64,000 bases of DNA, from contig OZ020487.1 in the NCBI GenBank assembly GCA_963971405.1, positions 19,515,371-19,579,370 on the forward strand, read 5' to 3'. Of this stretch, positions 1-64,000 are shown in pieces. The notes beneath the pieces are model-generated. The model was not told the origin of the DNA. It did no database searches and saw only the letters and a program-made list of their open reading frames with translations. Position 1 is the first letter of the stretch. The number at the start of each line of letters is the position of its first letter. Both the position numbers and the translations under genes were made by a program. The DNA is from Psococerastis gibbosa. Taxonomy: Eukaryota; Arthropoda; Insecta; Psocodea; Psocidae.

Positions 1-91
1 GACACCTATATCTTTTTAAAACCTTTAAAAAAAATAAAATAAGTAATTAGCTATTTTTCGTATTCTTGCCGTATGAATTTTTTTAAGCTAC

Positions 92-110
92 ATTTACACC
101 GATGAACACG
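92..110 (+). other. Conserved core TTTACACCGATGAACACGC (representative)
   Basis: This 19-bp block at about monomer 92-110 is nearly unchanged across all classes, including the divergent class D. The common exception is ACGCCGATG in right-hand B units; CCGGTG (1434), ACAACG (near 42372) and CGACGAAC (near 33573) are rare. It is also among the more GC-rich parts of the monomer and contains two CpGs. Conservation across classes suggests selection or a binding site, but gene conversion alone could also produce it. Confidence 0.75.
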
Positions 111-113
111 CAG

Positions 114-125
114 GAGCAATTGCTC
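114..125. other. 12-bp perfect palindrome GAGCAATTGCTC (representative)
   Basis: GAGCAATTGCTC equals its own reverse complement. It occurs at monomer positions 114-125 in class A and most class C units. It is weakened in B (GAACAATTGCTC), in D and E (GAGCAATTGCCT) and in left-hand A' (GAGCAATTGCTG). A symmetrical site like this suits a dimeric DNA-binding protein or a cruciform, but no binding protein is known to me. Confidence 0.9.
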
Positions 126-149
126 AATGTTACGTACAATACATTGAGC
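122..149. other. 9-bp inverted repeat GCTCAATGT / ACATTGAGC (representative)
   Basis: GCTCAATGT at 122-130 and ACATTGAGC at 141-149 are perfect reverse complements separated by 10 bp. Its left arm shares GCTC with the right half of the 12-bp palindrome, so one strand cannot form both hairpins at once. The full 9-bp stem is found in class A units ending ACATTGAGCC; most B, C and D units end ACAATGAGCC, with one mismatch in the stem. Confidence 0.88.
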
Positions 150-167
150 CAAAATAAGCAAAATTAA

Positions 168-334
168 GACACCTATATCTTTTTAAAACCTTTAAAAAAA
201 ATAAAATAAGTAAATAGCTATTTTTCGTATTCTTGTCGAATGAATTTTTTGTAGCTACATTTACACTGATGAACACGCTGGAGCAATTGCCTAATGTTAG
301 ATACAGTACAATGAGCCAAAATAAGCAAAATTTA
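168..334 (+). repeat. Chimeric monomer E (A/B-type head, D-type body)
   Basis: The first half (CACCTATATC head, full A-tract, AAGTAAATAG) is that of A/B/C classes, whereas the second half (TTTTGTAGCTAC, GCTGGAGCAATTGCCTAATG, GATACAGTAC) is that of class D. It is 167 bp because it keeps the long head. The same chimera recurs after an A unit at 2830, 3661, 6489, 9981 and later copies, so it arose once and was then amplified with the HOR. Confidence 0.9.
212..223. other. 12-bp palindrome AAATAGCTATTT (representative)
   Basis: AAATAGCTATTT is a perfect palindrome at monomer positions 45-56 in class B, C and E units. Class D keeps only the inner ATAGCTAT, and class A (AATTAGCTATTT) only TAGCTA. 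Its distribution is partly complementary to that of GAGCAATTGCTC. Confidence 0.9.
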
Positions 335-668
335 GACACCTATATCTTTTTAAAACCTTTAAAAAAAATAAAATAAGGAATTAGCTATTTTTCGTATTCT
401 TTCCGTACGAATTTTTTTAAGCTACATTTACACCGATGAACACGCAGGAGCAATTGCTCAATGTTAAGTACAATACATTGAGCCAAAATAAGCAAAATAA
501 AGACACCTATATCTTTTTAAAACCTTTAAAAAAAATAAAATAAGTAAATAGCTATTTTTCTTATTCTTGTCGAACGAATTTTTTTTAGCTACATTTACAC
601 CGATGAACACGCAGGAGCAATTGCTCAATGTTAAGTACAATACAGTGAGCCAAAATAAGCAAAATAAA

Positions 669-832
669 GACACTCATATCATATCAAGACCTTTAAAAAA
701 AAAATAAGTATATAGCTATTTTTCGTATTCTTGTCGAATGAATTTTTTGTAGCTACATTTACACCGATGAACACGCTGGAGCAATTGCCTAATGTTAGAT
801 ACAGTACAATGAGCCAAAATAAGCAAAATTAA
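669..832 (+). repeat. Class D monomer (reference copy, 164 bp)
   Basis: The most divergent class. Its head reads CACTCATATCATATCAAG, then a shortened A-tract and AAGTATATAG in place of the longer A-rich segment of the others, which accounts for the 164-165 bp length. The body reads GTCGAATGAATTTTTTGTAGC and the tail GCTGGAGCAATTGCCTAATG, so the 12-bp palindrome loses its last pairs and the downstream 9-bp inverted repeat is broken. D acts as the punctuation mark of the HOR, recurring every 3-5 monomers through the window. Confidence 0.94.
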
Positions 833-999
833 GACACCTATATCTTTTTAAAACCTTTAAAAAAAATAAAATAAGTAATTAGCTATTTTTCGTATTCTTG
901 CCGTATGAATTTTTTTAAGCTTCATTTACACCGATGAACACGCAAGAGCAATTGCCTAATGTTAGATACAGTACAATGAGCCAAAATAAGCAAAATTAA

Positions 1000-1166
1000 G
1001 ACACCTATATCTTTTTAAAACCTTTAAAAAAAATAAAATAAGTAATTAGCTATTTTTCGTATTCTTGCCGTATGAATTTTTTTAAGCTTCATTTACACCG
1101 ATGAACACGCAAGAGCAATTGCTGAATGTTAAGTACAATACATAGAGCCAAAATAAGCAAAATAAA
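1000..1166 (+). repeat. Class A' monomer (AAGCTTC subclass)
   Basis: Like class A up to monomer position 80, but AAGCTTCATTT replaces AAGCTACATTT, creating a HindIII-type AAGCTT palindrome. In the left third the tail is GCAAGAGCAATTGCTG, which breaks the outermost pair of the 12-bp palindrome. From about 33.4 kb onward A' units instead read GAAGGAGCAATTGCTC, restoring it. The subclass therefore changes across the array. Confidence 0.93.
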
Positions 1167-1333
1167 GACACCTATATCTTTTTAAAACCTTTAAAAAAAA
1201 TAAAATAAGTAAATAGCTATTTTTCTTATTCTTGTCGAATGAATTTTTTTTAGCCACATTTACACCGATGAACACGCAAGAACAATTGCTCAATGTTAAG
1301 TACAATACAATGAGCCAAAATAAGCAAAATTAA
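1167..1333 (+). repeat. Class B monomer (reference copy)
   Basis: Class B is defined by AAGTAAATAG, CTTATTCTTGTCGAATG, TTAGCCACATTT and GAACAATTGCTC. The AACAATTGCTC change breaks the 12-bp palindrome seen in A and C, while the upstream AAATAGCTATTT palindrome is intact. Right-hand copies (first seen near 13.9 kb, common after 26.7 kb) carry ACGCCGATG and often GTGTTAAGAAC, and many have a shortened A/T tract, giving units of 162-164 bp. Confidence 0.93.
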
Positions 1334-1500
1334 GACACCTATATCTTTTTAAAACCTTTAAAAAAAATAAAATAAGTAAATAGCTATTTTTCTTATTCTT
1401 GTCGAATGAATTTTTTTTAGCTACATTTACACCGGTGAACACGCAGGAGCAATTGCTCAATGTTAAGTGCAATACAGTGAGCCAAAATAAGCAAAATTAA
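1334..1500 (+). repeat. Class C monomer (reference copy)
   Basis: Class C shares the CTTATTCTTGTCGAATG middle with class B but has TTAGCTAC (or TTCAGCTAC in a second subclass) and CAGGAGCAATTGCTC. It has both 12-bp palindromes, AAATAGCTATTT and GAGCAATTGCTC. The left-hand subclass ends GTGCAATACAGTGAGCC; I do not see that tail beyond about 30.3 kb. Class C is almost always followed by class D. Confidence 0.93.
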
Positions 1501-3493
1501 GACACTCATATCATATCAAGACCTTTAAAAAAAAAAATAAGTATATAGCTATTTTTCGTATTCTTGTCGAATGAATTTTTTGTAGCTACATTTACACCGA
1601 TGAACACGCTGGAGCAATTGCGTAATGTTAGATACAATACAATGAGCCAAAAAAAGCAAAATTAAGACACCTATATCTTATTAATACCTTTAAAAAAAAT
1701 AAAATAAGTAATTAGCTATTTTTCGTATTCTTGCCGTATGAATTTTTTTAAGCTATATTTACACCGATGAACACGCAGGAGCAATTGCTCAATGTTAAGT
1801 ACAATACATTGAGCCAAAATAAGCAAAATAAAGACACCTATATCTTTTTAAAACCTTTAAAAAAAATAAAATAAGCAAATAGCTATTTTTCTTATTCTTG
1901 TCGAATGAATTTTTTTTAGCTACATTTACACCGATGAACACGCAGGAGCAATTGCTCAATGTTAAGTACAATACAATGAGCCAAAATAAGCAAAATTAAG
2001 ACACTCATATCATATCAAGACCTTTAAAAAAAAAATAAGTATATAGCTATTTTTCGTATTCTTGTCGAATGAATTTTTTGTAGCTACATTTACACCGATG
2101 AACACACTGGAGCAATTGCCTAATGTTAGATACAGTACAAAGAGCCAAAATAAGCAAAATTAAGACACCTATATCTTTTTAAAACCTTTAAAAAAAATAA
2201 AATAAGTAAATAGCTATTTTTCTTATTCTTGTCGAATGAATTTTTTTTAGCCACATTTACACCGATGAACACGCAAGAACAATTGCTCAATGTTAAGTAC
2301 AATACAGTGAGCCAAAATAAGCAAAATTAAGACACCTATATCTTTTTAAAACCTTTAAAAAAAATAAAATAAGTAAATAGCTATTTTTCTTATTCTTGTC
2401 GAATGAATTTTTTTTAGCTACATTTACACCGATGAACACGCAGGAGCAATTGCTTAATGTTAAGTGCAATACAGTGAGCCAAAATAAGCAAAATTAAGAC
2501 ACCCATATCATATCAAGACCTTTAAAAAAAAAAATAAGTATATAGCTATTTTTCGTATTCTTGTCGAATGAATTTTTTGTAGCTACATTTACACCGATGA
2601 ACACGCTGGAGCAATTGCATAATGTTAGATACAATACAATCAGCCTAAAAAAGCAAAATTAAGACACCTATATCTTTTTAAAACCTTTAAAAAAAATAAA
2701 ATAAGTAATTAGCTATTTTTCGTATTCTTGCCGTATGAATTTTTTTAAGCTACATTTACACCGATGAACACGCAGGAGCAATTGCTCAATGTTATGTACA
2801 ATACATTGAGCCAAAATAAGCAAAATTAAGACACCTATATCTTTTTAAAACCTTTAAAAAAAATAAAATAAGTAAATAGCTATTTTTCGTATTCTTGTCG
2901 AATGAATTTTTGTAGCTACATTTACACCGATGAACACGCTGGAGCAATTGCCTAATGTTAGATACAGTACAATGAGCCAAAATAAGCAAAATTTAGACAC
3001 CTATATCTTTTTAAAACCTTTAAAAAAAATAAAATAAGTAAATAGCTATTTTTCTTATTCTTGTCGAATGAATTTTTTTAGCCACATTTACACCGATGAA
3101 CACGCAAGAACAATTGCTCAATGTTTAGTACAATACAATGAGCCAAAATAAGCAAAATTAAGACACCTGTATCTTTTTAAAACCTTTAAAAAAAATAAAA
3201 TAAGTAAATAGCTATTTTTCTTATTCTTGTCGAATGAATTTTTTTTAGCTACATTTACACCGATGAACACGCAGGAGCAATTGCTCAATGTTAAGTGCAA
3301 TACAGTGAGCCAAAATAAGCAAAATTAAGACACCCATATCATATCAAGACCTTTAAAAAAAAAAATAAGTATATAGCTATTTTTCGTATTCTTGTCGAAT
3401 GAATTTTTTGTAGCTACATTTACACCGATGAACACGCTGGAGCAATTGCATAATGTTAGATACAATACAATGAGCCAAAAAAAGCAAAATTAA

Positions 3494-6321
3494 GACACCT
3501 ATATCTTTTTAAAACCTTTAAAAAAAATAAAATAAGTAATTAGCTATTTTTCGTATTCTTGCCGTATGAATTTTTTTAAGCTACATTTACACCGATGAAC
3601 ACGCAGGAGCAATTGCTCAATGTTACGTACAATACATTGAGCCAAAATAAGCAAAATTAAGACACCTATATCTTTTTAAAACCTTTAAAAAAAATAAAAT
3701 AAGTAAATAGCTATTTTTCGTATTCTTGTCGAATGAATTTTTTGAAGCTACATTTACACCGATGAACACGCTGGAGCAATTGCCTAATGTTAGATACAGT
3801 ACAATGAGCCAAAATAAGCAAAATTTAGACACCTATATCTTTTTAAAACCTTTAAAAAAAATAAAATAAGGAATTAGCTATTTTTCGTATTCTTTCCGTA
3901 TGAATTTTTTTAAGCTACATTTACACCGATGAACACGCAGGAGCAATTGCTCAATGTTAAGTACAATACATTGAGCCAAAATAAGCAAAATAAAGACACC
4001 TATATCTTTTTAAAACCTTTAAAAAAAATAAAATAAGTAAATAGCTATTTTTCTTATTCTTGTCGAACGAATTTTTTTTAGCTACATTTACACCGATGAA
4101 CACGCAGGAGCAATTGCTCAATGTTAAGTACAATACAGTGAGCCAAAATAAGCAAAATAAAGACACTCATATCATATCAAGACCTTTAAAAAAAAAATAA
4201 GTATATAGCTATTTTTCGTATTCTTGTCGAATGAATTTTTTGTAGCTACATTTACACCGATGAACACGCTGGAGCAATTGCCTAATGTTAGATACAGTAC
4301 AATGAGCCAAAATAAGCAAAATTAAGACACCTATATCTTTTTAAAACCTTTAAAAAAAATAAAATAAGTAATTAGCTATTTTTCGTATTCTTGCCGTATG
4401 AATTTTTTTAAGCTTCATTTACACCGATGAACACGCAAGAGCAATTGCCTAATGTTAGATACAGTACAATGAGCCAAAATAAGCAAAATTAAGACACCTA
4501 TATCTTTTTAAAACCTTTAAAAAAAATAAAATAAGTAATTAGCTATTTTTCGTATTCATGCCGTATGAATTTTTTTAAGCTTCATTTACACCGATGAACA
4601 CGCAAGAGCAATTGCTGAATGTTAAGTACAATACATAGAGCCAAAATAAGCAAAATAAAGACACCTATATCTTTTTAAAACCTTTAAAAAAAATAAAATA
4701 AGTAAATAGCTATTTTTCTTATTCTTGTCGAATGAATTTTTTTTAGCCACATTTACACCGATGAACACGCAAGAACAATTGCTCAATGTTAAGTACAATA
4801 CAATGAGCCAAAATAAGCAAAATTAAGACACCTATATCTTTTTAAAACCTTTAAAAAAAATAAAATAAGTAAATAGCTATTTTTCTTATTCTTGTCGAAT
4901 GAATTTTTTTTAGCTACATTTACACCGGTGAACACGCAGGAGCAATTGCTCAATGTTAAGTGCAATACAGTGAGCCAAAATAAGCAAAATTAAGACACTC
5001 ATATCATATCAAGACCTTTAAAAAAAAAAATAAGTATATAGCTATTTTTCGTATTCTTGTCGAATGAATTTTTTGTAGCTACATTTACACCGATGAACAC
5101 GCTGGAGCAATTGCGTAATGTTAGATACAATACAATGAGCCAAAAAAAGCAAAATTAAGACACCTATATCTTATTAATACCTTTAAAAAAAATAAAATAA
5201 GTAATTAGCTATTTTTCGTATTCTTGCCGTATGAATTTTTTTAAGCTATATTTACACCGATGAACACGCAGGAGCAATTGCTCAATGTTAAGTACAATAC
5301 ATTGAGCCAAAATAAGCAAAATAAAGACACCTATATCTTTTTAAAACCTTTAAAAAAAATAAAATAAGCAAATAGCTATTTTTCTTATTCTTGTCGAATG
5401 AATTTTTTTTAGCTACATTTACACCGATGAACACGCAGGAGCAATTGCTCAATGTTAAGTACAATACAATGAGCCAAAATAAGCAAAATTAAGACACTCA
5501 TATCATATCAAGACCTTTAAAAAAAAAATAAGTATATAGCTATTTTTCGTATTCTTGTCGAATGAATTTTTTGTAGCTACATTTACACCGATGAACACGC
5601 TGGAGCAATTGCATAATGTTAGATACAATACAATCAGCCTAAAAAAGCAAAATTAAGACACCTATATCTTTTTAAAACCTTTAAAAAAAATAAAATAAGT
5701 AAATAGCTATTTTTCGTATTCTTGTCGAATGAATTTTTGTAGCTACATTTACACCGATGAACACGCTGGAGCAATTGCCTAATGTTAGATACAGTACAAT
5801 GAGCCAAAATAAGCAAAATTTAGACACCTATATCTTTTTAAAACCTTTAAAAAAAATAAAATAAGTAAATAGCTATTTTTCTTATTCTTGTCGAATGAAT
5901 TTTTTTTAGCCACATTTACACCGATGAACACGCAAGAACAATTTCTCAATGTTTAGTACAATACAATGAGCCAAAATAAGCAAAATTAAGACACCTGTAT
6001 CTTTTTAAAACCTTTAAAAAAAATAAAATAAGTAAATAGCTATTTTTCTTATTCTTGTCGAATGAATTTTTTTTAGCTACATTTACACCGATGAACACGC
6101 AGGAGCAATTGCTCAATGTTAAGTGCAATACAGTGAGCCAAAATAAGCAAAATTAAGACACCCATATCATATCAAGACCTTTAAAAAAAAAAATAAGTAT
6201 ATAGCTATTTTTCGTATTCTTGTCGAATGAATTTTTTGTAGCTACATTTACACCGATGAACACGCTGGAGCAATTGCATAATGTTAGATACAATACAATG
6301 AGCCAAAAAAAGCAAAATTAA
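3494..6321 (+). repeat. Left HOR unit 2 (17 monomers, 2,828 bp)
   Basis: Near-identical to unit 1 until about 5493, at an offset of 3,493 bp. There a D unit begins like the one at 2000 but ends like the one at 2498 (AATCAGCCTAAAAAAGC), and the next unit matches 2830. The difference from unit 1 is 665 bp, exactly four monomers, as expected for unequal crossover in register. Confidence 0.9.
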
Positions 6322-9300
6322 GACACCTATATCTTTTTAAAACCTTTAAAAAAAATAAAATAAGTAATTAGCTATTTTTCGTATTCTTGCCGTATGAATT
6401 TTTTTAAGCTACATTTACACCGATGAACACGCAGGAGCAATTGCTCAATGTTACGTACAATACATTGAGCCAAAATAAGCAAAATTAAGACACCTATATC
6501 TTTTTAAAACCTTTAAAAAAAATAAAATAAGTAAATAGCTATTTTTCGTATTCTTGTCGAATGAATTTTTTGTAGCTACATTTACACCGATGAACACGCT
6601 GGAGCAATTGCCTAATGTTAGATACAGTACAATGAGCCAAAATAAGCAAAATTTAGACACCTATATCTTTTTAAAACCTTTAAAAAAAATAAAATAAGGA
6701 ATTAGCTATTTTTCGTATTCTTTCCGTATGAATTTTTTTAAGCTACATTTACACCGATGAACACGCAGGAGCAATTGCTCAATGTTAAGTACAATACATT
6801 GAGCCAAAATAAGCAAAAATTAGACACTCATATCATATCATGACCTTTAAAAAAAAAAATAAGTATATAGCTATTTTTCGTATTCTTGTCGAAAGAATTT
6901 TTTTCAGCTACATTTACACCGATGAACACGCAGGAGCAATTGCTCAATGTTAAGTACAATACAATGAGCCAAAATAAGCAAAATTAAGACACTCATATCA
7001 TATCATGACCTTTAAAAAAAAAAATAAGTATATAGCTATTTTTCGTATTCTTGTCGAATGAATTTTTTGTAGCTACATTTACACCGATGAACACGCTGGA
7101 GCAATTGCCTAATGTTAGATACAGTACAATGAGCCAAAGTAAGCAAAATTTAGACACCTATATCTTTTTAAAACCTTTAAAAAAAATAAAATAAGTAATT
7201 AGCTATTTTTCGTATTCTTGCCGTATGAATTTTTTTAAGCTTCATTTACACTGATGAACACGCAAGAGCAATTGCTGAATGTTAAGTACAATACATTGAG
7301 CCAAAATAAGCAAAATAAAGACACCTATATCTTTTTAAAACCTTTAAAAAAAATAAAATAAGTAAATAGCTATTTTTCTTATTCTTGTCGAATGAATTTT
7401 TTTTAGCCACATTTACACCGATGAACACGCAAGAACAATTGCTCAATGTTAAGTACAATACAATGAGCCAAAATAAGCAAAATTAGGACACCTATATCTT
7501 TTTAAAACCTTTAAAAAAAATAAAATAAGTAAATAGCTATTTTTCTTAGTCTTGTCGAACGAATTTTTTTTAGCTACATTTACACCGATGAACACGCAGG
7601 AGCAATTGCTCAATGTTAAGTACAATACAGTGAGCCAAAATAAGCAAAATAAAGACACTCATATCATATCAAGACCTTTAAAAAAAAAATAAGTATATAG
7701 CTATTTTTCGTATTCTTGTCGAATGAATTTTTTGTAGCTACATTTACACCGATGAACACGCTGGAGCAATTGCCTAATGTTAGATACAGTACAATGAGCC
7801 AAAATAAGCAAAATTAAGACACCTATATCTTTTTAAAACCTTTAAAAAAAATAAAATAAGTAATTAGCTATTTTTCGTATTCTTGCCGTATGAATTTTTT
7901 TAAGCTTCATTTACACCGATGAACACGCAAGAGCAATTGCCTAATGTTAGATACAGTACAATGAGCCAAAATAAGCAAAATTAAGACACCTATATCTTTT
8001 TAAAACCTTTAAAAAAAATAAAATAAGTAATTAGCTATTTTTCGTATTCTTGCCGTATGAATTTTTTTAAGCTTCATTTACACCGATGAACACGCAAGAG
8101 CAATTGCTGAATGTTAAGTACAATACATAGAGCCAAAATAAGCAAAATAAAGACACCTATATCTTTTTAAAACCTTTAAAAAAAATAAAATAAGTAAATA
8201 GCTATTTTTCTTATTCTTGTCGAATGAATTTTTTTTAGCCACATTTACACCGATGAACACGCAAGAACAATTGCTCAATGTTAAGTACAATACAATGAGC
8301 CAAAATAAGCAAAATTAAGACACCTATATCTTTTTAAAACCTTTAAAAAAAATAAAATAAGTAAATAGCTATTTTTCTTATTCTTGTCGAATGAATTTTT
8401 TTTAGCTACATTTACACCGGTGAACACGCAGGAGCAATTGCTCAATGTTAAGTGCAATACAGTGAGCCAAAATAAGCAAAATTAAGACACTCATATCATA
8501 TCAAGACCTTTAAAAAAAAAAATAAGTATATAGCTATTTTTCGTATTCTTGTCGAATGAATTTTTTGTAGCTACATTTACACCGATGAACACGCTGGAGC
8601 AATTGCGTAATGTTAGATACAATACAATGAGCCAAAAAAAGCAAAATTAAGACACCTATATCTTATTAATACCTTTAAAAAAAATAAAATAAGTAATTAG
8701 CTATTTTTCGTATTCTTGCCGTATGAATTTTTTTAAGCTATATTTACACCGATGAACACGCAGGAGCAATTGCTCAATGTTAAGTACAATACATTGAGCC
8801 AAAATAAGCAAAATAAAGACACCTATATCTTTTTAAAACCTTTAAAAAAAATAAAATAAGCAAATAGCTATTTTTCTTATTCTTGTCGAATGAATTTTTT
8901 TTAGCTACATTTACACCGATGAACACGCAGGAGCAATTGCTCAATGTTAAGTACAATACAATGAGCCAAAATAAGCAAAATTAAGACACTCATATCATAT
9001 CAAGACCTTTAAAAAAAAAATAAGTATATAGCTATTTTTCGTATTCTTGTCGAATGAATTTTTTGTAGCTACATTTACACCGATGAACACGCTGGAGCAA
9101 TTGCATAATGTTAGATACAATACAATCAGCCTAAAAAAGCAAAATTAAGACACCTATATCTTTTTAAAACCTTTAAAAAAAATAAAATAAGTAAATAGCT
9201 ATTTTTCGTATTCTTGTCGAATGAATTTTTGTAGCTACATTTACACCGATGAACACGCTGGAGCAATTGCCTAATGTTAGATACAGTACAATGAGCCAAA

Positions 9301-9813
9301 ATAAGCAAAATTTAGACACCTATATCTTTTTAAAACCTTTAAAAAAAATAAAATAAGTAAATAGCTATTTTTCTTATTCTTGTCGAATGAATTTTTTTTA
9401 GCCACATTTACACCGATGAACACGCAAGAACAATTTCTCAATGTTTAGTACAATACAATGAGCCAAAATAAGCAAAATTAAGACACCTGTATCTTTTTAA
9501 AACCTTTAAAAAAAATAAAATAAGTAAATAGCTATTTTTCTTATTCTTGTCGAATGAATTTTTTTTAGCTACATTTACACCGATGAACACGCAGGAGCAA
9601 TTGCTCAATGTTAAGTGCAATACAGTGAGCCAAAATAAGCAAAATTAAGACACCCATATCATATCAAGACCTTTAAAAAAAAAAATAAGTATATAGCTAT
9701 TTTTCGTATTCTTGTCGAATGAATTTTTTGTAGCTACATTTACACCGATGAACACGCTGGAGCAATTGCATAATGTTAGATACAATACAATGAGCCAAAA
9801 AAAGCAAAATTAA
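6322..9813 (+). repeat. Left HOR unit 3 (21 monomers, 3,492 bp)
   Basis: Matches unit 2, including its fused D unit, but has an extra four-monomer segment (D/C chimera at 6823, D at 6988, A' at 7153, B at 7320) between the third A and the following C. It therefore has the same length class as unit 1 but different content, so equal size does not mean the same unit. Confidence 0.9.
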
Positions 9814-11145
9814 GACACCTATATCTTTTTAAAACCTTTAAAAAAAATAAAATAAGTAATTAGCTATTTTTCGTATTCTTGCCGTATGAATTTTTTTAAG
9901 CTACATTTACACCGATGAACACGCAGGAGCAATTGCTCAATGTTACGTACAATACATTGAGCCAAAATAAGCAAAATTAAGACACCTATATCTTTTTAAA
10001 ACCTTTAAAAAAAATAAAATAAGTAAATAGCTATTTTTCGTATTCTTGTCGAATGAATTTTTTGTAGCTACATTTACACCGATGAACACGCTGGAGCAAT
10101 TGCCTAATGTTAGATACAGTACAATGAGCCAAAATAAGCAAAATTTAGACACCTATATCTTTTTAAAACCTTTAAAAAAAATAAAATAAGGAATTAGCTA
10201 TTTTTCGTATTCTTTCCGTATGAATTTTTTTAAGCTACATTTACACCGATGAACACGCAGGAGCAATTGCTCAATGTTAAGTACAATACATTGAGCCAAA
10301 ATAAGCAAAATTAAGACACTCATATCATATCATGACCTTTAAAAAAAAAAATAAGTATATAGCTATTTTTCGTATTCTTGTCGAAAGAATTTTTTTCAGC
10401 TACATTTACACCGATGAACACGCAGGAGCAATTGCTCAATGTTAAGTACAATACAATGAGCCAAAATAAGCAAAATTAAGACACTCATATCATATCATGA
10501 CCTTTAAAAAAAAAAATAAGTATATAGCTATTTTTCGTATTCTTGTCGAATGAATTTTTTGTAGCTACATTTACACCGATGAACACGCTGGAGCAATTGC
10601 CTAATGTTAGATACAGTACAATGAGCCAAAGTAAGCAAAATTTAGACACCTATATCTTTTTAAAACCTTTAAAAAAAATAAAATAAGTAATTAGCTATTT
10701 TTCGTATTCTTGCCGTATGAATTTTTTTAAGCTTCATTTACACTGATGAACACGCAAGAGCAATTGCTGAATGTTAAGTACAATACATTGAGCCAAAATA
10801 AGCAAAATAAAGACACCTATATCTTTTTAAAACCTTTAAAAAAAATAAAATAAGTAAATAGCTATTTTTCTTATTCTTGTCGAATGAATTTTTTTTAGCC
10901 ACATTTACACCGATGAACACGCAAGAACAATTGCTCAATGTTAAGTACAATACAATGAGCCAAAATAAGCAAAATTAGGACACCTATATCTTTTTAAAAC
11001 CTTTAAAAAAAATAAAATAAGTAAATAGCTATTTTTCTTAGTCTTGTCGAATGAATTTTTTTTAGCTACATTTACACCGATGAACACGCAGTAGCAATTG
11101 CTTAATGTTAAGTGCAATACAGTGAGCCAAAATAAGCAAAATTAA
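9814..11145 (+). repeat. Left HOR unit 4, partial (8 monomers)
   Basis: Follows unit 3 at an offset of 3,492 bp through A, E, A, D/C chimera, D, A', B and C. It then departs within the C unit beginning about 10979, where CAGTAGCAATTGCTTAATG appears, and passes into the next HOR domain. Confidence 0.85.
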
Positions 11146-14100
11146 GACACCCATATCATATCAAGACCTTTAAAAAAAAAAATAAGTATATAGCTATTTT
11201 TCGTATTCTTGTCGAATGAATTTTTTGTAGCTACATTTACACCGATGAACACGCAAGAACAATTGCTCAATGTTAAGTACAATACAATGAGCCAAAATAA
11301 GCAAAATTAAGACACCTATATCTTTTTAAAACCTTTAAAAAAAATAAAATAAGTAATTAGCTATTTTTCGTATTCTTGCCGTATGAATTTTTTTAAGCTA
11401 CATTTACACCGATGAACACGCAGGAGCAATTGCTCAATGTTATGTACAATACATTGAGCCAAAATAAGCAAAATTAAGACACCTATATCTTTTTAAAACC
11501 TTTAAAAAAAATAAGATAAGTAGATAGCTATTTTTCGTATTCTTGTCGAATGAATTTTTTGTAGCTACATTTACACCGATGAACACGCTGGAGCAATTGC
11601 CTAATGTTAGATACAGTACAATGAGCCAAAATAAGCAAAATTTAGACACCTTTATCTTTTTAAAACCTTTAAAAAAAAATAAAATAAGTAATTAGCTATT
11701 TTTCGTATTCTTTCCGTATGAATTTTTTTAAGCTACATTTACACCGATGAACACGCAGGAGCAATTGCTCAATGTTAAGTACAATACATTGAGCCAAAAT
11801 AAGCAAAATAAAGACACCTATATCTTTTTAAAACCTTTAAAAAAAATAAAATAAGTAAATAGCTATTTTTCTTATTCTTGTCGAACGAATTTTTTTTAGC
11901 TACATTTACACCGATGAACACGCAGGAGCAATTGCTCAATGTTAAGTACAATACAATGAGCCAAAATAAGCAAAATAAAGACACTCATATCATATCAAGA
12001 CCTTTAAAAAAAAAATAAGTATATAGCTATTTTTCGTATTCTTGTCGAATGAATTTTTTGTAGCTACATTTACACCGATGAACACGCTGGAGCAATTGCC
12101 TAATGTTAGATACAGTACAATGAGCCAAAATAAGCAAAATTAAGACACCTATATCTTTTTAAAACCTTTAAAAAAAATAAAATAAGTAATTAGCTATTTT
12201 TCGTATTCTTGCCGTATGAATTTTTTTAAGCTTCATTTACACCGATGAACACGCAAGAGCAATTGCTGAATGTTAAGTACAATACATTGAGCCAAAATAA
12301 GCAAAATAAAGACACCTATATCTTTTTAAAACCTTTAAAAAAAATAAAATAAGTAATTAGCTATTTTTCGTATTCTTGCCGTATGAATTTTTTTAAGCTA
12401 CATTTACACCGATGAACACGCAGGAGCAATTGCTCAATGTTAAGTACAATACATGGAGCCAAAATAACCAAATAAAGACACCTATATCTTTTTAAAACCT
12501 TTAAAAAAAAAAAATAAGTAAATAGCTATTTTTCTTATTCTTGTCGAATGAATTTTTTTTAGCCACATTTACACCGATGAACACGCAGGAACAATTGCTC
12601 AATGTTAAGTACAATACAATGAGCCAAAATTAGCAAAATTAAGACACCTATATCTTTTTAAAACCTTAAAAAAAAAATAAAATAAGTAAATAGCTATTTT
12701 TCTTATTCTTGTCGAATGAATTTTTTTCAGCTACATTTACACCGATGAACACGCAGGAGCAATTGCTCAATGTTAAGTACAATACAATGAGCCAAAATAA
12801 GCAAAATTAAGACACTCATATCATATCAAGACCTTTAAAAAAAAAAATAAGTATATAGCTATTTTTCGTATTCTTGTCGAATGAATTTTTTGTAGCTACA
12901 TTTACACCGATGAACACGCTGGAGCAATTGCCTAATGTTAGATACAGTACAATGAGCCAAAATAAGCAAAATTTAGACACCTATATCTTTTTAAAACCTT
13001 TAAAAAAAATAAAATAAGTAATTAGCTATTTTTCGTATTCTTGCCGTATGAATTTTTTTAAGCTTCATTTACACCGATGAACACGCAAGAGCAATTGCTG
13101 AATGTTAAGTACAATACATTGAGCCAAAATAAGCAAAATAAAGACCCCTATATCTTTTTAAAACCTTTAAAAAAAATAAAATAAGTAAATAGCTATTTTT
13201 CTTATTCTTGTCGAATGAATTTTTTTTAGCCACATTTACACCGATGAACACGCAAGAACAATTGCTCAATGTTAAGTACAATACAATGAGCCAAAATAAG
13301 CAAAATTAAGACACCTATATCTTTTTAAAACCTTTAAAAAAAATAAAATAAGTAAATAGCTATTTTTCTTATTCTTGTCGAATGAATTTTTTTTAGCTAC
13401 ATTTACACCGATGAACACGCAGGAGCAATTGCTTAATGTTAAGTGCAATACAGTGAGCCAAAATAAGCAAAATTAAGACACCCATATCATATCAAGACCT
13501 TTAAAAAAAAAAATAAGTATATAGCTATTTTTCGTATTCTTGTCGAATGAATTTTTTGTAGCTACATTTACACCGATGAACACGCTGGAGCAATTGCATA
13601 ATGTTAGATACAATACAATGAGCCAAAAAAAGCAAAATTAAGACACCTATATCTTTTTAATACCTTTAAAAAAAATAAAATATGTAATTAGCTATTTTTC
13701 GTATTCTTGCCGTATGAATTTTTTTAAGCTATATTTACACCGATGAACACGCAGGAGCAATTGCTCAATGTTAAGTACAATACATTGAGCCAAAATAAGC
13801 AAAATAAAGACACCTATATCTTTTTAAAACCTTTAAAAAAAAAATAAGTAAATAGCTATTTTTCTTATTCTTGTCGAATGAATTTTTTTTAGCCACATTT
13901 ACGCCGATGAACACGCAGGAACAATTGCTCAATGTTAAGTACAATACAATGAGCCAAAATTAGCAAAATTAAGACACCTATATCTTTTTAAAACCTTAAA
14001 AAAAAATAAAATAAGTAAATAGCTATTTTTCTTATTCTTGTCGAATGAATTTTTTTCAGCTACATTTACACCGATGAACACGCAGGAGCAATTGCTCAAT

Positions 14101-14805
14101 GTTAAGTACAATACAATGAGCCAAAATAAGCAAAATTAAGACACTCATATCATATCATGACCTTTAAAAAAAAAAATAAGTATATAGCTATTTTTCGTAT
14201 TCTTGTCGAATGAATTTTTTGTAGCTACATTTACACCGATGAACACGCTGGAGCAATTGCCTAATGTTAGATACAGTACAATGAGCCAAAGTAAGCAAAA
14301 TTTAGACACCTATATCTTTTTAAAACCTTTAAAAAAAATAAAATAAGTAATTAGCTATTTTTCGTATTCTTGCCGTATGAATTTTTTTAAGCTTCATTTA
14401 CACCGATGAACACGCAAGAGCAATTGCTGAATGTTAAGTACAATGCATTGAGCCAAAATAAGCAAAATAAAGACACCTATATCTTTTTAAAACCTTTAAA
14501 AAAAATAAAATAAGTAAATAGCTATTTTTCTTATTCTTGTCGAATGAATTTTTTTTAGCCACATTTACACCGATGAACACGCAAGAACAATTGCTCAATG
14601 TTAAGTACAATACAATGAGCCAAAATAAGCAAAATTAGGACACCTATATCTTTTTAAAACCTTTAAAAAAAATAAAATAAGTAAATAGCTATTTTTCTTA
14701 GTCTTGTCGAATGAATTTTTTTTAGCTACATTTACACCGATGAACACGCAGTAGCAATTGCTTAATGTTAAGTGCAATACAGTGAGCCAAAATAAGCAAA
14801 ATTAA
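11146..14805 (+). repeat. HOR domain II, unit a (22 monomers, 3,660 bp)
   Basis: Starts with a D unit whose tail is B-like (GCAAGAACAATTGCTC), a chimera that recurs at 14806 and 17634. It contains the single-base marker GACCCCTAT in a B unit at 13143, shared with 15472 and 19630. The first ACGCCGATG variant of the window appears near 13902. Confidence 0.85.
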
Positions 14806-17633
14806 GACACCCATATCATATCAAGACCTTTAAAAAAAAAAATAAGTATATAGCTATTTTTCGTATTCTTGTCGAATGAATTTTTTGTAGCTACATTTAC
14901 ACCGATGAACACGCAAGAACAATTGCTCAATGTTAAGTACAATACAATGAGCCAAAATAAGCAAAATTAAGACACCTATATCTTTTTAAAACCTTTAAAA
15001 AAAATAAAATAAGTAATTAGCTATTTTTCGTATTCTTGCCGTATGAATTTTTTTAAGCTACATTTACACCGATGAACACGCAGGAGCAATTGCTCAATGT
15101 TATGTACAATACATTGAGCCAAAATAAGCAAAATTAAGACACCTATATCTTTTTAAAACCTTTAAAAAAAATAAGATAAGTAAATAGCTATTTTTCGTAT
15201 TCTTGTCGAATGAATTTTTTGTAGCTACATTTACACCGATGAACACGCTGGAGCAATTGCCTAATGTTAGATACAGTACAATGAGCCAAAATAAGCAAAA
15301 TTTAGACACCTATATCTTTTTAAAACCTTTAAAAAAAATAAAATAAGTAATTAGCTATTTTTCGTATTCTTGCCGTATGAATTTTTTTAAGCTTCATTTA
15401 CACCGATGAACACGCAAGAGCAATTGCTGAATGTTAAGTACAATACATTGAGCCAAAATAAGCAAAATAAAGACCCCTATATCTTTTTAAAACCTTTAAA
15501 AAAAATAAAATAAGTAAATAGCTATTTTTCTTATTCTTGTCGAATGAATTTTTTTTAGCCACATTTACACCGATGAACACGCAAGAACAATTGCTCAATG
15601 TTAAGTACAATACAATGAGCCAAAATAAGCAAAATTAAGACACCTATATCTTTTTAAAACCTTTAAAAAAAATAAAATAAGTAAATAGCTATTTTTCTTA
15701 TTCTTGTCGAATGAATTTTTTTTAGCTACATTTACACCGATGAACACGCAGGAGCAATTGCTTAATGTTAAGTGCAATACAGTGAGCCAAAATAAGCAAA
15801 ATTAAGACACCCATATCATATCAAGACCTTTAAAAAAAAAAATAAGTATATAGCTATTTTTCGTATTCTTGTCGAATGAATTTTTTGTAGCTACATTTAC
15901 ACCGATGAACACGCTGGAGCAATTGCATAATGTTAGATACAATACAATGAGCCAAAAAAAGCAAAATTAAGACACCTATATCTTTTTAAAACCTTTAAAA
16001 AAAATAAAATAAGTAATTAGCTATTTTTCGTATTCTTGCCGTATGAATTTTTTTAAGCTACATTTACACCGATGAACACGCAGGAGCAATTGCTCAATGT
16101 TATGTACAACACATTGAGCCAAAATAAGCAAAATTAAGACACCTATATCTTTTTAAAACCTTTAAAAAAAATAAAATAAGTAAATAGCTATTTTTCTTAT
16201 TCTTGTCGAATGAATTTTTTTTAGCTACATTTACACCGATGAACACGCAGGAGCAATTGCTCAATGTTAAGTGCAATACAATGAGCCAAAATAAGCAAAA
16301 TTAAGACACTCATATCATATCAAGACCTTTAAAAAAAAAAATAAGTATATAGCTATTTTTCGTATTCTTGTCGAATGAATTTTTTGTAGCTACATTTACA
16401 CCGATGAACACGCTGGAGCAATTTCATAATGTTAGATACAATACAATGAGCCAAAAAAAGCAAAATTAAGACACCTATATCTTTTTAATACCTTTAAAAA
16501 AAATAAAATATGTAATTAGCTATTTTTCGTATTCTTGCCGTATGAATTTTTTTAAGCTATATTTACACCGATGAACACGCAGGAGCAATTGCTCAATGTT
16601 AAGTACAATACATTGAGCCAAAATAAGCAAAATAAAGACACCTATATCTTTTTAAAACCTTTAAAAAAAAAATAAGTAAATAGCTATTTTTCTTATTCTT
16701 GTCGAATGAATTTTTTTTAGCCACATTTACGCCGATGAACACGCAGGAACAATTGCTCAATGTTAAGTACAATACAATGAGCCAAAATTAGCAAAATTAA
16801 GACACCTATATCTTTTTAAAACCTTAAAAAAAAATAAAATAAGTAAATAGCTATTTTTCTTATTCTTGTCGAATGAATTTTTTTCAGCTACATTTACACC
16901 GATGAACACGCAGGAGCAATTGCTCAATGTTAAGTACAATACAATGAGCCAAAATAAGCAAAATTAAGACACTCATATCATATCATGACCTTTAAAAAAA
17001 AAAATAAGTATATAGCTATTTTTCGTATTCTTGTCGAATGAATTTTTTGTAGCTACATTTACACCGATGAACACGCTGGAGCAATTGCCTAATGTTAGAT
17101 ACAGTACAATGAGCCAAAGTAAGCAAAATTTAGACACCTATATCTTTTTAAAACCTTTAAAAAAAATAAAATAAGTAATTAGCTATTTTTCGTATTCTTG
17201 CCGTATGAATTTTTTTAAGCTTCATTTACACCGATGAACACGCAAGAGCAATTGCTGAATGTTAAGTACAATACATTGAGCCAAAATAAGCAAAATAAAG
17301 ACACCTATATCTTTTTAAAACCTTTAAAAAAAATAAAATAAGTAAATAGCTATTTTTCTTATTCTTGTCGAATGAATTTTTTTTAGCCACATTTACACCG
17401 ATGAACACGCAAGAACAATTGCTCAATGTTAAGTACAATACAATGAGCCAAAATAAGCAAAATTAGGACACCTATATCTTTTTAAAACCTTTAAAAAAAA
17501 TAAAATAAGTAAATAGCTATTTTTCTTAGTCTTGTCGAATGAATTTTTTTTAGCTACATTTACACCGATGAACACGCAGTAGCAATTGCTTAATGTTAAG
17601 TGCAATACAGTGAGCCAAAATAAGCAAAATTAA
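14806..17633 (+). repeat. HOR domain II, unit b (17 monomers, 2,828 bp)
   Basis: Begins like unit a, then skips to the A'-B(GACCCC) stretch that lies about eight monomers later in unit a (15301 corresponds to 12976). Later it resembles unit a again. Its segment at 15.3-16.1 kb reappears at 19.5-20.3 kb at an offset of 4,158 bp, with the TGTACAACAC marker at 16103 and 20261. Confidence 0.82.
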
Positions 17634-20128
17634 GACACCCATATCATATCAAGACCTTTAAAAAAAAAAATAAGTATATAGCTATTTTTCGTATTCTTGT
17701 CGAATGAATTTTTTGTAGCTACATTTACACCGATGAACACGCAAGAACAATTGCTCAATGTTAAGTACAATACAATGAGCCAAAATAAGCAAAATTAAGA
17801 CACCTATATCTTTTTAAAACCTTTAAAAAAAATAAAATAAGTAATTAGCTATTTTTCGTATTCTTGCCGTATGAATTTTTTTAAGCTACATTTACACCGA
17901 TGAACACGCAGGAGCAATTGCTCAATGTTATGTACAATACATTGAGCCAAAATAAGCAAAATTAAGACACCTATATCTTTTTAAAACCTTTAAAAAAAAT
18001 AAGATAAGTAAATAGCTATTTTTCGTATTCTTGTCGAATGAATTTTTTGTAGCTACATTTACACCGATGAACACGCTGGAGCAATTGCCTAATGTTAGAT
18101 ACAGTACAATGAGCCAAAATAAGCAAAATTTAGACACCTTTATCTTTTTAAAACCTTTAAAAAAAATAAAATAAGTAATTAGCTATTTTTCGTATTCTTT
18201 CCGTATGAATTTTTTTAAGCTACATTTACACCGATGAACACGCAGGAGCAATTGCTCAATGTTAAGTACAATACATTGAGCCAAAATAAGCAAAATAAAG
18301 ACACCTATATCTTTTTAAAACCTTTAAAAAAAATAAAATAAGTAAATAGCTATTTTTCTTATTCTTGTCGAACGAATTTTTTTTAGCTACATTTACACCG
18401 ATGAACACGCAGGAGCAATTGCTCAATGTTAAGTACAATACAATGAGCCAAAATAAGCAAAATAAAGACACTCATATCATATCAAGACCTTTAAAAAAAA
18501 AATAAGTATATAGCTATTTTTCGTATTCTTGTCGAATGAATTTTTTGTAGCTACATTTACACCGATGAACACGCTGGAGCAATTGCCTAATGTTAGATAC
18601 AGTACAATGAGCCAAAATAAGCAAAATTAAGACACCTATATCTTTTTAAAACCTTTAAAAAAAATAAAATAAGTAATTAGCTATTTTTCGTATTCTTGCC
18701 GTATGAATTTTTTTAAGCTTCATTTACACCGATGAACACGCAAGAGCAATTGCTGAATGTTAAGTACAATACATTGAGCCAAAATAAGCAAAATAAAGAC
18801 ACCTATATCTTTTTAAAACCTTTAAAAAAAATAAAATAAGTAATTAGCTATTTTTCGTATTCTTGCCGTATGAATTTTTTTAAGCTACATTTACACCGAT
18901 GAACACGCAGGAGCAATTGCTCAATGTTAAGTACAATACATGGAGCCAAAATAACCAAATAAAGACACCTATATCTTTTTAAAACCTTTAAAAAAAAAAA
19001 ATAAGTAAATAGCTATTTTTCTTATTCTTGTCGAATGAATTTTTTTTAGCCACATTTACACCGATGAACACGCAGGAACAATTGCTCAATGTTAAGTACA
19101 ATACAATGAGCCAAAATTAGCAAAATTAAGACACCTATATCTTTTTAAAACCTTAAAAAAAAAATAAAATAAGTAAATAGCTATTTTTCTTATTCTTGTC
19201 GAATGAATTTTTTTCAGCTACATTTACACCGATGAACACGCAGGAGCAATTGCTCAATGTTAAGTACAATACAATGAGCCAAAATAAGCAAAATTAAGAC
19301 ACTCATATCATATCAAGACCTTTAAAAAAAAAAATAAGTATATAGCTATTTTTCGTATTCTTGTCGAATGAATTTTTTGTAGCTACATTTACACCGATGA
19401 ACACGCTGGAGCAATTGCCTAATGTTAGATACAGTACAATGAGCCAAAATAAGCAAAATTTAGACACCTATATCTTTTTAAAACCTTTAAAAAAAATAAA
19501 ATAAGTAATTAGCTATTTTTCGTATTCTTGCCGTATGAATTTTTTTAAGCTTCATTTACACCGATGAACACGCAAGAGCAATTGCTGAATGTTAAGTACA
19601 ATACATTGAGCCAAAATAAGCAAAATAAAGACCCCTATATCTTTTTAAAACCTTTAAAAAAAATAAAATAAGTAAATAGCTATTTTTCTTATTCTTGTCG
19701 AATGAATTTTTTTTAGCCACATTTACACCGATGAACACGCAAGAACAATTGCTCAATGTTAAGTACAATACAATGAGCCAAAATAAGCAAAATTAAGACA
19801 CCTATATCTTTTTAAAACCTTTAAAAAAAATAAAATAAGTAAATAGCTATTTTTCTTATTCTTGTCGAATGAATTTTTTTTAGCTACATTTACACCGATG
19901 AACACGCAGGAGCAATTGCTTAATGTTAAGTGCAATACAGTGAGCCAAAATAAGCAAAATTAAGACACCCATATCATATCAAGACCTTTAAAAAAAAAAA
20001 TAAGTATATAGCTATTTTTCGTATTCTTGTCGAATGAATTTTTTGTAGCTACATTTACACCGATGAACACGCTGGAGCAATTGCATAATGTTAGATACAA
20101 TACAATGAGCCAAAAAAAGCAAAATTAA
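17634..20128 (+). repeat. HOR domain II, unit c (15 monomers, copy of 11146-13641)
   Basis: Matches 11146-13641 at an offset of 6,487-6,488 bp, including the AATAACCAAATAAAG variant and the GACCCCTAT unit at 19630. After 20129 it no longer follows that copy and instead matches 15972 onward. Confidence 0.84.
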
Positions 20129-23100
20129 GACACCTATATCTTTTTAAAACCTTTAAAAAAAATAAAATAAGTAATTAGCTATTTTTCGTATTCTTGCCGT
20201 ATGAATTTTTTAAAGCTACATTTACACCGATGAACACGCAGGAGCAATTGCTCAATGTTATGTACAACACATTGAGCCAAAATAAGCAAAATTAAGACAC
20301 CTATATCTTTTTAAAACCTTTAAAAAAAATAAAATAAGTAAATAGCTATTTTTCGTATTCTTGTCGAATGAATTTTTTGTAGCTACATTTACACCGATGA
20401 ACACGCTGGAGCAATTGCCTAATGTTAGATACAGTACAATGAGCCAAAATAAGCAAAATTTAGACACCTATATCTTTTTAAAACCTTTAAAAAAAATAAA
20501 ATAAGTAATTAGCTATTTTTCGTATTCTTGTCGAACGAATTTTTTTTAGCTACATTTACACCGATGAACACGCAGGAGCAATTGCTCAATGTTAAGTACA
20601 ATACATTGAGCCAAAATAAGCAAAATAAAGACACCTATATCTTTTTAAAACCTTTAAAAAAAATAAAATAAGTAAATAGCTATTTTTCTTATTCTTGTCG
20701 AACGAATTTTTTTTAGCTACATTTACACCGATGAACACGCAGGAGCAATTGCTCAATGTTAAGTACAATACAATGAGCCAAAATAAGCAAAATAAAGACA
20801 CTCATATCATATCAAGACCTTTAAAAAAAAAATAAGTATATAGCTATTTTTCGTATTCTTGTCGAATGAATTTTTTGTAGCTACATTTACACCGATGAAC
20901 ACGCTGGAGCAATTGCCTAATGTTAGATACAGTACAATGAGCCAAAATTAGCAAAATTAAGACACCTATATCTTTTTATAACCTTAAAAAAAAATAAAAT
21001 AAGTAAATAGCTATTTTTCTTATTCTTGTCGAATGAATTTTTTTCAGCTACATTTACACCGATGAACACGCAGGAGCAATTGCTCAATGTTAAGTACAAT
21101 ACAATGAGCCAAAATAAGCAAAATTAAGACACTCATATCATATCAAGACCTTTAAAAAAAAAAATAAGTATATAGCTATTTTTCGTATTCTTGTCGAATG
21201 AATTTTTTGTAGCTACATTTACACCGATGAACACGCTGGAGCAATTGCCTAATGTTAGATACAGTACAATGAGCCAAAATAAGCAAAATTTAGACACCTA
21301 TATCTTTTTAAAACCTTTAAAAAAAATAAAATAAGTAATTAGCTATTTTTCTTATTCTTGTCGAATGAATTTTTTTCAGCTACATTTACACCGATGAACA
21401 CGCAGGAGCAATTGCTCAATGTTATGTACAATACAATGAGCCAAAATAAGCAAAATTAAGACACTCATATCATATCAAGACCTTTAAAAAAAAAAATAAG
21501 TATATAGCTATTTTTCGTATTCTTGTCGAATGAATTTTTTGTAGCTACATTTACACCGATGAACACGCAAGAGCAATTGCTGAATGTTAAGTACAATACA
21601 TTGAGCCAAAATAAGCAAAATAAAGACACCTATATCTTTTTAAAACCTTTAAAAAAAATAAAATAAGTAAATAGCTATTTTTCTTATTCTTGTCGAATGA
21701 ATTTTTTTTAGCCACATTTACACCGATGAACACGCAAGAACAATTGCTCAATGTTAAGTACAATACAATGAGCCAAAATAAGCAAAATTAAGACACCTAT
21801 ATCTTTTTAAAACCTTTAAAAAAAATAAAATAAGTAAATAGCTATTTTTCTTATTCTTGTCGAATGAATTTTTTTTAGCTACATTTACACCGATGAACAC
21901 GCAGGAGCAATTGCTTAATGTTAAGTGCAATACAGTGAGCCAAAATAAGCAAAATTAAGACACCCATATCATATCAAGACCTTTAAAAAAAAAAATAAGT
22001 ATATAGCTATTTTTCGTATTCTTGTCGAATGAATTTTTTGTAGCTACATTTACACCGATGAACACGCTGGAGCAATTGCATAATGTTAGATACAATACAA
22101 TGAGCCAAAAAAAGCAAAATTATGACACCTATATCTTTTTAAAACCTTTAAAAAAAATAAAATAAGTAATTAGCTATTTTTCGTATTCTTGCCGTATGAA
22201 TTTTTTTAAGCTACATTTACACCGATGAACACGCAGGAGCAATTGCTCAATGTTATGTACAATACATTGAGCCAAAATAAGCAAAATTAAGACACCTATA
22301 TCTTTTTAAAACCTTTAAAAAAAATAAAATAAGTAAATAGCTATTTTTCGTATTCTTGTCGAATGAATTTTTTGTAGCTACATTTACACCGATGAACACG
22401 CTGGAGCAATTGCCTAATGTTAGATACAGTACAATGAGCCAAAATAAGCAAAATTTAGACACCTATATCTTTTTAAAACCTTTAAAAAAAATAAAATAAG
22501 TAATTAGCTATTTTTCGTATTCTTTCCGTATGAATTTTTTTAAGCTACATTTACACCGATGAACACGCAGGAGCAATTGCTCAATGTTAAGTACAATACA
22601 TTGAGCCAAAATAAGCAAAATAAAGACACCTATATCTTTTTAAAACCTTTAAAAAAAATAAAATAAGTAAATAGCTATTTTTCTTATTCTTGTCGAACGA
22701 ATTTTTTTTAGCTACATTTACACCGATGAACACGCAGGAGCAATTGCTCAATGTTAAGTACAATACAATGAGCCAAAATAAGCAAAATAAAGACACTCAT
22801 ATCATATCAAGACCTTTAAAAAAAAAATAAGTATATAGCTATTTTTCGTATTCTTGTCGAATGAATTTTTTGTAGCTACATTTACACCGATGAACACGCT
22901 GGAGCAATTGCCTAATGTTAGATACAGTACAATGAGCCAAAATAAGCAAAATTAAGACACCTATATCTTTTTAAAACCTTTAAAAAAAATAAAATAAGTA
23001 ATTAGCTATTTTTCGTATTCTTGCCGTATGAATTTTTTTAAGCTTCATTTACACCGATGAACACGCAAGAGCAATTGCTGAATGTTAGGTACAATACATT

Positions 23101-23289
23101 GAGCCAAAATAAGCAAAATAAAGACACCTATATCTTTTTAAAACCTTTAAAAAAAATAAAATAAGTAAATAGCTATTTTTCTTATTCTTGTCGAATGAAT
23201 TTTTTTTAGCCACATTTACACCGATGAACACGCAAGAACAATTGCTCAATGTTAAGTACAATACAATGAGCCAAAATAAGCAAAATTAA
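20129..23289 (+). repeat. Mixed HOR segment (19 monomers)
   Basis: Order approximately A E A/C C D C D A/C D/A' B C D A E A C D A' B. The A/C chimeras (AAGTAATTAG with a C-type body) at about 20463 and 21293 are characteristic. The last seven units, from 22124, recur at 27329 at an offset of 5,205 bp. A C unit at about 20961 carries CTTTTTATAACC. Confidence 0.78.
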
Positions 23290-24288
23290 GACACCTATAT
23301 CTTTTTAAAACCTTTAAAAAAAATAAAATAAGTAAATAGCTATTTTTCTTATTCTTGTCGAATGAATTTTTTTTAGCCACATTTACACCGATGAACACGC
23401 AGGAGCAATTGCTCAATGTTATGTACAACACATTGAGCCAAAATAAGCAAAATTAAGACACCTATATCTTTTTAAAACCTTTAAAAAAAATAAAATAAGT
23501 AAATAGCTATTTTTCGTATTCTTGTCGAATGAATTTTTTGTAGCTACATTTACACCGATGAACACGCTGGAGCAATTGCCTAATGTTAGATACAGTACAA
23601 TGAGCCAAAATAAGCAAAATTTAGACACCTATATCTTTTTAAAACCTTTAAAAAAAATAAAATAAGTAATTAGCTATTTTTCGTATTCTTGTCGAACGAA
23701 TTTTTTTTAGCTACATTTACACCGATGAACACGCAGGAGCAATTGCTCAATGTTAAGTACAATACATTGAGCCAAAATAAGCAAAATAAAGACACACTCA
23801 TATCATATCAAGACCTTTAAAAAAAAAATAAGTATATAGCTATTTTTCGTATTCTTGTCGAATGAATTTTTTGTAGCTACATTTACACCGATGAACACGC
23901 TGGAGCAATTGCCTAATGTTAGATACAGTACAATGAGCCAAAATTAGCAAAATTAAGACACCTATATCTTTTTATAACCTTAAAAAAAAATAAAATAAGT
24001 AAATAGCTATTTTTCTTATTCTTGTCGAATGAATTTTTTTCAGCTACATTTACACCGATGAACACGCAGGAGCAATTGCTCAATGTTAAGTACAATACAA
24101 TGAGCCAAAATAAGCAAAATTAAGACACTCATATCATATCAAGACCTTTAAAAAAAAAAATAAGTATATAGCTATTTTTCGTATTCTTGTCGAATGAATT
24201 TTTTGTAGCTACATTTACACCGATGAACACGCTGGAGCAATTGCCTAATGTTAGATACAGTACAATGAGCCAAAATAAGCAAAATTTA

Positions 24289-24578
24289 GACACCTATATC
24301 TTTTTAAAACCTTTAAAAAAAATAAAATAAGTAATTAGCTATTTTTCTTATTCTTGTCGAATGAATTTTTTTCAGCTACATTTACACCGATGAACACGCA
24401 GGAGCAATTGCTCAATGTTATGTACAATACAATGAGCCAAAAAAATAAAATAAGTAAATAGCTATTTTTCTTATTCTTGTCGAATGAATTTTTTTTAGCC
24501 ACATTTACACCGATGAACACGCAAGAACAATTGCTCAATGTTAAGTACAATACAATGAGCCAAAATAAGCAAAATTAA
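24289..24578 (+). repeat. Two monomers fused by a 44-bp deletion
   Basis: The spacing between flanking unit starts is 290 bp instead of about 334. The sequence runs from GAGCCAAAA directly into AAAATAAAATAAG, so the end of an A/C chimera and the head of the next B unit are missing. The joint lies in a run of A, consistent with a short-homology or slippage deletion. The same joint is present at 26186-26490. Confidence 0.9.
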
Positions 24579-25078
24579 GACACCTATATCTTTTTAAAAC
24601 CTTTAAAAAAAATAAAATAAGTAAATAGCTATTTTTCTTATTCTTGTCGAATGAATTTTTTTTAGCTACATTTACACCGATGAACACGCAGGAGCAATTG
24701 CTCAATGTTAAGTGCAATACAGTGAGCCAAAATAAGCAAAATTAAGACACTCATATCATATCAAGACCTTTAAAAAAAAAAAATAAGTATATAGCTATTT
24801 TTCGTATTCTTGTCGAATGAATTTTTTTAAGCTTCATTTACACCGATGAACACGCAAGAGCAATTGCTGAATGTTAAGTACAATACAATGAGCCAAAATA
24901 AGCAAAATTAAGACACCTATATCTTTTTAAAACCTTTAAAAAAAATAAAATAAGTAAATAGCTATTTTTCTTATTCTTGTCGAATGAATTTTTTTTAGCT
25001 ACATTTACACCGATGAACACGCAGGAGCAATTGGTCAATGTTAAGTACAATACAATGAGCCAAAATAAGCAAAATTAA

Positions 25079-25186
25079 GACACTCATATCATATCAAGAC
25101 CTTTAAAAAAAAAAATAAGTATATAGCTATTTTTCGTATTCTTGTCGAATGAATTTTTTACAATGAGCCAAAATAAGCAAAATTAA
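25079..25186 (+). repeat. Truncated D monomer (108 bp, 57-bp internal deletion)
   Basis: The unit begins as a normal D, then jumps from GAATTTTTT to ACAATGAGCC, losing the conserved TTTACACCGATGAACACGC block and the dyad region. It is the shortest single unit I found. It sits exactly at the junction between the two 1,897-bp repeat copies. Confidence 0.92.
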
Positions 25187-26490
25187 GACACCTATATCTT
25201 TTTAAAACCTTTAAAAAAAATAAAATAAGTAAATAGCTATTTTTCTTATTCTTGTCGAATGAATTTTTTTTAGCCACATTTACACCGATGAACACGCAGG
25301 AGCAATTGCTCAATGTTATGTACAACACATTGAGCCAAAATAAGCAAAATTAAGACACCTATATCTTTTTAAAACCTTTAAAAAAAATAAAATAAGTAAA
25401 TAGCTATTTTTCGTATTCTTGTCGAATGAATTTTTTGTAGCTACATTTACACCGATGAACACGCTGGAGCAATTGCCTAATGTTAGATACAGTACAATGA
25501 GCCAAAATAAGCAAAATTTAGACACCTATATCTTTTTAAAACCTTTAAAAAAAATAAAATAAGTAATTAGCTATTTTTCGTATTCTTGTCGAACGAATTT
25601 TTTTTAGCTACATTTACACCGATGAACACGCAGGAGCAATTGCTCAATGTTAAGTACAATACATTGAGCCAAAATAAGCAAAATAAAGACACACTCATAT
25701 CATATCAAGACCTTTAAAAAAAAAATAAGTATATAGCTATTTTTCGTATTCTTGTCGAATGAATTTTTTGTAGCTACATTTACACCGATGAACACGCTGG
25801 AGCAATTGCCTAATGTTAGATACAGTACAATGAGCCAAAATTAGCAAAATTAAGACACCTATATCTTTTTATAACCTTAAAAAAAAATAAAATAAGTAAA
25901 TAGCTATTTTTCTTATTCTTGTCGAATGAATTTTTTTCAGCTACATTTACACCGATGAACACGCAGGAGCAATTGCTCAATGTTAAGTACAATACAATGA
26001 GCCAAAATAAGCAAAATTAAGACACTCATATCATATCAAGACCTTTAAAAAAAAAAATAAGTATATAGCTATTTTTCGTATTCTTGTCGAATGAATTTTT
26101 TGTAGCTACATTTACACCGATGAACACGCTGGAGCAATTGCCTAATGTTAGATACAGTACAATGAGCCAAAATAAGCAAAATTTAGACACCTATATCTTT
26201 TTAAAACCTTTAAAAAAAATAAAATAAGTAATTAGCTATTTTTCTTATTCTTGTCGAATGAATTTTTTTCAGCTACATTTACACCGATGAACACGCAGGA
26301 GCAATTGCTCAATGTTATGTACAATACAATGAGCCAAAAAAATAAAATAAGTTTTTAGTATAATAATAAATAAGTATTTTTCTTATTCTTGTCGAATGAA
26401 TTTTTTTTAGCCACATTTACACCGATGAACACGCAGGAACAATTGCTCAATGTTAAGTACAATACAATGAGCCAAAATTAGCAAAATTAA
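25187..26490 (+). repeat. 1,897-bp repeat, copy 2 (partial, 8 monomers)
   Basis: Matches copy 1 at an offset of 1,897 bp, including the GACACACTCATATC unit near 25688 and the fused-monomer deletion. Homology is interrupted at about 26352 by a short filler sequence found nowhere else in the window. Confidence 0.87.
26351..26376 (+). other. Short non-satellite filler inside a fused monomer
   Basis: Where other units read AATAAGTAAATAGCTATTTTT, this one has about 24 bp of unrelated AT-rich sequence including AGTATAATAATAAATAAG before rejoining at ATTTTTCTTATTC. The net gain is 15 bp. It is the only stretch in the window I could not align to the monomer. It looks like repair filler or a small TAA-type slippage expansion; no gene or mobile element is visible. 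Confidence 0.82.
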
Positions 26491-28160
26491 GACACCTATA
26501 TCTTTTTAAAACCTTTAAAAAAAATAAAATAAGTAAATAGCTATTTTTCTTATTCTTGTCGAATGAATTTTTTTCAGCTACATTTACACCGATGAACACG
26601 CAGGAGCAATTGCTCAATGTTAAGTACAATACAATGAGCCAAAATAAGCAAAATTAAGACACTCATATCATATCAAGACCTTTAAAAAATAAAATAAGTA
26701 AATAGCTATTTTTCTTATTCTTGTCGAATGAATTTTTTTTAGCCACATTTACGCCGATGAACACGCAGGAACAATTGCTCAGTGTTAAGAACAATACAAT
26801 GAGCCAAAATAAGCAAAATTAAGACACCTATATCTTTTTAAAACCTTTAAAAAAAATAAAATAAGTAATTAGCTATTTTTCGTATTCTTGCCGTGTGAAT
26901 TTTTTTAAGCTACATTTACACCGATGAACACGCAGGAGCAATTGCTCAATGTTAAGTACAATACATGGAGCCAAAATAAGCAAAATAAAGACACCTATAT
27001 CTTTTTAAAACCTTTAAAAAAAAAAAATAAGTAAATAGCTATTTTTCTTATTCTTGTCGAATGAATTTTTTTTAGCCACATTTACACCGATGAACACGCA
27101 GGAACAATTGCTCAATGTTAAGTACAATACAATAAGCAATAAGCAACAATAAGCAAAATAAAGACACCTATATCTTTTTAAAACCTTTAAAAAAAAAAAA
27201 TAAGTATATAGCTATTTTTCGTATTCTTGTCGAATGAATTTTTTGTAGCTACATTTACACCGATGAACACGCTGGAGCAATTGCATAATGTTAGATACAA
27301 TACAATGAGCCAAAAAAAGCAAAATTAAGACACCTATATCTTTTTAAAACCTTTAAAAAAAATAAAATAAGTAATTAGCTATTTTTCGTATTCTTGCCGT
27401 ATGAATTTTTTTAAGCTACATTTACACCGATGAACACGCAGGAGCAATTGCTCAATGTTATGTACAATACATTGAGCCAAAATAAGCAAAATTAAGACAC
27501 CTATATCTTTTTAAAACCTTTAAAAAAAATAAAATAAGTAAATAGCTATTTTTCGTATTCTTGTCGAATGAATTTTTTGTAGCTACATTTACACCGATGA
27601 ACACGCTGGAGCAATTGCCTAATGTTAGATACAGTACAATGAGCCAAAATAAGCAAAATTTAGACACCTATATCTTTTTAAAACCTTTAAAAAAAATAAA
27701 ATAAGTAATTAGCTATTTTTCGTATTCTTTCCGTATGAATTTTTTTAAGCTACATTTACACCGATGAACACGCAGGAGCAATTGCTCAATGTTAAGTACA
27801 ATACATTGAGCCAAAATAAGCAAAATAAAGACACCTATATCTTTTTAAAACCTTTAAAAAAAATAAAATAAGTAAATAGCTATTTTTCTTATTCTTGTCG
27901 AACGAATTTTTTTTAGCTACATTTACACCGATGAACACGCAGGAGCAATTGCTCAATGTTAAGTACAATACAATGAGCCAAAATAAGCAAAATAAAGACA
28001 CTCATATCATATCAAGACCTTTAAAAAAAAAATAAGTATATAGCTATTTTTCGTATTCTTGTCGAATGAATTTTTTGTAGCTACATTTACACCGATGAAC
28101 ACGCTGGAGCAATTGCCTAATGTTAGATACAGTACAATGAGCCAAAATAAGCAAAATTAA
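26491..28160 (+). repeat. Mixed HOR segment (10 monomers)
   Basis: Order approximately C, D/B chimera (26658), A (GTGTGAATT variant, 26823), B (26990, with a small duplication at its end), an E-like chimera (27163), A, E, A, C, D. The part from 27329 repeats 22124 onward at an offset of 5,205 bp. The GTGTTAAGAAC variant of class B first appears here, near 26780. Confidence 0.8.
27121..27162 (+). repeat. Micro-duplication of AATAAGC at a monomer end
   Basis: The normal end AATGAGCCAAAATAAGC is replaced by AATAAGCAATAAGCAACAATAAGC with three AATAAGC copies (written here in parts: AATAAGC, AATAAGC, AACAATAAGC). The unit is 173 bp, about 7 bp longer than similar B units. It looks like a local slippage event and was seen once. 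Confidence 0.85.
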
Positions 28161-29819
28161 GACACCTATATCTTTTTAAAACCTTTAAAAAAAATAAAAT
28201 AAGTAATTAGCTATTTTTCGTATTCTTGCCGTATGAATTTTTTTAAGCTTCATTTACACCGATGAACACGCAAGAGCAATTGCTGAATGTTAAGTACAAT
28301 ACATTGAGCCAAAATAAGCAAAATAAAGACACCTATATCTTTTTAAAACCTTTAAAAAAAATAAAATAAGTAAATAGCTATTTTTCTTATTCTTGTCGAA
28401 TGAATTTTTATTAGCCACATTTACACCGATGAACACGCAAGAACAATTGCTCAATGTTAAGTACAATACAATGAGCCAAAATAAGCAAAATTAAGACACC
28501 TATATTTTTTTAAAACCTTTAAAAAAAATAAAATAAGTAAATAGCTATTTTTCTTATTCTTGTCGAATGAATTTTTTTTAGCTACATTTACACCGATGAA
28601 CACGCAGGAGCAATTGCTCAATGTTAAGTGCAATACAGTGAGCCAAAATAAGCAAAATTAAGACACTCATATCATATCAAGACCTTTAAAAAAAAAATAA
28701 GTATATAGCTATTTTTCGTATTCTTGTCGAATGAATTTTTTTAAGCTTCATTTACACCGATGAACACGCAAGAGCAATTGCTGAATGTTAAGTACAATAC
28801 AATGAGCCAAAATAAGCAAAATTAAGACACCTATATCTTTTTAAAACCTTTAAAAAAAATAAAATAAGTAAATAGCTATTTTTCTTATTCTTGTCGAATG
28901 AATTTTTTTTAGCTACATTTACACCGATGAACACGCAGGAGCAATTGGTCAATGTTAAGTACGATACATTGAGCCAAAATAAGCAAAATTAAGACACTCA
29001 TATCATATCAAGACCTTTAAAAAAAAAAATAAGTATATAGCTATTTTTCGTATTCTTGTCGAATGAATTTTTTGTAGCTACATTTACACCGATGAACACG
29101 CTGGAGCAATTGCATAATGTTAGTTACAATACAATGAGCCAAAAAAAGCAAAATTAAGACACCTATATCTTTTTAATACCTTTAAAAAAAATAAAATAAG
29201 TAATTAGCTATTTTTCGTATTCTTGCCGTATGAATTTTTTTAAGCTATATTTACACCGATGAACACGCAGGAGCAATTGCTCAATGTTAAGTACAATACA
29301 TTGAGCCAAAATAAGCAAAATAAAGACACCTATATCTTTTTAAAACCTTTAAAAAAAAATAAGTAAATAGCTATTTTTCTTATTCTTGTCGAATGAATTT
29401 TTTTTAGCCACATTTACGCCGATGAACACGCAGGAACAATTTCTCAGTGTTAAGAACAATACAATGAGCCAAAATAAGCAAAATTAAGACACCTATATCT
29501 TTTTAAAAACTTTAAAAAAAATAAAATAAGCAAATAGCTATTTTTCTTATTCTTGTCGAATGAATTTTTTTTAGCTACATTTACACCGATGAACACGCAG
29601 GAGCAATAGATCAATGTTAAGTACAATACAATGAGCCAAAATAAGCAAAATTAAGACACTCATATCATATCAAGACCTTTAAAAAAAAAAATAAGTATAT
29701 AGCTATTTTTCGTATTCTTGTCGAATGAATTTTTTGTAGCTACATTTACACCGATGAACACGCTGGAGCAATTGCCTAATGTTAGATACAGTACAATGAG
29801 CCAAAATAAGCAAAATTAA
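28161..29819 (+). repeat. 1,659-bp 10-mer HOR, copy 1
   Basis: Order A' B C D/A' C D A B C D. Private markers GAATTTTTATTAGCC (near 28402), CAATTTCTCAG (near 29440) and GAGCAATAGATC (29601) recur in the next copy at exactly 1,659 bp. The D/A' chimera is at 28662-28825. Confidence 0.92.
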
Positions 29820-31478
29820 GACACCTATATCTTTTTAAAACCTTTAAAAAAAATAAAATAAGTAATTAGCTATTTTTCGTATTCTTGCCGTATGAATTTT
29901 TTTAAGCTTCATTTACACCGATGAACACGCAAGAGCAATTGCTGAATGTTAAGTACAATACATTGAGCCAAAATAAGCAAAATAAAGACACCTATATCTT
30001 TTTAAAACCTTTAAAAAAAATAAAATAAGTAAATAGCTATTTTTCTTATTCTTGTCGAATGAATTTTTATTAGCCACATTTACACCGATGAACACGCAAG
30101 AACAATTGCTCAATGTTAAGTACAATACAATGAGCCAAAATAAGCAAAATTAAGACACCTATATCTTTTTAAAACCTTTAAAAAAAATAAAATAAGTAAA
30201 TAGCTATTTTTCTTATTCTTGTCGAATGAATTTTTTTTAGCTACATTTACACCGATGAACACGCAGGAGCAATTGCTCAATGTTAAGTGCAATACAGTGA
30301 GCCAAAATAAGCAAAATTAAGACACTCATATCATATCAAGACCTTTAAAAAAAAAATAAGTATATAGCTATTTTTCGTATTCTTGTCGAATGAATTTTTT
30401 TAAGCTTCATTTACACCGATGAACACGCAAGAGCAATTGCTGAATGTTAAGTACAATACAATGAGCCAAAATAAGCAAAATTAAGACACCTATATCTTTT
30501 TAAAACCTTTAAAAAAAATAAAATAAGTAAATAGCTATTTTTCTTATTCTTGTCGAATGAATTTTTTTTAGCTACATTTACACCGATGAACACGCAGGAG
30601 CAATTGGTCAATGTTAAGTACGATACATTGAGCCAAAATAAGCAAAATTAAGACACTCATATCATATCAAGACCTTTAAAAAAAAAAATAAGTATATAGC
30701 TATTTTTCGTATTCTTGTCGAATGAATTTTTTGTAGCTACATTTACACCGATGAACACGCTGGAGCAATTGCATAATGTTAGTTACAATACAATGAGCCA
30801 AAAAAAGCAAAATTAAGACACCTATATCTTTTTAATACCTTTAAAAAAAATAAAATAAGTAATTAGCTATTTTTCGTATTCTTGCCGTATGAATTTTTTT
30901 AAGCTATATTTACACCGATGAACACGCAGGAGCAATTGCTCAATGTTAAGTACAATACATTGAGCCAAAATAAGCAAAATAAAGACACCTATATCTTTTT
31001 AAAACCTTTAAAAAAAAATAAGTAAATAGCTATTTTTCTTATTCTTGTCGAATGAATTTTTTTTAGCCACATTTACGCCGATGAACACGCAGGAACAATT
31101 TCTCAGTGTTAAGAACAATACAATGAGCCAAAATAAGCAAAATTAAGACACCTATATCTTTTTAAAAACTTTAAAAAAAATAAAATAAGCAAATAGCTAT
31201 TTTTCTTATTCTTGTCGAATGAATTTTTTTTAGCTACATTTACACCGATGAACACGCAGGAGCAATAGATCAATGTTAAGTACAATACAATGAGCCAAAA
31301 TAAGCAAAATTAAGACACTCATATCATATCAAGACCTTTAAAAAAAAAAATAAGTATATAGCTATTTTTCGTATTCTTGTCGAATGAATTTTTTGTAGCT
31401 ACATTTACACCGATGAACACGCTGGAGCAATTGCCTAATGTTAGATACAATACAATGAGCCAAAATAAGCAAAATTAA
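29820..31478 (+). repeat. 1,659-bp 10-mer HOR, copy 2
   Basis: Same ten units and the same private markers as the preceding copy, with only a few differences seen by eye (for example TATATTTTTTTA near 28503 in copy 1 against TATATCTTTTTA here). The next unit at 31479 is A rather than A', ending the tandem pair. Confidence 0.92.
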
Positions 31479-32143
31479 GACACCTATATCTTTTTAAAAC
31501 CTTTAAAAAAAATAAAATAAGTAATTAGCTATTTTTCGTATTCTTGCCGTATGAATTTTTTTAAGCTACATTTACACCGATGAACACGCAGGAGCAATTG
31601 CTCAATGTTAAGTACAATACTTGGAGCCAAAATAAGCAAAATAAAGACACCTATATCTTTTTAAAACCTTTAAAAAAAAAAAATAAGTAAATAGCTATTT
31701 TTCTTATTCTTGTCGAATGAATTTTTTTTAGCCACATTTACACCGATGAACACGCAGGAACAATTGCTCAATGTTAAGTACAATACAATGAGCCAAAATT
31801 AGCAAAATTAAGACACCTATATCTTTTTAAAACCTTTAAAAAAAATAAAATAAGTAAATAGCTATTTTTCTTATTCTTGTCGAATGAATTTTTTTCAGCT
31901 ACATTTACACCGATGAACACGCAGGAGCAATTGCTCAATGTTAAGTACAATACAATGAGCCAAAATAAGCAAAATTAAGACACTCATATCATATCAAGAC
32001 CTTTAAAAAAAAAAATAAGTATATAGCTATTTTTCGTATTCTTGTCGAATGAATTTTTTGTAGCTACATTTACACCGATGAACACGCTGGAGCAATTGCC
32101 TAATGTTAGATACAGTACAGTGAGCCAAAATAAGCAAAATTAA
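31479..32143 (+). repeat. Minimal A-B-C-D tetramer (665 bp)
   Basis: Four units in order A (31479), B (31646), C (about 31812) and D (31979), followed by another A at 32144. It is the cleanest example of the four-unit order underlying the array. The same 665-bp step appears as the size difference between larger units elsewhere, for example 3,493 versus 2,828 bp at the left end. Confidence 0.88.
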
Positions 32144-33971
32144 GACACCTATATCTTTTTAATACCTTTAAAAAAAATAAAATAAGTAATTAGCTATTTT
32201 TCGTATTCTTGCCGTATGAATTTTTTTAAGCTATATTTACACCGATGAACACGCAGGAGCAATTGCTCAATGTTAAGTACAATACATTGAGCCAAAATAA
32301 GCAAAATAAAGACACCTATATCTTTTTAAAACCTTTAAAAAAAAATAAGTAAATAGCTATTTTTCTTATTCTTGTCGAATGAATTTTTTTTAGCCACATT
32401 TACGCCGATGAACACGCAGGAACAATTGCTCAGTGTTAAGAACAATACAATGAGCCAAAATAAGCAAAATTAAGACACCTATATCTTTTTAAAACCTTTA
32501 AAAAAAATAAAATAAGTAAATAGCTATTTTTCTTATTCTTGTCGAATGAATTTTTTTTAGCCACATTTACGCCGATGAACACGCAGGAACAATTGCTCAG
32601 TGTTAAGAACAATACAATGAGCCAAAATAAGCAAAATTAAGACACCTATATCTTTTTAAAACCTTTAAAAAAAATAAAATAAGTAATTAGCTATTTTTCG
32701 TATTCTTGCCGTGTGAATTTTTTTAAGCTACATTTACACCGATGAACACGCAGGAGCAATTGCTCAATGTTAAGTACAATACATGGAGCCAAAATAAGCA
32801 AAATAAAGACACCTATATCTTTTTAAAACCTTTAAAAAAAAAAAATAAGTAAATAGCTATTTTTCTTATTCTTGTCGAATGAATTTTTTTTAGCCACATT
32901 TACACCGATGAACACGCAGGAACAATTGCTCAATGTTAAGTACAATACAATGAGCCAAAATTAGCAAAATTAAGACACCTATATCTTTTTGAAACCTTTA
33001 AAAAAAATAAAATAAGTAAATAGTTATTTTTCTTATTCTTGTCGAATGAATTTTTTTCAGCTACATTTACACCGATGAACACGCAGGAGCAATTGCTCAA
33101 TGTTAAGTACAATACAATGAGCCACAATAAGCAAAATTAAGACACTCATATCATATCAAGACCTTTAAAAAAAAAAATAAGTATATAGCTATTTTTCGTA
33201 TTCTTGTCGAATGAATTTTTTGTAGCTACATTTACACCGATGAACACGCTGGAGCAATTGCCTAATGTTAGATACAGTACAGTGAGCCAAAATAAGCAAA
33301 ATTAAGACACCTATATCTTTTTAAAACCTTTAAAAAAAAATAAAATAAGTAATTAGCTATTTTTCGTATTCTTGCCGTATGAATTTTTTTAAGCTTCATT
33401 TACACCGATGAACACGAAGGAGCAATTGCTCAATGTTAAGTACAATACAATGAGCCAAAATAAGCAAAATAAAGGCACCTATATCTTTTTAAAACCTTTA
33501 AAAAAAATAAAATAAGTAAATAGCTATTTTTCTTATTCTTGTCGAATGAATTTTTTTAGCCACATTTACACCGACGAACACGCAAGAACAATTGCTCAAT
33601 GTTAAGTACAATACAATGAGCCAAAATAAGCAAAATTAAGACACCTATATCTTTTTAAAACCTTTAAAAAAAATAAAATAAGTAAATAGCTATTTTTCTT
33701 ATTCTTGTCGAATGAATTTTTTTTAGCTACATTTACACCGATGAACACGCAGGAGCAATTGGTCAATGTTAAGTACGATACATTGAGCCAAAATAAGCAA
33801 AATTAAGACACTCATATCATATCAAGACCTTTAAAAAAAAAAATAAGTATATAGCTATTTTTCGTATTCTTGTCGAATGAATTTTTTGTAGCTACATTTA
33901 CACCGATGAACCCGCTGGAGCAATTGCATAATGTTAGATACAGTACAGTGAGCCAAAATAAGCAAAATTAA
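32144..33971 (+). repeat. 1,827-bp 11-mer HOR, copy 1
   Basis: Order A B B A B C D A' B C D. Markers shared with copy 2 are GAGCCACAATAAGC near 33121, TAGTTATTTTT near 33022, ATCTTTTTGAAACC near 32985, and GATGAACCCGC at 33905. The first GAAGGAGC-type A' unit of the window is here, near 33417. Confidence 0.9.
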
Positions 33972-35798
33972 GACACCTATATCTTTTTAATACCTTTAAA
34001 AAAAATAAAATAAGTAATTAGCTATTTTTCGTATTCTTGCCGTATGAATTTTTTTAAGCTATATTTACACCGATGAACACGCAGGAGCAATTGCTCAATG
34101 TTAAGTACAATACATTGAGCCAAAATAAGCAAAATAAAGACACCTATATCTTTTTAAAACCTTTAAAAAAAAATAAGTAAATAGCTATTTTTCTTATTCT
34201 TGTCGAATGAATTTTTTTTAGCCACATTTACGCCGATGAACACGCAGGAACAATTGCTCAGTGTTAAGAACAATACAATGAGCCAAAATAAGCAAAATTA
34301 AGACACCTATATCTTTTTAAAACCTTTAAAAAAAATAAAATAAGTAAATAGCTATTTTTCTTATTCTTGTCGAATGAATTTTTTTTAGCCACATTTACGC
34401 CGATGAACACGCAGGAACAATTGCTCAGTGTTAAGAACAATACAATGAGCCACAATAAGCAAAATTAAGACACCTATATCTTTTTAAAACCTTTAAAAAA
34501 AATAAAATAAGTAATTAGCTATTTTTCGTATTCTTGCCGTGTGAATTTTTTTAAGCTACATTTACACCGATGAACACGCAGGAGCAATTGCTCAATGTTA
34601 AGTACAATACATGGAGCCAAAATAAGCAAAATAAAGACACCTATATCTTTTTAAAACCTTTAAAAAAAAAAATAAGTAAATAGCTATTTTTCTTATTCTT
34701 GTCGAATGAATTTTTTTTAGCCACATTTACACCGATGAACACGCAGGAACAATTGCTCAATGTTAAGTACAATACAATGAGCCAAAATTAGCAAAATTAA
34801 GACACCTATATCTTTTTGAAACCTTTAAAAAAAATAAAATAAGTAAATAGTTATTTTTCTTATTCTTGTCGAATGAATTTTTTTCAGCTACATTTACACC
34901 GATGAACACGCAGGAGCAATTGCTCAATGTTAAGTACAATACAATGAGCCACAATAAGCAAAATTAAGACACTCATATCATATCAAGACCTTTAAAAAAA
35001 AAAATAAGTATATAGCTATTTTTCGTATTCTTGTCGAATGAATTTTTTGTAGCTACATTTACACCGATGAACACGCTGGAGCAATTGCCTAATGTTAGAT
35101 ACAGTACAGTGAGCCAAAATAAGCAAAATTAAGACACCTATATCTTTTTAAAACCTTTAAAAAAAAATAAAATAAGTAATTAGCTATTTTTCGTATTCTT
35201 GCCGTATGAATTTTTTTAAGCTTCATTTACACCGATGAACACGAAGGAGCAATTGCTCAATGTTAAGTACAATACATTGAGCCAAAATAAGCAAAATAAA
35301 GGCACCTATATCTTTTTAAAACCTTTAAAAAAAATAAAATAAGTAAATAGCTATTTTTCTTATTCTTGTCGAATGAATTTTTTTAGCCACATTTACACCG
35401 ATGAACACGCAAGAACAATTGCTCAATGTTAAGTACAATACAATGAGCCAAAATAAGCAAAATTAAGACACCTATATCTTTTTAAAACCTTTAAAAAAAA
35501 TAAAATAAGTAAATAGCTATTTTTCTTATTCTTGTCGAATGAATTTTTTTTAGCTACATTTACACCGATGAACACGCAGGAGCAATTGGTCAATGTTAAG
35601 TACGATACATTGAGCCAAAATAAGCAAAATTAAGACACTCATATCATATCAAGACCTTTAAAAAAAAAAATAAGTATATAGCTATTTTTCGTATTCTTGT
35701 CGAATGAATTTTTTGTAGCTACATTTACACCGATGAACCCGCTGGAGCAATTGCATAATGTTAGATACAATACAATGAGCCAAAAAAAGCAAAATTAA
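33972..35798 (+). repeat. 1,827-bp 11-mer HOR, copy 2
   Basis: Repeats the same eleven units; GATGAACCCGC recurs at 35732, exactly 1,827 bp after copy 1. Small differences such as CGACGAACAC, present only in copy 1 near 33573, show that the copies have begun to diverge. Confidence 0.9.
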
Positions 35799-37961
35799 GA
35801 CACCTATATCTTTTTAATACCTTTAAAAAAAATAAAATAAGTAATTAGCTATTTTTCGTATTCTTGCCGTATGAATTTTTTTAAGCTATATTTACACCGA
35901 TGAACACGCAGGAGCAATTGCTCAATGTTAAGTACAATACAATGAGCCAAAATAAGCAAAATTAAGACACCAATATCTTTTTAAAACCTTTAAAAAAAAT
36001 AAAATAAGTAAATAGCTATTTTTCTTATTCTTGTCGAATGAATTTTTTTTAGCTACATTTACACCGATGAACACGCAGGAGCAATTGGTCAATGTTAAGT
36101 ACAAAACAATGAGCCAAAATAAGCAAAATTAAGACACTCATATCATATCAAGACCTTTAAAAAAAAAAATAAGTATATAGCTATTTTTCGAATTCTTGTC
36201 GAATGAATTTTTTGTAGCTACATTTACACCGATGAACACGCTGGAGCAATTGCCTAATGTTAGATACAATACAATGAGCCAAAATAAGCAAAATTAAGAC
36301 ACCTATTTTTTTTTAAAACCTTTAAAAAAAATAAAATAAGTAATTAGCTATTTTTCGTATTCTTGCCGTATGAATTTTTTTAAGCTACATTTACACCGAT
36401 GAACACGCAGGAGCAATTGCTCTATGTTAAGTACAATACATGGAGCCAAAATAAGCAAAATAAAGACACCTATATCTTTTTAAAACCTTTGAAAAAAAAA
36501 AATAAGTAAATAGCTATTTTTCTTATTCTTGTCGAATGAATTTTTTTTAGCCACATTTACACCGATGAACACGCAGGAACAATTGCTCAATGTTAAGTAC
36601 AATACAATGAGCCAAAATTAGCAAAATTAAGACACCTATATCTTTTTAAAACCTTTAAAAAAAATAAAATAAGTAAATAGCTATTTTTCTTATTCTTGTC
36701 GAATGAATTTTTTTCAGCTACATTTACACCGATGAACACGCAGGAGCAATTGCTCAATGTTAAGTACAATACAATGAGCCAAAATAAGCAAAATTAAGAC
36801 ACTCATATCATATCAAGACCTTTAAAAAAAAAAATAAGTATATAGCTATTTTTCGTATTCTTGTCGAATGAATTTTTTGTAGCTACATTTACACCGATGA
36901 ACACGCTGGAGCAATTGCCTAATGTTAGATACAGTACAGTGAGCCAAAATAAGCAAAATTAAGACACCTATATCTTTTTAAAACCTTTAAAAAAAAATAA
37001 AATAAGTAATTAGCTATTTTTCGTATTCTTGCCGTATGAATTTTTTTAAGCTTCATTTACACCGATGAACACGAAGGAGCAATTGCTCAATGTTAAGTAC
37101 AATACATTGAGCCAAAATAAGCAAAATAAAGGCACCTATATCTTTTTAAAACCTTTAAAAAAAATAAAATAAGTAAATAGCTATTTTTCTTATTCTTGTC
37201 GAATGAATTTTTTTTAGCCACATTTACACCGATGAACACGCAGGAACAATTGCTCAATGTTAAGTACAATACAATGAGCCAAAATTAGCAAAATTAAGAC
37301 ACCTATATCTTTTTAAAACCTTTAAAAAAAATAAAATAAGTAAATAGCTATTTTTCTTATTCTTGTCGAATGAATTTTTTTCAGCTACATTTACACCGAT
37401 GAACACGCAGGAGCAATTGCTCAATGTTAAGTACAATACAATGAGCCAAAATAAGCAAAATTAAGACACTCATATCATATCAAGACCTTTAAAAAAAAAA
37501 ATAAGTATATAGCTATTTTTCGTATTCTTGTCGAATGAATTTTTTGTAGCTACATTTACACCGATGAACACGCTGGAGCAATTGCCTAATGTTAGATACA
37601 GTACAGTGAGCCAAAATAAGCAAAATTAAGACACCTATATCTTTTTAAAACCTTTAAAAAAAATAAAATAAGTAAATAGCTATTTTTCTTATTCTTGTCG
37701 AATGAATTTTTTTTAGCTACATTTACACCGATGAACACGCAGGAGCAATTGGTCAATGTTAAGTACGATACATTGAGCCAAAATAAGCAAAATTAAGACA
37801 CTCATATCATATCAAGACCTTTAAAAAAAAAAATAAGTATATAGCTATTTTTCGTATTCTTGTCGAATGAATTTTTTGTAGCTACATTTACACCGATGAA
37901 CACGCTGGAGCAATTGCATAATGTTAGATACAATACAATGAGCCAAAAAAAGCAAAATTAA
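35799..37961 (+). repeat. Irregular HOR segment (13 monomers)
   Basis: Order approximately A C D A B C D A' B C D C D. It includes the first D unit with a GAATTC site (36190) and a C unit with CACCAATATC. The B C D trio at 36.46-36.96 kb is followed by a very similar trio after A', about 667 bp later. Confidence 0.8.
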
Positions 37962-39786
37962 GACACCTATATCTTTTTAATACCTTTAAAAAAAATAAAA
38001 TAAGTAATTAGCTATTTTTCGTATTCTTGCCGTATGAATTTTTTTAAGCTACATTTACACCGATGAACACGCAGGAGCAATTGCTCAATGTTAAGTACAA
38101 TACATTGAGCCAAAATAAGCAAAATAAAGACACCTATATCTTTTTAAAACCTTTAAAAAAAAATAAGTAAATAGCTATTTTTCTTATTCTTGTCGAATGA
38201 ATTTTTTTTAGCCACATTTACGCCGATGAACACGCAGGAACAATTGCTCAGTGTTAAGAACAATACAATGAGCCAAAATAAGCAAAATTAAGACACCTAT
38301 ATCTTTTTAAAAACTTTAAAAAAAATAAAATAAGCAAATAGCTATTTTTCTTATTCTTGTCGAATGAATTTTTTTTAGCTACATTTACACCGATGAACAC
38401 GCAGGAGCAATTGCTCAATGTTAAGTACAATACAATGAGCCAAAATAAGCAAAATTAAGACACTCATATCATATCAAGACCTTTAAAAAAAAATAAGTAT
38501 ATAGCTATTTTTCGTATTCTTGTCGAATGAATTTTTTGTAGCTACATTTACACCGATGAACACGCTGGAGCAATTGCCTAATGTTAGATACAATACAATG
38601 AGCCTAAATAAGCAAAATTAAGACACCTATATCTTTTTAAAACCTTTAAAAAAAATAAAATAAGTAATTAGCTATTTTTCGTATTCTTGCCGTATGAATT
38701 TTTTTAAGCTACATTTACACCGATGAACACGCAGGAGCAATTGCTCAATGTTAAGTACAATACTTGGAGCCAAAATAAGCAAAATAAAGACACCTATATC
38801 TTTTTAAAACCTTTAAAAAAAATAAAATAAGTAATTAGCTATTTTTCGTATTCTTGCCGTATGAATTTTTTTAAGCTACATTTACACCGATGAACACGCA
38901 GGAGCAATTGCTCAATGTTAAGTACAATACTTGGAGCCAAAATAAGCAAAATAAAGACACCTATATCTTTTTAAAACCTTTAAAAAAAAAAAATAAGTAA
39001 ATAGCTATTTTTCTTATTCTTGTCGAATGAATTTTTTTTAGCCACATTTACACCGATGAACACGCAGGAACAATTGCTCAATGTTAAGTACAATACAATG
39101 AGCCAAAATTAGCAAAATTAAGACACCTATATCTTTTTAAAACCTTTAAAAAAAATAAAATAAGTAAATAGCTATTTTTCTTATTCTTGTCGAATGAATT
39201 TTTTTCAGCTACATTTACACCGATGAACACGCAGGAGCAATTGCTCAATGTTAAGTACAATACAATGAGCCAAAATAAGCAAAATTAAGACACTCATATC
39301 ATATCAAGACCTTTAAAAAAAAAAATAAGTATATAGCTATTTTTCGTATTCTTGTCGAATGAATTTTTTGTAGCTACATTTACACCGATGAACACGCTGG
39401 AGCAATTGCCTAATGTTAGATACAGTACAGTGAGCCAAAATAAGCAAAATTAAGACACCTATATCTTTTTAAAACCTTTAAAAAAAAATAAAATAAGTAA
39501 TTAGCTATTTTTCGTATTCTTGCCGTATGAATTTTTTTAAGCTTCATTTACACCGATGAACACGAAGGAGCAATTGCTCAATGTTAAGTACAATACATTG
39601 AGCCAAAATAAGCAAAATTAAGACACTCATATCATATCAGGACCTTTAAAAAAAAAAATAAGTATATAGCTATTTTTCGTATTCTTGTCGAATGAATTTT
39701 TTGTAGCTACATTTACACCGATGAACACGCTGGAGCAATTGCATAATGTTAGATACAATACAATGAGCCAAAAAAAGCAAAATTAA
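37962..39786 (+). repeat. 1,825-bp 11-mer HOR, copy 1
   Basis: Order A B C D A A B C D A' D. Markers AGCCTAAATAAGC at 38601, a D unit with a short A-tract, and two consecutive A units ending TACTTGGAGCC all recur 1,825 bp later. The last D unit has ATCAGGACC. Confidence 0.88.
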
Positions 39787-41446
39787 GACACCTATATCTT
39801 TTTAATACCTTTAAAAAAAATAAAATAAGTAATTAGCTATTTTTCGTATTCTTGCCGTATGAATTTTTTTAAGCTACATTTACACCGATGAACACGCAGG
39901 AGCAATTGCTCAATGTTAAGTACAATACATTGAGCCAAAATAAGCAAAATAAAGACACCTATATCTTTTTAAAACCTTTAAAAAAAAATAAGTAAATAGC
40001 TATTTTTCTTATTCTTGTCGAATGAATTTTTTTTAGCCACATTTACGCCGATGAACACGCAGGAACAATTGCTCAGTGTTAAGAACAATACAATGAGCCA
40101 AAATAAGCAAAATTAAGACACCTATATCTTTTTAAAAACTTTAAAAAAAATAAAATAAGCAAATAGCTATTTTTCTTATTCTTGTCGAATGAATTTTTTT
40201 TAGCTACATTTACACCGATGAACACGCAGGAGCAATTGCTCAATGTTAAGTACAATACAATGAGCCAAAATAAGCAAAATTAAGACACTCATATCATATC
40301 AAGACCTTTAAAAAAAAATAAGTATATAGCTATTTTTCGTATTCTTGTCGAATGAATTTTTTGTAGCTACATTTACACCGATGAACACGCTGGAGCAATT
40401 GCCTAATGTTAGATACAATACAATGAGCCTAAATAAGCAAAATTAAGACACCTATATCTTTTTAAAACCTTTAAAAAAAATAAAATAAGTAATTAGCTAT
40501 TTTTCGTATTCTTGCCGTATGAATTTTTTTAAGCTACATTTACACCGATGAACACGCAGGAGCAATTGCTCAATGTTAAGTACAATACTTGGAGCCAAAA
40601 TAAGCAAAATAAAGACACCTATATCTTTTTAAAACCTTTAAAAAAAATAAAATAAGTAATTAGCTATTTTTCGTATTCTTGCCGTATGAATTTTTTTAAG
40701 CTACATTTACACCGATGAACACGCAGGAGCAATTGCTCAATGTTAAGTACAATACTTGGAGCCAAAATAAGCAAAATAAAGACACCTATATCTTTTTAAA
40801 ACCTTTAAAAAAAAAAAAATAAGTAAATAGCTATTTTTCTTATTCTTGTCGAATGAATTTTTTTTAGCCACATTTACACCGATGAACACGCAGGAACAAT
40901 TGCTCAATGTTAAGTACAATACAATGAGCCAAAATTAGCAAAATTAAGACACCTATATCTTTTTAAAACCTTTAAAAAAAATAAAATAAGTAAATAGCTA
41001 TTTTTCTTATTCTTGTCGAATGAATTTTTTTCAGCTACATTTACACCGATGAACACGCAGGAGCAATTGCTCAATGTTAAGTACAATACAATGAGCCAAA
41101 ATAAGCAAAATTAAGACACTCATATCATATCAAGACCTTTAAAAAAAAAATAAGTATATAGCTATTTTTCGTATTCTTGTCGAATGAATTTTTTGTAGCT
41201 ACATTTACACCGATGAACACGCTGGAGCAATTGCCTAATGTTAGATACAGTACAGTGAGCCAAAATAAGCAAAATTAAGACACCTATATCTTTTTAAAAC
41301 CTTTAAAAAAAAATAAAATAAGTAATTAGCTATTTTTCGTATTCTTGCCGTATGAATTTTTTTAAGCTTCATTTACACCGATGAACACGAAGGAGCAATT
41401 GCTCAATGTTAAGTACAATACATTGAGCCAAAATAAGCAAAATAAA
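39787..41446 (+). repeat. 1,825-bp HOR, copy 2 (10 monomers)
   Basis: Matches 37962-39621, with AGCCTAAATAAGC at 40426. It departs after the A' unit, where copy 1 has a D unit and this copy continues with B at 41447. Confidence 0.88.
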
Positions 41447-44400
41447 GACACCTATATCTTTTTAAAACCTTTAAAAAAAAAAAAATAAGTAAATAGCTAT
41501 TTTTCTTATTCTTGTCGAATGAATTTTTTTTAGCCACATTTACACCGATGAACACGCAGGAACAATTGCTCAATGTTAAGTACAATACAATGAGCCAAAA
41601 TTAGCAAAATTAAGACACCTATATCTTTTTAAAACCTTTAAAAAAAATAAAATAAGTAAATAGCTATTTTTCTTATTCTTGTCGAATGAATTTTTTTCAG
41701 CTACATTTACACCGATGAACACGCAGGAGCAATTGCTCAATGTTAAGTACAATACAATGAGCCAAAATAAGCAAAATTAAGACACTCATATCATATCAAG
41801 ACCTTTAAAAAAAAAAATAAGTATATAGCTATTTTTCGTATTCTTGTCGAATGAATTTTTTGTAGCTACATTTACACCGATGAACACGCTGGAGCAATTG
41901 CCTAATGTTAGATACAGTACAGTGAGCCAAAATAAGCAAAATTAAGACACCTATATCTTTTTAAAACCTTTAAAAAAAAATAAAATAAGTAATTAGCTAT
42001 TTTTCGTATTCTTGCCGTATGAATTTTTTTTCAGCTTCATTTACACCGATGAACACGAAGGAGCAATTGCTCAATGTTAAGTACAATACATTGAGCCAAA
42101 ATAAGCAAAATAAAGACACCTATATCTTTTTAAAACCTTTAAAAAAAAAATAAGTAAATAGCTATTTTTCTTATTCTTGTCGAATGAATTTTTTTTAGCC
42201 ACATTTACGCCGATGAACACGCAGGAACAATTGCTCAGTGTTAAGTACAATACAATGAGCCAAAATAAGCAAAATTAAGACACCTATATCTTTTTAAAAC
42301 CTTTAAAAAAAAATAAAATAAGCAAATAGCTATTTTTCTTATTCTTGTCGAATGAATTTTTTTTAGCTACATTCACAACGATGAACACGCAGGAGCAATT
42401 GCTCAATGTTAAGTACAATACAGTGAGCCAAAATAAGCAAAATTAAGACACTCATATCATATCAAGACCTTTAAAAAAAAAAATAAGTATATAGCTATTT
42501 TTCGTATTCTTGTCGAATGAATTTTTTGTAGCTACATTTACACCGATGAACACGCTGGAGCAATTGCATAATGGTAGATACAATACAATGAGCCAAAAAA
42601 AGCAAAATTAAGACACCTATATCTTTTTAATACCTTTAAAAAAAATAAAATAAGTAATTAGCTATTTTTCGTATTCTTGCCGTATGAATTTTTTTAAGCT
42701 ATATTTACACCGATGAACACGCAGGAGCAATTGCTCAATGTTAAGTACAATACATTGAGCCAAAATAAGCAAAATAAAGACACCTATATCTTTTTAAAAC
42801 CTTTAAAAAAAAATAAGTAAATAGCTATTTTTCTTATTCTTGTCGAATGAATTTTTTTTAGCCACATTTACGCCGATGAACACGCAGGAACAATTGCTCA
42901 GTGTTAAGAACAATACAATGAGCCAAAATAAGCAAAATTAAGACACCTATATCTTTTTAAAAACTTTAAAAAAAATAAAATAAGCAAATAGCTATTTTTC
43001 TTATTCTTGTCGAATGAATTTTTTTTAGCTACATTTACACCGATGAACACGCAGGAGCAATTGCTCAATGTTAAGTACAATACAATGAGCCAAAATAAGC
43101 AAAATTAAGACACTCATATCATATCAAGACCTTTAAAAAAAAAAATAAGTATATAGCTATTTTTCGTATTCTTGTCGAATGAATTTTTTGTAGCTACATT
43201 TACACCGATGAACACGCTGGAGCAATTGCCTAATGTTAGATACAATACAATGAGCCAAAATAAGCAAAATTAAGACACCTATATCTTTTTAAAACCTTTA
43301 AAAAAAATAAAATAAGTAATTAGCTATTTTTCGTATTCTTGCCGTATGAATTTTTTTAAGCTACATTTACACCGATGAACACGCAGGAGCAATTGCTCAA
43401 TGTTAAGTACAATACTTGGAGCCAAAATAAGCAAAATAAAGACACCTATATCTTTTTAAAACCTTTAAAAAAAAAAAAAAGTAAATAGCTATTTTTCTTA
43501 TTCTTGTCGAATGAATTTTTTTTAGCCACATTTACACCGATGAACACGCAGGAACAATTGCTCAATGTTAAGTACAATACAATGAGCCAAAATTAGCAAA
43601 ATTAAGACACCTATATCTTTTTAAAACCTTTAAAAAAAATAAAATAAGTAAATAGCTATTTTTCTTATTCTTGTCGAATGAATTTTTTTCAGCTACATTT
43701 ACACCGATGAACACGCAGGAGCAATTGCTCAATGTTAAGTACAATACAATGAGCCAAAATAAGCAAAATTAAGACACTCATATCATATCAAGACCTTTAA
43801 AAAAAAAAATAAGTATATAGCTATTTTTCGTATTCTTGTCGAATGAATTTTTTGTAGCTACATTTACACCGATGAACACGCTGGAGCAATTGCCTAATGT
43901 TAGATACAGTACAGTGAGCCAAAATAAGCAAAATTAAGACACCTATATCTTTTTAAAACCTTTAAAAAAAAATAAAATAAGTAATTAGCTATTTTTCGTA
44001 TTCTTGCCGTATGAATTTTTTTAAGCTTCATTTACACCGATGAACACGAAGGAGCAATTGCTCAATGTTAAGTACAATACATTGAGCCAAAATAAGCAAA
44101 ATAAAGGCACCTATATCTTTTTAAAACCTTTAAAAAAAAAATAAGTAAATAGCTATTTTTCTTATTCTTGTCGAATGAATTTTTTTTAGCCACATTTACG
44201 CCGATGAACACGCAGGAACAATTGCTCAGTGTTAAGTACAATACAATGAGCCAAAATAACCAAAATTAAGACACCTATATCTTTTTAAAACCTTTAAAAA
44301 AAAATAAAATAAGCAAATAGCTATTTTTCTTATTCTTGTCGAATGAATTTTTTTTAGCTACATTTACACCGATGAACACGCAGGAGCAATTGCTCAATGT

Positions 44401-44602
44401 TAAGTACAATACAGTGAGCCAAAATAAGCAAAATTAAGACACTCATATCATATCAAGACCTTTAAAAAAAAAAATAAGTATATAGCTATTTTTCGTATTC
44501 TTGTCGAATGAATTTTTTGTAGCTACATTTACACCGATGAACACGCTGGAGCAATTGCCTAATGTTAGATACAGTACAGTGAGCCAAAATAAGCAAAATT
44601 AA
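41447..44602 (+). repeat. HOR segment of repeated 3-4-mers (19 monomers)
   Basis: Order approximately B C D A' B C D A B C D A B C D A' B C D, so B C D trios are separated by A or A'. An A' unit near 42030 has the hybrid TTTTCAGCTTC. A C unit near 42370 has ATTCACAACGATG, one of few changes inside the otherwise conserved core. Confidence 0.82.
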
Positions 44603-46930
44603 GACACCTATATCTTTTTAAAACCTTTAAAAAAAATAAAATAAGTAAATAGCTATTTTTCTTATTCTTGTCGAATGAATTTTTTTTAGCTACATTTACA
44701 CCGATGAACACGCAGGAGCAATTGCTCAATGTTAAGTACAATACAATGAGCCAAAATAAGCAAAATTAAGACACCAATATCTTTTTAAAACCTTTAAAAA
44801 AATAAAATAAGTAAATAGCTATTTTTCTTATTCTTGTCGAATGAATTTTTTTTAGCTACATTTACACCGATGAACACGCAGGAGCAATTGCTCAATGTTA
44901 AGTACAATACAATGAGCCAAAATAAGCAAAATTAAGACACTCATATCATATCAAGACCTTTAAAAAAAAAAATAAGTATATAGCTATTTTTCGAATTCTT
45001 GTCGAATGAATTTTTTGTAGCTACATTTACACCGATGAACACGCTGGAGCAATTGGCTAATGTTAGATACAATACAATGAGCCAAAATAAGCAAAATAAA
45101 GACACCTATATCTTTTTAAAACCTTTAAAAAAAATAAAATAAGTAATTAGCTATTTTTCGTATTCTTGCCGTATGAATTTTTTTAAGCTACATTTACACC
45201 GATGAACACGCAGGAGCAATTGCTCAATGTTAAGTACAATACATGGAGCCAAAATAAGCAAAATAAAGACACCTATATCTTTTTAAAACCTTTAAAAAAA
45301 AAAATAAGTAAATAGCTATTTTTCTTATTCTTGTCGAATGAATTTTTTTTAGCCACATTTACACCGATGAACACGCAGGAACAATTGCTCAATGTTAAGT
45401 ACAATACAATGAGCCAAAATTAGCAAAATTAAGACACCTATATCTTTTTAAAACCTTTAAAAAAAATAAAATAAGTAAATAGCTATTTTTCTTATTCTTG
45501 ACGAATGAATTTTTTTCAGCTACATTTACACCGATGAACACGCAGGAGCAATTGCTCAACGTTAAGTACAATACAATGAGCCAAAATAAGCAAAATTAAG
45601 ACACTCATATCATATCAAGACCTTTAAAAAAAAAAATAAGTATATAGCTATTTTTCGTATTCTTGTCGAATGAATTTTTTGTAGCTACATTTACACCGAT
45701 GAACACGCTGGAGCAATTGCCTAATGTTAGATACAGTACAGTGAGCCAAAATAAGCAAAATTAAGACACCTATATCTTTTTAAAACCTTAAAAAAAAAAT
45801 AAAATAAGTAATTAGCTATTTTTCGTATTCTTGCCGTATGAATTTTTTTAAGCTTCATTTACACCGATGAACACGAAGGAGCAATTGCTCAATGTTAAGT
45901 ACAATACATTGAGCCAAAATAAGCAAAATAAAGGCACCTATATCTTTTTAAAACCTTTAAAAAAAATAAAATAAGTAAATAGCTATTTTTCTTATTCTTG
46001 TCGAATGAATTTTTTTTAGCCACATTTACACCGATGAACACGCAAGAACAATTGCTCAATGTTAAGTACAATACAATGAGCCAAAATAAGCAAAATTAAG
46101 ACACCTATATCTTTTTAAAACCTTTAAAAAAAATAAAATAAGTAAATAGCTATTTTTCTTATTCTTGTCGAATGAATTTTTTTTAGCTACATTTACACCG
46201 ATGAACACGCAGGAGCAATTGGTCAATGTTAAGTACGATACATTGAGCCAAAATAAGCAAAATTAAGACACTCATATCATATCAAGACCTTTAAAAAAAA
46301 AAATAAGTATATAGCTATTTTTCGTATTCTTGTCGAATGAATTTTTTGTAGCTACATTTACACCGATGAACACGCTGGAGCAATTGCATAATGTTAGATA
46401 CAATACAATGAGCCAAAAAAAGCAAAATTAAGACACCTATATCTTCTTAATACCTTTAAAAAAAATAAAATAAGTAATTAGCTATTTTTCGTATTCTTGC
46501 CGTATGAATTTTTTTAAGCCACATTTACGCCGATGAACACGCAGGAACAATTGCTCAGTGTTAAGAACAATACAATGAGCCAAAATAAGCAAAATTAAGA
46601 CACCAATATCTTTTTAAAACCTTTAAAAAAAATAAAATAAGTAAATAGCTATTTTTCGTATTCTTGCCGTATGAATTTTTTTTAGCTACATTTACACCGA
46701 TGAACACGCAGGAGCAATTGCTCAATGTTAAGTACAATACAATGAGCCAAAATAAGCAAAATTAAGACACTCATATCATATCAAGACCTTTAAAAAAAAA
46801 AATAAGTATATAGCTATTTTTCGTATTCTTGTCGAATGAATTTTTTGTAGCTACATTTACACCGATGAACACGCTGGAGCAATTGCCTAATGTTAGATAC
46901 AGTACAGTGAGCCAAAATAAGCAAAATTAA
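44603..46930 (+). repeat. 2,327-bp 14-mer HOR, copy 1
   Basis: Order C C D A B C D A' B C D A/B A/C D. Private markers are CTTGACGAATG (about 45497), GCTCAACGTT (about 45554), ATCTTCTTAATACC (46441) and the two chimeras at 46432 and 46599. All recur 2,327-2,328 bp later. Confidence 0.9.
46432..46765 (+). repeat. Pair of reciprocal-looking chimeric monomers (A/B then A/C)
   Basis: The unit at 46432 has an A head and middle (GCCGTATG, TTTAAG) but a B tail (CCACATTTACGCC, GAACAATTGCTCAGTG). The unit at 46599 has a C-type head (AAGTAAATAG) with the A middle (GCCGTATG) and a C tail (TTAGCTAC). The pair recurs at 48759 and 54732, so it was amplified with the 2,327-bp and 5,973-bp repeats. Confidence 0.85.
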
Positions 46931-49092
46931 GACACCTATATCTTTTTAAAACCTTTAAAAAAAATAAAATAAGTAAATAGCTATTTTTCTTATTCTTGTC
47001 GAATGAATTTTTTTTAGCTACATTTACACCGATGAACACGCAGGAGCAATTGCTCAATGTTAAGTACAATACAATGAGCCAAAATAAGCAAAATTAAGAC
47101 ACCAATATCTTTTTAAAACCTTTAAAAAAATAAAATAAGTAAATAGCTATTTTTCTTATTCTTGTCGAATGAATTTTTTTTAGCTACATTTACACCGATG
47201 AACACGCAGGAGCAATTGCTCAATGTTAAGTACAATACAATGAGCCAAAATAAGCAAAATTAAGACACTCATATCATATCAAGACCTTTAAAAAAAAAAA
47301 ATAAGTATATAGCTATTTTTCGAATTCTTGTCGAATGAATTTTTTGTAGCTACATTTACACCGATGAACACGCTGGAGCAATTGCCTAATGTTAGATACA
47401 ATACAATGAGCCAAAATAAGCAAAATTAAGACACCTATATCTTTTTAAAACCTTTAAAAAAAATAAAATAAGTAATTAGCTATTTTTCGTATTCTTGCCG
47501 TATGAATTTTTTTAAGCTACATTTACACCGATGAACACGCAGGAGCAATTGCTCAATGTTAAGTACAATACATGGAGCCAAAATAAGCAAAATAAAGACA
47601 CCTATATCTTTTTAAAACCTTTAAAAAAAAATAAGTAAATAGCTATTTTTCTTATTCTTGTCGAATGAATTTTTTTTAGCCACATTTACACCGATGAACA
47701 CGCAGGAACAATTGCTCAATGTTAAGTACAATACAATGAGCCAAAATTAGCAAAATTAAGACACCTATATCTTTTTAAAACCTTTAAAAAAAATAAAATA
47801 AGTAAATAGCTATTTTTCTTATTCTTGACGAATGAATTTTTTTCAGCTACATTTACACCGATGAACACGCAGGAGCAATTGCTCAACGTTAAGTACAATA
47901 CAATGAGCCAAAATAAGCAAAATTAAGACACTCATATCATATCAAGACCTTTAAAAAAAAAAATAAGTATATAGCTATTTTTCGTATTCTTGTCGAATGA
48001 ATTTTTTGTAGCTACATTTACACCGATGAACACGCTGGAGCAATTGCCTAATGTTAGATACAGTACAGTGAGCCAAAATAAGCAAAATTAAGACACCTAT
48101 ATCTTTTTAAAACCTTAAAAAAAAAATAAAATAAGTAATTAGCTATTTTTCGTATTCTTGCCGTATGAATTTTTTTAAGCTTCATTTACACCGATGAACA
48201 CGAAGGAGCAATTGCTCAATGTTAAGTACAATACATTGAGCCAAAATAAGCAAAATAAAGGCACCTATATCTTTTTAAAACCTTTAAAAAAAATAAAATA
48301 AGTAAATAGCTATTTTTCTTATTCTTGTCGAATGAATTTTTTTTAGCCACATTTACACCGATGAACACGCAAGAACAATTGCTCAATGTTAAGTACAATA
48401 CAATGAGCCAAAATAAGCAAAATTAAGACACCTATATCTTTTTAAAACCTTTAAAAAAAATAAAATAAGTAAATAGCTATTTTTCTTATTCTTGTCGAAT
48501 GAATTTTTTTTAGCTACATTTACACCGATGAACACGCAGGAGCAATTGGTCAATGTTAAGTACGATACATTGAGCCAAAATAAGCAAAATTAAGACACTC
48601 ATATCATATCAAGACCTTTAAAAAAAAAAATAAGTATATAGCTATTTTTCGTATTCTTGTCGAATGAATTTTTTGTAGCTACATTTACACCGATGAACAC
48701 GCTGGAGCAATTGCATAATGTTAGATACAATACAATGAGCCAAAAAAAGCAAAATTAAGACACCTATATCTTCTTAATACCTTTAAAAAAAATAAAATAA
48801 GTAATTAGCTATTTTTCGTATTCTTGCCGTATGAATTTTTTTAAGCCACATTTACGCCGATGAACACGCAGGAACAATTGCTCAGTGTTAAGAACAATAC
48901 AATGAGCCAAAATAAGCAAAATTAAGACACCAATATCTTTTTAAAACCTTTAAAAAAAATAAAATAAGTAAATAGCTATTTTTCGTATTCTTGCCGTATG
49001 AATTTTTTTTAGCTACATTTACACCGATGAACACGCAGGAGCAATTGCTCAATGTTAAGTACAATACAATGAGCCAAAATAAGCAAAATTAA
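46931..49092 (+). repeat. 2,327-bp HOR, copy 2 (13 monomers)
   Basis: Matches 44603-46765, including CTTGACGAATG near 47824 and ATCTTCTTAATACC near 48768. The unit after it, a D at 49093, carries GAATTC and does not match the D at 46766, so homology ends there. Confidence 0.9.
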
Positions 49093-50090
49093 GACACTCA
49101 TATCATATCAAGACCTTTAAAAAAAAAAATAAGTATATAGCTATTTTTCGAATTCTTGTCGAATGAATTTTTTGTAGCTACATTTACACCGATGAACACG
49201 CTGGAGCAATTGCCTAATGTTAGATACAATACAATGAGCCAAAATAAGCAAAATTAAGACACCTATATCTTTTTAAAACCTTTAAAAAAAATAAAATAAG
49301 TAATTAGCTATTTTTCGTATTCTTGCCGTATGAATTTTTTTAAGCTTCATTTACACCGATGAACACGAAGGAGCAATTGCTCAATGTTAAGTACAATACA
49401 TTGAGCCAAAATAAGCAAAATAAAGGCACCTATATCTTTTCAAAACCTTTAAAAAAAATAAAATAAGTAAATAGCTATTTTTCTTATTCTTGTCGAATGA
49501 ATTTTTTTTTGCCACATTTACACCGATGAACACGCAAGAACAATTGCTCAATGTTAAGTACAATACAATGAGCCAAAATAAGCAAAATTAAGACACCTAT
49601 ATCTTTTTAACACCTTTAAAAAAAATAAAATAAGTAAATAGCTATTTTTCTTATTCTTGTCGAATGAATTTTTTTTAGCTACATTTACACCGATGAACAC
49701 GCAGGAGCAATTGGTCAATGTTAAGTATAATACAATGAGCCAAAATAAGCAAAATAAAGACACTCATATCATATCAAGACCTTTAAAAAAAAAAATAAGT
49801 ATATAGCTATTTTTCGTATTCTTGTCGAATGAATTTTTTGTAGCTACATTTACACCGATGAACACGCTGGAGCAATTGCCTAATGTTAGATACAATACAA
49901 TGAGCCAAAATAAGCAAAATTAAGACACCTATATCTTTTTAAAACCTTTAAAAAAAATAAAATAAGTAATTAGCTATTTTTCGTATTCTTGCCGTATGAA
50001 TTTTTTTAAGCTACATTTACACCGATGAACACGCAGGAGCAATTGCTCAATGTTAAGTACAATACTTGGAGCCAAAATTAGCAAAATTAA
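49093..50090 (+). repeat. HOR segment D A' B C D A (6 monomers)
   Basis: Recurs at 55066-56064 at an offset of 5,973-5,974 bp. Markers are GAATTC at 49150, ATCTTTTCAAAACC near 49434, and a B unit with TTTTTTTTTGCCAC in place of TTTAGCCAC at about 49502, which reappears near 55475. Confidence 0.88.
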
Positions 50091-51416
50091 GACACCTATA
50101 TCTTTTTAAAACCTTTAAAAAAAATAAAATATGTAAATAGCTATTTTTCTTATTCTTGTCGAATGAATTTTTTTCAGCTACATTTACACCGATGAACACG
50201 CAGGAGCAATTGCTCAATGTTAAGTACAATACAATGAGCCAAAATAAGCAAAATTAAGACACTCATATCATATCAAGACCTTTAAAAAAAAAAATAAGTA
50301 TATAGCTATTTTTCGTATTCTTGTCGAATGAATTTTTTGTAGCTACATTTACACCGATGAACACGCTGTAGCAATTGCCTAATGTTAGATACAGTACAGT
50401 GAGCCAAAATAAGCAAAATTAAGACACCTATATCTTTTTAAAACCTTTAAAAAAAAATAAAATAAGTAATTAGCTATTTTTCGTATTCTTGCCGTATGAA
50501 TTTTTTTAAGCTTCATTTACACCGATGAACACGAAGGAGCAATTGCTCAATGTTAAGTACAATACATTGAGCCAAAATAAGCAAAATAAAGACACCTATA
50601 TCTTTTTAAAACCTTTAAAAAAAAAATAAGTAAATAGCTATTTTTCTTATTCTTGTCGAATGAATTTTTTTTAGCCACATTTACGCCGATGAACACGCAG
50701 GAACAATTGCTCAGTGTTAAGTACAATACAATGAGCCAAAATAAGCAAAATTAAGACACCTATATCTTTTTAAAACCTTTAAAAAAAATAAAATAAGTAA
50801 TTAGCTATTTTTCGTATTCTTGCCGTATGAATTTTTTTAAGCTATATTTACACCGATGAACACGCAGGAGCAATTGCTCAATGTTAAGTACAATACATTG
50901 AGCCAAAATAAGCAAAATAAAGACACCTATATCTTTTTAAAACCTTTAAAAAAAAATAAGCAAATAGCTATTTTTCTTATTCTTGTCGAATGAATTTTTT
51001 TTAGCTACATTTACACCGATGAACACGCAGGAGCAATTGCTCAATGTTAAGTACAATACAATGAGCCAAAATAAGCAAAATTAAGACACTCATATCATAT
51101 CAAGACCTTTAAAAAAAAAAATAAGTATATAGCTATTTTTCGTATTCTTGTCGAATGAATTTTTTGTAGCTACATTTACACCGATGAACACGCTGGAGCA
51201 ATTGCCTAATGTTAGATACAATACAATGAGCCAAAATAAGCAAAATTAAGACACCTATATCTTTTTAAAACCTTTAAAAAAAATAAAATAAGTAATTAGC
51301 TATTTTTCGTATTCTTGCCGTATGAATTTTTTTAAGCTACATTTACACCGATGAACACGCAGGAGCAATTGCTCAATGTTAAGTACAATACTTGGAGCCA
51401 AAATTAGCAAAATTAA
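50091..51416 (+). repeat. 1,326-bp 8-mer tandem duplication, first copy
   Basis: Order C D A' B A C D A. It begins with a C unit marked AAATATGTAAATAG, preceded by TACTTGGAGCCAAAATTAGC. The same eight units start again at 51417 after exactly 1,326 bp. In the 54-59 kb copy this segment is present only once (56065). Confidence 0.9.
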
Positions 51417-54401
51417 GACACCTATATCTTTTTAAAACCTTTAAAAAAAATAAAATATGTAAATAGCTATTTTTCTTATTCTTGTCGAATGAATTTTTTT
51501 CAGCTACATTTACACCGATGAACACGCAGGAGCAATTGCTCAATGTTAAGTACAATACAATGAGCCAAAATAAGCAAAATTAAGACACTCATATCATATC
51601 AAGACCTTTAAAAAAAAAAATAAGTATATAGCTATTTTTCGTATTCTTGTCGAATGAATTTTTTGTAGCTACATTTACACCGATGAACACGCTGTAGCAA
51701 TTGCCTAATGTTAGATACAGTACAGTGAGCCAAAATAAGCAAAATTAAGACACCTATATCTTTTTAAAACCTTTAAAAAAAAATAAAATAAGTAATTAGC
51801 TATTTTTCGTATTCTTGCCGTATGAATTTTTTTAAGCTTCATTTACACCGATGAACACGAAGGAGCAATTGCTCAATGTTAAGTACAATACATTGAGCCA
51901 AAATAAGCAAAATAAAGACACCTATATCTTTTTAAAACCTTTAAAAAAAAAATAAGTAAATAGCTATTTTTCTTATTCTTGTCGAATGAATTTTTTTTAG
52001 CCACATTTACGCCGATGAACACGCAGGAACAATTGCTCAGTGTTAAGTACAATACAATGAGCCAAAATAAGCAAAATTAAGACACCTATATCTTTTTAAA
52101 ACCTTTAAAAAAAATAAAATAAGTAATTAGCTATTTTTCGTATTCTTGCCGTATGAATTTTTTTAAGCTATATTTACACCGATGAACACGCAGGAGCAAT
52201 TGCTCAATGTTAAGTACAATACATTGAGCCAAAATAAGCAAAATAAAGACACCTATATCTTTTTAAAACCTTTAAAAAAAAATAAGCAAATAGCTATTTT
52301 TCTTATTCTTGTCGAATGAATTTTTTTTAGCTACATTTACACCGATGAACACGCAGGAGCAATTGCTCAATGTTAAGTACAATACAATGAGCCAAAATAA
52401 GCAAAATTAAGACACTCATATCATATCAAGACCTTTAAAAAAAAAAATAAGTATATAGCTATTTTTCGTATTCTTGTCGAATGAATTTTTTGTAGCTACA
52501 TTTACACCGATGAACACGCTGGAGCAATTGCCTAATGTTAGATACAATACAATGAGCCAAAATAAGCCAAATTTAGACACCTATATCTTTTTAAAACCTT
52601 TAAAAAAAATAAAATAAGTAATTAGCTATTTTTCGTATTCTTGCCGTATGAATTTTTTTAAGCTACATTTACACCGATGAACACGCAGGAGCAATTGCTC
52701 AATGTTAAGTACAATACTTGGAGCCAAAATAAGCAAAATAAAGACACCTATATCTTTTTAAAACCTTTAAAAAAAAAAAATAAGTAAATAGCTATTTTTC
52801 TTATTCTTGTCGAATGAATTTTTTTTAGCCACATTTACACCGATGAACACGCAGGAACAATTGCTCAATGTTAAGTACAATACAATGAGCCAAAATTAGC
52901 AAAATTAAGACACCTATATCTTTTTAAAACCTTTAAAAAAAATAAAATAAGTAAATAGCTATTTTTCTTATTCTTGTCGAATGAATTTTTTTCAGCTACA
53001 TTTACACCGATGAACACGCAGGAGCAATTGCTCAATGTTAAGTACAATACAATGAGCCAAAATAAGCAAAATTAAGACACTCATATCATATCAAGACCTT
53101 TAAAAAAAAAAATAAGTATATAGCTATTTTTCGTATTCTTGTCGAATGAATTTTTTGTAGCTACATTTACACCGATGAACACGCTGTAGCAATTGCCTAA
53201 TGTTAGATACAGTACAGTGAGCCAAAATAAGCAAAATTAAGACACCTATATCTTTTTAAAACCTTTAAAAAAAAATAAAATAAGTAATTAGCTATTTTTC
53301 GTATTCTTGCCGTATGAATTTTTTTAAGCTTCATTTACACCGATGAACACGAAGGAGCAATTGCTCAATGTTAAGTACAATACATTGAGCCAAAATAAGC
53401 AAAATAAAGACACCTATATCTTTTTAAAACCTTTAAAAAAAAAATATGTAAATAGCTATTTTTCTTATTCTTGTCGAATGAATTTTTTTTAGCCACATTT
53501 ACGCCGATGAACACGCAGGAACAATTGCTCAGTGTTAAGTACAATACAATGAGCCAAAATAAGCAAAATTAAGACACCTATATCTTTTTAAAACCTTTAA
53601 AAAAAATAAAATAAGTAATTAGCTATTTTTCGTATTCTTGCCGTATGAATTTTTTTAAGCTATATTTACACCGATGAACACGCAGGAGCAATTGCTCAAT
53701 GTTAAGTACAATACTTTGAGCCAAAATAAGCAAAATAAAGACACCTATGTCTTTTTAAAACCTTTAAAAAAAAATAAGTAAATAGCTATTTTTCTTATTC
53801 TTGTCGAATGAATTTTTTTTAGCCACATTTACGCCGATGAACACGCAGGAACAATTGCTCAGTGTTAAGAACAATACAATGAGCCAAAATAAGCAAAATT
53901 AAGACACCTATATCTTTTTAAAAACTTTAAAAAAAATAAAATAAGCAAATAGCTATTTTTCTTATTCTTGTCGAATGAATTTTTTTTAGCTACATTTACA
54001 CCGATGAACACGCAGGAGCAATTGCTCAATGTTAAGTACAATACAATGAGCCAAAATAAGCAAAATTAAGACACTCATATCATATCAAGACCTTTAAAAA
54101 AAAAAATAAGTATATAGCTATTTTTCGTATTCTTGTCGAATGAATTTTTTGTAGCTACATTTACACCGATGAACACGCTGGAGCAATTGCCTAATGTTAG
54201 ATACAATACAATAAGCCAAAATAAGCAAAATTAAGACACCTATATCTTTTTAAAACCTTTAAAAAAAATAAAATAAGTAATTAGCTATTTTTCGTATTCT
54301 TGCCGTATGAATTTTTTTAAGCTACATTTACACCGATGAACACGCAGGAGCAATTGCTCAATGTTAATTACAATACTTGGAGCCAAAATAAGCAAAATAA
54401 A
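51417..54401 (+). repeat. Second 8-mer copy plus 10 further monomers
   Basis: The first eight units repeat 50091-51416. The following B C D A' B A B C D A includes the markers ACACCTATGTC (53741), TACTTTGAGCC and TTAATTACAATACTTGG. The whole stretch recurs at 56065-59049 at an offset of 4,648 bp. Confidence 0.88.
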
Positions 54402-57400
54402 GACACCTATATCTTTTTAAAACCTTTAAAAAAAAAAATAAGTAAATAGCTATTTTTCTTATTCTTGTCGAATGAATTTTTTTTAGCTACATTTACACCG
54501 ATGAACACGCAGGAGCAATTGGTCAATGTTAAGTACGATACATTGAGCCAAAATAAGCAAAATTAAGACACTCATATCATATCAAGACCTTTAAAAAAAA
54601 AAATAAGTATATAGCTATTTTTCGTATTCTTGTCGAATGAATTTTTTGTAGCTACATTTACACCGATGAACACGCTGGAGCAATTGCATAATGTTAGATA
54701 CAATACAATGAGCCAAAAAAAGCAAAATTAAGACACCTATATCTTCTTAATACCTTTAAAAAAAATAAAATAAGTAATTAGCTATTTTTCGTATTCTTGC
54801 CGTATGAATTTTTTTAAGCCACATTTACGCCGATGAACACGCAGGAACAATTGCTCAGTGTTAAGAACAATACAATGAGCCAAAATAAGCAAAATTAAGA
54901 CACCAATATCTTTTTAAAACCTTTAAAAAAAATAAAATAAGTAAATAGCTATTTTTCGTATTCTTGCCGTATGAATTTTTTTTAGCTACATTTACACCGA
55001 TGAACACGCAGGAGCAATTGCTCAATGTTAAGTACAATACAATGAGCCAAAATAAGCAAAATTAAGACACTCATATCATATCAAGACCTTTAAAAAAAAA
55101 AATAAGTATATAGCTATTTTTCGAATTCTTGTCGAATGAATTTTTTGTAGCTACATTTACACCGATGAACACGCTGGAGCAATTGCCTAATGTTAGATAC
55201 AATACAATGAGCCAAAATAAGCAAAATTAAGACACCTATATCTTTTTAAAACCTTTAAAAAAAATAAAATAAGTAATTAGCTATTTTTCGTATTCTTGCC
55301 GTATGAATTTTTTTAAGCTTCATTTACACCGATGAACACGAAGGAGCAATTGCTCAATGTTAAGTACAATACATTGAGCCAAAATAAGCAAAATAAAGGC
55401 ACCTATATCTTTTCAAAACCTTTAAAAAAAATAAAATAAGTAAATAGCTATTTTTCTTATTCTTGTCGAATGAATTTTTTTTTGCCACATTTACACCGAT
55501 GAACACGCAAGAACAATTGCTCAATGTTAAGTACAATACAATGAGCCAAAATAAGCAAAATTAAGACACCTATATCTTTTAAACACCTTTAAAAAAAATA
55601 AAATAAGTAAATAGCTATTTTTCTTATTCTTGTCGAATGAATTTTTTTTTAGCTACATTTACACCGATGAACACGCAGGAGCAATTGGTCAATGTTAAGT
55701 ATAATACAATGAGCCAAAATAAGCAAAATAAAGACACTCATATCATATCAAGACCTTTAAAAAAAAAAATAAGTATATAGCTATTTTTCGTATTCTTGTC
55801 GAATGAATTTTTTGTAGCTACATTTACACCGATGAACACGCTGGAGCAATTGCCTAATGTTAGATACAATACAATGAGCCAAAATAAGCAAAATTAAGAC
55901 ACCTATATCTTTTTAAAACCTTTAAAAAAAATAAAATAAGTAATTAGCTATTTTTCGTATTCTTGCCGTATGAATTTTTTTAAGCTACATTTACACCGAT
56001 GAACACGCAGGAGCAATTGCTCAATGTTAAGTACAATACTTGGAGCCAAAATTAGCAAAATTAAGACACCTATATCTTTTTAAAACCTTTAAAAAAAATA
56101 AAATATGTAAATAGCTATTTTTCTTATTCTTGTCGAATGAATTTTTTTCAGCTACATTTACACCGATGAACACGCAGGAGCAATTGCTCAATGTTAAGTA
56201 CAACACAATGAGCCAAAATAAGCAAAATTAAGACACTCATATCATATCAAGACCTTTAAAAAAAAAAATAAGTATATAGCTATTTTTCGTATTCTTGTCG
56301 AATGAATTTTTTGTAGCTACATTTACACCGATGAACACGCTGTAGCAATTGCCTAATGTTAGATACAGTACAGTGAGCCAAAATAAGCAAAATTAAGACA
56401 CCTATATCTTTTTAAAACCTTTAAAAAAAAATAAAATAAGTAATTAGCTATTTTTCGTATTCTTGCCGTATGAATTTTTTTAAGCTTCATTTACACCGAT
56501 GAACACGAAGGAGCAATTGCTCAATGTTAAGTACAATACATTGAGCCAAAATAAGCAAAATAAAGACACCTATATCTTTTTAAAACCTTTAAAAAAAAAA
56601 TAAGTAAATAGCTATTTTTCTTATTCTTGTCGAATGAATTTTTTTTAGCCACATTTACGCCGATGAACACGCAGGAACAATTGCTCAGTGTTAAGTACAA
56701 TACAATGAGCCAAAATAAGCAAAATTAAGACACCTATATCTTTTTAAAACCTTTAAAAAAAATAAAATAAGTAATTAGCTATTTTTCGTATTCTTGCCGT
56801 ATGAATTTTTTTAAGCTATATTTACACCGATGAACACGCAGGAGCAATTGCTCAATGTTAAGTACAATACATTGAGCCAAAATAAGCAAAATAAAGACAC
56901 CTATATCTTTTTAAAACCTTTAAAAAAAAATAAGCAAATAGCTATTTTTCTTATTCTTGTCGAATGAATTTTTTTTAGCTACATTTACACCGATGAACAC
57001 GCAGGAGCAATTGCTCAATGTTAAGTACAATACAATGAGCCAAAATAAGCAAAATTAAGACACTCATATCATATCAAGACCTTTAAAAAAAAAAATAAGT
57101 ATATAGCTATTTTTCGTATTCTTGTCGAATGAATTTTTTGTAGCTACATTTACACCGATGAACACGCTGGAGCAATTGCCTAATGTTAGATACAATACAA
57201 TGAGCCAAAATAAGCCAAATTTAGACACCTATATCTTTTTAAAACCTTTAAAAAAAATAAAATAAGTAATTAGCTATTTTTCGTATTCTTGCCGTATGAA
57301 TTTTTTTAAGCTACATTTACACCGATGAACACGCAGGAGCAACTGCTCAATGTTAAGTACAATACTTGGAGCCAAAATAAGCAAAATAAAGACACCTATA

Positions 57401-59049
57401 TCTTTTTAAAACCTTTAAAAAAAAAAAATAAGTAAATAGCTATTTTTCTTATTCTTGTCGAATGAATTTTTTTTAGCCACATTTACACCGATGAACACGC
57501 AGGAACAATTGCTCAATGTTAAGTACAATACAATGAGCCAAAATTAGCAAAATTAAGACACCTATATCTTTTTAAAACCTTTAAAAAAAATAAAATAAGT
57601 AAATAGCTATTTTTCTTATTCTTGTCGAATGAATTTTTTTCAGCTACATTTACACCGATGAACACGCAGGAGCAATTGCTCAATGTTAAGTACAATACAA
57701 TGAGCCAAAATAAGCAAAATTAAGACACTCATATCATATCAAGACCTTTAAAAAAAAAAATAAGTATATAGCTATTTTTCGTATTCTTGTCGAATGAATT
57801 TTTTGTAGCTACATTTACACCGATGAACACGCTGTAGCAATTGCCTAATGTTAGATACAGTACAGTGAGCCAAAATAAGCAAAATTAAGACACCTATATC
57901 TTTTTAAAACCTTTAAAAAAAAATAAAATAAGTAATTAGCTATTTTTCGTATTCTTGCCGTATGAATTTTTTTAAGCTTCATTTACACCGATGAACACGA
58001 AGGAGCAATTGCTCAATGTTAAGTACAATACATTGAGCCAAAATAAGCAAAATAAAGACACCTATATCTTTTTAAAACCTTTAAAAAAAAAATATGTAAA
58101 TAGCTATTTTTCTTATTCTTGTCGAATGAATTTTTTTTAGCCACATTTACGCCGATGAACACGCAGGAACAATTGCTCAGTGTTAAGTACCATACAATGA
58201 GCCAAAATAAGCAAAATTAAGACACCTATATCTTTTTAAAACCTTTAAAAAAAATAAAATAAGTAATTAGCTATTTTTCGTATTCTTGCCGTATGAATTT
58301 TTTTAAGCTATATTTACACCGATGAACACGCAGGAGCAATTGCTCAATCTTAAGTACAATACTTTGAGCCAAAATAAGCAAAATAAAGACACCTATGTCT
58401 TTTTAAAACCTTTAAAAAAAAATAAGTAAATAGCTATTTTTCTTATTCTTGTCGAATGAATTTTTTTTAGCCACATTTACGCCGATGAACACGCAGGAAC
58501 AATTGCTCAGTGTTAAGAACAATACAATGAGCCAAAATAAGCAAAATTAAGACACCTATATCTTTTTAAAAACTTTAAAAAAAATAAAATAAGCAAATAG
58601 CTATTTTTCTTATTCTTGTCGAATGAATTTTTTTTAGCTACATTTACACCGATGAACACGCAGGAGCAATTGCTCAATGTTAAGTACAATACAATGAGCC
58701 AAAATAAGCAAAATTAAGACACTCATATCATATCAAGACCTTTAAAAAAAAAAATAAGTATATAGCTATTTTTCGTATTCTTGTCGAATGAATTTTTTGT
58801 AGCTACATTTACACCGATGAACACGCTGGAGCAATTGCCTAATGTTAGATGCAATACAATAAGCCAAAATAAGCAAAATTAAGACACCTATATCTTTTTA
58901 AAACCTTTAAAAAAAATAAAATAAGTAATTAGCTATTTTTCGTATTCTTGCCGTATGAATTTTTTTAAGCTACATTTACACCGATGAACACGCAGGAGCA
59001 ATTGCTCAATGTTAATTACAATACTTGGAGCCAAAATAAGCAAAATAAA
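54402..59049 (+). repeat. Large HOR, second copy (4,648 bp, 28 monomers)
   Basis: Repeats about 48.47-54.40 kb. Up to about 56.06 kb the offset is 5,973-5,974 bp; beyond it the best offset is 4,648 bp, the difference being the 1,326-bp segment present twice in the first copy. The unit at 54402 is a B-head, C-body chimera, which marks the junction between the two large copies. GAATTC recurs at 55123 and ACACCTATGTC near 58389. Confidence 0.88.
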
Positions 59050-60871
59050 GACACCTATATCTTTTTAAAACCTTTAAAAAAAAAAAATAAGTAAATAGCT
59101 ATTTTTCTTATTCTTGTCGAATGAATTTTTTTTAGCCACATTTACACCGATGAACACGCAGGAACAATTGCTCAATGTTAAGTACAATACAATGAGCCAA
59201 AATTAGCAAAATTAAGACACCTATATCTTTTTAAAACCTTTAAAAAAAATAAAATAAGTAAATAGCTATTTTTCTTATTCTTGACGAATGAATTTTTTTC
59301 AGCTACATTTACACCGATGAACACGCAGGAGCAATTGCTCAATGTTAAGTACAATACATTGAGCCAAAATGAGCAAAATAAAGACACCTATATCTTTTTA
59401 AAACCTTTAAAAAAAAATAAGTAAATAGCTATTTTTCTTATTCTTGTCGAATGAATTTTTTTTAGCCACATTTACGCCGATGAACACGCAGGAACAATTG
59501 CTCAGTGTTAAGAACAATACAATGAGCCAAAATAAGCAAAATTAAGACACCTATATCTTTTTAAAAACTTTAAAAAAAATAAAATAAGCAAATAGCTATT
59601 TTTCTTATTCTTGTCGAATGAATTTTTTTTAGCTACATTTACACCGATGAACACGCAGGAGCAATTGCTCAATGTTAAGTACAATACAATGAGCCAAAAT
59701 AAGCAAAATTAAGACACTCATATCATATCAAGACCTTTAAAAAAAAAAATAAGTATATAGCTATTTTTCGTATTCTTGTCGAATGAATTTTTTGTAGCTA
59801 CATTTACACCGATGAACACGCTGGAGCAATTGCCTAATGTTAGATACAGTACAGTGAGCCAAAATAAGCAAAATTAAGACACCTATATCTTTTTAAAACC
59901 TTTAAAAAAAAATAAAATAAGTAATTAGCTATTTTTCGTATTCTTGCCGTATGAATTTTTTTAAGCTTCATTTACACCGATGAACACGAAGGAGCAATTG
60001 CTCAATGTTAAGTACAATACATTGAGCCAAAATAAGCAAAATTAAGACACCTATATCTTTTTAAAAACTTTAAAAAAAAAATAAGTAAATAGCTATTTTT
60101 CTTATTCTTGTCGAATGAATTTTTTTTAGCCACATTTACGCCGATGAACACGCAGGAACAATTGCTCAGTGTTAAGTACAATACAATGAGCCAAAATAAG
60201 CAAAATTAAGACACCTATATCTTTTTAAAACCTTTAAAAAAAATAAAATAAGTAATTAGCTATTTTTCGTATTCTTGCCGTATGAATTTTTTTAAGCTAT
60301 ATTTACACCGATGAACACGCAGGAGCAATTGCTCAATGTTAAGTACAATACATTGAGCCAAAATAAGCAAAATAAAGACACCTATATCTTTTTAAAACCT
60401 TTAAAAAAAAATAAGTAAATAGCTATTTTTCTTATTCTTGTCGAATGAATTTTTTTTAGCCACATTTACACCGATGAACACGCAGGAACAATTGCTCAGT
60501 GTTAAGAACAATACAATGAGCCAAAATAAGTAAAATTAAGACACCTATATCTTTTTAAAAACTTTAAAAAAAATAAAATAAGCAAATAGCTATTTTTCTT
60601 ATTCTCGTCGAATGAATTTTTTTTAGCTACATTTACACCGATGAACACGCAGGAGCAATTGCTCAATGTTAAGTACAATACAATGAGCCAAAATAAGCAA
60701 AATTAAGACACTCATATCATATCAAGACCTTTAAAAAAAAAAATAAGTATATAGCTATTTTTCGTATTCTTGTCGAATGAATTTTTTGTAGCTACATTTA
60801 CACCGATGAACACGCTGGAGCAATTGCCTAATGTTAGATACAATACAATGAGCCAAAATAAGCAAAATTAA
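59050..60871 (+). repeat. HOR segment (11 monomers)
   Basis: Order B C B C D A' B A B C D. The C unit near 59283 has CTTGACGAATG, otherwise seen only in the 2,327-bp repeats, and ends in the unusual AAAATGAGC. A B unit near 60060 has AAAACTTTAAAAAA. This looks like a rearranged relative of the following 10-mer. Confidence 0.82.
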
Positions 60872-62529
60872 GACACCTATATCTTTTTAAAACCTTTAAA
60901 AAAAATAAAATAAGTAATTAGCTATTTTTCGTATTCTTGCCGTATGAATTTTTTTAAGCTACATTTACACCGATGAACACGCAGGAGCAATTGCTCAATG
61001 TTAAGTACAATACTTGGAGCCAAAATAAGCAAAATAAAGACACCTATATCTTTTTAAAACCTTTAAAAAAAAAAAATAAGTAAATAGCTATTTTTCTTAT
61101 TCTTGTCGAATGAATTTTTTTTAGCCACATTTACACCGATGAACACGCAGGAACAATTGCTCAATGTTAAGTACAATACAATGAGCCAAAATTAGCAAAA
61201 TTAAGACACCTATATCTTTTTAAAACCTTTAAAAAAAATAAAATAAGTAAATAGCTATTTTTCTTATTCTTGTCGAATGAATTTTTTTCAGCTACATTTA
61301 CACCGATGAACACGCAGGAGCAATTGCTCAATGTTAAGTACAATACAATGAGCCAAAATAAGCAAAATTAAGACACTCATATCATATCAAGACCTTTAAA
61401 AAAAAAAATAAGTATATAGCTATTTTTCGTATTCTTGTCGAATGAATTTTTTGTAGCTACATTTACACCGATGAACACGCTGTAGCAATTGCCTAATGTT
61501 AGATACAGTACAGTGAGCCAAAATAAGCAAAATTAAGACACCTATATCTTTTTAAAACCTTTAAAAAAAAATAAAATAAGTAATTAGCTATTTTTCGTAT
61601 TCTTGCCGTATGAATTTTTTTAAGCTTCATTTACACCGATGAACACGAAGGAGCAATTGCTCAATGTTAAGTACAATACATTGAGCCAAAATAAGCAAAA
61701 TAAAGACACCTTTATCTTTTTAAAACCTTTAAAAAAAAAATAAGTAAATAGCTATTTTTCTTATTCTTGTCGAATGAATTTTTTTTAGCCACATTTACGC
61801 CGATGAACACGCAGGAACAATTGCTCAGTGTTAAGTACAATACAATGAGCCAAAATAAGCAAAATTAAGACACCTATATCTTTTTAAAACCTTTAAAAAA
61901 AATAAAATAAGTAATTAGCAATTTTTCGTATTCTTGCCGTATGAATTTTTTTAAGCTATATTTACACCGATGAACACGCAGGAGCAATTGCTCAATGTTA
62001 AGTACAATACATTGAGCCAAAATAAGCAAAATAAAGACACCTATATCTTTTTAAAACCTTTAAAAAAAAATAAGTAAATAGCTATTTTTCTTATTCTTGT
62101 CGAATGAATTTTTTTAGCCACATTTACGCCGATGAACACGCAGGAACAATTGCTCAGTGTTAAGAACAATACAATGAGCCAAAATAAGCAAAATTAAGAC
62201 ACCTATATCTTTTTAAAAACTTTAAAAAAAATAAAATAAGCAAATAGCTATTTTTCTTATTCTTGTCGAATGAATTTTTTTTAGCTACATTTACACCGAT
62301 GAACACGCAGGAGCAATTGCTCAATGTTAAGTACAATACAATGAGCCAAAATAAGCAAAATTAAGACACTCATATCATATCAAGACCTATAAAAAAAAAA
62401 ATAAGTATATAGCTATTTTTCGTATTCTTGTCGAATGAATTTTTTGTAGCTACATTTACACCGATGAACACGCTGGAGCAATTGCCTAATGTTAGATACA
62501 ATACAATGAGCCAAAATAAGCAAAATTAA
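60872..62529 (+). repeat. 1,658-bp 10-mer HOR, copy 1
   Basis: Unit starts at 60872, 61039, 61205, 61372, 61537, 61705, 61869, 62036, 62198 and 62365 give the order A B C D A' B A B C D and a sum of 1,658 bp. The D unit at 61372 carries GCTGTAGC, a subclass first seen near 50.4 kb. This 10-mer resembles the 1,659-bp unit at 28-31 kb in length but differs in order. Confidence 0.9.
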
Positions 62530-64000
62530 GACACCTATATCTTTTTAAAACCTTTAAAAAAAATAAAATAAGTAATTAGCTATTTTTCGTATTCTTGCCG
62601 TATGAATTTTTTTAAGCTACATTTACACCGATGAACACGCAGGAGCAATTGCTCAATGTTAATAACAATACTTGGAGCCAAAATAAGCAAAATAAAGACA
62701 CCTATATCTTTTTAAAACCTTTAAAAAAAAAAAATAAGTAAATAGCTATTTTTCTTATTCTTGTCGAATGAATTTTTTTTAGCCACATTTACACCGATGA
62801 ACACGCAGGAACAATTGCTCAATGTTAAGTACAATACAATGAGCCAAAATTAGCAAAATTAAGACACCTATATCTTTTTAAAACCTTTAAAAAAAATAAA
62901 ATAAGTAAATAGCTATTTTTCTTATTCTTGTCGAATGAATTTTTTTCAGCTACATTTACACCGATGAACACGCAGGAGCAATTGCTCAATGTTAAGTACA
63001 ATACAATGAGCCAAAATAAGCAAAATTAAGACACTCATATCATATCAAGACCTTTAAAAAAAAAAAATAAGTATATAGCTATTTTTCGTATTCTTGTCGA
63101 ATGAATTTTTTGTAGCTACATTTACACCGATGAACACGCTGTAGCAATTGCCTAATGTTAGATACAGTACAGTGAGCCAAAATAAGCAAAATTAAGACAC
63201 CTATATCTTTTTAAAACCTTTAAAAAAAAAAAAATAAGTAATTAGCTATTTTTCGTATTCTTGCCGTATGAATTTTTTTAAGCTTCATTTACACCGATGA
63301 ACACGAAGGAGCAATTGCTCAATGTTAAGTACAATACATTGAGCCAAAATAAGCAAAATAAAGACACCTATATCTTTTTAAAACCTTTAAAAAAAAAATA
63401 AGTAAATAGCTATTTTTCTTATTCTTGTCGAATGAATTTTTTTTAGCCACATTTACGCCGATGAACACGCAGGAACAATTGCTCAGTGTTAAGTACAATA
63501 CAATGAGCCAAAATAAGCAAAATTAAGACACCTATATCTTTTTAAAACCTTTAAAAAAAAATAAAATAAGCAAATAGCTATTTTTCTTATTCTTGTCGAA
63601 TGAATTTTTTTTAGCTACATTTACACCGATGAACACGCAGGAGCAATTGCTCAATGTTAAGTACAATACAGTGAGCCAAAATAAGCAAAATTAAGACACT
63701 CATATCATATCAAGACCTTTAAAAAAAAAAATAAGTATATAGCTATTTTTCGTATTCTTGTCGAATGAATTTTTTGTAGCTACATTTACACCGATGAACA
63801 CGCTGGAGCAATTGCCTAATGTTAGATACAGTACAGTGAGCCAAAATAAGCAAAATTAAGACACCTATATCTTTTTAAAACCTTTAAAAAAAATAAAATA
63901 AGTAAATAGCTATTTTTCTTATTCTTGTCGAATGAATTTTTTTTAGCTACATTTACACCGATGAACACGCAGGAGCAATTGCTCAATGTTAAGTACAATA
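62530..64000 (+). repeat. 1,658-bp 10-mer HOR, copy 2, running off the window
   Basis: Starts A B C D A' B as in the preceding copy (offset 1,658 bp, GCTGTAGC near 63139), then passes directly to C D, skipping the A B pair, and enters another C at about 63858 that is cut by the window edge. The array therefore continues to the right. Confidence 0.87.

Follow-up and report, generated by a model that had tools for sequence, protein, structure and literature searches.

The window analysed here, a 64-kb stretch of chromosome 4 of Psococerastis gibbosa, raises the question of how a few classes of one short AT-rich monomer come to be ordered into many different higher-order repeats (HORs), and whether such an order marks a centromere. 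By TRF, a 167-bp unit was detected over positions 1-64000 (384.8 copies, 88% matches), and wrap-around decomposition gave 386 monomers, 380 of which are 160-169 bp in length. The AT-rich monomer of about 167 bp that the initial annotation had seen throughout the window was thereby confirmed: its GC content is 28%, and the array runs on one strand, head-to-tail and unbroken across the 64 kb. No ORF of at least 80 aa, no tRNA and no Rfam match at gathering score was found in the window, and DNA folding of one monomer-length stretch was ordinary (z 0.13). The window is an array of abundant satellite DNA, for which we propose the name Pgib167. Its chromatin is probably heterochromatin; neither a coding nor a kinetochore role was detected, which suggests a lack of function. 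As a satellite with local HORs it is apparently undescribed, since no description was found in the open-licence literature on P. gibbosa, on HOR satellites of holocentric insects or on Psocodea centromeres, covered mostly at the level of titles and abstract openings (other papers cited: PMC8490342, PMC6910881, PMC11827601, PMC4359364, PMC11394905).

Among 381 full-length monomers, the main classes are A (138), B (97), C (85) and D (27). Classes E, F, G and J (29 of the 381 in all) are hybrids, in which the 5' or 3' part of C is joined with another class; the hybrid monomers fall into two reciprocal kinds, with 19 and 10 members. Classes H, I and K, with five monomers together, are rare and non-hybrid. 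As the additional classes are either C hybrids or rare, the four classes originally counted are a fair description. Beneath the array lies a four-monomer rhythm, the class match at lag 4 being 0.40 against an expected 0.247. The two ends of one monomer are more strongly correlated (0.28) than the 3' end is with the 5' end of the next monomer (0.105), indicating that class is kept by most monomers. Adjacent r2 falls low at mid-monomer; this dip in LD was considered as proof of exchange within monomers and dropped as ambiguous, because the own ends still correlate more. The hybrid classes themselves probably arose by a rarer exchange within monomers.

Duplicated runs were then defined as at least five monomers with at most three edits each, and were called local at lags of up to 40 monomers. 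The window contains 133 such runs, 52 of them local and 81 at longer lags, whereas 20 randomisations of the monomer sequence order each yielded none. When copies were computed as 1 + run length/lag, the 12 longest local runs gave 1.5-2.4 copies (median 1.86); the longest covers 21 monomers, the highest copy count is 2.40, and only positions 502-1999 reach three copies, when lags 21 and 42 are both counted. The low copy number noted at first inspection is thus borne out, and in place of a single HOR period, the outcome that would have spoken against layered units, monomer decomposition gave 12 distinct lags. All off-diagonals listed at the outset are present, as long exact repeats or as near-identical monomer runs. 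The recovered periods (monomers in brackets) are 3492/3493 (21), 2827/2828 (17), 1897 (12), 1658 and 1659 (10), 1828 and 1825 (11), 2327/2328 (14), 5973-5975 (36), 4648 (28) and 3648/3660 (22); an 8-mer (1326) and a 39-mer composite (6488) were absent from the earlier list. The periods lie near whole numbers of monomers, and none dominates. Local duplications of at least eight monomers at lags of up to 40 take in 287 of the 386 monomers of the window, and 446 of 626 monomers, with 15 distinct lags, in the wider 104 gap-free kb.

Features of the window, with positions counted from its first nucleotide and lags in bp or in monomers
Feature	Position	Strand	Basis and detail
Satellite array, 167-bp AT-rich monomers, n=386	1..64000	+	TRF and wrap-around decomposition; part of 2.24-Mb block on C12 (chromosome 4)
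21-mer local HOR, lag 3492/3493	1..10978	+	runs 1-1999 and 3995-7486 at lag 21 (mean edits 0.33, 0.19); 502-1999 also at lag 42
17-mer (2827) nested in 21-mer region	2830-3994	+	monomer-run comparison
39-mer composite, lag 6488, from 22-mer (3660) and 17-mer (2828) steps	10480..20129	+	10480-13641 lag 39; 13310-15304 lag 17; 10480-11644 lag 22
12-mer local duplication, lag 1897, shortened by truncated monomers	23290..26185	+	6 monomers, mean edits 0.00
Clustered irregular monomers of 147, 143, 108, 145, 173 bp	24289..27162	+	decomposition; TRF sub-periods 123, 108, 138
10-mer local duplication, lag 1658	27997..31477	+	11 monomers, mean edits 0.27
11-mer local duplication, lag 1828	31979..35966	+	13 monomers, mean edits 0.85
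11-mer local duplication, lag 1825	37797..41446	+	11 monomers, mean edits 0.36
14-mer local duplication, lag 2328	44438..49258	+	15 monomers, mean edits 0.53
36-mer, lag 5975	48427..57391	+	18 monomers, mean edits 0.56
8-mer (1326) nested in 36-mer	49759-51416	+	10 monomers, mean edits 0.40
28-mer local duplication, lag 4648	51085..59049	+	20 monomers, mean edits 0.25
22-mer local duplication, lag 3648	57059..62863	+	13 monomers, mean edits 1.15
10-mer local duplication, lag 1659, 2.4 copies	59546..63527	+	14 monomers, mean edits 1.29

Such a mosaic of periods could be produced by mis-joined or collapsed HiFi contigs, as satellite arrays are hard to assemble and the assembly has 358 gaps (PMC12559846). 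However, the longest exact repeat in the window, 2,260 bp, is far shorter than the HiFi reads, which average about 9.4 kb (2.36 million reads totalling 22.19 Gb; PMC12559846), and zero N occur across 104 kb around the window and across 10 kb at each array edge. Most duplicate runs carry distinguishing variants, the lag-1897 run being without any, and like structure is found in array pieces on other chromosomes. An artefact is therefore extremely unlikely.

The observations to be accounted for are in-register duplications of many lengths with about two copies each, hybrids of both reciprocal kinds, the four-monomer rhythm, and sharp gap-free array edges. We consider it highly probable that the mosaic of local HORs was made by repeated out-of-register homologous exchange within an abundant, megabase satellite block of a species described as holocentric. 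The exchange may proceed by unequal sister-chromatid exchange or by break-induced copying. Each event would tandemly duplicate or delete an in-register run, mostly of about 8-40 monomers (the range searched as local), and would leave an HOR of about two copies; many periods would coexist because later events overwrite these earlier units. Rarer exchange inside monomers would probably add the hybrid classes. When tandem duplications and deletions averaging 14 monomers were simulated at random, with one mutation for each event, conversion left out and six replicates run from each of two starting arrays, the model came near this pattern. It gave on average 116 runs, 41-46 local runs, 11-13 lags, a median of 1.8 copies, a maximum of 2.5-2.8 and a longest run of 24-28 monomers; the observed values (133, 52, 12, 1.86, 2.40 and 21, respectively) all fall inside the replicate ranges. 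Only two of 24 hand-chosen settings came this close, the other 22 averaging too few runs. A first simulation with more private variation was rejected (13-63 runs on average against 133 observed), and addition of short gene conversion worsened the fit. The initial annotation described layered, low-copy local HORs rather than a mature homogeneous array, which stands, and an array caught in active rearrangement. That special stage is not needed, because the memoryless simulation nears the same statistics and because other arrays also carry variable local runs, as observed in 10-20-kb pieces from chromosomes 4, 6, 2, 3 and Y.

The window belongs to an internal block of 2.24 Mb with gap-free edges (about 18,781,650-21,022,050, or 38-43% along chromosome 4). 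At the sparse sampling used, which would miss small arrays, 13 of 15 points within 18.78-21.02 Mb were positive and all 17 outside were negative. Sharing of window words by 10-kb pieces was 0.90-0.94 for adjacent pieces, 0.48-0.69 at most other points and 0.76-0.89 at 20.45, 20.90 and 20.95 Mb; at 20.00 Mb, 2% of 59 monomers had a window partner within three edits. The window is among the more homogeneous parts of a block in which similarity varies patchily and follows no smooth gradient. A young core with older flanks was considered and dropped, as similarity is high again at 20.45-20.95 Mb and is 0.55-0.88 at the left block edge. An origin as a chromosome-fusion scar was likewise discarded, since no two consecutive TTAGG/CCTAA units occur within 10 kb of either edge.

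Pgib167 makes up about 4.3% of the assembly. Blocks lie at the left ends of chromosomes 2, 3, 5, 6 and X and at 0.86 Mb from the right end of chromosome 8; chromosome 6 carries two blocks. The satellite was not found at the sampled ends of chromosomes 1 and 7, and is seemingly absent from assembled chromosome 1. The window family is common to chromosome 6 and hence not chromosome-specific: in a chromosome 6 piece chosen for matching, 95% of the leading 60 monomers can be paired with a window monomer at three edits or fewer, and the 26-39 candidates scored for each of three chromosome 4 queries, from two subfamilies, placed chromosome 6 closest after chromosome 4 itself. Satellites are in general placed weakly by Hi-C, and both this and the 95% match would suit an internal chromosome 6 block that in truth belongs to the chromosome 4 array, as a displaced part of it or as its other haplotype. 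On the other hand, collinearity between the two chromosomes in 20 kb extends over at most eight monomers and exact matches over at most 771 bp, although some chromosome 4 blocks are mutually no better (8-22); match spacing differs between the two chromosomes, and the agreement of queries from two subfamilies also argues against displacement. We regard this explanation of the sharing as rather doubtful. On the assembled Y, 9 of 20 sampled points carry the satellite, and all 143 matches of a Y query among 29 scored candidates lie on Y alone. Separately, this satellite-rich 'Y' was assembled though cytology reports X0 males in the species.

In the text of a review, psocids including P. gibbosa are given holokinetic chromosomes with small terminal AT-rich C-bands. 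An AT-rich repeat at chromosome ends, as expected of such C-heterochromatin, was found at the five left ends and near the right end of chromosome 8. Pgib167 is thus a molecular candidate for these bands, which are tiny and terminal, whereas the chromosome 4 block is internal and measures 2.24 Mb.

Is the array a centromere? The comparison with primate centromeric HORs drawn at first, for which 'cascading' units are described in alpha-satellite arrays (PMC11157248), fails on several counts: each unit has about two copies, a CENP-B box is absent, no CENP-A-like gene was seen, the species is described as holocentric, and the family is shared with chromosome 6. Were the array a functional regional centromere with primate-like evolving HORs, it would recruit the kinetochore, and centromere-linked recombination would drive the rearrangement. 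The nucleosome-length monomer, the HOR organisation and the patches of differing homogeneity would agree with this, as would one compact 2.24-Mb block on chromosome 4 with 17 of 17 outside points negative, since a monocentric centromere would look alike. No single HOR period amplified to many near-identical copies was seen, however (12 lags; run length gives at most 2.4 copies, and one part reaches three). Holocentric chromosomes are described for P. gibbosa, and Psocodea as an order are taken to be holocentric, though Drinnenberg et al. term their own evidence for holocentric lice relatively modest. The window has 19 sites resembling a CENP-B box, each of them two mismatches away, where chance would give 38. 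A six-frame search, which could miss a CENP-A gene, gave 37 histone-fold matches, of which 22, from 20 places, were read and included no CENP-A-like gene: the H3-type matches were by eye canonical, near-canonical or degenerate, and the 15 unread matches have the same scores and spans as core-histone matches. The CENP-C cupin family (PF11699) gave no match, which is weak evidence because the named control genomes are prokaryotic. With the satellite seemingly missing from assembled chromosome 1 and two blocks on chromosome 6, a regional centromere is very improbable. Satellite blocks of megabase size in a reportedly holocentric species could also be units, few and large, of a repeat-based holocentromere, for which Chionographis japonica, with 7-11 satellite units per chromatid, offers a precedent (PMC10264360). 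Sparse sampling found one block on chromosome 4 instead of several, and the lack of a CENP-A-like gene among the matches read and the apparent absence of the satellite from assembled chromosome 1 also count against this reading, to which we attach very little probability.

Repeated out-of-register exchange remains the preferred explanation. HOR structure is often taken as a centromere signature, and a similar signature is found here in a species described as holocentric and with no CENP-A-like gene seen. We tentatively suggest, as one possibility, that HOR-style satellite evolution in a CENP-A-less holocentric insect is an exchange by-product of any large tandem array and not a centromere mark, and that the internal blocks of chromosomes 4 and 6 exchange more with each other than with distant parts of their own arrays. 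Barkflies could then serve as a natural control separating centromere effects from the intrinsic behaviour of tandem arrays.

Among known systems, Arabidopsis thaliana CEN178 is alike in its nucleosome-length monomers, many low-copy local runs of varied length and patchy similarity. CEN178 arrays carry CENH3, whereas in P. gibbosa, for which holocentric chromosomes are described, the histone-fold matches read included no CENP-A-like gene and several satellite blocks are terminal. Primate alpha-satellite has a monomer of about 171 bp, close to the 167 bp here, and its units are hierarchical, as are those of Pgib167; it differs from the present array in that the latter has about two copies per unit, no CENP-B box, inter-chromosome sharing and no centromere evidence. 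The Tyba repeats of Rhynchospora, which form a satellite-based holocentromere, are satellite arrays on holocentric chromosomes, as here. The same holds for C. japonica, but its 7-11 blocks are evenly spaced and built from 23/28-bp monomers (PMC10264360), while one block of 167-bp monomers was found on chromosome 4 and no CENP-A-like gene was seen. An HOR-type satellite in a holocentric insect is also represented by TinfSat09-113 of Triatoma infestans, in which the HOR is built from a 25-bp unit (PMC9957312). TinfSat09-113 is thus a short composite unit, whereas Pgib167 forms multi-kilobase runs of nucleosome-length monomers.

The window, C12:19,515,371–19,579,370, was filled entirely by a satellite monomer of about 167 bp and 28% GC, arranged head-to-tail on one strand. 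Wrap-around alignment gave 386 monomers, of which 380 were 160–169 bp long, and those outside this range fell only in one irregular cluster, except for the cut last monomer. Scans of the window for ORFs of at least 80 aa, for tRNAs and for Rfam families (gathering score) were all negative. Clustering of the 381 full-length monomers gave four main classes (A, 138; B, 97; C, 85; D, 27), the hybrid classes E (16) and F (9), and five rare groups of 1–3 members each, two of which are hybrid as well. A 12-bp perfect palindrome, GAGCAATTGCTC, was present in 161 copies in the window; the class A and class B consensus sequences contain it, that of class C does not.

Location of satellite features; window coordinates count from its start
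Feature	Location	Description
Copy of palindrome	window 114–125	160 other places in the window
Repeated segment	window 502–1999	three copies
Irregular and shortened monomers	window 24289–27162	local sub-periods of 108–138 bp
Satellite block of chr4 (C12)	about 18,781,650–21,022,050	2.24 Mb
Right end of chr4 block	C12:21016001–21022050	word-sharing values recur every ~3.0 kb (~18 monomers) up to the sharp right border
Part of internal block of chr6 (C14)	~11.9–12.7 Mb	nearly identical to the window in monomer set, not order

The off-diagonal periods named in the initial annotation, which had described a layered array of many HOR units, were present in the window. With matching runs defined by at least five monomers and at most three edits per monomer, we detected 133 pairs of runs, and none in each of 20 shuffles of the monomer order; 52 pairs lay at lags of up to 40 monomers and the other 81 at longer ones. 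At lags of up to 40 monomers, 12 different periods carried runs of eight or more monomers, and 287 of the 386 monomers were located inside such duplications. The proposed units stand as periods, but their copy number had to be corrected: the twelve longest local runs hold 1.5–2.4 copies (median 1.86; one plus run length divided by lag). The "HORs" of the window are tandem segmental duplications rather than amplified HOR units. Beneath these duplications a 4-monomer rhythm was observed, the class match at lag 4 being 0.40 vs 0.247 expected.

To model the formation of the array, monomer runs were tandemly duplicated or deleted at random while array length was kept constant, with 43 sites per monomer. 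For the close-fitting settings (mean 14 monomers, one mutation per event, no added conversion; two starting arrays and six replicates), simulated and observed values were 116 vs 133 for total runs, 41–46 vs 52 for local runs, 11–13 vs 12 for distinct lags, 1.8 vs 1.86 for median copies, 2.5–2.8 vs 2.40 for maximum copies and 24–28 vs 21 for the longest run, and all six observed statistics fell inside the six-replicate ranges for both starting arrays. The mean number of runs was too low for the remaining 22 of the 24 settings, as it also was for an earlier model that allowed more private variation. As modeled here, random duplication and deletion can suffice for the structure of the window; because the settings were hand-chosen and each monomer had 43 sites, the simulation bears on sufficiency and does not validate the rates. 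This memoryless model came close to the observed array, and an array so formed would look alike at any time, so that no special moment is required of the kind implied by the suggestion that the array was "caught in active rearrangement." As each period approximates an integer number of monomers, the monomer runs would pair by homology in these events. Judging from the hybrid classes, which comprise 29 of the 381 monomers in the window (19 with non-C 5′ and C 3′ parts, 10 reciprocal), exchange may take place within monomers too. LD alone does not settle this point, because the two ends (5′ and 3′) within a monomer remain correlated (r2 of 0.28 in the window, against 0.105 for a monomer 3′ end and the 5′ end that follows it).

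Both edges of the chr4 block were sharp, with 10 kb at each free of N, and no telomere tract was found at them. Satellite was detected at 13 of 15 sampled points inside the block (exceptions, 19.10 and 19.15 Mb) and at none of 17 sampled chr4 points outside, and the window with 20 kb on either side was gap-free satellite. Similarity to the window along the block is patchy. Adjacent 10-kb pieces shared 0.90–0.94 of its short sequence words and most other sampled points in the block shared 0.48–0.69; high sharing was observed again at 20.90 Mb (0.76) and 20.95 Mb (0.89), and a piece at 20.45 Mb, a locus picked by its match, shared 0.85. For an internal 20-kb piece of chr6, selected because window matches were already seen there, 95% of the first 60 monomers had a partner in the window within three edits. 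The proportion was 2% of 59 monomers for a 10-kb piece taken about 420 kb from the window within the chr4 block, chosen regardless of match, and 0% of 59, 2% of 58 and 12% of 60 for pieces of Y, chr2 and chr3, respectively. The internal chr6 block is patchy too, since three further points shared 0.53–0.79 of the window words. Between the chr4 and chr6 pieces compared, collinear runs extended to at most 8 monomers and exact matches to at most 771 bp. With 26–39 of thousands of candidates scored per query, chr6 was the nearest other chromosome for all three chr4 queries, representing two subfamilies, and a Y query gave Y alone among the matches listed. This sharing would be due either to sequence exchange between the internal blocks of chr4 and chr6 or to mis-scaffolding of part of the satellite.

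The assembly, iuPsoGibb1.1 (69 scaffolds as published; PMC12559846), contained 409.21 Mb in 68 contigs with TTAGG telomeres. A core 21-mer gave 106,319 genome-wide matches at two mismatches or less and its reversed control none, corresponding to at least about 17.7 Mb of satellite, or 4.3% of the assembly, if one core match per monomer is assumed. The left ends of chr2, chr3, chr5, chr6 and X each carry a satellite block, as does chr8 at 0.86 Mb from its right end; chr6 also has the internal block. At the left end of chr3, telomere repeats occupied the first 4 kb, and the first satellite among the matches listed was at 10,136. None of five sampled places on chr1 was satellite. Of 53,819 exact core matches genome-wide, the first among those listed was on C2, whereas the telomere listing begins on C1, so that the largest chromosome, assembled chr1 (C1), seems to be without the satellite. 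The satellite seems to be oriented consistently with respect to the chromosome end, the strand being minus at five of six left ends (C2, C3, the unplaced C4 with telomere, C13 and, mostly, C14; X is the exception) and plus near 34.44 Mb of C19 (chr8), towards its right end. Exchange between chromosome ends would preserve such an orientation.

Satellite was also found at 9 of 20 evenly spaced points on the 12.03-Mb assembled Y (C21). Published cytology gives males as 2n = 16 + X(0) in P. gibbosa (PMC8490342, PMC6910881), and the naming of a Y in the assembly stands against these X0 males (PMC6910881). The C21 sequence may represent a neo-Y or a B chromosome, or else a scaffold rich in satellite.

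As a single compact satellite block, that of chr4 invites identification as the centromere, but P. gibbosa is described as holocentric. Reviews cite its C-banding under the title 'Holocentric chromosomes of psocids', and give its AT-rich C-heterochromatin as a small amount in tiny terminal blocks (PMC8490342, PMC6910881). A histone-fold search of the genome gave 37 matches, and among the 22 read, at 20 places, the H3-type matches looked canonical, near-canonical or degenerate by eye and none looked CENP-A-like; scores and spans of the other 15 resemble those of core-histone matches. Close to the beginning of C19 there was a histone cluster, and other places carried several degenerate H3-like copies. 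Drinnenberg et al. report that CenH3 was not found in the holocentric insects studied, lice included, and rate the evidence for holocentric lice as "relatively modest" (PMC4359364). In addition, no CENP-B box was found in the window, and the chromosomes differ in satellite presence. On the holocentric description, the lack of a CENP-A-like gene among the matches read and of a CENP-B box, and this uneven presence, the satellite is probably heterochromatin, built and rebuilt by unequal exchange.

Satellite arrays with local HORs are well documented. As far as the literature was searched (HOR satellites of holocentric insects, Psocodea centromeres and P. gibbosa), the satellite family itself is apparently undescribed, and its specialist interest lies in the presence of HOR structure in a holocentric insect, one in which 22 of 37 histone-fold matches read included no CENP-A-like gene.
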